This document shows positions 1 through 64,000 of a stretch of 64,000 nucleotides of DNA, piece after piece (within the stretch, counting starts at the first letter, position 1; every line of letters begins with the position of its first letter). The notes under the pieces are model-generated. The model saw only the letters and a list, made by a program, of their open reading frames with translations, did not search any database and was not told the origin of the DNA. Location of the stretch: contig CAMCXS010000008.1 in assembly GCA_945883495.1 (NCBI GenBank), positions 62,001 through 126,000 of the forward strand. The letters are read 5' to 3'. Source of the DNA: Akkermansia muciniphila (lineage in GTDB: Bacteria; Verrucomicrobiota; Verrucomicrobiia; Verrucomicrobiales; DEV007). A program made the translations under genes and the position numbers.

Positions 1-3000
1 CCGCCGGAGATGGTAGCCGGCGCGGCAGGCACGCCTCCGTTCAATACCCGGACCGCAATCCGGCCGTTTCCGCTCACGGTGTTATCGATGCGCAGGGTGC
101 CACCTCCCAGTGTGACGTCGCCGCTGCCGTTTGGACCGACCTCAAGCCCAAGGGCATCGTGGTTATTCCCCGAACCGACCCGGCCGGTGATCGATTCGTT
201 GAAGCCATTCAGATCGAAGACCCCCGTCGAGATGACCCGGACGCGCATGCCACCCGTGATCTGATCTCTGGCCAGCAACTTCAGTCTGACGGAGTTGTCC
301 ACGCCGTAGAAATTACCGATGAAGAGCTCCGTGTTGTCCCCAAGCGCCACGGCGTTGACCCCAGCGGTCTTGTTCAACTCGACGGTGCCCTGCCAAATGA
401 CCGTGGTCTGACCGAAGGTATTAGCAGCCGTGCCGCCAAGCTCGAGCGTCCCGTCACCGAACTTATTGAAGGACTGATTGCTCACCACTCCGTTGAGGAT
501 CAGTTCAGAACCCGCCGCGACCTGGATTCCGGTGCGGTTCGAGTTCAAAATGACGTGGCCGACCCAGGTGTTGGTTCCCGAGAGGCTACGGAGAGGCACA
601 ACTCCAAATGATCCCTCGCCATTGCCGCTGAGCGCCAGGGTTTCGTTCGTGATCGTCACCGAATTGGTGAGCTCCACCGCGGCGCCCACCGTGACGTTGA
701 CGCCCGCGCTGGATCCACCGCGAATCGTGGACATGGCCGGAGTGGTGGCGCCACCCGCGTTGACCAGCGCCGTCGTCATCTGCGCGTGGTCGAACTGCCC
801 CATCGTGTTCTGGAACGTGATATCGAAGATCAGATTGCTCACCGCCGAGACCGACACATTACCCGCCCCGATCCCCGGCAACGCGCTGAGCTTCGCGAGG
901 ATGTCAGCCGCCGTGGCGGACGGAGTGGCGCTGTAGGTGATCGCCGCCGTGGTGAACCCACCGAAGCTGAGCGTGAAGGTGGTGCTGGCATCGGTCGGAT
1001 TGCCTCCGATCGCGACGCGCTGAATCTCATTGGTGAGCGAGGTCGCTTCGGCCCCGAAAGCGGAATTCTTCGCCGCGCGGAAGATCCCCTCGTTGACGCG
1101 GGTGACGGCGCCAAAGGTATTCACCCCGGATCCAGACATCACCAGGGTTCCGGTTCCGTGCTTGCCGAACGTTCCGATGTTACCCGGAAGGATGTCCACC
1201 ACGCCCAGGCCAGAGGCACCGGCCGCGTTCAACGAAGTGACACCGACCAAGGGTTGATTGAACCCTCCCAAGGCACCTTGGAAGGCAATGCTGAAGAGCG
1301 CGGGCAGCCCGCCTTCCCCAGCCAGGGTGGCCGCCGTGACCACCACGTTGCCCGTGCCCACGGTCGAAAGCGCCTCAAGCGCCGTCTGGATCGCGCTGGC
1401 CATGGCCACGGGATCACTGCTCCAGGTGAGTGTCGACGTAGTCTGTCCGTTGAAGGTAAGATTGAAGGTCGTCGAACCACTGGTGGGCAGACCGCCAACC
1501 GACAGACGTTGCACTTCATTGACCCCGGTCATGCCGGTGACGGCACTGGAGATATCCAGATCCGACGCCGCCCCGACGAAGACATGTCCATCGGCGCCGG
1601 AAAGATTGAGGGTGGCCACGGAGATCGCGTTCCCGCTTCCTTTGCTCGCCACGAGCCCGCTGCCCAAGGTGAGGCTACCAGCCCCGCTGACGACAATGCT
1701 TCCATCCGCCAGCAAGAGCGCATTTGCGGTGATCGCGCCGGGGACGGCTTCGCTGCTGGTCAGCCTGACGTTGGACGTCGCGGTGGCGCCCGATAGCGCG
1801 GTGGCAAAAGTGCCAGAACCGGCCAAGGAAGCCGTGGTCGCGTTGTACACATCAAGATACCCGAAGAACTGCGATGGCGCGTCGGTCCCGGCGGGAACGT
1901 AGTGGGTCGCGAAGTTCAGACCACCGATCTCGTTGTCAATTACCACGAAATTGACGATGCCGTTGCTGCGGGACGGAGCCACCGTGAAGGTGAACTGGTT
2001 GCCCGTCGTCGTTCCAATGTCCGTTCCGCGGCCGACGAAGCGAACGAACTCCCCAGCCAGCGAAGTGCCACGGTCCAAGGAATCGATCCGCCATTCCGCG
2101 AATGATCCGGGCGCCACCATGGAGTGGATGGCGGAACTCGTGTTGTCGCTAAGCGTAACCACGCCAACGGCCTCGAACGACTCCTCGCCCGCCTTGGAAC
2201 GGAAGGTCATCGTGCCGCCAGACAGAACAATGGAAGCGGCATCATGAACCCGGTTGGTCAGATTGGCGCCCGTGTTGTTGTCCACCACAAACTCACCGCC
2301 AACGTTGACCGTGATGGATGAGGTGTTCAACAGTCGGCCGTCGCCACGGACGATAATCGCGCCACCGTTGCTGTTGATGGTCGTGGCACCGCTGTAGACG
2401 GTGTTGCCGGAGAACACCATCGTGCCGAAGCCTCCCTTGGTTAGGTTGGTCGCTCCGTTCGTCTCGCCAATGCCACCCGAGAATTCAACGATCCCCGCGA
2501 TGCTGGTGTTCAAGGTCGTCGTCCCAGTCGCCAAGTTGACCGGACCCGAGAACGTCAAATCGTTCCCTCCATTGCCAACCGAGTTGCCGCCGAGCAGGTT
2601 GATGGTGCCCCCTCCGAAGAAGAAGGTGTTCCCCACGCTCCGGGAGCCCCCGTGAGCCAAGAGGTGACTACTCGAGTTCGTCACGGCTGGCAGGAAGACG
2701 CGGCTGGTGCCGAACGCGGTGTCCCGGCCAATCACGAATCCACCGGCTTCGAGGAAGCTATCGCCCGAATACGTGCTATCGCCAGAGAGGAGCACAAAAC
2801 CCGTCCCCGTCTTGCGCAGGCCACCCGTGCCACTGATATCGGCCGTGATGATCAGCTCCACGGGAAGTTCGCTCCGATCCCCGATATCGACGGTCCGGAC
2901 CACGTCGCCCAGGAAGAGTTTGCCCTCCACGATGGCGGGCGTGTACGGAGTCCAGATAGCCGCTCCGTTGTTCGGGCTGGCGGCGATGTTGCCATTGAGG

Positions 3001-6000
3001 GTCAAGGTTCCCACCCCAGTGGTCACGCGAGCCGCGGCCTGAAGCGTCAAAGCGGTCTGAGCCACGGCGTTCCCGATGGCTTCGTCCTGACCGTTCAAAT
3101 CCATCCACCCCGTGACCGTCACCGTCACCGGAGCGCTCGCGTTCGGCAACTGGTGCGGTTGCAGCCAGCGAACGATGTCCGATGCCGCAAACCCGCTGTT
3201 GACGTTGGCGTCACCGATCGTGAGGGGGCCTTGCATGGCCAAAACTCCTCCAGTTCCTGTCCCTTTGTTCAGCAGGAGCGTTCCTTCATTGACGGTGGTC
3301 GTTCCGGTATAGGTATTGGCGGTCGCACCGCCGAATTCCAAGGTACCAAGCCCGGTTTTCGTCACGCCGACCGATTGCAGCCCGGTTCCATCGACGATCG
3401 CGGCAGTCACGGTCAAGTCAGAGCCCACGGCCCCATCGTTGACCAAGAACGTGCGAGCGCTCGCCGTCGTGCTCGTGCCGTAGACTTGGAGCGCCAGCGT
3501 GCCGCCGGTGATCGTGGACCCAGCGGGATTGTTGCGGCCGATGGTCCAGACCGACGTGTTCACGTTGGTTGTCAGGGTTCCACCGGTGCCAATGTTGACA
3601 TCGCCAGCGCCTTGCGGCCCAACGATGAGCTCAAAGTTCGCTCCAAGCACCTCGCTGTTCCCATTGAGGTCAAACAAGCCAGATGAGTGCACGCGCACTC
3701 CGCGGTCGTCGCGCATCTGATCCGAGGAGCCCAACCGCAAGGTAGCTGCCGGAGCACCGGCCCGATCGGTTCCTACTTGCACGAAGTTGAGCACCGCGTT
3801 CAAGCCCGCTTCCTTGTTCAGCAACAACGTCCCTTCCAGAATGCGGGTAGTGGCATCGTGCGTATTCGAGCCGATCCCGCTAAGTTCCAAGGTGCCGCCT
3901 CCTTGTTTGATCATCTCGGCGTTTCCGCTGATGACACCTGAGAGATTCAGCGAGCTTCCCGTCTCCACCGTGTAGAATACCGTGGCCGACGTTGGCGCGG
4001 GGAAGCCGCCCAACGCGTTCAAAAGGTTCGTGTTTACGCCCGCCTGCGCGATGTTGCCGGCAAAGGAGTTGTTTCCAGAAACGTTGCGGATGGCGCCCAA
4101 ATCGTTGAATCCGTTTCCTTCCACCGCCAGGTTCTCGGGGCCGATCTGGATATCACCCCAGCTGGTTGCTTCGAGCTCCAGGGTCGCCCCCGCCCGGATA
4201 AAGGTGGGCGTGCCGCCTGAGATGCCGATGTTGCTGCTGCCAAGACCTGTTGACCGCTGAATGTTGAGAATCCCTTCATTGATCATGGCGTAGCCCGAGA
4301 AGAGATTGTCGCCGCTCAGGACCAGCTTCCCAGTACCGGTCTTGGAAAGGGCGGAGGCAGCGCCGATGACGGTGCTGCTGATCACGGCTTCATCTCCGTC
4401 CGCGACCGTGAGGTAAGAGCGCGCTCCCAAGCTGAGGGTGGCAACGTCGATGGAAGAACCGTCACCCAGGACGATCCCGCCAGCCTCCACGGTGAGGACG
4501 AAGCCGTCCCCTTGAAGGATCGCTCCATCTTCGAGAATTAACGAGTTGATGGTCCGTGCGGTCGTCAAGACGTGCGTGCCTGCGGAGAGACGGACGTTGC
4601 TCTGAGGACCGGCCTGATTGATGTCCGTGACATAATCGGTCGCCGAGAGGGCGGTAATGGCCGCGCCTTCACTCACGCTGCTGTAGGTGCCGTAGCCAAA
4701 CTGGCCAGTGGTGCCTCTGACCGTAATCCGAGGCAGAATGCCGTCATTCACCGCTTCACCCGCAAGCGTCTCGGCAAACGTCAAGCGGTTGGCTCCGCTG
4801 CTGCTGAGATCGTTCCCCAAGGTGGTTACCGCCAAATCGGCGTTGCCCTCGAACCGGCCTCGTTGCACCAAGAGGTGCGCATTGCCGTTGGAGCTATCCA
4901 AAACGAGCCCGGACGACAGATCATTCGATAGGACCACGGCAGCCAGCGTCTCCGTGGTGCCCCCAGTGCCCGCGACGAAGTGCAGATTGCCCCCCTCGAG
5001 CTGGACCAACGTCCGATCATTGATCCGGTTGGCGATATTGGCGCTGCCGCTGTTGTCCAGCATGAGGACGGCGGAGTCCCGCACGATCACCGTGTGCGAA
5101 TTGAGCAAGGTTCCGTTGTCCCGGAGTTCCAACCGCCCGCCATCGTCGGCCACCGTGGTCGTGCCGCTATAGGTGTTCGCCGCCGTAAGGATGAGGGTTC
5201 CACGCCCTGATTTGGTGAACGACCGGTTCCCAAAGATGCCTTCTTCAATGATCCCGTTGATGGTCACGGCCTGGGCCGCGTCCATCACCAAGAAGGTCCG
5301 ATCGCCACTGAGCATAACGTTCCCGTTGAAGGTCAGGTTGTCTCCAATCGTCGCCACGTTGCCGTCGAGCACGACGGTGTTCGTGATCGTCTTGGCTCCA
5401 CCGATGGCCTTGAGGACGTTGCCGCTGTTTTGCAAGGAAAGCTGACCGTTGCCAAGCGCATTGCCATGGGCAATCTCAAGTATCCCACCGCCGCTCATCA
5501 CATACTGGCTGGCCAACCCGCTATTGTCACCGCTGAGCCGGAGCGTGCCGGTACCCGCATGGTTCAAGCTGACAGCGCCGGCCCCAACGATGTTGGCGGA
5601 AATGTGAAGATCCGTCGCCGCGTTCGGCAACTGTGTATCGCCCACCGAGATCGTCTTCGCTAGGCCGGCTCCAGCCCCCGAGAAAACGGTGCCGAGGTTC
5701 AGCGTCCCACCAGAAATGGTCGCCGCCGGAGTGACTTCGCTTGAGCCTTGAATGCCCGTTACGGTGATGGACGCGCCGCCCAAGGTCAGGACGCCCCCTC
5801 CGAGCACGATGTCACCGCTATCGGTCACCCCCGTGTTGAGGACGACGTTCCCCGCCGTCTGACTGAAGCTGTTCAGGTTGAGTTCACCCGTGCTGCGAAC
5901 CGTAACCGTGTTCAAGCCGGAGCCAAAGGTGTTGAAAGCGCGGAACTGATCGTTGGCCAAGAGTTTCACCGTGGCGGAGCCGCTGCTCTCCACATCCGTG

Positions 6001-9000
6001 CCGACGAAGAGACTGCCCTGGAAGGCGGCGGCGCCACCGGCCATTCCCAGCTCCAAGGCGCCCGTCAATACCCGGACTTCCCCGAAGATCTGATTGTCCT
6101 GCGTCCCTGCCAAGCGAAGCGTCCCTTCGCCTGCCTTGATCAGGCGTTCGACACGACTCAACCCCTGCGCCACGACGCCTTCAAAGATGAGCGTGCTGCC
6201 GGAGTTCACGCCGACCACGACGTTGGTGTTCGCCATATCGATGTTGCCGACCCATCGATTCGTGCCGCTCAAGCTGCGCAACGAGCCGAGCGTGCTGCCG
6301 TCCGCGCCTTCACCAAAGCCGATGCCACCTTCGCGAAGAGCCAGGTGATTGGAAAGCGTAACGTTGTTCGTCAGATGAAGCGAAGCCCCTTGCTGAACTT
6401 GGACGTTGCCAGTCGTGGCATTTCCCAATGCATTGCTGTGGGAGACCACGACGACCCCTTGGCGGATATCGGTAATGCCCTCGTAGGTGTTGGCGCTGCT
6501 GAGAGCGAGACTGCCGCTACCCAGTTTATTCAGACCTCCCGATCCGTCGATGGTTCCGGACAGATTGGTCGTCCCCGCGCCGTCAAACGTGATGGCGGAG
6601 GTTCCCAAGATGTTGGTAGCACCGACCAAATTGCCCGTGTGGATGGCCCCGGTGAGATTGAGCACGGCGCCCGCGTTCGCGTTCATGAACGTCATCGCGT
6701 TCACCAGCGTGACCTCCAAGGAAACCGTATTCACCCCGCTGATATGATTGGACGTCAGTCCACCGGAGAGACGCACCGCATTCCCCGCGAGCGTTATGCC
6801 CGCGCCATTCATGATGATGGTGTTGAACCGCGTGCCCGCCGCGAAGTCGTTCACCGTGCTCGCGCCTGCGGTGAACAGCAGATCGTTGCCCTCCACGGGT
6901 GCGACATCGCCCACCCAGTTGGCCGCATCGGACCAGCTCTCGCCGTCGCCCCCGCCATCCCAAGTCAGCGTGAGGGTGTTGGTATTTGCGGTCGCGGGAG
7001 CCGAAACCGGAGTGTAGGTGCTGCTACCGCTCCCCAAGCCTGCGGGAACTTCCACTGGGGACACCGGGGTGAGGACGACGTCATTGCCATCGCCTCCCAC
7101 ATAGCTGATCGTGAAGGCAACGCCATTGACCGTGACCGTGGCGCCCTCAGCATAGCCAGTGAAGGTACCGCTCACGGCGTCAAGGGTGCCGTCGTTATCG
7201 ATCAACGTTACCGGACCGTATGGGGAGGTGACCGAGCCCGTCAAATTCAAGCTCGCCCCACTCAAATCGACGGTTCCATTGACCAGGAGACGGTCAAATT
7301 GGCCGGCCAGCGTGCCGTTGATTTGGCCATTGAACTCACCATCGAGTATGAGATTGCCCACGCTCAATGTGCCCACGCCTGACACTCCCGGGCGGATGAC
7401 CGCCGCGCTGTCCAGAGTAAATGATCCAGTGCTCCGGCCAGATCCGGAAAGAATCGTTCCCGCCTCCATGGTCACGGCTCCGGTGCCGGTGGCGGAGCCG
7501 CTACCATTGGTCAGAGACAGTTCGCCTTGATTGACCACCGTGCCGCCGGTGTAGGTGCTACTTCCACCGATGGTGAGCACGCCCGTGCCATTCTTCAAGA
7601 GAGCCTCCTGCTCCACCGCGATGCTCCACAGACCCGCCTGGGCACCGGCAGATGGGTTCACGCTCACGAACGAACCCGCAGAAGGCGCGCGGAACTGGAA
7701 GTCCGGGAACGCACCTCCTGACCCCGTATCACTCATCGCGATCACCATCCGGTAGGTTTTGCCCGCTTCCAGACCCGGGGTGGCGAACGGTCCGAACGAT
7801 CCAACGTTGCCCCGCACGCCAATCAGCTCGGAGAGTTCGAAGCTTCCGTTCTGGTTCAAATCAATCCAAATCGAAGCCAAATCGTCAATGGCCCCATTCG
7901 TCTGGAACTGCCAGGTGCCACTTTCACTTGGCGTGAAGGAGGTGATCCACACGGCACTGAAGGTACTCGCCAATCCGTTGATATCGGTCTCCGCCGCCGT
8001 GTTGAAGACGGTGTCGCTGGGGTAACTCAGCGGCCCAGAAAGCACGTTGCGAATCTGGAATGGAGAGGCCAGCGCATCCGCGATGTTGTTGGACACACTG
8101 CCCACCGTCAGATCGTGGAATCGCTGTTCGAATCCATTAATCGCGCCGGTAGCCACCGTGCTTCCTTTAATTCCGCCAGCGATCGTGAGGTTCCCTGCCC
8201 CATCGACCTCTGCCTGGACATCGCGAAGAGTCAGAGTGCCCCCGACCGTAAACGATCCGCTGTGGCTCTTCAGCAGCACGCTGACATCCCGCAAACCTTC
8301 GTAGCCGAAGATATTCCCGGCAAAGGAGTTGTTGCCGAAGCTCTGGATCGCACCTTCGCCATTTTGGCCACGACCCACCACCGTGATGATTTCTCCGGCG
8401 GTGTAATTCACCCCACCCGGGAAGATCAAGGAAGCCCCCTCGGACACCAAGGTGCCTCGGTCCGTGGTGCCCAAGGCGCCGTTGGCACCGACAATCAGCT
8501 TACCTGCCACCACCGCAGTCACGCCGGTGTAATTGTTCCCCGGGCTGGATAGAAGCAGGGCGCCGTTGCTCGACTTGGTAATGCCTCCCGAGGTGACGGA
8601 TGCCTGGACGTCCAGCTCATATTGCATACCGCCAGAACGCCGCACGTCGAAGGTGCGCTCCCCAGCTCCCAAGTTAAGCGTCCCCTGAATCTGGGCGGCG
8701 GGAGAACTCGCGTTCGTACCAGAGAGCACGACCACGCCAATCGTATTGTTCAGAGCGTAGGCGGCCCCGCCCGTGCGCAGAATGCCACTGGCGGTCGGTC
8801 CAGCGGTCAGTGTAAGCGTGCTGTTCACGGTATCGTTGACACCGTTGAGATCGAGCAAACCTGTGCTGTTGATCAGCACGGCGACATCGGAGATCTGGTT
8901 GGTGCCAGCCGTCGGCGCGTAGCGAACGACATCCGAACCGGAGCTTCCTTGGTTGTCACCCACGGTGAGACTGCCCCGCACCGCGATCGCGCCTCCCTGC

Positions 9001-12000
9001 TTGTTGAGAACCAGCGTTCCTTCATTGACGAAGGTCGTGCCACCATAGGCGTTGGAAGTCGATCCACCAAACTCCAGGGTGCCGATCCCCGTCTTGATGA
9101 GGTTGTGGTTGGCGACCTGTTGGAAAATGGTTCCGTTGACGGTCAGTTTTCCGGTTTCAACTCCCATGGAGAGGTTGGCGCCAGATGTAGCTCCAGCTAG
9201 GACCACGGAGCCAGCCCACGTGTTCTCACCACTGACGCTGCGCAGCGCTCCGGTTCCCGTGATTCCGGTCACCAAGGGAGAAATGGCTCCATTGACGAAG
9301 CCAGTTCCGTTCAAGAACACGGTCTCGTTGCTCACGGTAACATCTCCGGCGAGTTCCAGCGAAGCACCGCTGCTCACCGTCGTCCCGCCCGCGCCCTGGG
9401 TGGTGGTGCCGAAGACGATCGTCGTTGTGGTGGAGGTCAATTGCTCGACGTTCGCGTTCGCCAAGGCGCCTTGGAACGTGACCGTGAAGGGCCCGCCCAC
9501 CGCGCCGGTGACCGACACGTTGCCAACGCCGACCACGGCCTCAAGCGCCGCCTGCACCGCGGCTCCGTCCGCCGTGCTTCCGGTGATGTTCCCGGTGGCG
9601 ATCCCGCCAAAGCTTAGGGTGAACGTCCCGGTCGGGATCGTCGCGATGGTCTGCACTTCATTGGTGCCCGCGCCCGTTCCGAGCGCAGCGTTGCTCGCCG
9701 CGCGCACCACACCGGCGGTAACGCTCGTCGCGCCGCTGTAGACGTTGTTTCCACTCAGCGTCAGGCGTCCTGGCCCCTGCTTGGTCAGGTTCGCGGTGCC
9801 GCCACCGTTGGCGATGCTAGCGCTGATCGTGAGATCGCTCTCCGCCACGCCATCGTTCACCGTGAAGGTCCGGGTTCCCGCCGTGGGAACCAACTCCAAG
9901 GTCCCGCCACCCGTGATGCTCGCGCCGACCGAAGTTCCGTCGCCACCCGAACGATGCGTCACCGTCACCTCGCCGTTCAGTCGCAAGCTCGATAAAGCAG
10001 CCAAATCGATGTTGGCACTGCCATCGCTGCTGTTCCCGGCCACCATGGTGGCCAACGTCGCCAATTCGGAAACTCCCGTTCCGAGAAGCAACTGACCGCT
10101 CGGGTTGATGGTGATGGTCCGCGTGTCCGCAATTTGGTTGCTGGCCAAGACCACCAAACGGTCGGCATTGGCGCCGCCCACACCGTCCCCAATGATCACG
10201 TTGCCATCGATCGCATTGACGCCAGCGGTCTTATTCAGCTCCAGCGCGCCGTTAAGAATGTAATAGCCCCCAGTGATGTTGTTGGCCGTGCCTCCGCTGG
10301 TGCGAAGAGTTCCGGCCCCGGTCTTGTAAACGGCCCGCCCCACGACCGAGGTCGGAGTGGCGTTATTCTGATAACCCGTCAAACCGCCATTCAAATCGAG
10401 TCTGCCCGCATCGGATCCGAAAGTGAATGAAGTGGTCTGGTTATTGTTGGCAACGTTCCGCAGCCGGATTTCACCGGTCGGGCTGACAATGCTGTTGGTG
10501 CCGCCCAAGTTCCGGAGCGTGCCCGTATGCACCATCTCGCCGGAGGAACGGTTGAGGAAGCCGCGAGTCCCCATGACGACCGTGGAGTTGACGTCCACCG
10601 CCATGATGTCCAGGACCTTCCCCGTGACGTTGACGCTGCCGTTCAGAGTGGTTCCATCCACTTCCAGCACCGCCCCCAGATCTCCACGAATCATCACGGC
10701 CGCCGTTTCCGCAGAGGATCCCAAGGCGCTGCTGTTAGCGATCCGCAGAATCCCGCCCTCGATCCGTATCCCATCGCTGTCATCGAAGTCAGCCGCCGCC
10801 GTATAGTTGCGTACGTCAAAGGTGTTGTTTCCGGACCACACCAAGGTCCCGATGCCCCGCTTGACGACCGTCAAAAGATTGCCACCACCGCTTACGACGC
10901 CAGACATCGTCACCAACGTCCGGTTGTCGGTCACGTCCAAGGCCACCAGCTGGGCGCTCGCCGAACCGATCAGAGTGACGCCTCCGGTCAGGCTCAGGTC
11001 GTCCGTGCCGCCAAAGTCCCGGCGACCGCCAAAGGTGACCGTGATGTTCGGGTTGATCGTCACATTGTTCGCCAGCGCGCGATCCCCGCCCGTCGCGAGC
11101 AATTGCGCATTGCCATCGATGTGGAGACGGGCGGCGCCAAGGGCTGTGCTGCTGCCCAGGGAAAGCGCACCGCCATTGAGACGCACCCCGGCCAAGCCCG
11201 CGGTCAGAGTAGATGGAGTGTAAGTGCCAGCTCCGCTACCCACAGTCGTCGTAATCTGGTTTGGGAGGTCAGCGCCGCTGAGATGACCAGCGAAGTTCAA
11301 GTTGAAGGTGTTGGTCGCCGCCACGGTGACCGTCACCCCACCGGAACCAATACCGGGAAGCGCCTGGAGGGCCGCCTGGATATTGGCAGCGGTCGCTGCG
11401 TTATCCGCGCCCACCGTAATCGTCCCGGTAGTCGATCCATTGAACGTGATCGAAAAGGTGCTGGTCGGCGTGGTGCTGGCCGTCACGATTCGTTGGACCT
11501 CGTTGACGTCCGCCGTGAAGGTGTTCGCGCTGTTGTTGAGCAACAGGAGACCTCCGCCCGCCTTAACCAGTTTCCCGTTGGAAATGGCGGCGTTGATCGT
11601 CAGGTCGTTCAATCCGTGGCCGTCATTCACCGTGAAGGTGCGGGTCCCGTTGTTCAGATTGAGGAAACCATTGATCACGGCCTCGCCTCCCGAGTTGTAG
11701 GTCAGGTTGCCGTTGAGCGTAAGGATTCCAGCTCCGGTTTTCACCTCGCCACCCGTCATCACGAGGGCATTGAAGGTGTCGTTCCGGCCCGCTAAATCCA
11801 ACGTGCTCAGACGGTTCACGGTGACCGTCACGCCGCCGATCTGATCGGTCCCGGCGGAGGTGTAGGTGGCGGTAGCGCCCGTGGCGAGGTTTCCGAGAAC
11901 CAAGTTCACGGGAAGAGCCACCGCCGTGCCGGTCTTGCTCAACAAAAGCGAGCCCTCCGTGACGGTGAGTGTACCGGCGGTGGTGGTGATGGTGTTGGCC

Positions 12001-15000
12001 CCGCTACCCGAAAACTCCAAGGTGCCGGCCCCAATCTTCGAGACTTGCAGGTTGTTTCCGAACGCAACCACTCCGCTCAGGTTGAGCGAGGAGCCGCCCA
12101 TCGTGTTCAGCACGGTATTCGTCGATCCGACGGTGACCGCTCCCGCCCAAGTGCTGCTGCCGCCCGAAGTGCGCAGCGCCCCAAAGCCGTTGTTCTCGAG
12201 CCCGGCGCCATTGAGCGTCAACGCCTCCGCGCCTAGGCTGAGTGCCCCGTTCAACTCAAGGGCCGCCATGGCGTGGACCACGGTGCCGCTTGTCGTCGCC
12301 CCAAGCGCTCCAGCATTCGTCAAACGCAACAACCCGTCCGCCACGGTGACCACCCCGCTCAACGTGGTGTTGTTTCCGCCCAAGACCAGGGCTCCGTTGC
12401 GTTCCTTCCGCAAAATTCCGCTTCCGCTGACGGCTCCGCTCAGGGTGAGCTGGCTGGCCGTTTCGATGAGGGCCAGGATCTCCGCCGTCCCAAAGCTCAA
12501 AGCATTTCCGATAGTGTTTTCACCGCCCGTGTTGATCACGAGACCGCCGCCGACCGTAAGAGCCGCCCCGGTGATGTCCACACCGCTTCCGGCGATCATG
12601 AGATTTCCAACCGTTTTCGGTGCAGCCAGAACCTCATCCAGGGTCAATTTCACGTTGTCCGTGGCGGTCGCCAGGGCCAATGAAGTCACATATCCCGCCG
12701 CGCCGATTCCGTTGGTTCCATCGTGCGTCACGAAGTCTAAGTCCGCGTTGGTCGCCTGATCCAAGGTAGCCCAGGTCAGCGTGTTGTTGCTATTCACGCC
12801 GGCTACCGTTCCAGAGAATCGCACCCGGTTTGAGGTGCCGCCCAAGTCGGCTGCGACGCCCGCGCCTTGCCCGACGAACTGCACCGTGGCCCCAGCCGTG
12901 CGCGCCAGGTTACCAGCAGCCAACTCCACATTCTGGCCGTTCCACACCGATCGAATCACCGATGACCCACCCCCAACCGTTGCGGCCGGGACGTCGATGG
13001 TGATGTTCCCAACCGTTTCAGCGAACGCGAAATCGGCACTCCCAACATGGACCAACTCCCCACCGGCGAGGGTGATGGTGGCGGTGTTGCCAATGCGCCC
13101 CTCGGCGTCAACCGGCAGCCCGGCGCTGTTGTCCAGGATAAGAGAAGCGCCCACGCCCACGGTGATGGTGCCCGATTGCGCGATGTCACCATCTCCGCGC
13201 AAGATCAATGCCCCGCCAAGTCGAGTGACGCCGTCCACGAAGGCACCGGCATTGACGGTGGTGGTCCCGGAGTAGGTGTTGTTCGCGGTCAACACCAGGT
13301 TGCCGAAGCCAGCTTTCGTCAGGTTGTTGCCAGCGCCGCTGATCACGGCCGAAATAATCAAGTCATCCCCGCTGCCTGGCACGATGGAGTCGTTCACCGT
13401 GAAGATCCGGGGCCCGCCCAAGGCCAAGGTTCCGTTTCCGCTGATGGTGGCCGCCGGGGAAGTGGTGCTCGTATGACCGAGGTTGTTGACCGTCACTTCG
13501 CCGCCCAGGGTCAGCGTTCCACTGCCGATCTGGATCGCGCCAGATCCGGTCGCGATCCTCTGCAAAGTCACGCCGCCGATGGCATCGCTGAAGCCATTCA
13601 GGTTGGCCACGCCCGCCGGATTCACCGTCAGGGTAGCGACTGGAAGCTGATCGGCAGCCAGCCAGAGCAACCGGGGAACATTGGCCGCGCCCACGCCCGA
13701 GCCATCGCCCACGGTGACACCGCCGCCCGTGGCGTTTGCCCCAGGGGTCTTGTTGAGTTCGACCACGCCTTCACGAATGACCAGGTCACGGTTGAAGCTG
13801 TTTGAGGAGCTTCCGCCAAGCTCCAAGATCCCTTTGCCGACCTTGATAATCCCGTTGTTGTTCTGACGCGTGATCGGGGCGTTGATGATCAACTCCGCCC
13901 CGGCGGCAACGCCGATGGCCGCGTCTGTGTTATCGGTAAAGCCAATGATCGCGCTCTCCAGAGTCACGGTGCCGCTCTCCACCAAAATCGCGCCCCGGTT
14001 CACCTGAGAGCCCTGTGCGCTGCCGTTGAGGGTAATGACTTCGTTGAGAGTCAATCCGGCATCAATCAAGAGCGTTCCTCCGGCGTTGATCTGCGTTTGG
14101 CCAGATCCTGTCGTCGTATTGGCCACCGTCGCCCCAGTCGCCGTCATCGCTGCCACCGCGGCTCGCGCATATTCCCCTTGGAAGGTCACGGTGTAGGGGC
14201 CTGTTCCGGCGCCCCCGACCGACACATTGCCGACCCCCAAAATGGCTTCCAACGCGGACTGAACCACAGAGTTTGACGATGACAGGGGAATCGATGCCGT
14301 GGTCAACCCATTGAAGCTGAGCGTGAAGGCGGCCGTAGCGGTGACGGTTTGCACCGCATTGACCCCGCCAGTCCCCAACGCATTGGCGTTCGACACCTGA
14401 AGAATCCCCGCCGCAACCGTGGTGGTTCCGCTGAAGGAGTTGCTGTTCGTAAGCTGCAACGCACCGATGCCACCCTTGGTCAAGCTGCCATTCCCCGTGC
14501 CACCGTTTTGGATGGCCGCACTGACCACCGTTGTGGTGTCAAATGTCGAGTTGCTGAGGGTCAAGATCCGCCCGGTGTTGTCATTGCTCAGGTTGATCGT
14601 GTTGTTGATCGTGACCGTGTTGGCGCGATTCAGGTTGGCCGTCAGCGTCCTGTCTCCAGCGGCGTTGGTGATGACGCCGGAGAGCGTGAGGTCGACATCT
14701 CCCCGCAAGGTCAAGTTGGCGTTCAGCGTGATGTTGCGATCAAGCGTCGTCGCCGTGCCTCCGGGCAAGGCCGACAAGCTGCTAGTGCCGCTCACATTGA
14801 GCACCGTGGTCGAGCTTCCCAGGGCATTGCCGTTGGGCACGGCGATGATGCCAAGGTTCAGATCAATGGTGCCTCCCACGTAGGTGGAGCTGTTGTCCGC
14901 CGTGAGCGCGAGCAAGCCGTTGTTCGCGTTCGTAGGTCCGGTCTTGCGGATGCGTCCGCCAGCGGCGTTGCTGACGTTGGCGGAAACTTCGAACTCGGTG

Positions 15001-18000
15001 GCCATGATCGTGTCCACCACGCTCCAATCACCGTTTAAGATCGCTCCAGCGCCCGCCAACGAAACGCGGCCGGTGCCAGCGGTGTCACTGATGGTGGCCG
15101 CCGGGGTGAAGGGAAGGACGGTGCCCAGAGCCAGGACGCCGATGTTACCGGTGCCGTTGGTCACACCATCCCCCAAGGTCAGGGTGCCTCCATTGACATC
15201 CAGCTTGCCGCTGTTCGTCGTGCCCAACCGGAAGTAGAGCGCGTTGGCGGTCGGGCCGACGATGGTTTCGGAGAATCCATTCAGATTGATCCGGCCATCC
15301 GTCTCCATGCCGATCAACGCGTTGCTGCCGTTGAGTTGATCCGCGAACTGATTGCTCGCCATCCATCGCACTTCGGCGGCCGTGGCCGATCCACGGTTCC
15401 CGCCCACTTCCAACCGGGCGCTCACCGCGGCCCCGCCAGCGCTCTTGTTGAGGCGCAAGACACCGTTTTGCACCGAGGTCACCGCCGACGCGCCCGTGCC
15501 GTTCGGAGTGCCGTAGGAGTTGGCGCCACTCCCGGCGAACTCCAGAGCCCCCGCCCCGACCTTGTCGAGACCGATGCCCAGACGATTGGTAGAGACACCG
15601 GTTTGGTCAATGTTCCCATTGATCGTCAGGTCGCCACCTTGCTCCACGTTGATGATGACGCGGGGAGAGTTGTTCGCGGTCGAGTCCGAAGCAAATGTCA
15701 CGTTGCCCACCCACGTCGCGGTGCGACCGGCCAAGACCCGCAACCCACCAGTTCCCTGGAAGCCGGAGCCATTCCGCAACGAGGCATTGCCGTCACCGTT
15801 GTTGGCAGTGCGCAAAGTCAGCGATGACTTCGTGATCGTGAAATCGCCATCAAGGATCAGCGTTCCGTTCGTCGCCAAGTTGCCGTCCGCCGCGGAGCTC
15901 ACCGTGACTGCACCAGCAGACGTTCCGAGAGCCGAGCCATTGCGAACCACCAGTTCACCCGCGCCGACCCGGGTCGCACCGGTGTACGTGTTGGTGCCGC
16001 TCAAAACCATGCGACCTCCGCCCACCTTCACCCAGCCGGCCGCTGCGTCGCTGATCACCGCGCTTATGACCAAATCCTCGACCACCGCGCTATCGCTGAC
16101 GGTGATCGTCCGCTCCGCGGCGCCGCCCCAGCCCAGGTTCCCGGAGATCGTCGCCGGGGATGCGGGAGCCCCGCCAAGCAGCGCGTTCACGCTCATGTTT
16201 CCGGCCACCGTCAAGGTCCCGGCACCCGTGGCCACCGTTGAGCTCGCCTGCGGGCCGACGGCCACGTTCAGCGCGGCAATGGTATCGCTGAAGCCCGCCA
16301 AGTTCAGTGCGCCTTCCGCGTTCACCGTCACGGTCCGGTTGTCCGCGACCTGGTTCGCCTGCAGGTAAACCACTGAGGCGGTGCCAGCACCGCCAACGTA
16401 GTCGCCGATCGTCAAATCGTGCGCCATGGCGTTGAATCCGGTCTTGTTGAGTTCCAGCAGACCGTCCCAAACAACGCTGCCAGCGCCCTGCGTGTTCGCC
16501 GCCGTGCCGCCCAGTTCCAAAGTTCCAACGCCAAACTTGTTGAAGCCCTGTCCGCTGACAATGCCATTGATGATCAGCTCGCCAGCCGCCACGTCGATCG
16601 CGGTGCGGTTGTTGTTAAGGGCAACGTTACCTTGCCAAGTGGTCGTTCCGCTCAGGTTGCGGAGCGGGACCGCGCCGACGTTCGATTCTCCGTTTCCGTT
16701 CAGCGTCAAAGTCTCGGCCGCAAAGGTGTGACCGCCGGACAACTCCAAGGTCGCTCCATAGGTGACGTTCACCCCACCGGCGGAGCTACCGAATGCCGTA
16801 GCGTTCGCGGCCCGGTAGGTTCCCTCGTTGATCCGGGTGACCCCACCAAACGTGTTGGTGGCGCTTCCAGAGATGATCAAACTGCCCCGCCCCTGTTTGC
16901 CGAGATTCCCCACCGCCCCGGCGCGCAGTTCGGTGATCGTCGGGGTGGGCGCCGGAGTGCCCGGCCCAGCTGTACCAATGGCCGCCGTCACGGCCGCCTG
17001 ATTGACCGCCGCCAAAGCACCAACGAACGAAATCTCGTAATTCTGCCCACCAAGCTCCGCGACGATCACATTGCCCGAGCCAATGCTCGATAGCGCCTCC
17101 AGAGCCGCCTGCAACGCCGCGCCAGTCACTCCGCCCGTGGCGCTCCACGTCACGGGCGCCGTCGTTTGACCGCCAAAGGTCACGGTAAACGTGGTCGTTC
17201 CGTCCGTCGGGACACCATTGATCGTGATCCGCTGGATCTCGTTGATCCCCACGGTTCCGGCGATCGCACTGGTTACGGTGAGCGTTCCCGCCTCCCCAAC
17301 AAATAGATTCGCCTCCGAACCACCTAAGGTAACGGCGGCCACATTCAACTCGTTGCCCGCTCCTACGCTAGCGACCAAGCCACTGTCCACGGTGAGACTT
17401 CCAGCGCCGCTCAGAACAATGCTGCCGTTGGCCAGGAGAACCGCATTGGCGGTGATTGCGGCCGGAATGGTTTCACTGCTGGTAAGCCGCACGTTCGCGG
17501 TTCCGGTAGCACCGGAGAGGGTCGTGGCGAAGCTGCCCAAGCCAACCAATCCAGCCGTCGTCGCGTTGTAAACCTCCAGCATCCCAAAGAAGGGCGATGC
17601 CGCATCGATCCCCGGGTTGCGATGGGTCGCGAATTGCAATCCGGTCGTCTCATTATCGATCACCATGAAGTCGATGATCCCATCGTTGCGACTGGGTGCG
17701 ACGGTGAACGCAAAGCGGTTGTTCGTCGTAGCGCCGATATCCACGCCCCGTCCCACGAAACGTACGAACTCTCCCGCGAGGGAAGTGCCGCGATCAATGC
17801 TGTTGATTCGCCACTCGGCGGAAGAACCCGGCGCCGCACTGACAATCGACTCGACCACCGAGGAGGTATTGTCGCTCAGCACCAAGTTGTTGATCACCTC
17901 CGAGGATGCCTCTCCCGCCTTGCCCGCGAAGCGCAAACGTCCCCCACTCATGGTGACGTTGGCGAGGTCATTGAGCCGGTTGCCCCGGTTCATCTCGGTG

Positions 18001-21000
18001 TTATCCAGCGACAGCAAGGCACCGACGTTTACGGTGACCCCGGTCGTGTTCAGAAGTGATCCTTCCCCGGCCAAGAGAATGGTTCCGCCGTTGGTGTTGA
18101 GAGTTGTGGTGCCGCTGTAAGTTGCGGCGGACGTAATCGCCATCGTGCCGAAGCCCGATTTCGTCAAAGCCTGGGCGCCAAATGCCTCCCCAATACCGCC
18201 CGCAAATTCCGCGGTGCCGGCGGTGATGATGTTGAGCGTGGTCGCCGCCGCCAGGTTGACTGGACCGGAGAAGGTGAGTTGATTGCCCCCGCCGCCCACC
18301 AAGTTCCCGGCCACGAGGTTGATCGATCCCCCGAAATAAAAGGTGTTCGCCACCGTGCGTGCCCCGGCATCCGAGAGCAGGCTGCCTTGCGGGACATACA
18401 CGACACTGTTCCCAAACGCCTTGTCGTGGGCGATGGAAATACCACCTGCTTCCACGAAGCTGGCCCCGGTGTAGGTGCTGTCGCCAGCCAGCCGCAAGAT
18501 ACCAGAGCCCGTTTTGCGAATGCCTCCCGTGCCACTGATCTCCGCCGCAATGATAAAGTCAGCGGCGAGCGGAATACGATCCGCGATGTCGATCTGGCGC
18601 ACGATATTGCCCAGATTGAGTTTGCCGGTGATCATCGCCGGAGCTTCGGGAGTCCATAGGGCGGCTCCATTGCCGCCAGTGGCGACGATGTTACCGTTGA
18701 TCGTGAGAGTACCCGAACCCGTGGAAACCAAAGCCGAAGCCTGGAGGGTCAAGGCAGTTTGCGCATCGACATTCCCGATCGTTTCGTTGCGCCCGTTGAG
18801 ATCCATCCAACCGGTCACCGACACAGTCACTGGAGTGAGGTAGTCGGGCAGCTGATCGTCTTGGAGCCACCGGACCAAATCGGAGCGGGAGAATCCATTG
18901 GTCACCCCGCCGCCTGTGTCGCCGATGGTGAGCGCCCCGCGCATGGCCGTGACGCCGCCACTTCCCGTCCCCTTGTTGAGCAACAGCGTGCCCTCGCTAA
19001 TGAGGGTCGTGTTGGTGTAGGTGTTGGCGGTCGCGCCAGCGTATTCCAAGGTTCCGAAACCGGTCTTGGTCACCCCCATGGGTTGCAGACCGCTTCCGTC
19101 CACGATCGCGGAAGAAATCGTCAGGTCACTGCCTACGGCACCGTCATTGACCTGAAACGTGCGCGATGCAGCCGTGCCACTGGCGCCAAAGACTTGCAGG
19201 GCAAGGGTCCCGCCCGAGATCGAAGCTCCGGTTGGATGGCCGATCCCCTGCGTGAAGACGCTGATGTTCCCATTGGTCGTCAGCATGCCGCCGTTGGACA
19301 TCGTGACCGCTCCGGCCCCGGTGGCCCCCACTTCCAAGGCCAAGCTGGCGATCACCTCGCCATTGCCGCCCAAATCGAACACTCCATCTCGATTCACGCG
19401 GACGGAAATGTTGTCCACGATCTGGTCGCCACCACCCAAACGCAAGGTTGCTTGATTCGCGCCCGTTCCAGCTCCCACGAAGATCAACTCCCTCGCGGTG
19501 CCATCATTGGTAATCGCGTTGAGACCGGGCTCCTTATTCAGGAACAACGTTCCCGCCAAAACGCGGACCGAACTATTCGAGAAGGTATTGGCGACCGTCC
19601 CGCTCAATTCCAGCTGTCCAGCGCCGGTCTTGATCAGCTCCAGGTTGCCCGAAATCACCCCAGACAAGTTCAATGAGCTGCCCGCCGCGACATCGTAGTG
19701 CGTGGTTGCATTGGCAATCACGGGGAAGCCATTGAGCAAGCTCGTCAGGTTCGTGGCACTCCCCGCTTGGGTAATATTTCCCGCCCAGCTGTTATTGCCC
19801 GCCAAGTTCCGCAACGCCCCGCCCAGCGAAGCGCCTCCGGTTCCATCCAAGGTCAAGGCTTCCGGCCCCACGCTGATGGAGCCGAAGGTGGTTTCTTCCA
19901 GTTCCAACACCGCGTTGGGACGGACTTCGGTGCCGGCGGCTGGAGATCCCAGAGCAGTACTCCGCTGGATGTTGAGAGTTCCCTCGTTCACGTCGGTGAC
20001 ACCGGTGTGCTGGTTGTCACCAGTCAAGATCAGCTTGCCAGCACCGCCTTTATACAACCGTCCCGTGCTGCTGACGATGTTGGCATCGATTTTGGCCGTG
20101 CCGTTGACGGTCACCAGGTTGGCGTTTGCCGCTCCAAACGTCAGCGCCAAATCGGAGCCGAGCACGCTGCCGTCTTCCAAAAAGATCAGGCCCCCAGAAG
20201 TCACGGTCAGCAGGTAGGGACCGGACAAATCCGCGCCGTTCTCGATGATGATCGAATTGACCGTGCGATTCAGGGTCAACGCCTGCGAGGCGGAAATCCG
20301 CAAGTTACTCTGCGGCCCGGCCTGATTGATGTCCGTGACATACTCATCAGCCGGCAATGCGATTACACTAGCGCCAAACGGATTCGATTCCACGGTGGCC
20401 ATGTCCACCCGCCCGGTGGTGGCATCCACCACGATGGCATGACCGAGAACTCCGTTGCTCATGCTTCCGGGGAGGTTCACGAACTCCAGGCGGTTCGCGC
20501 CGGTGGCGCTGAGGGCTTGGCCAACGCCCACGGCACGGAACGGACGATCCGAGAACGACTCAAGCCGGTGCGCCGAGAGCACGGAACTGAAGGCTCCGCC
20601 GGAGGTGTTCTCCACGCGGATCTCGCTGGTGAGGTGCTGCCCGGGCGTGAGGACCCCGACGTATTCCGAGGAATTCGCGGCGGCATTTCCGACAAAGTGA
20701 AGGGTGCCGTTGTTTGTGAGCCCAACCAAGTCGTGGAGCCGGTTGGTCAAATTCACGGCGCCGTTATCGATCTTGAACACGGAGCCCACGCCAACCGTGA
20801 TCGCATTGGAATTCAGGAGCGTCCCGTTTCCGGCCAACGCGAGCGTGCCCCCATTGTTGTTCACCGTGGTGCTGCCGCTGTAGGTATTGGCACCGGAAAG
20901 CACCAGAGTCCCCAAACCATCCTTGGCGAAGTTCACGCTGCCGTAAATGCCTTCACCAATGGCACCTGAGAAGGTAACCGTCTGCGCCGCGTCCATCACT

Positions 21001-23951
21001 TGCACAGTACGGCTCGCCGACAGGGTGACCGGGCCGCTAAAGGTGATATCGTTGCCGCCGAACGTAGACAGCGTCCCATCCAGCCCCATGGTATTCGTGA
21101 TCGTCCGCGCGCCGCCGATGGCCCGGAGCGAGCCGGCCTGGTGAGAATAAAAACCAGATCCGAACGGGGAATTATTTGAATTGATCTCGATCACCCCTCC
21201 GTTGGCAATGAACGGGGAAGCCAAACCGGAGTTGTTTCCGCTCAGGCGAAGCGTTCCCGCGCCGTCCTTGCGCAACGCGACTCCGCTCACTCCGACGATG
21301 TTGGCGGAAATGTCCAGGTCGGTGACCACGTGAGCCAGTTGCGAGTCGCTTATGGAAAAGACTTTGCTGTTTCCGCCGCTCGACCAGGTAGAGTTCACCC
21401 CCTGCGCGGTCACATTCGTGGAGAGGTCGAGCGTCCCCGGCCCCTGAATCGTCGCCATCGGGCTCACCTGGCTGCTGCCGTTGGCGGCATTCAACGACAA
21501 GGTTGGCCCCGCCATGGCCAAGGTGCCGCCGTTCAGCAGCACGTCCGCGCTTTCCGTGCGGCCGAGCGTCAGGGTAATGTTCCCCACCATGTCGCTGAAC
21601 CCATTGAGGTTCAGGGTGCCACTGCTCGCCACGGTGACCGTCGTGAGACCGACCTCATAGAGATCGAAATGACGCATCTGGTCGTTGAAGAGAAAGATCA
21701 CCGTGGCGGAATCTCCCCGCTCCATGTCATCGCCGATCACCAGGTTCCCCGGGACGGCCGTTTTCGCAGTAGCACCGTCACGCTTATTCAGCTCCAGAGT
21801 CCCTTGAATCACCCGGACTTCGCCGCGGAAGGTGTTGTCCTCGGTTCCTGAGAGCTGCAAGGTACCGAGACCGGCTTTGGTCAGACGTCCGCCACTGGAA
21901 AGCCCGCTGGAGATGACCCCGCTGAGGTTCAGGCTGCTTCCATCGTTTACCCCAACGATGGTGTTGGCATTCGAGAGGTCAATCGGCCCCTCCCAAACGT
22001 TGTTCCCGGAAATGCTCCGCAGTGCCCCGAGTTGACTCGGATCGGTCCCCTCGGGGAAGCCAATCCCGCCCTCGCGCAGGGCCAACGCATTGCCGATGGT
22101 CAGACCACCCGTCAAATGGACGGACGCGCCCGCTTGAATCGCCACCAGCCCGGCGCTGAACGCGTCCTTATGGGAGGCCAGGATCACGCCCTGCCGGAGA
22201 TCGGTGATTCCTCCAAAGGTATTCGCCGTGGTCAGACTCACCGTCCCTGCTCCCAGCTTGGTCACGCTTCCCTGACCATCAATGGTGCCGGACACCGTCG
22301 TGTTGCCAGCTCCGTCAAAGGTCAATGCCGATGTTCCAAAGACCGTGGAAGTCCCGAGGAGTGCGCCGGTATGAATGGCTCCACTGAGATTCAACGTAGA
22401 GCCAGTATTCGCGTTCAGAATGGTCTGCGCATTGACCAACGTAATCTCCAACTCAACGGTATTGGACCCACTGACGTTGTTCGTGGTCAGACCGCCATAC
22501 AGCTCTATCGAATTCCCGGTCAGCGTGAAGCCACTGCCATTGATCTGGATCGTGTTGAAACGGGTGTTCGGAGCGAATCCACTGAAGTCAATGGTCCCAG
22601 CACCAGCCGACCCGAACACGAGGTCATCCATCGTGGAAGGCGCCACGCCGCCCGCCCAGTTCGCGCCGTTACTGGCATCGTCATCAAACGCACCCGTCCA
22701 AACGAAGGAAGCCGTCAGGTATTCCAAGCCGTCCGCATTCAGGCTCACCTCAGATCCTTCCGCTTGGCTCGCGTCTGGAAGACGACGCTGCCCGGCTTGG
22801 AGGAACGCGTACATGACATCGTTCTGGCCAGAGGTAAGATCGGCCAATCCAAGCACGTGCCCTTGCTCGTGCATCAACGCACTCAAGAGATCGTAGCGAG
22901 ACGCCGCCAGCGTTCCAGAAGAAGCGTTGACCCCATCGAGATCGGTCAGGTCATATTCCTCGTCCAGACCTGCGGTTGAATCGACAAACCAAGCCTTACC
23001 AGCCGCATCGGAGTCGACCACGATGACCATTCCGTCCGCATATCCAAGACGATTGCCCTCCAAATTCTCCACCCGGTAGGTGATCCGGCTCAGGGCTTCG
23101 ATTTGCTCTTGGGTCAATCCCGTACTGCTCCAACGAAGCGCCGCTTCTTCAGCCAAAGCCTGCACATCAGCCAAACTGAGGCTGGAGCTGCTCGTCACCG
23201 GAACGGCAGCGGGAGCTTCCTCCTCGGCAGAGAGATCGCCAACGGGAGCGGCCGAGCCGATCCAGGCCTGGAGCAATTCCAGACCGCCAGAATGACCCGC
23301 GCCTTGCAGCAGCAATGCCTGCTGGTGCATCAGAGCCGCGAGCAGATCTTGCCGATCGCTGGCGCCATCTTCGGTCACACCGCTGACCATCCATCCAGAG
23401 CCACCACCGTTGTCATCAATCCGGATGAGACTGCCCTCGCTCGCCGAAAGACGGGCGCCGCCCAAGTCGCCCACTTCATACGAAGCCTTGTAGAGTAGCT
23501 CGATTTGCTCTTCCGGAAGCCCCGTCTCCCGCCAGCGGGAGATCGACTCCATCGCCAAGTTCCGCAAGGCATCCTCCGACTGCTCACGAGAAAGGGAGGG
23601 AGCGCCCAAATCCAACTCCGCCGACTCGCCATCAGGGCCAGTGCCAAAATCGATCGTTCCCAACTGCACCGTGGGATCCGCCTCCAAAAGCTGGTCTGCC
23701 AGAGCCGCCGCCTCTTGGCTTCGCGCCACGTTCAAGTCCGTAACGGCAGGAGCGGCGTTAGCCACGTCGACGGCTTCTGCTTCAGCGGGAGACTCGACCT
23801 CCCTGACCGGAGCCTCCGCCGGCGAGGCGGAATACAGAATCCTCGGCTCCAGCTGTTCCCACTGAAGACCGGTTCTTTGCTCCTGGGTCTTCTTGGAACG
23901 GCTTTTGGACTGCTTGGGCGTCTTGGCCTGGTTGGGCTTCTTGGGCTTCAT
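1..23951 (-). CDS. giant LEPR-motif, autotransporter-associated beta-strand repeat surface protein (partial, C-terminus outside window)
   Basis: One phase read from the ATG at 23951 stays open to the left edge, giving at least 7,983 codons. Residues 1-33 are Lys-rich, and residues 34-42 read LEPRILYSA, the N-terminal motif of LEPR-XLL giant exported proteins. Two related domains follow (about 105-245 and 250-410). The second has HEQGHVLGLAD at 361-371 and a VMY turn at 379-381, the zinc-site pattern of matrixin-like metalloproteases; the first has HQQALLLQGAG at the equivalent place (209 on). From about residue 415 the protein is beta-strand repeats with the recurrent pattern K.GaGTL.LsG.NtYsG.T, interrupted by six NEVQR-type modules and a PA14-like domain near residues 5275-5437 (about 7640-8130). 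A cell-surface or secreted location follows from the family. No typical cleavable signal peptide and no Shine-Dalgarno sequence are seen; the leader is pyrimidine-rich on the coding strand. The substrate or adhesion target is unknown. Confidence 0.9.
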   Translation of the reverse strand, partial: MKPKKPNQAKTPKQSKSRSKKTQEQRTGLQWEQLEPRILYSASPAEAPVREVESPAEAEAVDVANAAPAVTDLNVARSQEAAALADQLLEADPTVQLGTIDFGTGPDGESAELDLGAPSLSREQSEDALRNLAMESISRWRETGLPEEQIELLYKASYEVGDLGGARLSASEGSLIRIDDNGGGSGWMVSGVTEDGASDRQDLLAALMHQQALLLQGAGHSGGLELLQAWIGSAAPVGDLSAEEEAPAAVPVTSSSSLSLADVQALAEEAALRWSSTGLTQEQIEALSRITYRVENLEGNRLGYADGMVIVVDSDAAGKAWFVDSTAGLDEEYDLTDLDGVNASSGTLAASRYDLLSALMHEQGHVLGLADLTSGQNDVMYAFLQAGQRRLPDASQAEGSEVSLNADGLEYLTASFVWTGAFDDDASNGANWAGGVAPSTMDDLVFGSAGAGTIDFSGFAPNTRFNTIQINGSGFTLTGNSIELYGGLTTNNVSGSNTVELEITLVNAQTILNANTGSTLNLSGAIHTGALLGTSTVFGTSALTFDGAGNTTVSGTIDGQGSVTKLGAGTVSLTTANTFGGITDLRQGVILASHKDAFSAGLVAIQAGASVHLTGGLTIGNALALREGGIGFPEGTDPSQLGALRSISGNNVWEGPIDLSNANTIVGVNDGSSLNLSGVISSGLSSGGRLTKAGLGTLQLSGTEDNTFRGEVRVIQGTLELNKRDGATAKTAVPGNLVIGDDMERGDSATVIFLFNDQMRHFDLYEVGLTTVTVASSGTLNLNGFSDMVGNITLTLGRTESADVLLNGGTLAMAGPTLSLNAANGSSQVSPMATIQGPGTLDLSTNVTAQGVNSTWSSGGNSKVFSISDSQLAHVVTDLDISANIVGVSGVALRKDGAGTLRLSGNNSGLASPFIANGGVIEINSNNSPFGSGFYSHQAGSLRAIGGARTITNTMGLDGTLSTFGGNDITFSGPVTLSASRTVQVMDAAQTVTFSGAIGEGIYGSVNFAKDGLGTLVLSGANTYSGSTTVNNNGGTLALAGNGTLLNSNAITVGVGSVFKIDNGAVNLTNRLHDLVGLTNNGTLHFVGNAAANSSEYVGVLTPGQHLTSEIRVENTSGGAFSSVLSAHRLESFSDRPFRAVGVGQALSATGANRLEFVNLPGSMSNGVLGHAIVVDATTGRVDMATVESNPFGASVIALPADEYVTDINQAGPQSNLRISASQALTLNRTVNSIIIENGADLSGPYLLTVTSGGLIFLEDGSVLGSDLALTFGAANANLVTVNGTAKIDANIVSSTGRLYKGGAGKLILTGDNQHTGVTDVNEGTLNIQRSTALGSPAAGTEVRPNAVLELEETTFGSISVGPEALTLDGTGGASLGGALRNLAGNNSWAGNITQAGSATNLTSLLNGFPVIANATTHYDVAAGSSLNLSGVISGNLELIKTGAGQLELSGTVANTFSNSSVRVLAGTLFLNKEPGLNAITNDGTARELIFVGAGTGANQATLRLGGGDQIVDNISVRVNRDGVFDLGGNGEVIASLALEVGATGAGAVTMSNGGMLTTNGNISVFTQGIGHPTGASISGGTLALQVFGASGTAASRTFQVNDGAVGSDLTISSAIVDGSGLQPMGVTKTGFGTLEYAGATANTYTNTTLISEGTLLLNKGTGSGGVTAMRGALTIGDTGGGVTNGFSRSDLVRWLQDDQLPDYLTPVTVSVTGWMDLNGRNETIGNVDAQTALTLQASALVSTGSGTLTINGNIVATGGNGAALWTPEAPAMITGKLNLGNIVRQIDIADRIPLAADFIIAAEISGTGGIRKTGSGILRLAGDSTYTGASFVEAGGISIAHDKAFGNSVVYVPQGSLLSDAGARTVANTFYFGGSINLVAGNLVGGGGNQLTFSGPVNLAAATTLNIITAGTAEFAGGIGEAFGAQALTKSGFGTMAITSAATYSGTTTLNTNGGTILLAGEGSLLNTTGVTVNVGALLSLDNTEMNRGNRLNDLANVTMSGGRLRFAGKAGEASSEVINNLVLSDNTSSVVESIVSAAPGSSAEWRINSIDRGTSLAGEFVRFVGRGVDIGATTNNRFAFTVAPSRNDGIIDFMVIDNETTGLQFATHRNPGIDAASPFFGMLEVYNATTAGLVGLGSFATTLSGATGTANVRLTSSETIPAAITANAVLLANGSIVLSGAGSLTVDSGLVASVGAGNELNVAAVTLGGSEANLFVGEAGTLTVTSAIAGTVGINEIQRITINGVPTDGTTTFTVTFGGQTTAPVTWSATGGVTGAALQAALEALSSIGSGNVIVAELGGQNYEISFVGALAAVNQAAVTAAIGTAGPGTPAPTPTITELRAGAVGNLGKQGRGSLIISGSATNTFGGVTRINEGTYRAANATAFGSSAGGVNVTYGATLELSGGHTFAAETLTLNGNGESNVGAVPLRNLSGTTTWQGNVALNNNRTAIDVAAGELIINGIVSGQGFNKFGVGTLELGGTAANTQGAGSVVWDGLLELNKTGFNAMAHDLTIGDYVGGAGTASVVYLQANQVADNRTVTVNAEGALNLAGFSDTIAALNVAVGPQASSTVATGAGTLTVAGNMSVNALLGGAPASPATISGNLGWGGAAERTITVSDSAVVEDLVISAVISDAAAGWVKVGGGRMVLSGTNTYTGATRVGAGELVVRNGSALGTSAGAVTVSSAADGNLATNGTLILDGDFTITKSSLTLRTANNGDGNASLRNGSGFQGTGGLRVLAGRTATWVGNVTFASDSTANNSPRVIINVEQGGDLTINGNIDQTGVSTNRLGIGLDKVGAGALEFAGSGANSYGTPNGTGASAVTSVQNGVLRLNKSAGGAAVSARLEVGGNRGSATAAEVRWMASNQFADQLNGSNALIGMETDGRINLNGFSETIVGPTANALYFRLGTTNSGKLDVNGGTLTLGDGVTNGTGNIGVLALGTVLPFTPAATISDTAGTGRVSLAGAGAILNGDWSVVDTIMATEFEVSANVSNAAGGRIRKTGPTNANNGLLALTADNSSTYVGGTIDLNLGIIAVPNGNALGSSTTVLNVSGTSSLSALPGGTATTLDRNITLNANLTLRGDVDLTLSGVITNAAGDRTLTANLNRANTVTINNTINLSNDNTGRILTLSNSTFDTTTVVSAAIQNGGTGNGSLTKGGIGALQLTNSNSFSGTTTVAAGILQVSNANALGTGGVNAVQTVTATAAFTLSFNGLTTASIPLSSSNSVVQSALEAILGVGNVSVGGAGTGPYTVTFQGEYARAAVAAMTATGATVANTTTGSGQTQINAGGTLLIDAGLTLNEVITLNGSAQGSQVNRGAILVESGTVTLESAIIGFTDNTDAAIGVAAGAELIINAPITRQNNNGIIKVGKGILELGGSSSNSFNRDLVIREGVVELNKTPGANATGGGVTVGDGSGVGAANVPRLLWLAADQLPVATLTVNPAGVANLNGFSDAIGGVTLQRIATGSGAIQIGSGTLTLGGEVTVNNLGHTSTTSPAATISGNGTLALGGPRIFTVNDSIVPGSGDDLIISAVISGAGNNLTKAGFGNLVLTANNTYSGTTTVNAGAFVDGVTRLGGALILRGDGDIAQSGTITVGVGASLILDNSAGLPVDAEGRIGNTATITLAGGELVHVGSADFAFAETVGNITIDVPAATVGGGSSVIRSVWNGQNVELAAGNLARTAGATVQFVGQGAGVAADLGGTSNRVRFSGTVAGVNSNNTLTWATLDQATNADLDFVTHDGTNGIGAAGYVTSLALATATDNVKLTLDEVLAAPKTVGNLMIAGSGVDITGAALTVGGGLVINTGGENTIGNALSFGTAEILALIETASQLTLSGAVSGSGILRKERNGALVLGGNNTTLSGVVTVADGLLRLTNAGALGATTSGTVVHAMAALELNGALSLGAEALTLNGAGLENNGFGALRTSGGSSTWAGAVTVGSTNTVLNTMGGSSLNLSGVVAFGNNLQVSKIGAGTLEFSGSGANTITTTAGTLTVTEGSLLLSKTGTAVALPVNLVLGNLATGATATYTSAGTDQIGGVTVTVNRLSTLDLAGRNDTFNALVMTGGEVKTGAGILTLNGNLTYNSGGEAVINGFLNLNNGTRTFTVNDGHGLNDLTINAAISNGKLVKAGGGLLLLNNSANTFTADVNEVQRIVTASTTPTSTFSITFNGSTTGTITVGADNAATAANIQAALQALPGIGSGGVTVTVAATNTFNLNFAGHLSGADLPNQITTTVGSGAGTYTPSTLTAGLAGVRLNGGALSLGSSTALGAARLHIDGNAQLLATGGDRALANNVTINPNITVTFGGRRDFGGTDDLSLTGGVTLIGSASAQLVALDVTDNRTLVTMSGVVSGGGNLLTVVKRGIGTLVWSGNNTFDVRNYTAAADFDDSDGIRIEGGILRIANSSALGSSAETAAVMIRGDLGAVLEVDGTTLNGSVNVTGKVLDIMAVDVNSTVVMGTRGFLNRSSGEMVHTGTLRNLGGTNSIVSPTGEIRLRNVANNNQTTSFTFGSDAGRLDLNGGLTGYQNNATPTSVVGRAVYKTGAGTLRTSGGTANNITGGYYILNGALELNKTAGVNAIDGNVIIGDGVGGANADRLVVLASNQIADTRTITINPSGQLLLGTGVSELATLATMVAGNSSDGSANIDLAALSSLRLNGEVTVTHRSGGDGTSVGASITGGGTLELVPTAGTRTFTVNDGVAESDLTISASIANGGGTANLTKQGPGRLTLSGNNVYSGATSVTAGVVRAASNAALGTGAGTNEVQTIATIPTGTFTLSFGGIATGNITGSTADGAAVQAALEAVVGVGNVSVTGAVGGPFTVTFQGALANANVEQLTSTTTTIVFGTTTQGAGGTTVSSGASLELAGDVTVSNETVFLNGTGFVNGAISPLVTGITGTGALRSVSGENTWAGSVVLAGATSGANLSMGVETGKLTVNGTIFQQVANHNLIKTGIGTLEFGGSTSNAYGGTTFVNEGTLVLNKQGGAIAVRGSLTVGDNQGSSGSDVVRYAPTAGTNQISDVAVLINSTGLLDLNGVNDTVNSTLTLTAGPTASGILRTGGAAYALNNTIGVVVLSGTNASSPAAQIQGTLNLGAGERTFDVRRSGGMQYELDVQASVTSGGITKSSNGALLLSSPGNNYTGVTAVVAGKLIVGANGALGTTDRGTLVSEGASLIFPGGVNYTAGEIITVVGRGQNGEGAIQSFGNNSFAGNIFGYEGLRDVSVLLKSHSGSFTVGGTLTLRDVQAEVDGAGNLTIAGGIKGSTVATGAINGFEQRFHDLTVGSVSNNIADALASPFQIRNVLSGPLSYPSDTVFNTAAETDINGLASTFSAVWITSFTPSESGTWQFQTNGAIDDLASIWIDLNQNGSFELSELIGVRGNVGSFGPFATPGLEAGKTYRMVIAMSDTGSGGAFPDFQFRAPSAGSFVSVNPSAGAQAGLWSIAVEQEALLKNGTGVLTIGGSSTYTGGTVVNQGELSLTNGSGSATGTGAVTMEAGTILSGSGRSTGSFTLDSAAVIRPGVSGVGTLSVGNLILDGEFNGQINGTLAGQFDRLLVNGTVDLSGASLNLTGSVTSPYGPVTLIDNDGTLDAVSGTFTGYAEGATVTVNGVAFTISYVGGDGNDVVLTPVSPVEVPAGLGSGSSTYTPVSAPATANTNTLTLTWDGGGDGESWSDAANWVGDVAPVEGNDLLFTAGASTVNDFAAGTRFNTIIMNGAGITLAGNAVRLSGGLTSNHISGVNTVSLEVTLVNAMTFMNANAGAVLNLTGAIHTGNLVGATNILGTSAITFDGAGTTNLSGTIDGSGGLNKLGSGSLALSSANTYEGITDIRQGVVVVSHSNALGNATTGNVQVQQGASLHLTNNVTLSNHLALREGGIGFGEGADGSTLGSLRSLSGTNRWVGNIDMANTNVVVGVNSGSTLIFEGVVAQGLSRVERLIKAGEGTLRLAGTQDNQIFGEVRVLTGALELGMAGGAAAFQGSLFVGTDVESSGSATVKLLANDQFRAFNTFGSGLNTVTVRSTGELNLNSFSQTAGNVVLNTGVTDSGDIVLGGGVLTLGGASITVTGIQGSSEVTPAATISGGTLNLGTVFSGAGAGLAKTISVGDTQLPNAATDLHISANIVGAGAVSLNHAGTGTLRLSGDNSGLASQYVMSGGGILEIAHGNALGNGQLSLQNSGNVLKAIGGAKTITNTVVLDGNVATIGDNLTFNGNVMLSGDRTFLVMDAAQAVTINGIIEEGIFGNRSFTKSGRGTLILTAANTYSGTTTVADDGGRLELRDNGTLLNSHTVIVRDSAVLMLDNSGSANIANRINDRTLVQLEGGNLHFVAGTGGTTETLAAVVLSNDLSSGLVLDSSNGNAHLLVQRGRFEGNADLAVTTLGNDLSSSGANRLTFAETLAGEAVNDGILPRITVRGTTGQFGYGTYSSVSEGAAITALSATDYVTDINQAGPQSNVRLSAGTHVLTTARTINSLILEDGAILQGDGFVLTVEAGGIVLGDGSSIDVATLSLGARSYLTVADGDEAVISSTVIGAASALSKTGTGKLVLSGDNLFSGYAMINEGILNIQRSTGLGSSNIGISGGTPTFIRAGATLELEATSWGDIQIGPENLAVEGNGFNDLGAIRNVSGNNSFAGNIAQAGVNTNLLNALGGFPAPTSATVFYTVETGSSLNLSGVISGNAEMIKQGGGTLELSGIGSNTHDATTRILEGTLLLNKEAGLNAVLNFVQVGTDRAGAPAATLRLGSSDQMRDDRGVRVHSSGLFDLNGNSEVLGANFELIVGPQGAGDVNIGTGGTLTTNVNTSVWTIGRNNPAGSTITGGTLALQVYGTSTTASARTFLVNDGAVGSDLTVTAAIVDGTGLQSVGVTKTGLGTLEFGGATANTYTGTTTVNEGTLLLNKGTGTGGVLAMQGPLTIGDANVNSGFAASDIVRWLQPHQLPNASAPVTVTVTGWMDLNGQDEAIGNAVAQTALTLQAAARVTTGVGTLTLNGNIAASPNNGAAIWTPYTPAIVEGKLFLGDVVRTVDIGDRSELPVELIITADISGTGGLRKTGTGFVLLSGDSTYSGDSFLEAGGFVIGRDTAFGTSRVFLPAVTNSSSHLLAHGGSRSVGNTFFFGGGTINLLGGNSVGNGGNDLTFSGPVNLATGTTTLNTSIAGIVEFSGGIGETNGATNLTKGGFGTMVFSGNTVYSGATTINSNGGAIIVRGDGRLLNTSSITVNVGGEFVVDNNTGANLTNRVHDAASIVLSGGTMTFRSKAGEESFEAVGVVTLSDNTSSAIHSMVAPGSFAEWRIDSLDRGTSLAGEFVRFVGRGTDIGTTTGNQFTFTVAPSRSNGIVNFVVIDNEIGGLNFATHYVPAGTDAPSQFFGYLDVYNATTASLAGSGTFATALSGATATSNVRLTSSEAVPGAITANALLLADGSIVVSGAGSLTLGSGLVASKGSGNAISVATLNLSGADGHVFVGAASDLDISSAVTGMTGVNEVQRLSVGGLPTSGSTTFNLTFNGQTTSTLTWSSDPVAMASAIQTALEALSTVGTGNVVVTAATLAGEGGLPALFSIAFQGALGGFNQPLVGVTSLNAAGASGLGVVDILPGNIGTFGKHGTGTLVMSGSGVNTFGAVTRVNEGIFRAAKNSAFGAEATSLTNEIQRVAIGGNPTDASTTFTLSFGGFTTAAITYSATPSATAADILAKLSALPGIGAGNVSVSAVSNLIFDITFQNTMGQFDHAQMTTALVNAGGATTPAMSTIRGGSSAGVNVTVGAAVELTNSVTITNETLALSGNGEGSFGVVPLRSLSGTNTWVGHVILNSNRTGIQVAAGSELILNGVVSNQSFNKFGDGTLELGGTAANTFGQTTVIWQGTVELNKTAGVNAVALGDNTELFIGNFYGVDNSVRLKLLARDQITGGMRVRVISTGVFDLNGFNESITGRVGSGNNHDALGLEVGPNGSGDVTLGGGTLRIDNTVSGNGRIAVRVLNGGVPAAPATISG
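757..1035 (-). repeat. NEVQR-type module, copy 6 (extra copy in megarepeat unit 2)
   Basis: The module is about 92 residues long and begins with NEIQRVAIGG. It follows the pattern TTFTLSFGG, then LSALPGIGAGNVSV, then FDITFQ. Unit 1 has no counterpart here, which explains the roughly 350-base change of register between the two megarepeats. Confidence 0.75.
1242..1523 (-). repeat. NEVQR-type module, copy 5
   Basis: Begins NEVQRLSVGGLPTSGSTTF and continues LEALSTVGTGNVVV and FSIAFQGALGGFNQP. It is the positional counterpart of the module at 16970-17246 in megarepeat unit 1. Confidence 0.75.
9432..9667 (-). repeat. NEVQR-type module, copy 4
   Basis: Begins NEVQTIATIPTGTFTLSFGG and continues LEAVVGVGNVSVTG and FTVTFQGALANANVEQL. 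It is a shorter version of the module than copies 5 and 6. Confidence 0.75.
11245..11502 (-). repeat. NEVQR-type module, copy 3
   Basis: Begins NEVQRIV and continues TFSITFNGSTTGTITVG, LQALPGIGSGGVTV and FNLNFAGHLSGADLP. It lies between ordinary beta-strand repeats. Confidence 0.75.
14133..14365 (-). repeat. NEVQR-type module, copy 2 (opening residue changed to NAVQT)
   Basis: Begins NAVQTVTATAAFTLSFNG and continues LEAILGVGNVSVGG and YTVTFQGEYARAAV. The Glu of the usual NEVQ opening is replaced by Ala. Confidence 0.7.
16970..17246 (-). repeat. NEVQR-type module, copy 1
   Basis: Begins NEIQRITINGVPTDGTTTF and continues LEALSSIGSGNVIV and YEISFVGALAAVNQ. It is the unit 1 counterpart of the module at 1242-1523. 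Confidence 0.75.
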
Positions 23952-24691
23952 GAGAAAAAGGCTAACAGGAAAAAGGGGTTACAGGGGAGGGAGAGACGTT
24001 GCGGGACGGAGGAGTGGCAAAATGATCCTAATTCGGGGAGAGATAGAATAGAGGAGATCAACTCAGAATTGTCGCGGAGTCGAGAATTGTGACGGAATAG
24101 AGACGCGAAAGCCTCTTGCAAGTTGAGATGGCTGCGATGGCGGGCTTTCGACCCGCCCTAGGCTCTGAATCTTCGCCCTCGTCCACGTTGGCATCCGAGG
24201 TTGTGGTGCCGCCAGCTTGCGTCGAGCCGTCGGACTTTGCCTCGATGCAAGCTGGCGCCACCACCCGGGCTGGAGCCATGCCCCCTCTCGCGAGAGATTC
24301 AAATCGTCGCTGCACCGGGCGAGCCATACCGACGGCTCCGGCAGCTGGCGTCTCCGCCCCGCCGTAAAGCAGGGAGGGAACCCACTGCGACGCACTCTCC
24401 CGACTGTAACTCACTCCAGACGCGTCGCGGCCAAGCCGATAGGCCTGACGCTGCATCAAGGAGCGGTCCCACCGGGGCGAGCGGAAAGAACGAGGAGCGG
24501 AGGAGGGGGTGATCACGTGGAGTGTGGGCCATTCAACGAGAAGACGGAGCGGGGTGGCAAGCATGAAATCGCAATTTTTGAAAGGATTCCGCCATTCTTC
24601 CCGGTGGCAAACCCACGAGCCTTTTGCTCGTCCTTACACTTGCACCAATCCCTGACATCGGTCTTACTGGCAACGCAACGTCAGCGCCGCC
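23952..24691. other. 740-base intergenic region between the divergent giant gene and addB-like gene
   Basis: No convincing gene is present. It holds the long palindrome at 24203-24264 and a small GC hairpin (GGCGGG at 24139-24144 pairing with CCCGCC at 24152-24157). Promoters for both divergent genes should lie here, but I could not identify -35/-10 boxes with confidence. The part next to the giant gene is purine-rich on the plus strand. Confidence 0.7.
24203..24264. repeat. long imperfect palindrome (REP-like)
   Basis: Two 24-base arms (24203-24226 and 24241-24264) are reverse complements with two mismatches and enclose a 14-base loop. The size and intergenic position resemble the REP/RAYT-type palindromes dispersed in some bacterial genomes, but only this one copy was seen in the window. 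Confidence 0.7.
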
Positions 24692-27550
24692 ATGTCCATC
24701 ACCCGCCGTTTTCTGGGCTGGGATCGTCCCGTCCTCGAACTGGTGGCGGAAGATCTTCTTGCCGAAGCCACTCCGCCCATTCTTGACCTGAGCCATCTGC
24801 TGGTCGTCGTCCCCACCCGGAATGCCGGACGGCGCCTTCGCGAAATGTTGGCTCAACTCAGCGCCGAGGGCGGCCGCGCCATCTGTCCGCCTCAGGTGGT
24901 GCCTCCTGAGTTTCTCCTCAGCCTCATCGACCAACCGGAAGCGGGAAGCTTGGCGAGCGCGCATGAAACCCTTCTGGCCTGGGCCCCCGTTTTGCGCTCC
25001 GCTGATCTGGATGAGTTTCCCACGCTCTTTCCGGTGCCTCCCGCTGCCCAGGATTTCCGCTGGGCACTCAGTACCGCGAAAAGCTTGAACGAACTCCGGA
25101 GCACTCTCGGCGAAGCAGGGCTCTCCATCGCCGACGTTTTTGCCAAACTCTCCGGAAGCTTGGAAGAGGAGGAGCGCTGGGAAGAATTGGCCCGCTTGGA
25201 ACAAGATTTCGGCCGCGCCTTGGCGGACCACGGCAAGAAGGACCTCCTCGCGGTCCGCCGCGAGAACCGGCAATCCCCCAAACTCCCACAGGGAATCACC
25301 GGCATTCGCCTCGCGGGCTGCCCGGATCCCCTTCCCCTTGCCGTGGAAGTGCTGGAGTCCTTGAGCCACCTCGTGCCGGTGGAGGTTTGGATTCATGCTC
25401 CCGGTGCACTGCGCGATGACTTCGATGCGTGGGGCCGGCCGATTCCGGAGGTCTGGCTCAGGCGCCAGGTCGAGTTCCCCGGCGGCGAGCTCCCGGTCCG
25501 TGTCCAACCCAGCCCAGATGGTCAAGCCGCCCTCACCGCCGAGGCCGTGCTGCGTTGCGACTCGCCTTCCGCCACCATCACCATCGGCGTCCTCGACGAC
25601 GAGGTCACCGGTCCCTTGCAACGGCTTCTGCAGCAGGGCGGCCGCGCTACGTTCAATCCGGGCGGTTCCTCCATGCGCTCCGAAGGCGTGCTGCATCTTC
25701 TCCGGACCCTCCGCGACCTGCTGCTGGAAGAACGCTACGAGACGTTCGTAGAACTGCTCCGCTGCCCGGATTTCGATGCCTATCTCGGCAAAACTCTGCT
25801 CTTTTGGAACAGCCTAAGCGCCATCGAATGCCTGGATCGACTCCATCGCCGTCATCTTTTCGCGGATCTTCGCTCGGCCCGTTGGTATTTGACCAAAGCC
25901 GATGCCCAAGGCGCCGTGGAACCGCTCGGCGCCCTGGATGAAGTGACCCGCTTGTTGACACGCTTGCGCCAAGTTCCACGCTCCACGGAGATCCCCGATG
26001 TGCTTCAAGCCATCCTCGGCAGTCGCCTACCCACCCACAACTCCCGCGTCGATCGCATTTACCAAACGGTTTCTGAAGTGTTTCAAACGCTTTTGGACGC
26101 ACTCGATGGCCCCGTTGGCTCGGATTTGGACCTTTCCGAAGTGGAGATTTTCGATCTGTTCCTCTCCCTCCTGGAGCAGGAGACGCTGTATGAAGACCGG
26201 CCCCCAAATTCGGTAGAATTGCTCGGATGGCTGGAGCTTCATTGGGATGAGGCGCCTCACCTGATCGTCACCGGGTTCAACGAAGGCTACGCCCCCGAGT
26301 CGATCACCGGCGATGTCTATCTTCCCGAACGGTTGCGCAAACGCTTGGCGGAACAGGTCTACTTCCCGACGAACGAGACCCGTCTCGCCCGGGACACCTA
26401 CCTTTTCGAAGCGATCCTCCAGTCCCGCCGGCATCACGGCCGGGTCGATCTCTGTCTCGGCAAACACCGCCGCAATGGCGATCCGCTGCGCCCTTCCCGC
26501 CTCCTCTTTCTTTGCCCGGATGAGGAGCTGCCCAACCGAGTCAATCTCCTCTTCCACGAGACGCCACCGCCTCAGGGCGATTTGCCGTGGACCGCTGGTT
26601 TCCGCCTCCAGCCTTTCCCCGGCTCGCCCCCAGCCTACGAGCCCACCAGCCTCGGAGTCACCGCGTTCAAGACCTACCTCAGCTCTCCGTTTCATTTTTA
26701 TCTGCGCCATGTCGAGGGCATGGAACCGATCGATGCCGCCCTGAGCGAGATGGATTCCCTAACGTTCGGGAACTTCTGTCACGAGGTGCTGCGACGCTTT
26801 GGCAAGGATGATGGCGTGCGCCATTCCGCCGACGTTTCGGTGATCCGGGACTTCCTGCTCGAAGCCGTGGACCAGCTCTCGATGCAGTGGTTTGGCCCCA
26901 ACCCGACGCTCCCCGTCCGAATCCAAGTCCAAGCCGCCCGCGCCCGCCTCATCCAAGCCGCCGACATCCAGGCCCAAACCCGGGCCGAAGGTTGGATGAT
27001 CCTCGAAACAGAGCTGAGCCTGAGCGATCCCGGCTTCACCATTTCCGGCGTCACCGTGAAAGGCCGCATTGACCGCATCGACCGCCACGAGAGCTCCGGT
27101 GCCATCCGCGTGCTCGACTACAAAACCGGTGACCGCGGGGAGATGCCGAATTCCACGCACGTCGGCAAAGTGGGCAAGAAAACCGGGGCGACGTGGCTAC
27201 CCGAGTACGCCTGCTTCGCTCTCGGCAACGCCACCCTCCGTTGGAAGGACCTGCAACTTCCCCTCTACCGTCTCGGCTTGGCGTCGACCTACGGCCCGGA
27301 GATCGAGTGCGGATACTTCAACCTTCCCCGAGCCGTGACCGAGACCGGCATCCACGTCTGGCCGGGCCTGAGCCCCGTACACGACGCGGCGGCCTTGGCT
27401 TGCGCGGAAGGCATCATCCACGATCTCCGCGCCGGACGCTTCTGGCCCGCGCCGCAGGCCACGCAGAACGATTCCTTCGTGCGGGTCCATCTCGGTCTCC
27501 CTGAAAAGACCATCGCGTTTCCCAACCTCCTTCCCTCTTCCGCCCCATGA
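24692..27550 (+). CDS. addB: AddB-like PD-(D/E)XK nuclease subunit (double-strand break repair)
   Basis: 952 residues. The C-terminal third carries a RecB/AddB-type nuclease domain: FGNFCHEVLRRFG near the domain start, then GRIDRID with Asp794 and VLDYKTGD with Asp809 and Lys811 as metal-binding/catalytic residues. The N-terminal part resembles the inactivated helicase-like arm of AddB, and no Walker A motif was found. The stop overlaps the next start by 4 bases (ATGA), so the gene is translationally coupled to the AddA-type helicase. Known role of the family: with AddA it resects double-strand ends to start homologous recombination. Unlike Bacillus AddB, the C-terminus lacks the clustered cysteines that bind a 4Fe-4S cluster. 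The assignment rests on motifs and the partner gene; the N-terminal part is weakly diagnostic. Confidence 0.8.
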   Translation: MSITRRFLGWDRPVLELVAEDLLAEATPPILDLSHLLVVVPTRNAGRRLREMLAQLSAEGGRAICPPQVVPPEFLLSLIDQPEAGSLASAHETLLAWAPVLRSADLDEFPTLFPVPPAAQDFRWALSTAKSLNELRSTLGEAGLSIADVFAKLSGSLEEEERWEELARLEQDFGRALADHGKKDLLAVRRENRQSPKLPQGITGIRLAGCPDPLPLAVEVLESLSHLVPVEVWIHAPGALRDDFDAWGRPIPEVWLRRQVEFPGGELPVRVQPSPDGQAALTAEAVLRCDSPSATITIGVLDDEVTGPLQRLLQQGGRATFNPGGSSMRSEGVLHLLRTLRDLLLEERYETFVELLRCPDFDAYLGKTLLFWNSLSAIECLDRLHRRHLFADLRSARWYLTKADAQGAVEPLGALDEVTRLLTRLRQVPRSTEIPDVLQAILGSRLPTHNSRVDRIYQTVSEVFQTLLDALDGPVGSDLDLSEVEIFDLFLSLLEQETLYEDRPPNSVELLGWLELHWDEAPHLIVTGFNEGYAPESITGDVYLPERLRKRLAEQVYFPTNETRLARDTYLFEAILQSRRHHGRVDLCLGKHRRNGDPLRPSRLLFLCPDEELPNRVNLLFHETPPPQGDLPWTAGFRLQPFPGSPPAYEPTSLGVTAFKTYLSSPFHFYLRHVEGMEPIDAALSEMDSLTFGNFCHEVLRRFGKDDGVRHSADVSVIRDFLLEAVDQLSMQWFGPNPTLPVRIQVQAARARLIQAADIQAQTRAEGWMILETELSLSDPGFTISGVTVKGRIDRIDRHESSGAIRVLDYKTGDRGEMPNSTHVGKVGKKTGATWLPEYACFALGNATLRWKDLQLPLYRLGLASTYGPEIECGYFNLPRAVTETGIHVWPGLSPVHDAAALACAEGIIHDLRAGRFWPAPQATQNDSFVRVHLGLPEKTIAFPNLLPSSAP

Positions 27551-30500
27551 AAGCGCTGCAGAATGAAATGATTCTCGCCTCGGCCGGATCCGGAAAGACC
27601 TACCGGTTGACCAATCGATTTGTCCACCTGCTGGCCCTCGGTGTGCCCCCAGAGCGGATCATCGCCTTGACGTTCACGCGCAAAGCCGCCGCCGAGTTCC
27701 TCGATGAGATCCTCAAGAAGCTGGCCAAGGCCGCCTCGGACCCGCGGATAGCCCAAGATCTGAAGAGCCAACTCGATCTCGACGACTTCGATTCCCGCCG
27801 CGCCTTGGAATTGCTGCGCTTGGTCATCGACCGCCTGCACCAGCTCACACTGGGCACCCTCGATTCCTTCTTTCACCGCATTCTCGCCTGCTTTCCCGCG
27901 GAGTTCGGCCTGGGAACCGGGTTCGAGGTGATGAACCCGCACGAGGAGAGCGAAGCCCGCGCCCGCGTCTTCGCGCAGATCTTCAACAACCGGCGCCTCC
28001 ACACCCACTTTACCGAGGCCTTCAAGAAGGCGACGTTCGGAAACGAGGAGAAGAGTTTGCAACGCAAGCTGGACGACTTCGTCAGCAACCACCATCGCAC
28101 CTACCTCCGTCAGCCAGCCTCCCAACGTTGGGGCGACGAATCCGTGATTTGGCCAAACGGAGCCCGTTGGCTGCAAGCCGCTTCGGCACCGGTGGAGGCC
28201 TACACGGCACTTCGGGACGCCGCGGGGACGTTGGAGCTCGATAAGACCGCCCGCGGCATGTGGGACAAGCTCATCGATCTCTTCGCAAGCGTCGAACTCG
28301 GCAAGAAACTTCCCAGTGCCCCGGGCGCCGCCTTCGAGCGCGTGCTCGAAGCGTATCCGAGCGCCGTCAAAGGCGGGCCCGTCCCCCTCAAACTCGGCCG
28401 CAAGGAGTACGAGCTCTCTCCATCGCTCTGCCGCGCCTTGGCCAGCTTGGTGGATCACTACCTCTTCTGCGAGATCAAGCCTCACCTGGAACGGACTCGC
28501 GGCATCTACGAAATCTTGGAAGCCTTCGAACGGGATTACCACGACGAAATCCGCCGCTCCGGAAAACTCGGTTTCGAGGACATCCAGATGCTCCTCAACG
28601 GCTCTCTCTTACCGCCCCAAAGCCGCCAACACCTCAGCATCGATGGCGGCGAAGGCCGGTTGCACGTCGATTACCGGCTCGACGGTCAGTTCGATCACTG
28701 GCTCCTCGATGAATTTCAGGACACCAGCAATGGGCAATGGAAAGTCATCGCGAACCTCATCGATGAAGTCCTCCAAGACACGGAGGGACGGCGCAGTCTG
28801 TTCTACGTTGGGGATGTCAAACAGGCCATCTTCGGCTGGCGCGGAGGCGATGCCGCGCTCTTCAACGACATTCGGTTCCACTACAACTCCCTTCAGCCGG
28901 ACAGCATCCAGAGCGAGCACATGGAGGACAGCCGCCGCTCCGGTCCGGCTTTGATGGAAGCGGTCAACCGGATATTCGGCGACTTCGACCGGCTGCGCTC
29001 TCTCTTTCCGGATCACCCGGAATTCGTCGAGCGCTGGGAAACGAACTGGGCCCCGCACACCACGCACCACCAGAACCGCGCCGACTACGTGGAACTGCTC
29101 ACTCTGGCGGACGACCCGACAGCGGAGGAAGACGCCAGCGAGCGCCGCCTCGCCGTGGTTGCTGGCTTGGTCGAGGAGATCGCGCCGCACCGCAAACAGC
29201 TCTCCTGCGCCATCCTCGTCCGGACCAATGACACCGCCATCGCCCTGGCCAATGCCATTCGCTCCCGGACGGACGTGCCCGTCACGGTGGACAGCGATAC
29301 CCTCATTGGCACCGATCACCCGATTGCCTCCTCCTTTCTCTCCCTGATCCAATTCACGGCGCATCCCGGAGATTCCGCCGCCTGGAAGCACCTGCTGATG
29401 ACCCCGGCCTTCTGCCACCAGAATTGGGAAGATTACCGCGATCTCCGGCGTTCCCTCGGACGCGAACTGCTGACCACCATTCACGACGCCGGATTCGCCC
29501 AAGCCTTTGAGCTGTGGCTCACCTATCTCCAGAATGGGGGATTTGTTCCCGACGCCTTCGCCCTGCGCCGCATGGAACAACTGCGCCAAGCCGCCCACGA
29601 CTTCGACCAAAAGGGAAATCGCTCGATCTCCGATTTCATCCACTACGCCGAAGCCGCCGCGACCCGGGAAACGCCCGCCCACGGCGTCGTCCAAATTATG
29701 ACGATCCACAAGTCCAAGGGCCTCGGGTTCGACGTCGTCATCCTCACGGATCTCGACCGCCACAACAACCCGGCCATCACCACCACGCAGCATCTCTCCC
29801 TGGTGGCTCACGAACGTGGCGCCGGTTTGGGACGGGAGATCGATTGGGTCCTCTCCATGCCCAACCGGCAAGTCTGCGAAATGGACGCCCGCCTCCTCGA
29901 AGCCCGGCGCCGTTGCGAGATCGATCGCGCCTACGAGGAGCTGTGCGTCCTCTACGTCGCGCTGACCCGCGCCAAGTTTGCCACCCACATCGTCTGCTCC
30001 GAGCCCAAAGGGGAACCGAACGGCAGCGCCCGGGATCTCCTCATCGCGGCGCTGGCCCAAGCCCGTGATGCCGCTCCCCAACGCACACTGGCCGAGGAAA
30101 CCGTTTCCGTTCTCTATGCTGGCGGCGATCCAAACTGGCACGTCGCCCGCCCACAACCAACCCCGGCGGAAGAACCGCCACCGTTCATTCCGCCGCTCCA
30201 CCGATCCCGCCGGTTCCCGCCCCTGCAACGCGCCATGCCCTCCAGCGCGGCTGACGAGGGCAGCCATGGCAAAATCCGAGCCAACTTTCTTTTCTCCCGC
30301 TCCTCCAGCGACGCCGCCGCATACGGTACGAAGTTGCACGCCGTCTTTGAACAAATTGATTGGATCGATAGCCTCACTGCCAACTCCCTCGAAGCAGCCG
30401 TGGCCGCGATGATCGACCCCACCGATTCCGTCGCCGTCCTGGTGCGGGATGAAGTCTTGGCCTCCCTACGCGAGCCAACCATCGCCGCCCTGTTCCATCG

Positions 30501-30813
30501 AGACCAATTCGGAACGGACCCCATCCTCTGGCGGGAAAAGCGCTTTGAAATCATCCTCAACGGAGCCTGGGTCTCCGGAACATTCGACCGCGTCGTGCTG
30601 ACCCGCGAGCGCGCCTGGATCTTCGACTTTAAAACCAACCGGGTCGCCACCCCAAGGCAAATCGCCGAAGCTCGCGATGCCTACCGGCCGCAACTCTCGG
30701 TCTACCGCGAAGCCCTTTCCCGCCTCAGCGGCATCCCAGCTCAAGCCATCGAGACACACCTCATCTTCACCAAACCCGCCGTTGTTGCAGTCGTGGCGCA
30801 GACTGATGATTGA
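27547..30813 (+). CDS. addA: AddA-like UvrD-family helicase/nuclease
   Basis: 1,088 residues. SF1A helicase motifs appear in order: Walker A ASAGSGKT at residues 11-18, ALTFTRKAAAEF, DEFQDT at 388-393, VGDVKQAIFGWRGGD, MTIHKSKGLGFDVVI and LYVALTRAK. The C-terminal PD-(D/E)XK nuclease domain has the GTKLHAVFE entry helix and IFDFKTNR with Asp1027 and Lys1029. The start codon lies inside the stop region of the addB-like gene. Together they form the two-subunit helicase-nuclease that processes DNA ends for RecA loading (established for the family). The AddA assignment, rather than RecB, rests on the adjacent two-gene layout without recC or recD. Confidence 0.88.
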   Translation: MKALQNEMILASAGSGKTYRLTNRFVHLLALGVPPERIIALTFTRKAAAEFLDEILKKLAKAASDPRIAQDLKSQLDLDDFDSRRALELLRLVIDRLHQLTLGTLDSFFHRILACFPAEFGLGTGFEVMNPHEESEARARVFAQIFNNRRLHTHFTEAFKKATFGNEEKSLQRKLDDFVSNHHRTYLRQPASQRWGDESVIWPNGARWLQAASAPVEAYTALRDAAGTLELDKTARGMWDKLIDLFASVELGKKLPSAPGAAFERVLEAYPSAVKGGPVPLKLGRKEYELSPSLCRALASLVDHYLFCEIKPHLERTRGIYEILEAFERDYHDEIRRSGKLGFEDIQMLLNGSLLPPQSRQHLSIDGGEGRLHVDYRLDGQFDHWLLDEFQDTSNGQWKVIANLIDEVLQDTEGRRSLFYVGDVKQAIFGWRGGDAALFNDIRFHYNSLQPDSIQSEHMEDSRRSGPALMEAVNRIFGDFDRLRSLFPDHPEFVERWETNWAPHTTHHQNRADYVELLTLADDPTAEEDASERRLAVVAGLVEEIAPHRKQLSCAILVRTNDTAIALANAIRSRTDVPVTVDSDTLIGTDHPIASSFLSLIQFTAHPGDSAAWKHLLMTPAFCHQNWEDYRDLRRSLGRELLTTIHDAGFAQAFELWLTYLQNGGFVPDAFALRRMEQLRQAAHDFDQKGNRSISDFIHYAEAAATRETPAHGVVQIMTIHKSKGLGFDVVILTDLDRHNNPAITTTQHLSLVAHERGAGLGREIDWVLSMPNRQVCEMDARLLEARRRCEIDRAYEELCVLYVALTRAKFATHIVCSEPKGEPNGSARDLLIAALAQARDAAPQRTLAEETVSVLYAGGDPNWHVARPQPTPAEEPPPFIPPLHRSRRFPPLQRAMPSSAADEGSHGKIRANFLFSRSSSDAAAYGTKLHAVFEQIDWIDSLTANSLEAAVAAMIDPTDSVAVLVRDEVLASLREPTIAALFHRDQFGTDPILWREKRFEIILNGAWVSGTFDRVVLTRERAWIFDFKTNRVATPRQIAEARDAYRPQLSVYREALSRLSGIPAQAIETHLIFTKPAVVAVVAQTDD

Positions 30814-30857
30814 CGAGGCCCCTGCGGTGCCGGGCACTTCGTAAGGCAAAAGAGTCA

Positions 30858-30885
30858 GTGGCCGTCAGACTCCACTCACGGCCAC
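30858..30885. terminator. possible bidirectional terminator hairpin
   Basis: GTGGCCGT (30858-30865) and ACGGCCAC (30878-30885) are perfect inverted repeats with a 12-base loop. They lie between the convergent addA-like and dapL genes. There is no U-run on either side, so intrinsic termination is uncertain. Confidence 0.4.
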
Positions 30886-30909
30886 GTTGGCGATCCGAAA
30901 CCTTCCGGC

Positions 30910-32151
30910 TCAGAGCTTCAGCTCCTCGACGATCCGGCGGCAGACTTCCTTGGCATTTTCCCGGCTATTGAAGGCCGAGATCCGGAAATACCCTTCGCCC
31001 GCCGCGCCAAAGCCTGCTCCGGGCGTGATGACCACGTTGATCTCCTGAAGCATCCGGTCGAAGAATTCCCAACTCCCGACTCCCGACGGACAAGCCACCC
31101 AAATGTAGGGCGCATTGACGCCGCCATAGACCGCCAATCCGCGTTGCTGGCACGCCTCGCGCAGCAGTTTGGCGTTCCCCAAGTAATGTTCCACCAAGGC
31201 CGCCACTTGCTGTTGCCCGGCCTCGCTGAACACGGCTTCGGCTCCCTTCTGGACGATATAGCTGACGCCGTTGAACTTCGTGGTCTGGCGGCGCGCCCAA
31301 AGCGGGTGGATCAACTGCTCCTTCCCCTCCGCCGTCCGGCCCTTGAGATCCCGCGGCACCACGGTGTAGGCGCAACGCACCCCAGTGAACCCCGCCGTTT
31401 TCGAGAAGCTGCGGAACTCGATCGCGCATTCCCGAGCACCTTCGATTTCGAAAATCGAGCGCGGTACGCCCTCTTCCACGATGTAGGCGTCGTAGGCGGC
31501 ATCGTAGAGAATGATCGCGTCATTGGCCCGCGCATAGGCCACCCAATCACGCAATTGCGCCAAGGTCGCCGTCGCCCCCGTCGGATTGTTCGGGTAGCAA
31601 AGGTAAATCAAATCCACTTTCTCCGAGGGAATCGCCGGAACAAACCCGTTTTCCGGCGTGCAGGGCATATAAACCAAGCCTCCATACGCTCCCGAGGCAT
31701 CGGCGTCCCCGGTGTTGCCGATCATCACGTTGGTATCGACGTACACCGGATAGACCGGGTCCGTGATCGCGATCCGGTTCCCCGGTCCGAAGATGTCGAG
31801 GATGTTCCCGGTATCGCACTTGGAACCATCGGAGACGAAGATCTCATCGGCGCCGATATCGAGCCCGCGATCCGTGTAGTAATGCTTGGCGATCGCCTCG
31901 CGGAGAAACGGATAACCCTGCTCCGGCCCGTAACCCTTGAACGTGGCCCGGTCCCCCAGCTCATCGATCGCCTGGTGCATCGCTTCCCGGCAAGCCTCCG
32001 GCAGTGCCTCGGTGACATCGCCGATCCCACAGCGGATCAGGCGTTTCGCGCCGTCCGGGTTGGCTTGGTTGAAGGCGGCGACGCGGCGGCCGATCTCGGG
32101 GAAGAGATAGCCAGCCTTGAGCTTGAGGTAGTTGTCGTTGATGCGAGCCAT
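30910..32151 (-). CDS. dapL: LL-diaminopimelate aminotransferase
   Basis: 413 residues, the usual DapL length, starting at the ATG at 32151 ([20 protein letters not shown]), a start typical of the family. A longer in-frame extension upstream overlaps the neighbouring sulfatase and is not family-like. PLP-dependent fold type I: Lys251 in [13 protein letters not shown] is the expected Schiff-base lysine, and [16 protein letters not shown] is the substrate/PLP loop. It converts tetrahydrodipicolinate directly to LL-diaminopimelate with glutamate as amino donor, feeding lysine and peptidoglycan synthesis in the cytoplasm. This shortcut is typical of Chlamydiae, Verrucomicrobia, plants and some other bacteria. 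An aspartate kinase lies about 5 kb away on the other strand. Confidence 0.95.
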
Positions 32152-32198
32152 GGTGAATCTGTCGTATCGGGTCGGACCGGACCGATGCGACAAATCCG

Positions 32199-33815
32199 TT
32201 ACTTCGCCAACACAAAAGGCGGAATCTTCTCGAAGTAATTCACCGGCCGGTCGTTCTCCAGCCAATCCCCCGGCGTGGTCCGGCCCGATGCCACCACGGT
32301 GTCGATCTGTTCCAAGAGCGTCGACACGTCGTCGGGCTGATCCTGGGCCAAATTCTTTGTCTCTTTCGGGTCCTTCGTGAGGTTGTAAAGCTGGACGAAC
32401 TGCGGCAGCCCGAGCTCCGAGAGCGTCGGCGGATGGCCAAACGCCGCGACGGCCGTTTGCCAAGCCACGTCGTCCCCGGGCTCATTGCCCCATTGCGAAC
32501 TCGCCCCGCAGCCCGGCCCGAGAATCAGCTTGAGCGCCCCCCGGCGAATCGAAAACGCGGTGTCCGACGTCACCACCAAGTTGCGGCGCGGAGCCTCGGC
32601 GGTGGGATTCTCCAAGAGCGTCAGAAAACTCACCGAATCCGCCCCCTCCCCGTCCACCATGCGCGCCTTGGCGGCACCGGCGAAGGTCGCCATCAGATCC
32701 ACCAAGCCAACCACGCGGGGACAAACTCCGCCGGACGCCGCTTTGCCCGGCCAACGCACAAGGAACGGCACCCGGTGCGCGCCTTCGTAGATGTCAAACT
32801 TGAACCCGCGATAATCGCCGTTCGAATAGTGCCCGGCGGCCTGCATCTTCTTGTATTGCCCCGGCGCTTCCGGCTCGTTCCCGGCATACGCCGCGGGTCC
32901 GTGATCCGAAGTCGCCACGACGATCGTCCCCTTCGCCAATCCGGTGCGATCCAGCGCATCGAGAATCCGGCCCAAACAAGCATCGGTCTCCATCACCAGG
33001 TCGCCATAAGGCCCCAACGCGCTCTTGCCCTGAAACGCCTTGCCCGGGCTGATCGGCGAATGCGGCGAGGTCAGGCCGACGTAGAGGAAGAACGGCTCCT
33101 TCTTTTCCGCCGCCCCCGCCTCGGAGAGAAACGCCTCTGCCTCCTTGGTCAGCGTGTCCAGCACCAGGTGATCTTCAAAATCCGGCGCCGCCGGCCCGGA
33201 ACGTTGGAACCCGCTGAACGCCTTGGTCGCCGTCACCGGCCCGACCCACGCGCCATCCCGGATGAAGGCGTAGGGATACATGTCGAGCGAGCCCGGCAGG
33301 ATGAAGCTGAAATCGAACCCATATTCCGCCGGTCCCACCCGCAACGGAGTTTCATAATCGACGTTCCCCGGCCCCTGCGGCTTGGAGTCCTTCGTGCTCA
33401 TCAAGGTGCCGAGGTGCCATTTGCCGACGTAACCACTCCGGTAGCCCGCCCGTTTTAAGACCGTCGCCAGTGTTGGCGTCCCCGGTTCCAAACGCGGGGT
33501 CAAATAGCCCCAAGGTCCATCGGTCGCCGCATCTGGTGCCGCATAGCGCCAGGCGTAGCGGCCCGTCATGATCGCCATGCGCGATGCGATGCAGCTGGAG
33601 GCCGTGGCATGCGCATCGGTGAATCGCACCCCCTCGCGCGCCAATCGGTCGAAGTTTGGGGTATCGATCTTGCAACGCTCTCCCCCATACGCCTTCACAT
33701 CGCCAATCCCCAAATCATCGGCGACCACAAGAACAATATTCGGGCGATCCTGAGCCATCGCGCCACCGCAGGCGAGCAGGGCCAGGACCAAGAAGAAGGG
33801 GAATCGAGGCATCAT
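32199..33815 (-). CDS. secreted sulfatase (arylsulfatase family)
   Basis: 538 residues, starting at [18 protein letters not shown], a signal peptide ending near AMAQ. An upstream in-frame start would spoil the signal peptide. The N-terminal metal site reads [15 protein letters not shown]. The formylglycine motif is Cys75 in [14 protein letters not shown], so the common Pro of C-x-P-S-R is replaced by Ala; C-x-A-x-R is tolerated by the modifying enzyme in known sulfatases. GKWHLG and ATSDHGP complete the active site. It probably removes sulfate esters from polysaccharides outside the cytoplasm. The serine hydrolase gene ends 22 bases upstream, suggesting cotranscription, and dapL begins 47 bases downstream. 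Confidence 0.92.
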
Positions 33816-33837
33816 GGCAGGGTGTTGGGTTCGTCTG

Positions 33838-34914
33838 TTATTTCGACGCAATGATCCGCTCCGCCAAGGGAAAACCGAGGTCATCCGCGAGATCGAGCCC
33901 CCGGCCGTGCAACCCGGCATTGCTCAGCAAGATGATGTTCGCCCGGCGCCCCACGACCCGCCCCACAAAGGTGTCGAACCCCAGCCAGCTCCCGTTGTGC
34001 CAAATCAGCGTGTCGTCTCCCATCCGCGTGATCACCCAGCCGAACCCGTAACGCAGCGCCTGCGGACGCGGCAAGCCCGGGGCGAACGCCGCCGCCAAGG
34101 TCTCCTCGCGCAACAGCTTGCCGCCGTGCAACGCCTCCAGCCATCGATCCAATTCCACCGCGGAGGCATACACGCCGCCATCCCCGACCACGCCGTTGAA
34201 GATGTCCGTGTCCGCCGCGAAGTAGAACCTCAGCCGCCGTTCGTAGCCCGTGGCCCGCCCGCGCAGTTGCGTCCAATCCCACCTCGGCACCGCCGATCGC
34301 TCCATCCCGCAGGGCGTGAAAATCTGCTCCCGCAGGCAAGTCGGGTAATCCTTCCCGGCCGCTCCTTCCAACACCAGAGCCAAGGCCGCATAGCCGGTGT
34401 TCCGGTAACAAACGCTACTCCCCGGCGTGAATTCCAACTTCTTCCGGCGCATCGAATGGAAGACGTCGTGATTGTCCGGGCGCGACTTGAACGACGGCTC
34501 CACCAAGTATTCCGGAACGCCCGCCGTGTGGTTCAACAGCTGCCGCACCGTCACCTCCGGCCAAGGAATCTCCGGCGCATACCGTTGGGCGGGCGCATCC
34601 AGCTCGATCACGCCTTTCTCCACCTGTTGCAACACCGCCACCGCGGTGAACGGTTTCGAAACCGAAGCCATGCGGAATAGGGTCTCGCTGCCGGCCTTTT
34701 CGTGGGACCGCAGATCCGCCAAGCCCACCGCGCGTTCCAAACCACCCTCCGCTTCGCCAGGAATCGCGACGCGCACCACCAAGGCCGGGGTCTCAGATCC
34801 CAATGCCGCCTTGGTCACAAAGCCATCCACCACCGCGCCCAGGTCCGGCCCCGCCCAAAGCTCGGCGCCCCCAACAAGGGCGACGGCAAGCAGGCTGGCA
34901 GCGAGGCGGTTCAT
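33838..34914 (-). CDS. secreted serine hydrolase, class C beta-lactamase/penicillin-binding fold
   Basis: 358 residues with an N-terminal signal peptide (MNRLAASLLAVALVGGAELWA). The nucleophile motif S-x-x-K is Ser84-Lys87 in FRMASVSKPFTA. A Y-x-N motif occurs in YRNTGY, and the C-terminal segment DTLIWHNGSWLGFDT holds the HNG variant of the KTG box. QLLNHTAGVPEY is typical of the beta-lactamase-related family (EstB, D-aminopeptidase and others). The natural substrate cannot be told from sequence; a peptide or ester hydrolase is as likely as beta-lactam resistance. It is the first gene of a probable operon with the sulfatase below it and is divergent from a second sulfatase 81 bases away. Confidence 0.88.
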   Translation of the reverse strand: MNRLAASLLAVALVGGAELWAGPDLGAVVDGFVTKAALGSETPALVVRVAIPGEAEGGLERAVGLADLRSHEKAGSETLFRMASVSKPFTAVAVLQQVEKGVIELDAPAQRYAPEIPWPEVTVRQLLNHTAGVPEYLVEPSFKSRPDNHDVFHSMRRKKLEFTPGSSVCYRNTGYAALALVLEGAAGKDYPTCLREQIFTPCGMERSAVPRWDWTQLRGRATGYERRLRFYFAADTDIFNGVVGDGGVYASAVELDRWLEALHGGKLLREETLAAAFAPGLPRPQALRYGFGWVITRMGDDTLIWHNGSWLGFDTFVGRVVGRRANIILLSNAGLHGRGLDLADDLGFPLAERIIASK

Positions 34915-34995
34915 GCGGATCTCGAAACTCCTTCGACGAAAACTTCCCCTCCGGTCAACAATTCCATTGCGAGGGAAAGTCTAGGGGAAGCCCTT

Positions 34996-37071
34996 ATGAA
35001 AGCGTTCTTGCTGCTCCTCTTTGTTTGTTGCGGTTCCCTGGCCGCCGCTGCGAAACCCAACGTCGTCGTCATCCTCTCCGACGACTTCGGCTACGGCAGC
35101 GCCGGGGCCTACGGCGCGGATCCGAACCTCGTGCAAACCCCGAGTCTCGACCGTCTCGCCCGCGAAGGCCGCCGCTTCACGGACGCGAACACCACCTCTT
35201 CCGTCTGCTCCCCCACCCGCTATTCCGTCCTCACCGGCCGCTATTGCTGGCGCACTTCCCTCAAACACGAAGTCCTCAGCACCTTCGCCCCCCTCCACAT
35301 CGAGCCCGGCCGGCTCAACCTGGCTTCCCTGCTCAAAAAGCACGGCTACGCCACCGCCGCCGTCGGCAAATGGCATCTCGGCTACGGCACCGCCGACGAT
35401 TCCCCACAATGGCGCACCGATTACACCAAGGAGCTCTCGCCCGGACCGCTCGATATCGGCTTCGATTACCACTTCTCCGTTCCCAGCAATCACGGCGACC
35501 TCACCGGCGTCTACGTCGAGAACCGCCGCGTCTACGGGCTCGGCAGCCGCGATCTGCCGAACGCCGACGATTACCAGACCACCTACACCGCCGAAGACAT
35601 GGAGAACGCCAAGGGGAAAGGCATCCTCGACCTCGAGGCCCCGCGCCGCAAAAACGTCCGCGTCATGAAGGTCCTCACGGACAAGGCCAGCGATTGGCTC
35701 CGCGCCCAACCCAAAGATCAGCCCTTCTTCCTCTACTTCACCCCCGTCGCCGTCCACAATCCGGTGACGCCGGACACCGATATCGCCAGAAAAAGCAAAG
35801 CCGGCCCGTTTGGCGATTGGATTCACGAACTCGACCGCAGCGTCGGCCGGATTCTGACGACGCTCGATGAAATGGGCGCCACGGAAAACACCCTGGTCAT
35901 CTTCACCAGCGACAACGGTGGGGTCAACCGACCGGAAAACACGAGACTGCTGCAAACCGCCGCCATCCAAGCCGGACTCAAAGTGAACGGTCCCTGGCGT
36001 GGCGGAAAGCACGATGTCTGGGAAGGCGGCTTCCGGGTGCCGTTCCTCGTCCGCTGGCCCGGCCAAGCCCCCGCCGGATCGGTCTCCGGAACCACCGTCA
36101 GCGTCGCCGACATCCTCGCCACCACCGCCGCAATCGTCGGCGAACCGCTCCCCCAGGTCTCCCAAGGCGCCGAGGACAGCCGGAACTTCCTGTCCGCCAT
36201 CCTCGGGGAACCGGAAAAACCGATTCGCGACGACATCATCGTCCACAGCGCCGACGGCGTCTTCGCCATCCGCAAAGGCAAGTGGAAGTGGATCGAGGGC
36301 ATCCCGGTCGATGAAATCAAACCCGCCCTCCGCAAGCTCCACGCCAATCAGTTCCGCTCTCAGCTCTACGACATCGAGGCCGATCCCGCCGAGGCCAAAG
36401 ATCTCAGCGCGGAGCATCCCGATGTCGTCGCCGAGCTGACCGCGCTCTTGAATCGATACCGCTACGGCGGCTACAGCCGGGAACTCCCGCCGGCCGATGT
36501 CCAACCGCCGCAAACGGCCCCCATCACCCTCGCGCCGGTGAAAGGCACCGTTCTCCTCAACGAATCCCTCGCCGCGCTCCCCGCCAAGCCGTGGCAGGCC
36601 GCCGCAGGCACCTGGGAAGCCCGCGATGGCGGACTTTGGGGCAGCCAAACCGGCAAAGAAGACCTAGGCGCCAATCTCCGCGTGCCCTTCGATTTCATGG
36701 ACGGCACACTGGAATGCGATATCAGCTTCCATGGCGCCAACCGCACCTCCTGCCGCATGGAATCCACCAACGGCGAACGCAAAGGAAACTTCCGCATCGA
36801 AATCTCCCGCACCGCCATCGGCCTCACGAAGAATCCCGCCACCGGCGAACCCAAAGAAGCAGTAGAACCGATCGCCCGCCGAGCCATGGAACTCGACGCG
36901 GACAAGTGGTATCCCGTCCGCATCACCTTTCAGGGCAACGAAGCCATCGTCCAAGTCAACGAAACCATCCTCCGCGGCACCCACCCGGTCCTGGGGGAAC
37001 GGAAGACGGGGGCCAATTTCCTCGTCTTCGGAGCCAGCGCCGGGTTCCGCAACGTGCGCTTAGTGCGGTGA
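34996..37071 (+). CDS. secreted sulfatase with C-terminal DUF1080-like (jelly-roll) domain
   Basis: 691 residues. The start at 34996 is chosen because AGGGGA (34983-34988) is well placed and a clean signal peptide follows (MKAFLLLLFVCCGSLAAAA); a longer in-frame extension overlaps the divergent serine hydrolase. Sulfatase signatures: PNVVVILSDDFGYG, Cys71 in SVCSPTRYSVLTGR (formylglycine site), GKWHLGYG and FTSDNGG. Residues about 510-691 form a beta-rich domain (WQAAAGTWEARDGGLWG to the end) like the DUF1080/LamG-type domains attached to planctomycete and verrucomicrobial enzymes, probably for glycan binding. It probably desulfates extracellular polysaccharides. No formylglycine-generating enzyme is present in the window. 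Confidence 0.92.
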   Translation: MKAFLLLLFVCCGSLAAAAKPNVVVILSDDFGYGSAGAYGADPNLVQTPSLDRLAREGRRFTDANTTSSVCSPTRYSVLTGRYCWRTSLKHEVLSTFAPLHIEPGRLNLASLLKKHGYATAAVGKWHLGYGTADDSPQWRTDYTKELSPGPLDIGFDYHFSVPSNHGDLTGVYVENRRVYGLGSRDLPNADDYQTTYTAEDMENAKGKGILDLEAPRRKNVRVMKVLTDKASDWLRAQPKDQPFFLYFTPVAVHNPVTPDTDIARKSKAGPFGDWIHELDRSVGRILTTLDEMGATENTLVIFTSDNGGVNRPENTRLLQTAAIQAGLKVNGPWRGGKHDVWEGGFRVPFLVRWPGQAPAGSVSGTTVSVADILATTAAIVGEPLPQVSQGAEDSRNFLSAILGEPEKPIRDDIIVHSADGVFAIRKGKWKWIEGIPVDEIKPALRKLHANQFRSQLYDIEADPAEAKDLSAEHPDVVAELTALLNRYRYGGYSRELPPADVQPPQTAPITLAPVKGTVLLNESLAALPAKPWQAAAGTWEARDGGLWGSQTGKEDLGANLRVPFDFMDGTLECDISFHGANRTSCRMESTNGERKGNFRIEISRTAIGLTKNPATGEPKEAVEPIARRAMELDADKWYPVRITFQGNEAIVQVNETILRGTHPVLGERKTGANFLVFGASAGFRNVRLVR

Positions 37072-37122
37072 CTGCGTTTGAGGCAATTCGCCGCCGCTGC
37101 GTCCAAGGAAGCAGAACAAGCC

Positions 37123-38334
37123 ATGTCCATCGTCGTCCAAAAGTATGGCGGCTCATCCGTCGCCGATCCGGAGAAACTGCGTGCCGTCGCCCAGCGAGTG
37201 GTGGCCACCAAACACCTCGGCCATTCCGTTGTGGTGGTTGTCTCAGCGATGGGCAAAACCACCGACCAACTCCTCGCCCTCTCCAAACAGATCACGCCAC
37301 AACCGGACCGCCGGGAGCTGGACATGCTGCTCTCCACCGGGGAGCGGATCAGCATGGCCCTCCTCACCATGGCGATCCGGGAGGAAGGCGAGGAAGCCAT
37401 CAGCTTCACCGGCAGCCAGGCCGGCATCATCACCAACGACCGGCACGTGGATGCCCGCATCATCGAAGTGCGCCCCATCCGGGTGCAGGATGAACTCTCC
37501 CGCGGGCGCATCGTGATCGTGGCCGGTTACCAGGGCATGTCCTACAAACGGGAGATCACCTGCCTGGGCCGGGGCGGCAGCGACACCACCGCCGTGGCCC
37601 TGGCGGCCGCGCTCAAGGCGGATTGGTGTGAAATCTGTTCCGACGTCGATGGCGTCTACACCGCGGATCCCCGGATCGTCCCTGAGGCGACCCGGATTCC
37701 CCGGCTTTCCCACGAAGAGACCCAGGAAATGGCCGAATCGGGCGCCAAGGTCCTCAATGCCCAGGCAGTGGAATTCGCCAAACAACACGACATCGCGATT
37801 TACGCCCGCGCCACCTCAGGACCGCTGCCCGGCGAGGATCCCTCCAGCGATGGCACCGTGGTGCAACGCCTTTCACCGGATGCTTCCGGCCTCGTGGTCG
37901 CCGTGGCGGGAGAACGCGGCTTGTTCCTCCTTCGCGGCGAGCTGCCCGAGGCGGGAGCTCTGCTTTCGGCGCTCGATGATGTCGAAGCCAGCGCCAAGCA
38001 GACCCAGATTGTCCGGACAGGAGGCAGTGGTTGGCGGGTGAGCATGGTCTTCGCCAAAGAAAACCTCCACCAAGCCGATGCCGTCCGCCGGATCTTGCGC
38101 GATCAGTTTCAGGAGCGTGCCAGCTTGATCGAAGGCTTCGGCGCCGTCAGTGCCGTGGGCGCCGGGATCAATCAAGATTTCCGGAACACGCATCGAGGCC
38201 AAGAAGCACTCTCCGGATTGGGGATCGAGGAACTCTTCACCTCCAGCCTGCGCAGCAGCTGGATCCTTCCGGATGACCGGGTGGACGAAGCGCAACGCGC
38301 TCTCCACCGCGTCTTCTTCGGCACGGGAAGATAA
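37123..38334 (+). CDS. lysC: aspartate kinase
   Basis: 403 residues from ATG 37123 ([13 protein letters not shown]). A TTG at 37078 would add 15 unusual residues. The amino-acid kinase domain shows KYGGSSV, STGERIS, and [15 protein letters not shown] with the [12 protein letters not shown] segment. The C-terminal third contains tandem ACT-type regulatory segments, expected to bind lysine and/or threonine for feedback control. It catalyses the first step from aspartate to lysine, threonine, methionine and diaminopimelate. It is monofunctional, with no homoserine dehydrogenase domain. It begins 51 bases after the sulfatase on the same strand. Confidence 0.94.
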
Positions 38335-38381
38335 GCTCGCAAGACGGCGGGCTCCAGCCACGTGGCGCGATCGTTGCCCCA

Positions 38382-38987
38382 ATGAAGTCCCTTTCACTTT
38401 TTGGCTCGCTTCTGGTCCTACTTCTGGTCCACCCGGCCGCGACCGCGACCGCGTCCGCGGCTGCCGCCAACCGTCCCCCCAACGTCATCTTCATCCTGAC
38501 CGATGACCAAGGCTGGGCCGATGCGCGCTTTGCCGGGCATCCCTATCTCAAAACGCCCAATCTGGACAAATTCGCCAGTCAGAGCACCTGGATCCGGCAG
38601 TTCTATGTGGCCGCGACGCAAGATCCCGGCGAATCCCGCGATGTGGCCGCGGAACAGCCCGAACTTGTAAAGACCCTCACCGCGAAAGCACTGGCCTGGG
38701 TGGAGACGCTTCCGCCCAGTGAGGCGCGGACCCGGGCGGCGTCCACCGGCAAGCCCCAGGACAACGGCCGCGCCCAGACCGTGCCCGCGGCCGCAGCCAC
38801 AAAGCCGAGTCCAGATCGAGCCACCATTTTCCGGCAGAAGGACTCCAACCACGACGGGCGCCTCTCCCTCGACGAGTATCTGAACCGGTTCCCAGATCAA
38901 GCCGAAGGCCGCCGCCGCTTCCCGACGTTCGACACCGATCAGGATGGCCTGCTGACCGAGGAAGAATTCGTGCGTGCGGGGCGGTGA
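38382..38987 (+). CDS. core-deleted sulfatase derivative with two EF-hands (possible decaying gene)
   Basis: 201 residues with a signal peptide (to about residue 29). Residues 31-77 match the N-terminus of a sulfatase (RPPNVIFILTDDQGWADARF, then KTPNLDKFASQSTWIRQFYVA). Where a normal sulfatase continues with the formylglycine motif, the sequence at residue 78-80 jumps to what looks like a sulfatase C-terminus (TQDPGESRDVAAEQPELV, then LTAKALAWVETLPPSEA). About 350 residues, including the catalytic Cys and most metal ligands, are therefore missing in frame. Two canonical EF-hand loops follow: Asp154-Glu165 (DSNHDGRLSLDE) and Asp184-Glu195 (DTDQDGLLTEEE). It cannot be an active sulfatase. It may be a degenerate gene or a small secreted calcium-binding protein. 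Confidence 0.8.
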   Translation: MKSLSLFGSLLVLLLVHPAATATASAAAANRPPNVIFILTDDQGWADARFAGHPYLKTPNLDKFASQSTWIRQFYVAATQDPGESRDVAAEQPELVKTLTAKALAWVETLPPSEARTRAASTGKPQDNGRAQTVPAAAATKPSPDRATIFRQKDSNHDGRLSLDEYLNRFPDQAEGRRRFPTFDTDQDGLLTEEEFVRAGR

Positions 38988-38995
38988 GCGGAGCA

Positions 38996-39079
38996 CGACG
39001 CTTTGTCGTCGCCATTTCCCTGTTCATGATGATCCGGCTGCGACACAGCGCAGCCCTCCGGTGCGCGACGCTTTGTCGT
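38996..39079. repeat. intergenic hairpin-forming repeats
   Basis: A 14-base direct repeat, CGACGCTTTGTCGT, occurs at 38996-39009 and 39066-39079. Each copy can fold on its own CGAC/GTCG arms. Between them, GGCTGCG (39036-39042) and CGCAGCC (39049-39055) form a perfect 7-base stem. This may act as a transcription end for the upstream gene or be part of a dispersed repeat family. Confidence 0.6.
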
Positions 39080-39145
39080 GGACCGCGAGAACGGTGAGGT
39101 TCGGTTGCCGATCGGACATCCAGGGTGCATGAATCCGCTCCGTCG

Positions 39146-39910
39146 ATGAAACTCGATCGTCTCCTGACCCGTCACCAACGCATGGGCCGCGTGGCCGCGC
39201 GGCGGGTGCTGGCGGCGGGGCGCGTCCGGGTGGATGGCGTGGTGGTCAAAGACCGGGAGCTTGAAGTGGATCGCTTCCGCACGGTGTTTCTTGACGACGT
39301 CATGGTCCAAGGCACGGAGCGCGCCCGCTACCTCATGTGCCACAAACCGGCGGGCATCCTCAGCGCCACCTCGGATCCGGTGCATCGCACGGTGCTCGAC
39401 TTGATCGATGATCCGGGGAAGGAGGAACTCCACCTCGTCGGCCGTTTGGACCGGGCTTCGACGGGCTTGATTCTGCTCACCAATGATGGGCGATGGTCCA
39501 AGCAGATCCTTTCCGCGGAGAGCAAAGTGCCCAAGGTGTATCTGGTGGAAACCGCCGAACCGGTCACGGAGGAATCCATCGCCGCCTTTGCCAACGGCTT
39601 TTGGTTTCCCACGGAGAACGCGTTCACCCTCCCAGCCCAACTGGAAATCCTCGCGGAGCGCACCGCCCGGGTCACCCTGGAGGAAGGGCGGTATCACCAG
39701 ATCAAGCGAATGTTCAAACGCGTGGGCAACCGTGTGGTCACGCTGCACCGGATGCGCATCGGCGGCCTGGAACTGCCGGAGGATCTGCCTGCGGGTGCCT
39801 GGCGCGAGTTGACCGAGGAGGAAAAGAATCTCATCACCCAGCCGCCGAATCCCGGAGACGGATCCTCTCACCCGCGGATCTGCCCGGTCCCGTGCAGCAA
39901 GTATTTGTAA
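39146..39910 (+). CDS. RsuA/RluB-family pseudouridine synthase
   Basis: 254 residues from ATG 39146; a GTG seven codons upstream is also in frame. An N-terminal S4 RNA-binding domain (MKLDRLLTRHQRMGRVAARR) is followed by the pseudouridine synthase domain. The catalytic Asp102 lies in VGRLDRASTGLILLTNDG, and YHQIKRMFKRVGNRVVTLHR is the RsuA-type C-terminal motif. It isomerises uridine in rRNA. Whether the target is 16S U516 (RsuA) or a 23S site (RluB/E/F) cannot be decided from sequence alone. Its last 43 bases overlap the convergent proA. Confidence 0.9.
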   Translation: MKLDRLLTRHQRMGRVAARRVLAAGRVRVDGVVVKDRELEVDRFRTVFLDDVMVQGTERARYLMCHKPAGILSATSDPVHRTVLDLIDDPGKEELHLVGRLDRASTGLILLTNDGRWSKQILSAESKVPKVYLVETAEPVTEESIAAFANGFWFPTENAFTLPAQLEILAERTARVTLEEGRYHQIKRMFKRVGNRVVTLHRMRIGGLELPEDLPAGAWRELTEEEKNLITQPPNPGDGSSHPRICPVPCSKYL

Positions 39911-41127
39911 CTCGTCAGCTCCACCAAACCCATTGGCCCCCGGGCGTGGAGCTTGTCCGTGCTGATCCCAATCTCCGCGCCGAAGCCGAATTCTTCTCCG
40001 TCCGTGAACCGCGTCGAGGCATTCACGTAGACCGTCGCGGAATCGACCTCCGCCAGAAAGCGATTCGCGTTGGCCTCGTCGGCAGTGACGATGCAGTCGC
40101 TGTGACGTGAGCCGTAGGTGTTGATGTGGTCAATCGCCGCGTCCAGGCCAGAAACGACTTTTACCGCCAGGATCAAGTCGAGGTATTCCGTGGTCCAGTC
40201 CTCTTCCGTCGCTTCCTTCAGATCCGGGAAAATGGCGAGAGTCCGCTCGTCGCCGCGCAGTTCCACTCCCCTCTCGCGCAAAGCCGCCGCCACTTGAGGG
40301 AGGAACGTTTCCGCCACGGCTTCGTGGACCAACAGCGTTTCCATGGCGTTGCAGGCGGACGGTTTGGCACACTTCGCGTCGATGCAGATCTCCGTGGCCA
40401 TGGGCAGGCTGGCGGAGGCATCGACGAAGGTGTGGCAGATGCCGTCGTAATGCTTGATCACCGGCATCCGCGCCAGGGAGACCACGGTTTCGATCAGTCC
40501 CTTCCCTCCCCGCGGGATAATCAGATCGAGGTAGGCATCCATCTCCGCGAGATGCCGGACGCTTTCCCGATCGGTAAACGGAACCAGCTGAATGGCGTTC
40601 TCTGGCATTCCGGCTCCTCGCCCGCCCCGGGCCATCGCCGCGGCGATCGCTTGGTTGGAGTGAAACGCCTCGGATCCGCCGCGCAGAATTGTCGCGTTGC
40701 CGCTCTTGAAGCAGAGCACCGCGGCGTCACTGGTCACATTGGGCCGGGATTCGTAGATGATCCCGATGGTCCCGATCGGCACCCGCTTCTTCACGATCCG
40801 GAGTCCATTGGGCCGCGTCCAATCGTCGAGAACCTCCCCCACCGGATCAGGCAAGCCGGCCACCTTGCGCACGCCTCCGGCCATCGCGGCGAGACGCTTT
40901 GGATTGAGCACAAGGCGGTCAATCATCGCGGCGGTCAAGCCCTTGGCCTCGGCGGCGGCGACATCCTTGGCGTTGGCGGCGAGAATCTCCGCGCCTTCGG
41001 CTTCGATTTGATCGGCGATCGCGAGGAGGATGCGGTTCTTGTCCTCGGCGGAAAGCTTGACGAGGTCGAGCGCTGCTTTCTTGGCCTGCTGGCCAAGACG
41101 GAGGATTTCACCTTTGAGATCAGACAT
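39868..41127 (-). CDS. proA: glutamate-5-semialdehyde dehydrogenase
   Basis: 419 residues from ATG 41127 (MSDLKGEILRLGQQAKKAAL), the normal ProA length. A longer in-frame form upstream is not conserved in style. The catalytic Cys259 lies in KPSACNAMETLLVH. IGIIYESRPNVTSDAAVLC and FGFGAEIGISTDKLHARGPMG are ProA hallmarks. It reduces gamma-glutamyl phosphate to glutamate semialdehyde with NADPH in proline synthesis. proB is not in the window. The 3' end overlaps the convergent pseudouridine synthase gene. Confidence 0.96.
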   Translation of the reverse strand: MSDLKGEILRLGQQAKKAALDLVKLSAEDKNRILLAIADQIEAEGAEILAANAKDVAAAEAKGLTAAMIDRLVLNPKRLAAMAGGVRKVAGLPDPVGEVLDDWTRPNGLRIVKKRVPIGTIGIIYESRPNVTSDAAVLCFKSGNATILRGGSEAFHSNQAIAAAMARGGRGAGMPENAIQLVPFTDRESVRHLAEMDAYLDLIIPRGGKGLIETVVSLARMPVIKHYDGICHTFVDASASLPMATEICIDAKCAKPSACNAMETLLVHEAVAETFLPQVAAALRERGVELRGDERTLAIFPDLKEATEEDWTTEYLDLILAVKVVSGLDAAIDHINTYGSRHSDCIVTADEANANRFLAEVDSATVYVNASTRFTDGEEFGFGAEIGISTDKLHARGPMGLVELTSYKYLLHGTGQIRG

Positions 41128-41272
41128 GGTAGCGGCAGGGTAAGTCAGGATCGCGGAGACTTCCGCCGGAAAGTGCCTGGGTATCGCAAGATTTCGGGCA
41201 AGATCCCCATCCCCCACCGTCCACGGACGAAGCGCGCGCGAAGGAGAACCCGCTACGAGGTCTTTCTGTATT

Positions 41273-42121
41273 CTACAGCGTCTCGCCGCAGCAGCGCTTG
41301 TATTTCTCCCCGCTCCCGCAGTGACAAGCATCGTTCCGGCCCACTCGCAGCCATTTCCGGACGGGAGTCTTTTCTCCGACTCCCTCCCAACTGGCGCCCC
41401 ATCGCGCCACCCGGTCCGCCGGGTCGACGATCTCCGGGTGACGGGCCAGGAACTTGGCCGGCGCTTGCGGATCGCGGAAAATCTTGGCCAGTTCTTCCTC
41501 GGTCACGAAGTCGGGATCGATCCGCCTGGTGCGATACAGGTCCGCCAGTTGGGTGGCCAACTCCGGAAGATGCGTCCAGGCGGCGAGCTCGGCAAACGCC
41601 GACCAGGCCGGGAGTGGCGCCGCCGAGTGATCCAAGAGATGATCCCGCAGCATGCGGTCCATGTGCGCTAGGTAGCTGGCCCTCGGCCACTCCCCGCGAA
41701 GCGTCATAATTCCCAACGCCCGATGCAACGCATCCAAAACGTACCACTGAAGCGACTGGCGCAAGGTGGCGTCCGCGACGGCATCACCATCCCCGCAGGC
41801 AAGCGCCACGATGACCTCGGCGGCATCTTCGCTAAGGAAGTCTCCGACGATTTCAAAGGCATCCGCCTCCGCCCAGGAGAGAAAGCCCAGCAAGGGAGCC
41901 AGCGCCGGCTTGTGGCGTTTCGCGGCGAGAATGAAGAACCCGTAGTTCAGCTGCCAAACCTCGCTCTCGGAAAGAATCCACGGATCCTCCGCCGCCACGC
42001 CGAGCACCATCATGAGCCGTTCCCGGACTCCGTCGAAATTTTGCCAGGCGGCCCGCAACGCCATGACTGGCGGCTCTTCGCCCTTGCGCCCCAATTCGTC
42101 GAGGATCTCTTCCACATCCAC
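41273..42121 (-). CDS. DUF1186 protein with C-terminal SEC-C zinc motif
   Basis: 282 residues, mostly helical. The N-terminal two thirds resemble the DUF1186 family. The C-terminus [20 protein letters not shown] is a SEC-C motif with the C-x-C...C-C ligand set that binds zinc, as at the end of SecA. In known proteins this motif mediates protein-protein or ribosome contacts. The function of the family is unknown. The gene stands 145 bases upstream of proA, without an obvious shared operon. Confidence 0.75.
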
Positions 42122-42233
42122 GAGCGATCCTTACCACGATCCCCAAACCGCCGCCACCGGGCAATCTCGCCAAACTGACAGCTCCCTCATTTTCGGGCTG
42201 GACCAACCGGCTTGCTGATTGGACACTGACCCC

Positions 42234-42770
42234 ATGCGTTTGTGGCAGTACCTGGTCACCAGTCTCATCGGCTTCGCCCTTTTTGGCGGCGCCGGGTGTT
42301 CCAAGCAACAGGAGGAAGAACCCGCGGAGACTCCCAAGCCGCCGGCAGTCGATATCTCCCGCCCGCAACCGTACCAAGCCGCTGATGCCGAACTCAATGC
42401 GGCCATCCAGTCCGCCCGCGACACCCTGGAATCCTTCGTCGCCGAGTCGATGAATAACGATTCTTCCGGCTCCGCGTTCACCGTCAAAGTCCACGCCGCC
42501 ACCGGCAAGGGCGAGGAGGATCTCTGGCTTACCGGCATCGCCAAGGACGGAGAGCATTACACCGCCGTGGTCGAGTCCGATCCCAAGGTTCTCACCGATG
42601 AGTTCCCCATGGGCACGGAAGTCCGTTTTGGCGCCGGTGAAGTCGTGGAATGGCACTATTTCAAGGACGACAAAGTGATCGGCGCCCAGGTCACCCGGAT
42701 CCTGCGCCAGCGCATGACGCCCGAGCAACGCACGGAACACGACGTCATTTACCCCTTCCCGTTCGAGTGA
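42234..42770 (+). CDS. DUF2314-family lipoprotein
   Basis: 178 residues from ATG 42234. The signal sequence MRLWQYLVTSLIGFALFGGA is followed by a lipobox ending at Cys22, so a lipid-anchored product is expected. The body (AFTVKVHAATGKGEEDLWLT, then FPMGTEVRFGAGEVVEWHYF) follows the DUF2314/YegJ pattern of unknown function. A TTG five codons upstream is an alternative start but would shift the signal peptide. It converges on the ABC permease gene, whose stop is 7 bases away. Confidence 0.75.
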   Translation: MRLWQYLVTSLIGFALFGGAGCSKQQEEEPAETPKPPAVDISRPQPYQAADAELNAAIQSARDTLESFVAESMNNDSSGSAFTVKVHAATGKGEEDLWLTGIAKDGEHYTAVVESDPKVLTDEFPMGTEVRFGAGEVVEWHYFKDDKVIGAQVTRILRQRMTPEQRTEHDVIYPFPFE

Positions 42771-42776
42771 CGCGGG

Positions 42777-43583
42777 TCACTGGGTCGCCACTTTGGTGAG
42801 CAATCCCTTGTCCCGGGCGATGGCCAGAACGCGGTTCATCACCAGGCCGGCCCCCGTCAGCCAGGCGAGATTCAAGCCGAAGGCCAGAAACAAGCCCTGA
42901 CCGATCCGGACATCTCCCGCCATCGCATGGCGCATCGCCTCGAAGACGTGCGTGGACGGGAGCGCGAGGGAGACCGGCTGCAAAAATCCCGGGAGCGTCT
43001 CCACGGTATAATAGACGGCGGTGAAGGGTTGCAGGAGAAACGGCAACGCCCAGGAGAGCCCCTCCGCCGCCTGTCCCCAGCGCAGCACCATGGCATTCGC
43101 CATCATGCCCATGGCCCAACCGAAAATCAGGAGATTCCCGAAGAAGGGAATCAGCCAAAGGTTGAAGTCGAAGATGTTGAAGCGGAACGCCAGAAACGCC
43201 ATGAGCGAGAGGATCGGAACCGTGATGATCACCCGCAAAAGTCCGACGGTGCAAAAGCCCGCCACCAGCTCCCACGTGCGCACCGGCGCGACGAAGACGT
43301 TCAGCAGATTCCGCGTCCAGACGTCCTCCAAAAACGAGACCGAGACGCCTTGCGACGCGCGGAACTGCACGTCCCAAAGCAGCACGCCCCCAAGCAAAAA
43401 CGTCACCGGCAACGAAGCGCCTCCTTCTCCAGCTTGAGTCAGGTAGCGGGTCAAGAATCCCCAAACCAGCAAGGTGTTTAGCGGCCAAAAGAAGAGCTCA
43501 AACGCCCGCAACCCGTTCCGGGTGTAGAGATACAAGTAGCGCAGGACGATCCCGGAGATCGCTGGAAACGGGGTGCCGCTCAT
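42777..43583 (-). CDS. ABC-2 type transporter permease
   Basis: 268 residues with about six hydrophobic segments and the ABC-2 fold (SLPVTFLLGGVLLWDVQFRA, then SWALPFLLQPFTAVYYTVET and LALPSTHVFEAMRHAM). The start at 43583 overlaps the ATPase stop by 4 bases (ATGA), so translation is coupled. The closest named relatives by style are NodJ/DrrB-type exporters; the substrate (polysaccharide, lipid or drug) is unknown. Confidence 0.88.
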   Translation of the reverse strand: MSGTPFPAISGIVLRYLYLYTRNGLRAFELFFWPLNTLLVWGFLTRYLTQAGEGGASLPVTFLLGGVLLWDVQFRASQGVSVSFLEDVWTRNLLNVFVAPVRTWELVAGFCTVGLLRVIITVPILSLMAFLAFRFNIFDFNLWLIPFFGNLLIFGWAMGMMANAMVLRWGQAAEGLSWALPFLLQPFTAVYYTVETLPGFLQPVSLALPSTHVFEAMRHAMAGDVRIGQGLFLAFGLNLAWLTGAGLVMNRVLAIARDKGLLTKVATQ

Positions 43584-44341
43584 TGGACGCCGGCCACCTC
43601 CAGGTCGCCGCCGCGGGCGATTTGGATAAAGACGTCTTCCAGGCTGGCGGAAGCAAAGCTCGCCTTGACTTCCGCCGGGGTCCCCATCCGGATCAACCGG
43701 CCGCGATGCATGAAAATGACGCGGTCGCAGACGAATTCGATGTCCTGCATGTTGTGCGAAGTGTAAATGATCGAGGTGCCGGACTCCCGCTGCGTCTCCC
43801 GAATTAAGGTGCGGACCTTGTCCACCACGTCCGGGTCGAGGCTGGCCGTGGGTTCGTCGAGCAACAGCAACTCGGGCCGGTTGAGGAAGGCTTTGCAAAG
43901 GTTCACGCGGGTCGCTTCCCCGGCCGAAAGATGCCCCGTGGTGCGCTCCGCCAGCTCCGTGACGCCGAACCGCTCCATCGTCTCGCGCACCCGGCGCCGG
44001 CAATCCTTTAGACCGTAGAGCAACGCAAACACCGTGAGATTCTGCCGGACCAGGAGATTCCCCGGCAAGCTGGTGTACGCGGAGGAGAAATTCATGCGCC
44101 GGAGGATTTCAATGCGGTCCTTCTCCAGAGACTTCCCGAAAATGCGGATGCTGCCGGTCGTGGCCGAAACCAGCCCCAGAAGCATGTTCATCATCGTCGT
44201 CTTCCCAGCGCCATTGGGCCCGAGAAGCCCGAGGATTTCTCCTTGGCCCAGCTCGAAGCTAATTCCATCGACCGCGCGGAAATCCCCGAAATCCTTGACT
44301 AAGTCCCGAACGGTCAACACCGGTGGCAGCATCAACCCCAA
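43580..44341 (-). CDS. ABC transporter ATP-binding protein (ABC-2 exporter)
   Basis: 253 residues. Walker A is GPNGAGKTT at 41-49, the signature is the variant LSAGEATR (138-145) in place of LSGGQ, Walker B is LLLLDEPTASLD (158-169), and the switch His lies in YTSHNMQD. It belongs to the CcmA/NodI/DrrA-type ATPases and energises the membrane partner encoded directly downstream. A second ATG three codons in (44332) is an alternative start. Confidence 0.93.
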   Translation of the reverse strand: MGLMLPPVLTVRDLVKDFGDFRAVDGISFELGQGEILGLLGPNGAGKTTMMNMLLGLVSATTGSIRIFGKSLEKDRIEILRRMNFSSAYTSLPGNLLVRQNLTVFALLYGLKDCRRRVRETMERFGVTELAERTTGHLSAGEATRVNLCKAFLNRPELLLLDEPTASLDPDVVDKVRTLIRETQRESGTSIIYTSHNMQDIEFVCDRVIFMHRGRLIRMGTPAEVKASFASASLEDVFIQIARGGDLEVAGVQ

Positions 44342-44624
44342 ATACGCATCCCGCCGCGCCTTTGGGAAGGGTCGAAATCGACAATTTCATGATTGCAGGG
44401 GATGAACGCGGCGGCCGCCTTTTGCACCGCCGTGACGACGAATGGCAACCCGCAAGATGGATGCACGGCCAAAGCCCCATCAAACTCCGGCCGCACCGGA
44501 GCGTGCGCCTGACCCCATCCGGCTCCTCTTGGTCGTGCCCCCAGGCGATATCCGTTTTCATGCCGCTCTGAATGTCCAGGCTTGGCGTTGGGCCGGGTAG
44601 TGTGTTGAGCTTTCCAGCCCAAAG
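44342..44624. other. divergent intergenic region between ABC exporter and PEP-hydrolase operons
   Basis: No gene supported by codon use or motifs was found. It must contain promoters for both flanking operons, but I could not assign boxes or an operator. Confidence 0.5.
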
Positions 44625-45473
44625 ATGACTGATCACCCTGTTTCTCCACGCGCTTCAATCCTGCAACGCCTCCACGACAAAGGAAAACGCGGCCTGCCCG
44701 TCATTGGCGCGGGCGCGGGCACCGGCCTTTCCGCCAAGTGCGAGGAAGCCGGAGGCGTGGACCTCATCGTGATCTACAACTCCGGCCGCTACCGCATGGC
44801 GGGACGGGGATCATTGGCAGGCCTTTTGGCCTACGGAAACGCCAACGAAATCGTCAAGGACATGGCCAAGGAGGTCCTCACCGCCGTGCGCCATACCCCC
44901 GTCCTCGCCGGAGTGAATGGCACCGACCCGTTCCTGCTCCGCGCTCCGTTCCTGCGCGAGTTGAAGAATCTCGGGTTCGCCGGCGTGCAGAATTTCCCCA
45001 CCGTCGGTCTGATCGACGGCACCTTCCGGGCCAATCTCGAAGAAACCGGCATGAGCTACCAGCTCGAGGTGGAAATGATCGCCGCCGCCCGGGAACTCGA
45101 CTTGCTCACCACCCCGTATGTCTTCAACACGGAAGAAGCCAAGTGGATGACCGAGGCCGGGGCCGACATCATCGTGGCCCACATGGGACTCACCACCGGG
45201 GGCAACATCGGCGCGGAAACGGCCAAAACGCTCGACGACTGCGTCCACAAAGTCCAAGCCATCGCCGACACCGCGAAATCGATCCGTTCCGACGTTCTCG
45301 TGCTTTGCCACGGAGGACCGATCGCCACGCCGCCGGATGCCCAGTTCATCCTGGATCGGTGCTCCGGCGTGGACGGTTTTTACGGGGCCAGTTCCATGGA
45401 ACGCCTCCCCACGGAGAAGGCCCTCACCGCCGAAGTCCGGCAGTTTGCCGCACTCAAACTGAGGACCCCATGA
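44625..45473 (+). CDS. phosphoenolpyruvate hydrolase-family TIM-barrel protein
   Basis: 282 residues. The sequence runs [40 protein letters not shown], then [20 protein letters not shown] and [12 protein letters not shown], which is the PEP_hydrolase_N-type TIM-barrel family (related to isocitrate lyase/PEP mutase folds). The family is annotated as PEP hydrolase-like; the real substrate is not settled. It overlaps the next gene by 4 bases. In plants the same two domains are fused in the Tm-1 protein, so a joint function is very likely. Confidence 0.88.
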
Positions 45474-46693
45474 GCACGATTGCCATCCTCGGCACGTTCG
45501 ACACCAAAGGCCTGGAGCACCGCTTCGTCGCCGATGCCATTCGCCAGCGCGGCCACGAGACATTGCTGATCGACGTGGGCGGGCACGGGCCGCCCCAAAT
45601 TCAGCCCGGCATTGCCTGCGAACAAGTCGCCGCGGCGGCTGGGATCGACCTGTCCGCCCTCCGAGCCAAAGGAGATCGTGGGAGCATGGTGGAAGCGATG
45701 GCCCAAGCCGCGCCCGCCATCGTGACCAAGCTCGCGGCGGAAGGACGGATCCAAGGGATCATCTCCCTGGGCGGAACGGGAGGCACCGCCATTGGCACCG
45801 CCGTGATGCGAGCGCTCCCGCTCGGCTTCCCCAAGGTCATGGTCAGCACCGTGGCCGCCGGCAATGTGGCGCCTTACTTGGGGGTCAAGGACATCGTCAT
45901 GTTCCCCAGCATCGTCGATGTGGCGGGGCTGAACCGGGTGTCCCGAGGCGTTTTTACTCGGGCCGCCGCCGCCGTGTGTGCCATGGCGGAAGCCAATAAC
46001 GCCGAGCCAGAAACCACCGACGCCCGTCCCCTCATCGTGGCCTCAATGTTTGGGAACACGACCCAATGCGTGGAACACGCCCGCAAGATTCTGGAAGCGG
46101 CGGGCTACGAAGTGCTCGTTTTCCACGCCACCGGCACCGGAGGGCGCACCATGGAATCACTCATCGAGACTGGCCTCGTTGCGGGCGTGCTCGACATCAC
46201 CACCACGGAATGGGCGGACGAACTGCTGGGTGGAATCTTGAGCGCAGGCCCCAGCCGCTTGGAAGCCGCCGCCCGCCATGCCATCCCCGCCATCGTCACC
46301 CCGGGTTGCCTCGACATGGTCAACTTCGGCCCGCGGGAGAGTGTTCCCGCCCAGTTCGCCAGCCGCACCCTCTATCCCCACAATCCTCAGATCACCCTGA
46401 TGCGCACCACCCCGGCCGAATGCGCCGAACTCGGCCGGATCCTGGCCGAAAAGGTGAACCTTTCCACTGGCCCGATCACCGTGCTCCTGCCCAAGCAAGC
46501 GATCAGCATTATCAGCGCAGCCGGTCAGCCGTTCCATGATCCCATCGCCGACGAGGCCCTCTTCACGGCGATCCATCACCATCTCCGGCCCGGGATCCCA
46601 GTGCTCGAGATGAACAGCGCCATCAACGACCCAGCGTTCGCCGAAGCTTGTGCCACGGCGCTCCTGGAGAACATCCGCTGGAGAACCTCTTAA
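45470..46693 (+). CDS. Tm-1-like ATP-binding domain protein (UPF0261)
   Basis: 407 residues from the ATG overlapping the previous stop (ATGA). UPF0261/Tm-1-like signatures: [71 protein letters not shown] and [12 protein letters not shown]. The plant member binds ATP and blocks a tobamovirus replicase; the bacterial role is unknown. It is coupled to the TIM-barrel protein upstream, matching the two-domain layout of plant Tm-1. A longer in-frame form reaching back into the previous gene is a frame shadow. Confidence 0.92.
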
Positions 46694-46882
46694 CTTTCTC
46701 CCGCCCGGCGATCACCGCCCTCGCGGTCGAAGCCTGGGCCAGTTCGAAGTTTGCCGGTCCGAGCCGGCGATGTTTGACCCCGCTCTGGAGCCACTTGGAC
46801 CAAGAGCGTTGAGTCAATTTCAAGAATTCCTCCCAACGCTTCACGAACGGTGCATGTTTGTGCGTCTTTCAAATAATTTGCA

Positions 46883-50496
<3,614 letters not shown>

Positions 50497-50500
50497 GTGA

Positions 50501-51067
50501 TCAGCCAACATCCGCGAGCGAGAACGCAAACCCCGGTAACGCTGAGGATCCCACGATCGTCGCGGCGGGGATGGTCTCGTGAAACGAATACGCCCCCCGG
50601 ACTGGTTCCCGGTACACTTCCGTGCATGCGATCTCTGGACAGACGATCCAGTACTCCGGGATTCCGGCCGAGGCGTAGACTGCGGCTTTGGCGCGGTCGA
50701 TAGCCAGCGAGCTGATGGCGACCTCAATCACCAACCGTGCGGAAGTGGGATTACACCGCTTGAACTGAGCCGCTCTGCCTTCTACCACCGAGATATCTGG
50801 CCCCGGCTCCGATCCACCCAAGGTGAGCGGGCCTTCCTGCCTCACCCAGAGTTCCGCTCCCGCGCAAACCTGGCGGATTTGGTTGATCAAGAGATCGAGC
50901 AAAAATTGGTGCAGGGGAGACTTAGACACTTTTTCGACGAGGAGACCGTTGAGCAATTCCACATTCCAATCATCGAACACCCCCGCGTCGATCATGCGGT
51001 GGTATCGCTCGACGGGAATCGGGGCCACGCGTTGGCGCCACTCCGGGCTATCGAGGATCTCGATCAT
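50501..51067 (-). CDS. Uma2-family protein (restriction endonuclease-like fold)
   Basis: 188 residues. Pattern of the Uma2/DUF820 family: ELLNGLLVEKVSKSPLHQFL, EPGPDISVVEG, LVIEVAISSLAIDRAKAAVY and AGIPEYWIV, with the acidic residues of a PD-(D/E)XK core. Members are numerous in cyanobacteria and Planctomycetes-Verrucomicrobia, and no function is established. It ends 4 bases from the ligA stop, tail to tail. Confidence 0.88.
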   Translation of the reverse strand: MIEILDSPEWRQRVAPIPVERYHRMIDAGVFDDWNVELLNGLLVEKVSKSPLHQFLLDLLINQIRQVCAGAELWVRQEGPLTLGGSEPGPDISVVEGRAAQFKRCNPTSARLVIEVAISSLAIDRAKAAVYASAGIPEYWIVCPEIACTEVYREPVRGAYSFHETIPAATIVGSSALPGFAFSLADVG

Positions 51068-51179
51068 ACCGCACCATAGCCGGGAACGGGGTGATCGCGA
51101 AGGCGATTCTTGGATCTCCCGGGGTCGATTCCTCCGTCGGACTTAAGCAGACCGATGCGGAGTTTTCGTGAGCTCGCTT

Positions 51180-53942
51180 TTATTCTTCCGGATCCGCCAG
51201 CGGCAGGACTATCGGCGCCACTTCCGCTGTTTTTCCGGGCTCTAGATCCGCTTGGCGAAGGGTCTTGCGGTAACCAGGTTTTGAGGCCCAAAACCCGACT
51301 CGCTTCTCAGGAACGATTCGGTCAATGCGGTATTTCCCTTCCTGGTCGGTCTTGGTCTCCGAGGTCAGTTCCGGAATTTCACCACTGGTCCAGGTGACTC
51401 GGGCGCCGACGATCGGCTTTCCTTTGGGATCCACCACACGTCCGGCGACACTTGCGAACCGATTCGCCAACTGCAACTCAGCCTCCTCGGTCACGATGAA
51501 CCAGCTTGGGACCGCGGAAATGATCTTCTGCTGATGCGTCGCCATGAGCTTCGCCTTCTCCGTCCCGACGGGCAGGTCCATGGAGAATCGGCCCTCCGGC
51601 CCTGTTTGAGCCCGCCGTAGTCTCCCGGAATCGGTGGGATGGAGGCAGAAAACCGTCGCATCCACAACCAGTTTCCCTTCCCGATCCACGACCCGTCCAC
51701 GGATCGTCGCCGTCGGAGGTAGAGCGAAATCGACCTGGAGGGTCTCGCCCTCCTTCGCATTGAGGCTCATGGAGAGCTCCCTGCGGTCAGCGGTTTCGCG
51801 CTGGTAACCGCTGGGTGGTGCTCCGGCTACGTAAACCTTCCGGCCGCCCGCTGGGATCCGCATCCGGTAGACGCCTAGATCGTCCGTCTCCGCCGTCCAA
51901 AAATAGAGCGGAGATATGCTATCCATCGAAGTGGTAGCGATCGGAATTTTGGAGACCGGAGCGCCAGTGTCCGCCAGAGTGACCTTGCCAGTGATGAGAG
52001 ATCCCTTGCTCAATTCCAGGACCAACCAGGACCGCTCTTCGCCGGTGCGGAGCGTCAGGTTGTTGATATCCGTGGTCCAATCGGTTTCTAGATGGTTGGG
52101 GAGATCGACCCGAACGCTGTAATGACTCGGCAGGAGTCGCTCCAACTGGTAATACCCCTCCGCATCCGTGCGACATTGGGCGGAACTCCCTCCTTGCAAA
52201 TAATCATAATGCTCTAGGCAAGTAACCACCGCACCGGACACCGACCGGCCGTTGGGGAAACGGACGAACCCCGAGATCATGGCCGCCGCAAGCAACTTGA
52301 TTTCGATCTCACCGCGATCCTTCTCGGGATTGTACTGCTGGCGTGCATTCTTCCCGCCTGGAACTTGGGCAAATCGCGGATCATCGTGGTCAACGTAGTA
52401 CCGTCCCGGCGGAAGAGGTCCAATCTGACAGCGGCCATCTGGATCCGTGACCGCATCCCAAAAGCCGCCAAACCGCTCCGGCATTTCGAGCCATACATCA
52501 GGGAGCTCCTCCGAGTCGGATTCAAGATCGTCCGGACTCACGGCGTGAGCGACGCGCAGCCTCATCCCCGGCACCGGATTTCCGGCCGGGTCGAGCACCC
52601 GGAAACGCAGCGATTTGCCGGCCTTGAACTCGACCGAAACCGCGGCCACAGGAAACGGAAGCATCCGCTTTACCGTCGCCCGAGTGCCGCCCTCACTGCG
52701 GACGAAGAGATGCGCGAAGGTGTACGGGTCTTTCCTCGCCTTCCATTCCGGGAGGATCGGAAACTCCAAAATGCCGGTTCCATCTGTCCGTCCGATTTCC
52801 CGCGGGGCGGCATCGAAGTCGAGACGGCCGGGTTGCGGCACCAAGAGCCAAATCTGAGCACCGGTCACTGCTTTCCCGGACTCATCGGTCACCGTGACCC
52901 GCGTTCGGTCCCCGGCGTCTTCCACGCGAGGCGCCTGGGTGAGCCCGACGGCTGCCAGCCCCGCCAGCAGTGCACCGGACAAGATCGCGGCCCATCGGTT
53001 CCGTCTCCCGCGGAATCGCGCAATCGCCACGATGCGCTGCCGCAGGTCGTCCGGCCCTTCCACCACACTGACAATTCCCGAGAACGCCGGCCGAGGCCTC
53101 GCCCCCGGCTCCAGCAGCCGCAGCAGCGTTTCTCCATACGTCGCCGCCTGATCGTCGCCGGCTCGACGAAGCACCCAGGCATCGGTGGCGCGCTCCCCTT
53201 CAATGCGGGTCCGATGAAACGCCCACCAGATCAGCGGATTGAACCAATGAACCGCCTGCAACAGAACCAACCCCAGATGCACCCACAGATCCCGGCGCCG
53301 CCAATGCCCCAGTTCGTGGAGGATCACCAAACGGACTTCGGCGTCGGAAAGCCGATCCACCACGGACGGCGGCATGAGGATCTCCGGACGGAAGAGGCCG
53401 GTCAACGCCGGGGACGAAACGGCATCCGTCAGGCGCAACTGCGGCATCCGGGACCATCCCGCTTCCTCGATCATAGCCCTGAGCCGTTCCGCCCGAGGGT
53501 GGCCCATCACCGTCAAACGCGTCATGCGCCGCCGGAAGCGGAGGCTCGTGAACAACGCAAAACCCGCGAACGTCCCGGCGCCGCACAACCAGATCGCCTC
53601 CAGCACATCGACCCAGCGCACCGGAGTTCGGCGGGGCGGAGGAGGTAGCGTTCGCATTTCCTCGGGCTCGGCCGGCCGTGCACCGAACACTGGCGGCACC
53701 GGCACCTGTGAAGTCATCGCCGGAGGCACGGACGGCTCCACGACGGGAATCGCCCGTTGCCAGGACACGGGACTGGCCGGAACCACCGGCAACATTAGCC
53801 GCAGCGCCACCAACAGCCAAAGCCGGTGCCGCCAAGCCACCGGCATTTGCCTACCCACCAGCGCGAGCAATCCACCGATCGCCAACGCCAGAATCGCAGC
53901 GTCCCGGGAGGCCGAAAGGGAGCTCAAGAACCATCCGCTCAC
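51180..53942 (-). CDS. BlaR1/MecR1-like M56 membrane metalloprotease with carboxypeptidase-regulatory-like repeats
   Basis: 920 residues starting at GTG 53942, which overlaps the repressor stop by 4 bases (GTGA). The N-terminal part has transmembrane helices around residues 12-30, 40-57 and 112-135, and the M56 zinc site HELGHWRRRD at 209-218 with a downstream acidic ligand in EGERATDAW. A further helix near 325-345 leads outside. The remaining 570 or so residues hold about six Ig-like carboxypeptidase-regulatory repeats (for example VTVTDESGKAVTGAQIWLL, ISGFVRFPNGRSVSGAVV, IRGRVVDREGKLVVDATV, VAGRVVDPKGKPIVGARV). No penicillin-binding S-x-x-K sensor domain is seen. By analogy with BlaR1 it should cleave or inactivate the BlaI-type repressor on sensing an extracellular signal; that signal is unknown. 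Confidence 0.9.
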   Translation of the reverse strand: MSGWFLSSLSASRDAAILALAIGGLLALVGRQMPVAWRHRLWLLVALRLMLPVVPASPVSWQRAIPVVEPSVPPAMTSQVPVPPVFGARPAEPEEMRTLPPPPRRTPVRWVDVLEAIWLCGAGTFAGFALFTSLRFRRRMTRLTVMGHPRAERLRAMIEEAGWSRMPQLRLTDAVSSPALTGLFRPEILMPPSVVDRLSDAEVRLVILHELGHWRRRDLWVHLGLVLLQAVHWFNPLIWWAFHRTRIEGERATDAWVLRRAGDDQAATYGETLLRLLEPGARPRPAFSGIVSVVEGPDDLRQRIVAIARFRGRRNRWAAILSGALLAGLAAVGLTQAPRVEDAGDRTRVTVTDESGKAVTGAQIWLLVPQPGRLDFDAAPREIGRTDGTGILEFPILPEWKARKDPYTFAHLFVRSEGGTRATVKRMLPFPVAAVSVEFKAGKSLRFRVLDPAGNPVPGMRLRVAHAVSPDDLESDSEELPDVWLEMPERFGGFWDAVTDPDGRCQIGPLPPGRYYVDHDDPRFAQVPGGKNARQQYNPEKDRGEIEIKLLAAAMISGFVRFPNGRSVSGAVVTCLEHYDYLQGGSSAQCRTDAEGYYQLERLLPSHYSVRVDLPNHLETDWTTDINNLTLRTGEERSWLVLELSKGSLITGKVTLADTGAPVSKIPIATTSMDSISPLYFWTAETDDLGVYRMRIPAGGRKVYVAGAPPSGYQRETADRRELSMSLNAKEGETLQVDFALPPTATIRGRVVDREGKLVVDATVFCLHPTDSGRLRRAQTGPEGRFSMDLPVGTEKAKLMATHQQKIISAVPSWFIVTEEAELQLANRFASVAGRVVDPKGKPIVGARVTWTSGEIPELTSETKTDQEGKYRIDRIVPEKRVGFWASKPGYRKTLRQADLEPGKTAEVAPIVLPLADPEE

Positions 53943-54331
53943 TCGTTCCCTCCTGGTTCTGCAGGCGGCGGCAACAGCTTGCGGAGCGCTTCGAGTTCAG
54001 CGGCATCAAGCGTCCGGTTGGATTCGACCAAATGGGCCAACATCGGCGAAAGCGAACCGCGGCTGATCCGCTCCAAAAACGAGGCCGTCTCCGCCGCCAC
54101 CGCCGCTTCCCGGGTCACAACGGGGTGATACAGATAGCGCGGCCCTTCTTCCTCAACCCGGAGAGCCCCCTTTTTGACCAGCCGGGCGAGGAGCGTTTTC
54201 ACCGTTTGGGCCTTCCACCGCTCGCGTTCCTCCAAAGTCCGGCTGACTTGCAGCGCGGTCACAGGCGGCCCCGCCCAGACGACCTCCATGACTTTCCACT
54301 CCGAATCCGAAATACGCGGAACCGTTGCCAT
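53939..54331 (-). CDS. BlaI/MecI/CopY-family transcriptional repressor
   Basis: 130 residues. An N-terminal winged helix (ISDSEWKVMEVVWAGPPVTA, then RWKAQTVKTLLARLVKKGAL) is followed by a dimerisation tail. The family binds TACA/TGTA inverted repeats as dimers and is inactivated by proteolysis by its M56 partner, here the overlapping downstream gene. Its own upstream region carries TACA-AG-TGTA at 54357-54366, so autorepression is likely. Confidence 0.93.
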   Translation of the reverse strand: MATVPRISDSEWKVMEVVWAGPPVTALQVSRTLEERERWKAQTVKTLLARLVKKGALRVEEEGPRYLYHPVVTREAAVAAETASFLERISRGSLSPMLAHLVESNRTLDAAELEALRKLLPPPAEPGGNE

Positions 54332-54339
54332 GTCTCCAT

Positions 54340-54366
54340 TTGTAGATCCAGACGACTACAAGTGTA
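54340..54366. promoter_or_regulatory. BlaI-type operator
   Basis: TACAAGTGTA at 54357-54366 fits the TACA-NN-TGTA box of the BlaI/CopY family. A second inverted pair, TTGTAG (54340-54345) and CTACAA (54356-54361), overlaps it. Both lie 9 to 35 bases upstream of the repressor start, where they would block its own transcription. Confidence 0.7.
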
Positions 54367-54399
54367 AACAAGTTTTCTCGATCAAGACATTCGGGTTTT

Positions 54400-54519
54400 C
54401 TAGCCCCGGCTCAAAGAGATCCAAAACCACACCAACGCCGCCAGAAAGAAGCCCAGGACGAGTAGGAACGTTTCGATCCCTTCCCGACTGGGTCTTTGGT
54501 CCTGCGTTTTGCGCGTCAT
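54400..54519 (-). CDS. 39-residue single-pass membrane peptide
   Basis: ATG at 54519 to TAG at 54402-54400. The product has a short polar N-terminus (MTRKTQDQRPSREGIE) and one strongly hydrophobic helix (TFLLVLGFFLAALVWFWISL). It begins 4 bases after the stop of the coiled-coil membrane protein, suggesting cotranscription. No family recognised. It lies upstream of the repressor operator and on the same strand. Confidence 0.5.
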   Translation of the reverse strand: MTRKTQDQRPSREGIETFLLVLGFFLAALVWFWISLSRG

Positions 54520-54523
54520 GCGA

Positions 54524-55192
54524 TCAGCGGACGCCAACGAACACCACCACGACAACCACCGCGAGCAGGCCAATCACCAGGACAGGCAGAAAGAACGACA
54601 ATCCGAGCCGTGCCCAACTGAGAAAGCTGCGGCGATCCGGAGCCACGCTTGCGAAGAGATTGGTTTCTGGAGCCGACTCTTCCACCGAGTCGAGCCGCCG
54701 CATTTCGCTGTCCAACTCCGCCTCGGCCACGCGCAGGCGACGAATGCCCTCCGCGAGCGCTGGATGATCCTTGGGCTCTTTGAGTTCCAAACGTTGCAGA
54801 TTTTCCAAATTCAACCGCAACTCGTGAACGGTCCCTCCCGCACGGTCGAATGACTCGGCACGCCTTACCTCAAAATGACCGCACTTCTGGAGCTCGCTCA
54901 AGGTGCGCAGGACTTCCTCCACCAGCTTGTCGCGGCGCTCGCGGTAGAGCGACTGCTTGTCGTTCAACTCTTGGAGTTCATCGCGTCTGCGCTCCAGATT
55001 GCGCTTTTCCTCAAGCAAATGATCGAGGCGGACTTCGGTTTCACGAACTTCGTGAGCCAGGCTTTGCCGGCCCGAGTCCTCAGCACGAGCGAAGCCAGGA
55101 AAAATCGCATCGTGACGGATGGCGTCTTCCAAGTAAGGGGCGGCGTGCCCGGCATACCCGGATCGGGAAGAGAGAATCGGACGGCGAGGCAT
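54524..55192 (-). CDS. coiled-coil protein with C-terminal membrane anchor
   Basis: 222 residues of unknown family. A long charged heptad-rich region (about residues 48-165, including RLDHLLEEKRNLERRRDEL) predicts a coiled coil. Residues about 200-219 form one transmembrane helix (LPVLVIGLLAVVVVVVFVGV), so the bulk is probably cytoplasmic and tail-anchored. Followed at once by the 39-residue membrane peptide. An AT-rich stretch at 55200-55290 upstream probably contains its promoter. Confidence 0.7.
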   Translation of the reverse strand: MPRRPILSSRSGYAGHAAPYLEDAIRHDAIFPGFARAEDSGRQSLAHEVRETEVRLDHLLEEKRNLERRRDELQELNDKQSLYRERRDKLVEEVLRTLSELQKCGHFEVRRAESFDRAGGTVHELRLNLENLQRLELKEPKDHPALAEGIRRLRVAEAELDSEMRRLDSVEESAPETNLFASVAPDRRSFLSWARLGLSFFLPVLVIGLLAVVVVVVFVGVR

Positions 55193-55294
55193 AAGCGAAA
55201 AGGCGGTTCGAGCTTTTAGTAGCTATGGATATTCTAAAGACAAAGCAATTGTTCGTCTATAGAGAATTCCAAGAATTTCCGCTATTTCATCTTT

Positions 55295-56467
55295 TCACCA
55301 GGCGGGAATCACCTCCACGATCAATCCGTGGAGATAGTCCGACTCAGGAATCCCGGGGATCACCGGGTGATCCGCTCTTTGCCCCAGGGTTGCCCGCAGC
55401 CGCAGCCCGCGTTTGGCATCGACCGAGGCGTCGATGAGCATTTGCATGTAGGTGGCGCGGTCCACGTGATGGCTGCAACTGAAGCTCGCGAGAATGCCGC
55501 CGGGCTCTAGCATCTTCAGCGCCCGCAGATGGATTTCTTTGTAGCCGCGCAAGGCTTCGCCCAAGTTTGCCCGGCTCCGCGTGAACGACGGCGGATCGAG
55601 CACGATCAAATCGTATTGCTCACCGGCGGCTTGGGCGTGCTTGAGTTTGTCGAAGGCATTGTGCTCCTCAAAGGACACGGTCAAGCCCGCGGCGGCCGCA
55701 TTTTCCCGGGCCGCCTCAAGTGCGGGACCGCTGACATCCACGCCGGTCACCTCGCTCGCCCCCGCTTTGGCGCAATGAAGCGCGAAGCCGCCTTGGTTCG
55801 TAAAGCAGTCAAGCACCCGTCGGCCCTCGGCACAGGCGGCAACGCTCCGGTAGTTGTCGAGTTGGTCGATATAGAGCCCGGTTTTTTGTCCTCCGGCGGG
55901 GTCGGCCGTCAGAGCCACGCCATCGAACCACAGCTGCTCGCGTCGGGGTTCGCCTCGATGGACGTGAGTCACGGGTTCCATCCCCTCGGCGGCTCGGCCC
56001 GCCCCTTCGTTCCGCTCGACGATCACCGCAGGTTGAAAGAGATCGATGAGAGCTTCGATCAAGCCATTTTTGCAACGATCCATCCCGAGCGTACTGGTTT
56101 GAAACGTCCACTGATCCCCGTAACGATCCACGACGACGCCCGGCAACCCATCGCTTTCGCTCCAGACGACCCGGTAAACGAACGGCGCTTGAACCATCCC
56201 GATTTTTTCGCGGTAGGCTTGGGCCCGTTCCAAGCGACGCCGGAAGAAGTCGGCATCGAGAGCCTGTTTACGTCGTGAAAAGCGACGCGCGACGATTTGG
56301 GAAGCGGGATTGTAGATGGCGCTTCCAAGTGGACGGTCTTTAAAATCCTTCAGCGAGATGACATCGCCGGGCTGAGGATCGCCGAAGACCTTTTTGACCT
56401 CCGTGCCATAGACCCAATCGTGACCGTGAAAAATTCGAGCCCGGGGCTTGACGACGAGACCTCCCAT
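55295..56467 (-). CDS. rlmI: class I SAM-dependent rRNA (cytosine-C5) methyltransferase, RlmI-like
   Basis: 390 residues from ATG 56467 (MGGLVVKPRARIFHGHDWVY), which begins the N-terminal PUA domain; a longer upstream form is not PUA-like. The SAM-binding motif is VLDCFTNQGGFALHCAKAGA, with motif IV LIVLDPPSFTRSR and SCSHHV near the end. LTADPAGGQKTGLYIDQLDN is the COG1092/RlmI signature. E. coli RlmI methylates C1962 of 23S rRNA; the same target is inferred here. It is divergent from the polyprenyl synthase gene. Confidence 0.9.
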   Translation of the reverse strand: MGGLVVKPRARIFHGHDWVYGTEVKKVFGDPQPGDVISLKDFKDRPLGSAIYNPASQIVARRFSRRKQALDADFFRRRLERAQAYREKIGMVQAPFVYRVVWSESDGLPGVVVDRYGDQWTFQTSTLGMDRCKNGLIEALIDLFQPAVIVERNEGAGRAAEGMEPVTHVHRGEPRREQLWFDGVALTADPAGGQKTGLYIDQLDNYRSVAACAEGRRVLDCFTNQGGFALHCAKAGASEVTGVDVSGPALEAARENAAAAGLTVSFEEHNAFDKLKHAQAAGEQYDLIVLDPPSFTRSRANLGEALRGYKEIHLRALKMLEPGGILASFSCSHHVDRATYMQMLIDASVDAKRGLRLRATLGQRADHPVIPGIPESDYLHGLIVEVIPAW

Positions 56468-56655
56468 CCCGCCTTCTTCCCGCGAATTGATTGCCTTGCA
56501 AGCCAGAAATTGAAAGCGATGGAGAGCGGACCGACCGAAGGCCACTGCATTTTCTGCTTGCCGTCTCGCGACGGGAATTGCACAGGGAGCGAACCCGGGT
56601 CAACGTGGCACACGTAAACAGGGTCAACATCTTGAACCGCATGCGCGGGGATAAC

Positions 56656-57645
56656 ATGAAAGCCAACCTGCGAACATTTCCCTTCGATCTCATCCGTGGT
56701 GACATCCGTCTTGTGGAGGAGAGCTTGGCGTCCCAAGTCAGGACGTTTGACCGAGCCTTGGAAGGTTACGTGTCTTACGTCTGCGGTTCCACCGGCAAGC
56801 GAATCCGTCCAGCCCTCGCCGTGTTGGCCGGAGGGGCCACCGGGGGCTCGGGGGAGGCTCATGTGCGTCTTGCAACCATTCTGGAGATGATTCACGTGGC
56901 CACCCTGGTTCACGACGACATCATCGATGGCGCGGAAAAGCGGCGCGATCTGCTGACGGCCAACGCCAAGTGGGGCAACGGGATCAGCGTCCTGCTGGGC
57001 GATTGCCTTTTCGCCCATGCTCTGATGCTCTCGACGGAGTTTGAGGAAAAGCAAGTAGCCCGGAAGATTGCCCACGCTTCGAGCCAAGTCTGCACTGGCG
57101 AGATTTTGCAAACCCAGCGCCGGTTCGACCTGCAACTCTCGAAGGCAGACTACTTCCGGATCATTGAAATGAAAACGGCGGCCCTTTTCGAGACTGCCTG
57201 TGAACTGGGAGCGATGCTCAACGGAGCGGACGAGGGCACCTGCGCGAACTTGGCTCATTACGGCCGCAATCTGGGAACGGCGTATCAGATTTACGACGAC
57301 TGCCTGGATTTGGTGGGCGATGAAAGCTCCGTCGGCAAAACGTTGCGCACGGATTTGGAAAAGGGCAAGCTCACGCTCCCGATCCTCAACCTGCTGGAAG
57401 CGGCGACGGAGAAGCAGCGCGAAAAGCTCTGCCATCTCTTGGTGCAGAAGGAGCCGTTCGATCTCTCAGCCTTGGCAAACATCGCCGACTATGAGGGGGC
57501 ACTGGAGCGGGCCGTGAACCATGCAACCTTGCTTCTGCGCGAGGCACGGCAGGATCTGATCGGATTAGCCGACACACCGTATTCGCAAGCGCTGGAGCAA
57601 ATCACGTTCTTCCTGGACGACTTACTGGATCAGTGCCGTTGTTAG
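56656..57645 (+). CDS. polyprenyl diphosphate synthase
   Basis: 329 residues from ATG 56656, preceded by GGGGA; ATG 56641 is an alternative (334 residues), and a still longer form overlaps the divergent gene. GKRIRP at 47-52, the first Asp-rich motif DDIID at 87-91, and the second in YQIYDDCLDLVGD define a trans-prenyltransferase (IspB/heptaprenyl or octaprenyl synthase-like). It makes the polyprenyl chain of a respiratory quinone. Chain length cannot be read with confidence. Confidence 0.9.
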   Translation: MKANLRTFPFDLIRGDIRLVEESLASQVRTFDRALEGYVSYVCGSTGKRIRPALAVLAGGATGGSGEAHVRLATILEMIHVATLVHDDIIDGAEKRRDLLTANAKWGNGISVLLGDCLFAHALMLSTEFEEKQVARKIAHASSQVCTGEILQTQRRFDLQLSKADYFRIIEMKTAALFETACELGAMLNGADEGTCANLAHYGRNLGTAYQIYDDCLDLVGDESSVGKTLRTDLEKGKLTLPILNLLEAATEKQREKLCHLLVQKEPFDLSALANIADYEGALERAVNHATLLLREARQDLIGLADTPYSQALEQITFFLDDLLDQCRC

Positions 57646-57735
57646 GGACGATCTGGCGGCAACGCGCGTGCGACGAAGAAAATCTTCGCATACTACTTGG
57701 ATTCGTGCAAGAGATAGGAAAACCACCGTCTCTTC

Positions 57736-58437
57736 ATGATGACCTTAGCCCGATTTCGCCATAGCCTCACCGCCATCGCTTTGATGGCCGCCGGATTTTC
57801 ACTGCCTGCGCACGCCCTTGAAGTGGCCAAGGACGGAGCGGAGATTGGCAAGTGGACCATGGATTTCGACGCCGCCACCAAGCTGGCCGACGAGAAGAAA
57901 TTGCCGATTCTCCTCAACTTCACCGGATCTGATTGGTGTGGTTGGTGCAAACTGATGGATGAGTCGGTCTACTCCAAAAAGGAGTGGCAAGATTACGCTG
58001 CCAAGAATCTTCTCTTGGTCACCATCGATTTCCCGCAAGATCAAACCATTGTCCCCGAGAAATACAGCGCTCGCAATGGACGCCTCCAAGAGCAATTCAA
58101 GGTCGAGGGCTATCCGACCTATGTCCTCCTTGATTCCGATGGCAAAACGGAGATCGGACGTCTGGGCGCCGGACAAGAGAAGACTCCCGAATCCTTCATT
58201 ACTGAGGTGGAAGACGCCGTGCGCCTTTCCCCAGCCAACATTGAAAAGCGCATCGCCGAATTGGGGCCTGAAAAAGGAGCTGAGCTGAAGGCGGCCATCG
58301 CCAAGATGGAGAGCGTGGAAGCTGAGTTCAAGGCTTGGTTGGAGACAAAACCGGCCCGAAGCGACGAGAACGACGCCAAGTTTGAGGCCTTCCAGAAGAG
58401 ATTGATGGAAGCCAACAAAGCTGTCACTGCATTCTGA
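57736..58437 (+). CDS. secreted thioredoxin-fold protein
   Basis: 233 residues. A signal peptide (to about AHA, residue 27) is followed by a thioredoxin domain with FTGSDWCGWCKLMDESVYS. The redox pair is Cys68-Gly-Trp-Cys71, a DsbD-gamma/thioredoxin_7-like CxxC, and the cis-Pro is in GYPTYVLLDSDG. Residues about 160-233 are a charged helical extension of unknown role. Likely a periplasmic disulfide reductase or isomerase. It stands between the polyprenyl synthase and radC, all on one strand. Confidence 0.85.
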   Translation: MMTLARFRHSLTAIALMAAGFSLPAHALEVAKDGAEIGKWTMDFDAATKLADEKKLPILLNFTGSDWCGWCKLMDESVYSKKEWQDYAAKNLLLVTIDFPQDQTIVPEKYSARNGRLQEQFKVEGYPTYVLLDSDGKTEIGRLGAGQEKTPESFITEVEDAVRLSPANIEKRIAELGPEKGAELKAAIAKMESVEAEFKAWLETKPARSDENDAKFEAFQKRLMEANKAVTAF

Positions 58438-58450
58438 GGTTCGGCTCCGC

Positions 58451-59146
58451 ATGGCTGCCACCAGGATTCGCGAGCTTCCCGAGGACGAACGCCCCCGCGA
58501 GAAGTTCGCCAACCTGGGGCCTTCGGCACTTTCCAACGCCGAATTGCTCGCGATTTTCCTCCGCACCGGCATCGCCGGAAAAAGCGCCGTGGAACTGGCC
58601 CGCCAACTCCTGCGGGATCGGGGCAATCTTCAGGGGCTCGCCCGCACGACTCCCGCCGAATTGATGCAGTTCTCCGGGATCAAGATGGCGAAAGCCACCC
58701 AGCTCTGCGCCGCGTTCGAACTCGGCCGCCGGCTCGCTCAAGAACACATTACAGGTACAATACTCGACACCCCGGAGAGCATTTTTGAGTTCATGGGTCC
58801 GAAGATGAGGGCGATGTCCCAAGAATGCGTCAGCGTCGTCCTCCTCGACACGCGCCGCGCCCTCATCAAAGTGGAGGAAATTACTCGGGGCACGATCAAC
58901 GAAAGTTTGGCCCATCCCCGGGAGATTCTCCGGGTGGTCCTGTCCCACTCCTCGCATGCGTTCGTCCTCGTGCACAATCACCCTTCTGGCAATCCCCTGC
59001 CAAGCGGCGCGGACCGTGAGATGACCCGCCGAATCTTCCGCGCCAGCGAAACCGTGGGGGTGCCGCTCGTCGATCATCTCATCATTGGCGCAGCAGCGGT
59101 TGACGGACCGCCATACTTCAGCTTTCGAGAAGCAGGTCTTTTATGA
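58451..59146 (+). CDS. radC: RadC-family JAB/MPN domain protein
   Basis: 231 residues. An N-terminal HhH-like region (LSNAELLAIFLRTGIAGKSA) precedes the JAMM domain: His175 and His177 in HNHPSG and Asp188 in SGAD are the metal ligands. RadC is widespread; a role in DNA repair is historical and doubtful, and the enzymatic activity is unproven. The stop overlaps the lpxA start by 4 bases (ATGA). Confidence 0.93.
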   Translation: MAATRIRELPEDERPREKFANLGPSALSNAELLAIFLRTGIAGKSAVELARQLLRDRGNLQGLARTTPAELMQFSGIKMAKATQLCAAFELGRRLAQEHITGTILDTPESIFEFMGPKMRAMSQECVSVVLLDTRRALIKVEEITRGTINESLAHPREILRVVLSHSSHAFVLVHNHPSGNPLPSGADREMTRRIFRASETVGVPLVDHLIIGAAAVDGPPYFSFREAGLL

Positions 59147-59946
59147 GCGCCCGCGCTGAAGTTCAGATTCACCCCACCGCCGTTATCGAAGACGGAGCCA
59201 CTCTCGGGCCGGGGGTCTCCGTGGGCCCCTACGCCATCATCGGAGCTCAAGTCAAAGTCGGGGCCGGTTGCCGGATCCAGGCCCATGCGCAGGTCATCAA
59301 CGACGTGGAGCTCGGAGAGAACTGTCTAGTGGGACGCGGCGCCATCCTCGGGGACGATCCCCAGTCCATCAGCTTTGATCCCGCGACCCCGAGTTCGCTG
59401 CGGATCGGACCGAATAATCAATTTCGCGAGCACGTCACCATTCATCGCGGCGCCAAGGAGGGGAGTTCGACCATGATCGGCTCAGGAAACTATTTCATGG
59501 TGGGCTCCCACGTAGGGCACGACGCCGTGATCGGAGACCGCAACATCATCGCCAATGCATGCCTCCTCGGGGGCCATGTCACCGTAGGCAACCGGGCGTT
59601 CCTGGGCGGCGGCGCAGGCTTTCATCAATTCACCCGGGTGGGGGATCTCGCGATGGTTCAAGGCAATGCCATCGTGAACCGAGATGTGCCGCCATACGTC
59701 CTTGCGGGGGCCCAGAGTCAACTCTTCGGACTGAATTCGATCGGCCTTCGCCGGGCCGAAATCTCCGCCGACCGCAGGGACGACATCAAGCGAGCCTTCC
59801 ATCTCATCTTTCGCGGGGACTTGAATTTGAGCCAAGCTCTGGCGTTGGCCGAGCAAAGGGAATGGTGTCAGGAAGCAGCCCAATTGCTTGATTTCCTAAG
59901 GGCGCCCTCCCACCAAGGAATCTGCCGGGTCCGGAGCCGCAACTGA
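59143..59946 (+). CDS. lpxA: acyl-[ACP]-UDP-N-acetylglucosamine O-acyltransferase
   Basis: 267 residues, the usual LpxA length. Hexapeptide left-handed beta-helix repeats span residues about 5-190. GSHVGHDAVIG contains His126, equivalent to the catalytic His125 of E. coli, and HQFTRVGDLAMVQGNAIVNR and DVPPYVLAGA are LpxA-specific. It adds the first acyl chain in lipid A synthesis. This shows that the organism makes LPS, in line with lptD downstream. Confidence 0.95.
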   Translation: MSARAEVQIHPTAVIEDGATLGPGVSVGPYAIIGAQVKVGAGCRIQAHAQVINDVELGENCLVGRGAILGDDPQSISFDPATPSSLRIGPNNQFREHVTIHRGAKEGSSTMIGSGNYFMVGSHVGHDAVIGDRNIIANACLLGGHVTVGNRAFLGGGAGFHQFTRVGDLAMVQGNAIVNRDVPPYVLAGAQSQLFGLNSIGLRRAEISADRRDDIKRAFHLIFRGDLNLSQALALAEQREWCQEAAQLLDFLRAPSHQGICRVRSRN

Positions 59947-60097
59947 AACCAAACATGGGCTCTTGCATTTTGCTTTCTTTTTCGCTGGTGGTCTCTCAAT
60001 CTGTTGCTAGGAGTGCCAGGGGATTCCGCTCTGGTGAAATTCTAGATTGCTTAAATGACAATCGGAGTCTCCAGGGTATTCATCGCGACTGCATCTC

Positions 60098-62479
60098 ATG
60101 TTGAGCTTCCGATCGACCATTCTTTTCCTGCTCCTCCTGCTCCGGGCCGCAGGCGCTCAAGACCTCGGTTCACTCGTGGAGGGCGCCAAGTCGGCCGCCT
60201 CATCGGTCGAAATCGAAAGCTTGCAGACCAGCTACGACCAGACGCTCGGAGTCTTCCGCGCTGAGGGTGAAGTCGTGGTTCGCTACGCAGATACCACGAT
60301 TTACTGCAATCGCGCTGAATATCACCAGGGAACGGGGGACATTTTCGCTTCGGGAAACGTGACCATCTACCGCTCTGGAAGCTTATCCAGGGGAGACGAG
60401 GCGGTCTACAATATCAACACGGGTGAAATCACCGCAACCGGGCTGGATACGGGGATGAACTCCTTCTTCATCAGCATGGACGAAGTAACCCTTCCAACGG
60501 AAAACGTGGATGTGATCCGTTCCCAGGGAGCCTACCTCACGACTCACGACAGCGAGACCCCGAACTGGCATCTGAAGGCGCGAAAGATCGTGGTCTACCC
60601 TGATCGCTACGTCGCGTTTCACGGAGCCACTGCGTATGCAGGCAAAGTACCGGTTTTTTACCTGCCTTACTTCGTCCAGCCGGTGAATGGAGAGCTCGGG
60701 TACATGTTCATGCCCGGTTACAGCGATGCGTGGGGGGCCTTCATCCTCAATCAGTATGGCTTCATGATTGGTGAACACACGCTCGCTAAAGCCAAGTTGG
60801 ACTATCGGTCCGAACGTGGCGTGGCGGGCGGCGTGAATTTGGAGTCCATGCGATTCCGGGGACATCCAAACTTCGGCCGGTTGCAATTTTACTACGCACA
60901 GGACGATTCCCCAAATGTGACCCCCGGGGGCAGGCCTCGTGCCCAGGAGATCGATTCCGAGCGCTACCGCCTCAACTTCCAGCACCGGGTCTACCTTCCC
61001 GGCCCCGAGGAAAGCTCGCTGTACCTGGACGTGGATATCAACAAGTTGAGCGATGAGTTCTTCTACCTGGACTTTTTCCCTGGAGAATTCCGCTACGATC
61101 CCCAACCCGACAACCTGGTCAATTTAGTTAAGTATCATCCTCGTGGCACCCTGAGCCTCCTGGGCCGCTTCGAGCTCAATGACTTCTACCGGACAGATGA
61201 GCGTAGCCCGGAGCTGGCGCTCGACTTGACCCGTCAGCCCATCTTCAACAGTGGTCTATTCCTGGAAGGCACGACCAGCTTCGCGGTCCTTGCTGAGGAT
61301 CTCGCCGCCTTTGAGGCGATTAATGTCAACAACGCGATCACCAGGGCACGGGCTGATATCGATTTCCTCCGCAGCCAAGAGGCCGTGACCCAGGACGAGC
61401 AGCTCTCCGCCAGTCTGCGCCGCATCCAGCAGGAAGATCTTTTGATGCAGTTGGAGAGGACCATTGATGATCGTTCCTTCAATCGCTTCGATATCTTTCA
61501 ACAACTCGTCTATCCGATGCAGTTTGCGGATTGGCTAAACGTGGTCCCCCGGGTCGGAGCCGGTTACACCCATTACAGCGCAGTGTCCGCCCAGGGCTTG
61601 GATGGAACATCGCTCGATACCGTCGATTCTCTGGACCGGCCTTCCCTCCATGCCGGCGTGGATCTTTCCTTTAAGCTTTCCAAGGTCTACCCAGGCGTCC
61701 GCAAGAGGAAACTCGGATTGGATGAGTTGAGGCATATTCTCCAACCCTACAGCCGCTTCTCGTACCTGGCCGCGGATGACCTTTCGCAAGATCTCCCCGC
61801 AATCGATCGTTTGGCCCCCACCACCAAGGACCGTCCACTTGATGTGACCCGGTTCACGGCAACGGACGCGCTACGCGACTGGAACATCGTCCGCCTCGGG
61901 ATGTACAATCGCCTGCAGACCAAACGGAACGGAGGTACTTTCCCGTGGTTTGACCTGAACACCTTTGTCGATCTCTACCCCAACGACCCAGAGTTCGATC
62001 GGGACACGTCCAACCTCTTCAACGAATTGCGCTGGAACCCCCTGCCTTGGTTGTCCGCACATATCGACTCCCAGCTTCCGCTCGGTGGGGACTACGACTT
62101 CAGTGAAATCAACAGCTACCTGACGTTTCAGCCAGCACCCAATTTCCGCTTCACTCTGGGTCAGTTCTTCTTGGAAGACCATCCCTTCTTCTTCGATAGC
62201 AACACCACCCGTCTTTCCACCTACACCCGGGTCAACGACAACTGGGGAGTGGGAACAGCACACTTCTACGAAGCAGAGACCGACTCCTTGCGCTTGCAAC
62301 AATACACCATTCACCGGGATCTCTCGAGTTGGACCGCAGCCCTCGGCGCACAAATCCGTGACAACCTGGGCAACGAGGAGTTCGGCCTTGTCTTTAGCCT
62401 CACCCTTAAGGCATTTCCCCGCGTCGGAACTCCCACTGATCTTCTGAACCCGACCTCGAACCGGTTCGGCGGCTTCTAA
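60098..62479 (+). CDS. lptD: LPS-assembly outer membrane protein LptD
   Basis: 793 residues. A signal peptide (MLSFRSTILFLLLLLRAAGA) is followed by an OstA-type beta-jellyroll (residues about 35-135: LGVFRAEGEVVVRYADTTIY, GTGDIFASGNVTIYRSG), then a large beta-barrel with alternating aromatic strands. YLPYFVQPVNGELGYMFMPGY is the conserved LptD linker region. It inserts LPS into the outer leaflet with LptE. The periplasmic cysteines used for LptD disulfides in E. coli are not evident. The gene starts 151 bases after lpxA. Confidence 0.9.
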   Translation: MLSFRSTILFLLLLLRAAGAQDLGSLVEGAKSAASSVEIESLQTSYDQTLGVFRAEGEVVVRYADTTIYCNRAEYHQGTGDIFASGNVTIYRSGSLSRGDEAVYNINTGEITATGLDTGMNSFFISMDEVTLPTENVDVIRSQGAYLTTHDSETPNWHLKARKIVVYPDRYVAFHGATAYAGKVPVFYLPYFVQPVNGELGYMFMPGYSDAWGAFILNQYGFMIGEHTLAKAKLDYRSERGVAGGVNLESMRFRGHPNFGRLQFYYAQDDSPNVTPGGRPRAQEIDSERYRLNFQHRVYLPGPEESSLYLDVDINKLSDEFFYLDFFPGEFRYDPQPDNLVNLVKYHPRGTLSLLGRFELNDFYRTDERSPELALDLTRQPIFNSGLFLEGTTSFAVLAEDLAAFEAINVNNAITRARADIDFLRSQEAVTQDEQLSASLRRIQQEDLLMQLERTIDDRSFNRFDIFQQLVYPMQFADWLNVVPRVGAGYTHYSAVSAQGLDGTSLDTVDSLDRPSLHAGVDLSFKLSKVYPGVRKRKLGLDELRHILQPYSRFSYLAADDLSQDLPAIDRLAPTTKDRPLDVTRFTATDALRDWNIVRLGMYNRLQTKRNGGTFPWFDLNTFVDLYPNDPEFDRDTSNLFNELRWNPLPWLSAHIDSQLPLGGDYDFSEINSYLTFQPAPNFRFTLGQFFLEDHPFFFDSNTTRLSTYTRVNDNWGVGTAHFYEAETDSLRLQQYTIHRDLSSWTAALGAQIRDNLGNEEFGLVFSLTLKAFPRVGTPTDLLNPTSNRFGGF

Positions 62480-62568
62480 GTCATCGTTGTCATTCGAGAA
62501 GGCCCATTCGAATGTTGGCGCCACATCGGTGACCCGCCTCAGCCCCAGCCCAGATCAGCTGAGCCACC

Positions 62569-63810
62569 ATGGCCTTCGCCCTGCGTCGATCTTCCTCCCT
62601 CCTTCTTCGTGATTGGGAGAAGACAGACGCGTTTGCCGCGGATCTGGTCGATCAGACGGCCTCCCGGCAGCGCCTTGAGCCTCGCGACCGAGCCGCACTG
62701 CAACGAATCGTCTACGCCGTGATCCGGAACCAGCGTCTCCTGGATCACATCATCATGTCGCTCGTCCGGGATCGGCCCGACGCACTCACCCGCCGGTTGC
62801 TCCGAATGGGTTTGGCGGAGCTCCTTCTTCTCCAGGGGGCACCGCACGCCGTGGTCAGCGAAACGGTGGCCCTCGCTGGACGCGCCAAGGGGCTGGTTAA
62901 CGCGGTGCTTCGCCGAGCCGACCGGGAGGCCGACGAAATCCGTGCGGCTTGGCCCAGCCTGCCGCCTGACGTCCGTTGGTCCGTTCCTGCCTTTCTGTGG
63001 AACCGATGGGTTGGGCAACATGGACTGGAAGCAAGCCTCCACCTCGCACAATGGAATCAGGAGCCAGCCCCGGTGTATCTACGCTTAAACCCGCCTCCTG
63101 GCACGATGCTCGATCATTCGGCCGCGCAGACCAGTCCCGTCCCTGGCTTTCCAGCGTTCGTGCGCGCGGAAGGCCCCCTTCCACGGCAATGGCTTGAAGA
63201 GGGTTGGGCTTACGCGCAGGATCCCTCGACCCAAAGCGCAGTGGATCGCCTCGAAGTCGAATCAACTTCAAGCATACTCGACGCTTGTGCCGCGCCAGGC
63301 GGCAAAACTCTAGCGATCCTCCAAGCTGGGCCTCCGGACCGCCTCGTCGCCACGGACCAAAGTCCAGAGCGCCTATCCCAGCTGAGGGAGAACATGCGCC
63401 GTCTCCGATGCGAGTCCAAGATTGAACTCGCTCTTCAGGACTGGCTGGCCCCAGCCCCTCCAAGCCTGGCTGACGAGAAGTTCGACCGCATCCTCCTGGA
63501 TGCGCCGTGCAGCAACACGGGAGTCATCCGGCGTCGCATTGACGTCCCTTGGAGATTGCAACCAGAGGAGTTCTCCCAGCTTCAAGCCACTCAGACGGCT
63601 CTGTTGGACCGGCTTTCGAACTATCTCGCCCCGCAAGGTCGCATCGTTTACAGCACGTGCAGCCTGGACCGGGACGAGAATGAGCAGGTCATTGAAGCAT
63701 TCCTGGCGGCCCATCCGGACTTCTACTTGGTGTCTCAATCAAGGGTTCAACCTTGGACGGATGGTTTCGACGGCGCCTACAGCGCGTCACTCGCACGCAG
63801 CCCAGCGTAG
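62569..63810 (+). CDS. rsmB: 16S rRNA (cytosine-C5)-methyltransferase RsmB-like
   Basis: 413 residues. An N-terminal NusB-like helical domain (LEPRDRAALQRIVYAVIRNQ, LLRMGLAELLLLQGAPHAVV) is followed by a NOL1/NOP2/Sun methyltransferase: DACAAPGGKTLAIL (SAM site), Cys314 in LLDAPCSNTGVIRRR and Cys364 in YSTCSLDRDENE (release and nucleophile cysteines). E. coli RsmB methylates C967 of 16S rRNA; the same role is inferred. There are 20 bases between its stop and the end of the convergent gene. Confidence 0.94.
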   Translation: MAFALRRSSSLLLRDWEKTDAFAADLVDQTASRQRLEPRDRAALQRIVYAVIRNQRLLDHIIMSLVRDRPDALTRRLLRMGLAELLLLQGAPHAVVSETVALAGRAKGLVNAVLRRADREADEIRAAWPSLPPDVRWSVPAFLWNRWVGQHGLEASLHLAQWNQEPAPVYLRLNPPPGTMLDHSAAQTSPVPGFPAFVRAEGPLPRQWLEEGWAYAQDPSTQSAVDRLEVESTSSILDACAAPGGKTLAILQAGPPDRLVATDQSPERLSQLRENMRRLRCESKIELALQDWLAPAPPSLADEKFDRILLDAPCSNTGVIRRRIDVPWRLQPEEFSQLQATQTALLDRLSNYLAPQGRIVYSTCSLDRDENEQVIEAFLAAHPDFYLVSQSRVQPWTDGFDGAYSASLARSPA

Positions 63811-63830
63811 CCTGCCTCGCTTGTCGCTCA

Positions 63831-64000
63831 TCAATATTGCAAATCAGCGGGAAAATTACGGATCAAGTCATCGCCCGTAAATGGCCGCTGGTCGGGTCCG
63901 TCATAGATGAGTTGAAAGGCGCCGCCGCTGGCGGAAATCACGTGGATGTGAATCCCAGGAGCCTCAGGTCTCGGACGGAAGGCATCACGGGCGAGTGCCG
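63831..64000 (-). CDS. 3' end of an unrecognised gene (partial)
   Basis: The open frame ends with TGA at 63833-63831 and runs off the right edge. The last residues read IHIHVISASGGAFQLIYDG, then PFTGDDLIRNFPADLQY. Coding-like base use and a plausible C-terminus support a real gene, but the family is not recognisable from 55 residues. Confidence 0.6.
   Translation of the reverse strand, partial: ALARDAFRPRPEAPGIHIHVISASGGAFQLIYDGPDQRPFTGDDLIRNFPADLQY

Follow-up and report, generated by a model that had tools for sequence, protein, structure and literature searches.

The giant gene lies at one end of the window, by which we mean the whole 64,000-nucleotide stretch of DNA analysed here (G000:C8:62001-126000, from the 206-contig draft genome G000 of a bacterium that probably belongs to the Verrucomicrobia–Planctomycetes group). 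It is encoded on the minus strand, as are all of its features described below, starts at window position 23951 and leaves the window at its start. The first 7,983 codons, at 3..23951, are the 43 % of the gene that was covered by the initial annotation, and the remainder extends 31.8 kb past the window start. In the parent contig the gene is one intact ORF of 18,587 codons (C8:30188-85951, 55.8 kb), with zero internal stops and zero Ns. The predicted product has a mass of 1.85 MDa and an acidic composition (pI 4.45). The order of its parts is an N-terminus with an LEPR-XLL motif and a zinc-site-like domain, a first unit of about 5,200 residues (U1), a 35-residue linker, a second unit (U2), ten Calx-beta domains, a third unit (U3), 12 further Calx-beta domains, a Pro/Ala linker and a C-terminal tail. 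None of the 18,587 residues is a cysteine. Two sulfatase-like genes, recognized by reading the translations, are found near the giant gene (32199-33920 and 34702-37071).

Relatives that span the N-terminus and enter the first unit were identified in two genomes of the same genus (G001 and G002) and one of the same family (G015), and the G001 and G002 orthologues adjoin addB-addA, as the giant gene does in the window. In each of the three (L028 on G001:C55, L029 on G015:C373 and L030 on G002:C89) the contig breaks off within the initial ~600 aa of unit 1. Relatives reaching further into the unit were not found, because every orthologue is cut off by the end of its contig, and searches of the drafts with later parts of the unit, with the C-terminal 188 aa and with the downstream neighbour did not find the rest of the gene. 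The LEPR-XLL motif (QWEQLEPRILYSASP; 23808..23858) scores 21.5 bits against the NCBIfam model NF012209 (LEPR-8K; cut-off 17) and is conserved in all three relatives. Immediately before U1 lies a metallopeptidase-like domain (22707..23183) containing the sequence HEQGHVLGLAD at 22839-22871, and the pattern HExxHxxGxxD is invariant in the four orthologues. The domain matches Pfam Peptidase_M10 with an E value of 3e-4 and 21 bits, under the cut-off of 24; the best matches in a PDB profile search are mostly metalloproteases and weak (E 0.02-0.8), and an AF2 model of the domain has a pLDDT of 43, too low for use. What appears to be a second, degenerate copy of the zinc domain, with HQQALLLQ replacing HExxH, is seen at about 23250-23550 (aa ~135-235) and is missing from the G001 and G002 orthologues. 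On reading, the N-terminus is Lys-rich and has no obvious hydrophobic segment.

Of particular interest is the unit of about 5,200 aa, which is present three times, as U1 (aa 416-5627; 7071..22706), U2 (aa 5663-10909, of which the first 2,321 aa lie at 3..6965 before the unit leaves the window) and U3 (aa 12059-17008). The initial annotation had described a unit of 5,240 residues duplicated head to tail. The unit and its long in-register diagonal are real, but there are three copies and not two, and U1 and U2 are separated by the 35-aa linker (6966..7070). The U1-to-U2 period is 5,247 aa. The U2-to-U3 period is longer (6,396 aa) because a Calx-beta array intervenes. In other respects the early description was borne out. 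The near-constant offset of 15.71-15.74 kb between landmarks corresponds to unit starts at 22706 and 6965, which are 15,741 nt apart; the units share one reading frame of the single ORF; and the match continues beyond the window through the rest of U2, including its PA14/GEVED-like domain. Self-comparison of the protein gave a dominant diagonal at 5,150-5,250 aa, the expected long diagonal near 15.7 kb rather than merely diffuse similarity between short repeats, with 169 and 155 shared 5-mers per 50-aa bin; the mean is 9.6, and the diagonal peaks reach about 8 to 18 times that value. Additional diagonals at 6,350-6,450 aa and 11,600 aa reveal the third copy.

U1, U2 and U3, each of some 5,000-5,250 aa, are homologous in register. 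BLASTP aligned U1 with U2 from end to end (3-5212 with 2-5247; 3,082 bits), compared with 253 bits for U1 against a shuffled U2 and 640-668 bits, at about 24 % identity, against unrelated PATR giants of the same genome. Protein identities in MAFFT alignments were 52 % for U1/U2 (4,870 aa), 53 % for U2/U3 (4,503 aa) and 49 % for U1/U3 (4,688 aa), against ~23 % out of register, and the DNA of the units is 64-66 % identical across kilobases in the same reading frame throughout. When 100 windows of 150 aa were compared, 82 matched both in-register partners, and the better partner outscored every other place. Each unit contains 26 PATR-like repeats with nearly equal spacing in U1, U2 and U3, indicating that the small repeats were copied together in their order, and the contrast drawn at the outset with ordinary short-repeat expansion is upheld. 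It is hardly credible that numerous short PATR repeats fell into one register by chance and so produced the long diagonal. Every PATR protein of this genome does align with the others at ~23-25 % over thousands of residues, but the in-register score far exceeds those of the other PATR giants and of the shuffled unit, the DNA matches run for kilobases along one diagonal and the repeat spacing is matched. An assembly or binning artefact that joined repeats or strain variants is also very improbable. The genome is a draft and related assemblies break within this gene, but the copies have diverged by ~35 % at the DNA level and ~48 % at the protein level, the frame is open without Ns over its full length and same-genus contigs carry the same gene start beside addB-addA.

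The protein belongs to the PATR family, with 55.7 bits in 800 aa for PF12951 and 68.9 bits for TIGR02601, and contains 78 PATR-like repeats in all. It is also a Calx-beta protein, the two arrays scoring 282.9 and 312.5 bits against PF03160 (cut-off 27). The ten domains after U2 and the 12 after U3 are of similar order, and an in-register arrangement of the two arrays is moderately supported. A GEVED/PA14-like domain lies near the end of U1 (7719..7967; GEVED 20.5 bits and PA14 12.7 bits, both under cut-off) and of U2, where it is split by an insert of the EVQ domain described below, and is absent from U3. The name PATR derives from autotransporter passengers, and the repeated region had at first been called a passenger, which would make this a type V autotransporter with a duplicated passenger. 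We consider such a reading very unlikely, and the term passenger is not retained, for Pfam finds no autotransporter beta-barrel in the C-terminal 1,579 aa (aa 17009-18587), where its only matches are Calx-beta, LapA-like and DUF4843-like, and the N-terminus is of the LEPR-XLL type. No match to RTX repeats (HemolysinCabind, PF00353) passes in the whole genome. A PEP-CTERM signal (PEP motif, transmembrane helix and Arg-rich end) is absent on reading the C-terminus, which ends ...GQLLSSEEM. Filing the protein as an autotransporter, RTX or PEP-CTERM protein was thus rejected on the missing barrel, repeats and C-terminal motif, respectively.

The divergence between the units is old, as had been proposed. 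Over whole units dS is 1.4-1.7 (pS 0.63-0.67) and dN is 0.43-0.49; inter-unit synonymous sites are near saturation almost everywhere, and dN is well under dS. In a tree built from ~600 aa at the start of the unit, U1 grouped with G001/G002 (support 100/99) and U2 with U3 (100/100), and G015 lay at the middle; this covers one end of the unit, and elsewhere along it different pairings are favoured, owing to rate shifts or exchange. A single clade of U1, U2 and U3 was rejected (p-AU 0.005), which places the duplication separating U1 from U2/U3 before the split of the same-genus species. From these sequence comparisons, the first duplication very probably predates the separation of the same-genus species; with a root on the G015 branch, it would be younger than the split from the genus of G015. 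Comparison of the unit start between G001 and G002 gave a dN of 0.09 and a dS of 1.15 (dN/dS about 0.08), indicative of purifying selection. An order-wide search of 387 genomes found it only in the same four, belonging to this genus and one other; a scan of the genome collection returned only one distant PATR-type protein (28 %), and a viral scan gave no match.

We also considered whether a recent duplication was followed by fast, diversifying divergence of the kind seen in antigenic variation. One unit is far more divergent than the other two in columns 2400-2800 and 2900-3300, and the best-agreeing pair of units varies strongly along the unit (chi 353, against a mean of 60 and a maximum of 111 for shuffled columns), both of which would suit such a history. 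The near-saturation of synonymous sites with dN well below dS, the rejection of a single clade of the three units and the low dN/dS between G001 and G002 all speak against it, however, and we regard it as improbable relative to an ancient duplication. The varying pair preference was also considered as a sign of gene conversion between units, and this was dropped, as most of the pattern fits rate shifts in one unit.

A second, smaller module is superimposed on the units. The EVQ domain, of ~90 aa, occurs in 11 in-frame copies at seven sites of the giant gene; three sites are unique to one unit, four are common to two units and none is common to all three. Within the window, U1 carries EVQ domains at 16965..17243 and 9387..9662, at sites common to U1 and U2, and at 14097..14354 and 11229..11504, at sites common to U1 and U3; U2 carries one at 1221..1520, at a site in common with U1, and one at 717..1031 that is found in U2 only. 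No Pfam or NCBIfam model matches the domain. The EVQ profile nevertheless matches phage virion proteins, namely the tail-tip protein gp23 (PDB 9d93; E 1.5e-28) and a major capsid protein (PDB 9d9w; E 2.4e-5), as well as tail families of PHROG, 367 phage records and 186 relatives from viral contigs. Judged by these profile matches, EVQ is homologous to tail and capsid domains of phage virions. Elsewhere in the family it was seen in just two proteins, another one of this genus and a giant of G020. Two adjoining EVQ domains lie in a 952-aa frame at G000:C32:28534-29160, with counterparts in G001:C126 and G002:C72. The EVQ part of the AF2 model is of low confidence.

Neither target-site duplications nor terminal repeats were consistently present at the EVQ inserts when compared with a random control, and hence there is no evidence for a transposon-like mechanism. 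A tract of ~300 nt in U1 (9406..9705) is nearly identical to U2, with ~96 % DNA identity in its core and ~60 % outside, in the manner of a conversion tract, and its edges coincide with an EVQ domain. One EVQ pair is identical in protein over 83 aa, with near-identity of the DNA stopping at the domain edges. We take this tract to be a recent exchange between U1 and U2, the sole convincing one.

Our best explanation of the whole, to which we would give a probability of roughly 0.75, is that the gene encodes a beta-helical fibre of great length, secreted or at the surface and probably serving as an adhesin, that arose by two ancient in-frame tandem duplications. In the simplest history, of which part is seen in the data, an ancestral one-unit gene would have undergone a first duplication, before the species of this genus separated, giving U1 and the ancestor of U2 and U3; a second, probably of a block consisting of a unit and its Calx-beta array, would then have given U2 and U3, the carriage of the array being presumed. 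Whole units may have been duplicated in frame through slippage or unequal recombination between PATR segments rich in repeats, with each duplication lengthening a beta-helical rod and leaving its inner order unchanged. The units would subsequently have diverged under purifying selection with slight local homogenization, and gain and loss of the EVQ domains and of the PA14/GEVED-like domain would have followed the duplications. The protein is probably on the cell surface. We envisage that it is exported as a very long fibre or adhesin in which PATR units act as rods and Calx-beta arrays as calcium-binding spacers, with the EVQ and PA14/GEVED-like domains projecting outward. PATR membership is the main support for the suggestion that the units might form a beta-helix, as an AF2 model of a PATR and EVQ segment (pLDDT 56; best PDB match E 0.11) is too weak to rely on. 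The rise of a beta-helix is ~0.48 nm per coil of ~22 residues, and on this model the three units together would span roughly 0.3 micrometres.

The function of such a fibre is less secure than its anatomy and history, and we favour a role as an adhesin by a modest margin over even odds. With the same anatomy and history, the protein might instead serve as an envelope or S-layer-like scaffold, in a biofilm matrix or in contact-dependent attack on other cells, with the N-terminal zinc domain an active protease. The invariance of the zinc-site pattern in the four orthologues is in keeping with these other roles, which we judge possible and clearly the less likely choice. Large adhesins are the more typical setting for domains resembling ligand binders and for Calx-beta spacers. 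Ligand binders of giant adhesins are often projected from split domains (PMC12077191), and in mycobacteriophage Douge host glycans are bound by Ig-like domains of the capsid and of the tail tube (PMC13033339). By analogy, the EVQ and PA14/GEVED-like domains are possible glycan-binding heads of the proposed fibre. It is interesting to speculate that modular evolution within the gene has worked on two scales, with tandem duplication of the whole ~5,200-aa unit accompanied by EVQ domains of phage-virion type that entered, left or were copied between units in frame, changing the binding heads on a constant rod; we offer this as a tentative proposal that is rather unlikely to hold in full.

The LEPR-XLL and PATR families and giant surface proteins as such are known, and the gene described here is a variant of a giant PATR/LEPR-XLL protein. 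To our knowledge, it is unusual for three old copies to be repeated in tandem with a period of ~5,200 aa, and a literature search gave no relevant match. These results indicate that short-repeat expansion is not the only way in which a bacterial giant gene can lengthen, since whole units of ~15.7 kb can also be duplicated in tandem, and that the product of such duplication can be old and kept under selection. The three units, together with the same-genus species, offer a datable series on the origin of giant proteins, and the EVQ domain connects the decoration of bacterial giants with a domain of phage virions. The drafts of the relatives break within the gene, and such repeats are therefore probably under-reported.

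PVC bacteria are known to possess surface proteins that are both giant and repetitive (PMC5177795, PMC11573180). Bacterial giant genes (Reva and Tummler, 2008, as cited in PMC11573180), including those of planctomycetes (PMC5177795), resemble the present one in being giant, lineage-restricted and probably surface-associated in PVC-type bacteria; the largest Fuerstia gene is 36.2 kb (PMC5177795), in contrast to 55.8 kb here, and the megarepeat structure is a feature of the present gene. Giant RTX/Lap-type adhesins (SiiE, MpIBP and AhLap) share great length, calcium-binding arrays, and PA14-like and inserted ligand-binding domains, but their repeats are of ~100 aa rather than ~5,200 aa, and no match to RTX repeats passes in the genome studied here. 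The mycobacteriophage-type tail and capsid domains (PDB 9d93, 9d9w) are homologous to EVQ, which here lies within a bacterial PATR giant at unit-specific sites. With the LEPR-XLL giants (NF012209, LEPR-8K) the protein shares the N-terminal motif, above the curated cut-off, and extreme length, whereas here three copies of one unit make up most of that length. Finally, PATR/TIGR02601 proteins, among them two other giants of this genome, of 11,677 aa and 7,674 aa, share the PATR repeats and giant size; these two differ in having a PEP-CTERM-type tail and no mega-unit diagonal. Both are open frames, located at G000:C7:51262-86292 and G000:C13:46510-69531, respectively.

Follow-up and report, generated by a model that had tools for sequence, protein, structure and literature searches.

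Why does the head of a giant surface-type protein carry two metalloprotease-like domains, one of which has lost its zinc site? The question is raised by an ORF in the window, the whole 64,000-nucleotide stretch of DNA analyzed here, which comes from an uncultured Verrucomicrobia-type bacterium. The ORF starts at position 23951 and stops at C8:30190 in the contig; it lies on the minus strand, as do all features described below. Its 18,587 amino acids comprise a LEPR-XLL head, autotransporter-type repeats, and a Calx-beta-like tail; the N-terminal part (positions 3 to 23951) accounts for 7,983 codons inside the window.

Two homologous domains in the protein head

The LEPR-XLL motif (positions 23808 to 23858; residues 32 to 48, inside LQWEQLEPRILYSAS) scored 24.4 bits against NCBIfam NF012209, whose cut-off is 17 bits, and is the sole match to that family in the genome. 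Two homologous zincin domains follow, D1 (residues 116 to ~232) and then D2 (residues 256 to ~415), and the body of autotransporter-type beta strand repeats starts beyond them (positions 20000 to 22649; TIGR02601, E 5.6e-24). The D1 string SRWRETGLPEEQIELLYKASY and the D2 string LRWSSTGLTQEQIEALSRITY were both found in the ORF. Local alignment of D1 with D2 scored 157, compared with 34 +/- 6 for shuffled sequence (2,000 shuffles; z about 20), which bears out the domain duplication proposed in a sequence-only reading of the locus. A related-domain profile of which D1 is itself a row recovered D1 in the genome at an E value of 9e-30, and an HMM built without D1 still matched it at 54 to 58 bits (E 8.8e-19, small set). 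Whether the pair originated by internal tandem duplication is uncertain because, in a similar twin elsewhere (G062:C256), D1 and the head fall in one paralogue lineage and D2 in a different one; for that twin, a common origin is compatible with the AU test (p 0.10).

D2 is intact and D1 is a shortened copy

D2 (positions 22707 to 23186) retains the zinc site HEQGHVLGLAD (positions 22839 to 22871; residues 361 to 371), with H361, H365, and D371 as predicted ligands and E362 as the predicted base, numbered as in the earlier reading. The Met-turn methionine M380 (positions 22812 to 22814) lies nine residues past D371 in the VMY turn at residues 379 to 381. The AlphaFold model of D2 (pLDDT 92.7) resembles snapalysin and the matrixins, its best VIA matches being snapalysin 4hx3 (Z 9.8) and karilysin 2xs4 and MMP-11 1hv5 (both Z 9.7), as expected of the zincin fold that had been anticipated. 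Pfam M10 was matched by 45 of 46 aligned relatives, and HExxH is kept in the main domain of all 59 LEPR heads surveyed. D2 looks fully active.

D1 (positions 23256 to 23606; residues 116 to 232) has lost its catalytic site, as the same reading had recognized, but the damage goes beyond a replacement of HEQGH by HQQAL. In the MAFFT alignment, H-Q-Q-[ALLLQGA]-G-H-S-G-G-L of D1 pairs with H-E-Q-G-H-V-L-G-L of D2, so that the catalytic Glu is replaced by Gln (H209-Q-Q) and a seven-residue insertion divides HExxH in the active-site helix (H209-QQALLLQGAG-H220; positions 23292 to 23327). In the D1 model this helix continues, and the i+4 residue is Leu213 under either alignment. D1 also lacks a ~25-residue segment bearing the conserved D-E-x-F motif (the acidic DEEF loop), the third ligand, and the Met-turn, with nothing recognizable past the active-site helix. 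D1 was modeled as a zincin core, most of it at pLDDT 87 to 96, as expected given that the supplied alignment was of intact relatives. D1 is thus a shortened copy with a zincin core left rather than an intact inactive twin.

Relic or retained pseudoprotease

The conserved head consists of the LEPR-XLL motif, a variable acidic linker, and one snapalysin/matrixin-like zinc protease domain, with D1 placed between motif and D2 in this species; a D1 of this kind is known from one genome. D2 is best read as the working protease of this widespread head module, probably active either on the cell surface or in the course of export; the processing of the protein itself or of the surface layer, as suggested earlier, would be a hypothetical task for it. 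We lean toward the view that D1 is a redundant copy decaying as a relic, and erosion is the most likely explanation of its state. Because D2 would do the work, D1 would be weakly constrained, free to lose its catalytic Glu, the integrity of its HExxH helix, its acidic loop, and its C-terminal lobe. Its reading frame would survive only because any stop codon or frameshift there would cost the protein the 18,000 residues that follow.

A live minority alternative is that D1 is a retained pseudoprotease with an inhibitory or prodomain-like regulatory role; carboxypeptidase D is a known precedent for active and inactive peptidase domains in one chain. Much of the fold core of D1 persists (W, Q, L, D, W, DLL). 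Synonymous divergence from the congeners is close to saturation (JC 1.1 to 1.6 at four-fold sites), so if D1 predates the genus split, the survival of this much core points to constraint. In every twin, moreover, it is the upstream copy that is broken, a regularity not required by random decay, but three of three or four of four is not significant. Against retention, and against a conserved role as the recognition, prodomain-like or inhibitory partner suggested earlier, neither congener has D1: in both, the same head is joined to D2 by a short linker. D1 copies also evolve very fast: their end branches measure 2.2, 1.9, and 3.6 changes per site versus a median of 0.35, and they keep 54, 73, and 43% of non-catalytic conserved positions, versus a mean of 92% in intact domains.

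The pair does recur in other LEPR-XLL giants, where a survey had been proposed, but adjacent twins are rare: three clear cases (the window, G043:C3, and G062:C256) and one or two more eroded. The upstream lesion differs every time, HQQ plus seven residues in the window and FEGQGQAIGIID and LEEMNDPIGLQE in the other clear twins, which also favors erosion over a retained role. At G062:C188 the fourth upstream copy has been reduced to a fragment that can be recognized in comparison with its own lineage alone (z about 12); the signal for a fifth, at G061, is even lower (p 0.002 to 0.008).

Architecture of the giant protein

The giant open reading frame opens at window position 23951 on the minus strand and extends beyond the window (window 3-23951). 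In the genome, its frame ends at contig position 30190 (G000:C8:30190-85951), giving a total of 18,587 residues. Residues 32-48 match the LEPR-XLL model NF012209 with 24.4 bits against a cut-off of 17, which places the protein among the LEPR-XLL proteins by an N-terminal motif above the curated cut-off, and this is the single LEPR-XLL match in the genome. The giant protein shares with that group the N-terminal LEPR motif on a very large repeat protein; NF012209 spans the short motif only, and the zincin head and the twin lie outside it. The body consists of autotransporter-type beta-strand repeats (TIGR02601), and the far end, by reading of the sequence, looks like Calx-beta repeats. The divergent neighbours on the plus strand (window 24692-30813), a PD-(D/E)XK nuclease and a UvrD helicase with a nuclease domain, are AddB/AddA-like and have no obvious connection to the giant gene.

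D2 is a predicted metzincin between two families

The head contains two zincin-type copies, D1 (residues 116 to about 232) and D2 (residues 256 to about 415). D2 carries H361-E362-Q-G-H365-xxGxx-D371 together with M380, and its AlphaFold model is of high predicted quality (pLDDT 92.7, pTM 0.90). The HExxH, the Met-turn and the metzincin fold of the model (Z up to 9.8) place D2 in the metzincin clan. The closest structural match by VIA was snapalysin (MEROPS M7; PDB 4hx3, 1kuh; Z 9.8, rmsd 2.4, 106 residues aligned), with the matrixins (M10) karilysin (2xs4) and MMP-11 (1hv5) tied at Z 9.7; Foldseek alone returned no match at E ≤ 0.001 for either the D1 or the D2 model.

Snapalysin itself has Asp as its third ligand. 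D2 resembles it in HExxHxxGxxD and in a Met about ten residues past the Asp, but its profile scores fall short, at 12.6 bits for Pfam M7 (threshold 25) and 12.5 for NCBIfam snapalysin (threshold 300); snapalysin is also a small secreted enzyme, whereas D2 heads a giant repeat protein. The motif and Met distance have been described previously (PMC3890501). Matrixins share the metzincin fold and Met-turn with D2, but their third ligand is His (HExxHxxGxxH) and not Asp, and D2 scores 22.9-23.1 bits with Pfam M10, just below the 24-bit cut-off. M10 is nevertheless matched by 45 of 46 aligned relatives of D2, and profile comparison with solved structures retrieved MMP-11 (E 1.8e-6) and karilysin (E 1e-5). 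Because of the sub-cut-off Pfam score, the M10 matches of its relatives, the model matches and the Asp and Met pattern, D2 is predicted to be a metzincin-type domain intermediate between M7 and M10 and claimed by neither curated family. Planctomycetota, Bradyrhizobium, Burkholderiales and others also encode related domains, which are found on rhizobial and cyanobacterial plasmids as well.

D1 is a shortened and damaged homologue of D2

The sequence-only reading had described twin metalloprotease-like domains, one of them with a destroyed zinc site. The pair is real, as D1 and D2 align with a score of 157 against 34 ± 6 for shuffles, and an HMM built from 23 intact domains, with D1 left out, still recovers D1. 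What that reading missed is that D1 is no clean inactive replica, having been shortened and damaged at several points. Its site reads H209-Q-Q, then a seven-residue insertion, then G-H220; the D-E-x-F acidic loop, third ligand and Met-turn are absent, and the C-terminal lobe is gone. With Glu changed to Gln, HExxH split and neither third ligand nor Met-turn, D1 is a pseudopeptidase in the sense of a peptidase homologue without essential catalytic residues, but not in the sense of an inactive copy conserved between related species, being absent from both available congeners. The D1 model gave weaker zincin matches by VIA, with selecase first (Z 10.5, then 8.6) and the MMPs at about 6.

Broken twins are rare among LEPR heads

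A domain-profile search was run on genomes from the family (74), the order (288) and the class (384), and 59 LEPR heads were counted, among which that of G062:C256 was possibly counted twice, from two collections. HExxH of the main domain is kept in all 59, the third ligand is Asp in 56, and a Met follows it after 9-11 residues in most. In about 55 of the 59 heads the domain stands alone, with no partner of this kind. Adjacent twins were found in three heads (the window, G043:C3 and G062:C256), and in each the upstream copy has lost its zinc site by different changes. A second contig of the G062 genome, C188, holds a fourth, badly eroded upstream copy, and there is weak indication of perhaps a fifth, also eroded, in G061. 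Order- and class-wide profile searches outside the family yielded no additional adjacent twin. A single-sequence D1+D2 scan of the genome contigs gave no matches, where an alignment-based scan succeeded.

Origin and fate of D1

An assembly chimera is an unlikely source of D1, which is in frame, inside a 126-kb contig and similar in G+C to its flanks (0.63 vs 0.58-0.62). The two congeners have a short linker in its place, with 62-64% identity to the window's protein in the head and 68-69% in D2, and a gain in this species is as possible as a loss in the congeners. Four-fold sites are close to saturation in comparisons between congeners, so that they do not date D1. One explanation, to which we give even chances, is that twin heads arose by recombination between paralogous giant genes, with one head's domain placed upstream of another's, and not by internal tandem duplication. 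The head and D1 of G062:C256 match the paralogue heads L083, L154 and L155 (z 24-27), and its D1 falls inside their clade (100/100) with D2 elsewhere; G062:C188 behaves likewise with heads L024 and L029 (z about 12), and such genomes hold up to 14 heads. G062 combines an upstream copy and head of one paralogue lineage with a D2 of another, which suggests that giant genes have recombined. The window is less accommodating, since its genome has only the one LEPR protein, with a head like those of the congeners, which leaves no evident donor. In the free tree the D1 copies form no single clade, although one clade of all D1 is not rejected (AU test, p 0.26); their terminal branches are long, at 2.2, 1.9 and 3.6 changes per site where the median is 0.35. 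With branches this long, AU tests are also compatible with a tandem origin, in which each D1 groups with its own D2 (window D1 with the D2 of its genus, p 0.42/0.40; G062 pair, p 0.10; G043 group, p 0.08). Recombination would fit either decay or retention of D1.

We lean towards a reading in which D2 would be the working protease domain of the head module and D1 a decaying redundant copy whose frame is maintained by the huge reading frame downstream. Of the non-catalytic positions that are conserved, D1 copies retain 54, 73 and 43%, compared with 92% on average in intact copies. It is doubtful, though conceivable, that D1 has instead been kept as a pseudoprotease. In that role it would be a zincin that folds but does not catalyse, and it would serve as a docking module, chaperone or inhibitory prodomain by binding to D2, to a substrate or to the LEPR segment. 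Three separate giants have upstream copies that lost zinc ligands but retain a good part of the fold signature, and G043:C3 is the clearest of them (kept: 27/37 non-catalytic and 1/4 catalytic positions); the broken copy is always N-terminal, the place of metzincin prodomains, and functional metallopeptidase pseudoenzymes are known (PMC11266112). Yet catalytic positions were not lost significantly more than other conserved ones (Fisher p 0.11), D1 lacks the C-terminal lobe and acidic loop, no orthologue was found in the congeners, and most heads do without a partner. The broader proposal that inactive partners which restrain or position the active copy have evolved repeatedly among giant LEPR-XLL proteins from an extra N-terminal protease copy, as enzyme-derived prodomains, seems improbable. 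We consider it very unlikely that D2 itself is no protease and that its conserved site belongs, for example, to a domain with a structural or metal-binding role: no solved structure or demonstrated activity was found for any member of the domain group and its Pfam and NCBIfam scores fall short, but the catalytic Glu is invariant in 59/59 heads and 46/46 aligned relatives, and the Met-turn and metzincin fold are also present.

Comparison with known systems and significance

There is precedent for a single chain that combines active and inactive copies of a peptidase domain: carboxypeptidase D has three M14 domains in tandem, of which the third is inactive (PMC11266112). That enzyme has another fold and carries its inactive domain at the C-terminal end; D1, by contrast, is N-terminal and the congeners lack it. 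As far as our searches reach, two things are new: a metzincin head is almost universal on these LEPR-XLL proteins, and broken twins recur in a lineage-specific manner. The predicted metzincin with an invariant catalytic site in all 59 surveyed heads of this family suggests that proteolysis is probably central to how the giant proteins are exported, matured or used. These proteins, barely mentioned by name in the literature searched, gain a testable handle from the survey, and the few broken twins amount to natural experiments on the fate of a redundant protease domain locked in a giant reading frame.

Other variation in the domain group

Four genomes (G020, G014, G062 and G063) have 7 to 14 head-domain matches each, on separate giant proteins, and G064 has frames of 16,801 and 18,544 aa. 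In L068 (G062:C188), residues 680-812 form a second intact domain copy, HEQGHILGLSH, with His as third ligand; it lies about 350 residues beyond the first copy, between repeats that we take to resemble phage tail-collar modules. Two single-domain relatives from the same order, L163 (G259) and L169 (G225), read LQEQGH, in which Gln replaces the first His of HExxH, and the remaining domain is well preserved in both.

Follow-up and report, generated by a model that had tools for sequence, protein, structure and literature searches.

We explored what kind of gene is represented by a short open reading frame at positions 38382-38987 (+ strand) of the window, the 64,000-nucleotide stretch of DNA that was analysed here. 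This frame codes for 201 amino acids and translates without internal stops (codons at 38382-38984, stop codon at 38985-38987). An earlier note had described it as a signal peptide, the first 47 or so and the last 35 or so residues of a sulfatase and a paired EF-hand, all joined in one frame with about 350 residues missing at a junction near 38610-38620. The note had left two readings side by side, namely that the deletion is young, or that the small secreted protein has been retained, either to bind calcium or as a decoy. Translation and Pfam bear out the proposed architecture, and the three lengths are correct as judged by Pfam and by alignment with homologues. The locus is probably a recently inactivated sulfatase, a young pseudogene left by one in-frame deletion of the core.

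The frame opens with a probable signal peptide of ~29 residues (38382-38468), as indicated by a hydrophobic N-terminus in the translation and by a modelled helix at residues 5-29. It is followed by an N-terminal sulfatase remnant (38478-38618), with residues 33-79 matching positions 1-47 of the 301 positions of the Pfam Sulfatase family PF00884 at 29.7 bits (cut-off 25). A PF00884 search of the whole genome again recovered only positions 1-47 at this locus. The remnant retains the N-terminal strand and the TDDQGW motif, which we take to be the metal-ligand motif of type I sulfatases, and residues T40-W45 are invariant across an 18-row alignment. The deletion junction lies between Thr79 and Gln80 (38618|38619), inside the span foreseen by the note, and is followed by the C-terminal end of the sulfatase domain, which runs from QDPGE to about LPPS (38619-38717) in alignment with 21 homologues. 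The frame ends in an EF-hand pair (38817-38984) with loops DSNHDGRLSLDE and DTDQDGLLTEEE. The EF-hand matches are best over residues 149-166 and 183-199; EF-hand_1 scores 33.4 bits (cut-off 25.4), and EF-hand_7 is likewise above its cut-off. With two canonical 12-residue loops of the DxDxDG type and a paired fold, found by Pfam and in the structural model, this pair is a possible calcium binder. What is missing is the complete catalytic domain. The CxPSR/CxPxR motif, presumably the formylglycine motif of type I (PF00884) sulfatases, is absent from the frame, while all 21 homologues have CSPSR at this site. The SDNG segment (SSDNG being, on our assumption, the second metal-binding segment of these enzymes) also falls in the missing part of the alignment. 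Neither the CxPSR site nor what else makes up the active site survives the deletion, so the product can no longer be a sulfatase.

The full-length relative that the note had asked for was found. Among 95 genomes that include the window's own (G000; 6.46 Mb in 206 contigs), two others, G049 and G033, each have both halves of the frame in one open frame at 62-63% identity, and among the matches listed these are the best foreign matches to both halves. Of 153 loci confirmed in a contig scan, we retained the best 80; these include full-length relatives in bins that carry the labels Verrucomicrobia and Lentisphaerae. From the best matches of three genome and contig searches we extracted 21 homologous frames, 18 of them distinct, leaving aside L012-L018 and weaker matches. 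All 21 are full length (546-592 aa) and bear CSPSR, and 20 keep both EF-hands, the exception being L054, which lacks the second. Downstream of the junction (QDPGESRDVAAEQPELVKTL...), the window gene aligns with the C-terminus of those full-length sulfatases that also match its N-terminal part. Between the two matched halves, 13 close homologues have a computed 355-360 codons (about 1.07 kb) that are absent from the window gene. The loss starts one residue ahead of the catalytic cysteine, the window gene reading FYVAAT|QDPGE. At this point most homologues have FYVAATVCSPSR, followed by about 350 further residues and then by the segment that aligns with QDPGE. As judged from these alignments, both halves derive from one gene and the extent of the loss is as given above; the in-frame deletion of the core claimed by the note thus holds against all 21 homologues. 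Because the full-length homologues have EF-hands as well, the fusion of sulfatase and EF-hands was inherited rather than added, and only the deletion is new.

The surroundings of the frame bear on whether its halves were instead brought together from two different sulfatase genes by a rearrangement. The gene names rsuA, proA, proB, alaS and lysC used here are our own reading of the sequences, and Pfam was run on the window's proteins only. In two genomes of the same genus (G001 and G002), an rsuA-proA pair has alaS beside rsuA and a proB-like gene beside proA. The window's own pair (39146-41139) is 78-79% identical in nucleotides to theirs, and the flanks on both sides differ, with the remnant, an aspartokinase gene and two sulfatases lying on the rsuA side. 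By this comparison of gene order the neighbourhood is rearranged relative to both genomes, which speaks for a chance fusion. Such a fusion is nevertheless highly improbable, as both halves best match the same set of homologues and the missing segment fits in register between their ends. In G000, alaS is split across two contig ends (C5:1-2103, L159, and C142:3-695). The adjoining aspartokinase-like gene (37126-38331) has one match each in G001 and G002, at only 41% identity, and this low value suggested a foreign contig. This idea was dropped, and the contig taken as native, since its proA is 87-89% identical to those of the same-genus genomes. A second aspartokinase copy in G000 (C7:114839-116044) also stands at 41%. 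G000 furthermore has a second proB-proA-like pair, whose proA is 66% identical to that of the window; its contig of 4.9 kb (C182:1-4910, L153) is possibly foreign. Directly 3' of the stop codon there are three hairpins (38985-39090; fold z-score -3.06), among which a 21-nt direct repeat occurs at 38989-39009 and 39059-39079 with 90% identity. These hairpins are not a genome-wide mobile repeat, having one match in G000 and none in G001 and G002 at up to one mismatch. An Rfam search of 36000-42000 gave no match, and a search of 38200-39250 for promoter- or terminator-like sites found none.

The note had proposed a check for short direct repeats at the deletion ends, and this check gave no clear direct-repeat mechanism. 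In the homologues, which are relatives 46-62% identical in protein rather than the ancestral sequence, the exact breakpoints have only 0-2 nt in common, and the longest string common to both breakpoint surroundings (within 60 nt) is 6-11 nt across the 21 homologues. Such short shared strings argue against recombination between long repeats and also against a k-mer collapse in assembly. An 11-mer, ATGTGGCCGCG, does occur once on each side of the junction (at 38605 and 38641), these being its sole copies on the window's + strand, and encodes the similar motifs YVAA and DVAA. It was rejected as the agent of a repeat-mediated deletion since both copies are still present and simple recombination between them would not yield the observed product. 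From the breakpoints, the deletion would rather have arisen by an illegitimate joining of ends.

We also looked for the short form elsewhere. Among the matches listed, it is absent from the genomes of 94 other relatives and from 386 other genomes of the phylum (the 95-genome and 387-genome sets overlap, and both include G000). It is likewise absent from the best 80 of the 153 loci in the contig scan, a scan that may omit records very near the window's own genome. Several candidates were set aside. Continuous matches in G105, G242 and G066 (L146-L148), which covered most of the query, were spurious extensions along full-length sulfatases, and L051 and L044, which had suggestive scan coordinates, proved to be full length (547 and 557 aa). 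In G009, another genome of the family, a frame-split sulfatase on contig C693 (L145, 1862-4131) has its start and its body in different frames and is not a core deletion. Among the papers listed in a literature search, none was on bacterial sulfatases with a deleted core.

That the short form is seen in one draft assembly of 206 contigs, among the genomes examined and the matches listed, is also what would be expected if the true gene were full and the metagenome assembly had skipped the core or joined two strain variants. We consider such an artefact unlikely. A k-mer collapse requires a shared string at both ends, and those in the homologues are short, as described above. Outside this gene, no match to the full-length homologue L010 in the assembly exceeds 48% identity, in the sulfatase core or elsewhere, so that G000 has no second, full copy. 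The frame also lies on a contig of 126 kb with the proA gene of native type already noted.

We next asked how the retained parts have evolved, using a tree and codon tests on 18 rows, namely the window gene and 17 homologues. Homologues L136, L137 and L140 were left out for having the same aligned rows as L045, L048 and L053, and L054 for its tail without the second EF-hand. The terminal branch of the window gene is 0.141 over 163 retained columns, the 13th longest of the 18, and the retained parts are no faster-evolving than those of intact homologues. A codon model written for this analysis gave a background omega of 0.059 and a best value of about 0.02 on the window branch, with no relaxation of selection seen on a branch that spans time before the deletion and carries a large amount of synonymous change. 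An omega of 1 on this branch is rejected (2dlnL 21.7), and the usual level of significance also excludes values from 0.08 upwards (2dlnL 4.0 at 0.08), placing the upper bound just under 0.08. When the 18 terminal branches were fitted singly the others ranged from 0.014 to 0.101, leaving aside L056, for which omega is not meaningful because the fit hit a boundary; the value on the window branch is thus not unusual. By these values, a neutral phase, if there was one, took up little of the branch. Since the branch includes time before the deletion, omega gives no test of the short form itself, and a low value is expected of a gene that was a working enzyme until recently. A low omega is therefore compatible with a gene that is young and dead as well as with one that has been kept, and shows no kept function. 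The open frame is likewise weak evidence for function, since at 1% divergence 86% of neutral copies, and at 5% still 47%, would have acquired no new stop.

These results weigh on the second reading in the note, taken here as a small secreted EF-hand protein that has been kept to bind calcium or to compete with EF-hand tails on intact sulfatases. The open frame, the intact EF-hand loops, a confidently modelled EF-hand fold and a window-branch omega well below 1 all speak for such a protein. An AlphaFold2 model, run on the 18-row alignment, is confident for the EF-hand pair (residues 151-200, pLDDT 93-96), moderate for the helical part from the sulfatase C-terminus (residues 91-120, pLDDT 74-79) and unconfident for the sulfatase remnant (residues 31-90, pLDDT 41-54), with a mean pLDDT of 68.1 and a pTM of 0.34 for the whole. 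Among solved structures, the EF-hand part comes closest to frequenin and hippocalcin-type proteins (E 5.1e-8 and weaker). A kept protein is nonetheless improbable, and slightly more so in the specific form in which it would occupy anchoring sites or calcium used by the EF-hand tails of the full enzymes. The omega value covers time before the deletion and does not probe the short form, neutral copies are often free of stops, and no second genome has the short form among the matches listed. A kept protein would also have retained a sulfatase N-terminus that is unconfidently folded in the model, although with so shallow an alignment its low pLDDT is no proof of disorder. If true, this would be a new secreted protein born by subtraction.

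We consider the young pseudogene the best explanation, and the assembly error and the kept protein both less likely. The occurrence in one genome only, the lack of a change in rate and the open frame together favour the young deletion among the note's two readings. The alternative of a protein kept to bind calcium or to act as a decoy is not supported, as the searches listed the short form in no further genome and the EF-hands come from the full-length sulfatase. The ancestral gene would have been a normal secreted sulfatase with a C-terminal EF-hand pair, from which a single recent deletion would have taken 355-360 codons with CxPSR and the rest of the active site. The breakpoints would share a frame by chance, such that the frame still reads through. 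From these observations we infer that the deletion is recent and that the product has no function. As is typical of a pseudogene, there are longer intact relatives (all 21 homologues are full length) and the functional part is lost. Also in favour of this reading are the lack of another full copy in G000, the unconfident fold of the sulfatase remnant, further damaged sulfatases in this genome and the rearranged neighbourhood. Counter to this are a frame that is open throughout and intact EF-hand loops, and the low omega also counts against the pseudogene in so far as a kept protein would show it too.

The locus most likely reflects gene decay of a common sort, in a genome rich in sulfatases. 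G000 has 66 PF00884 match rows, several of which are pieces of one gene, corresponding to an estimated sixty or so genes. At least two other sulfatases in this genome are damaged, indicating that sulfatase loss is not peculiar to this locus. One, at C26:60565-60864 (L042 1560-1865, - strand), is truncated to 101 codons that include CTPSR and is followed by another gene, whereas frames of 530-670 aa prevail among its best relatives. A second, at C4:164497-165918 (L149 1456-2955, - strand), is broken into three frames with a TGA inside one match. The window gene illustrates cleanly how a gene decays in a lineage rich in sulfatases, its in-frame loss being exactly placed and starting just ahead of the catalytic cysteine. 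It also carries a warning for annotation, since a domain scan taken alone would assign the frame to the sulfatases or to the EF-hand proteins.

That sulfatase and EF-hand domains are fused in Verrucomicrobiae is itself already published (PMC7016017). Compared with full-length verrucomicrobial sulfatases that end in an EF-hand pair, such as L010, L047 and L051, the window gene shares the 47 N-terminal sulfatase residues at 66-89% identity and the C-terminal part with its EF-hands at 41-64% identity, and it lacks the 355-360 codons that contain CSPSR and the remainder of the active site. Of the solved structures, those nearest to L010 are the N-acetylgalactosamine-6-sulfatase 7stt (E 9.4e-54) and the k-carrageenan sulfatase S1_16 9fo1 (E 2.1e-53), and these matches span the core that is lost in the window gene and end at about residue 459 of L010, ahead of the EF-hands. 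In bacterial pseudogenes an internal deletion may leave the two ends of a gene. The window gene shares with such pseudogenes the retained gene ends, full-length relatives, occurrence in a single genome and loss of the catalytic part. It differs from them in that its frame is preserved, and for this reason it still looks like a gene.
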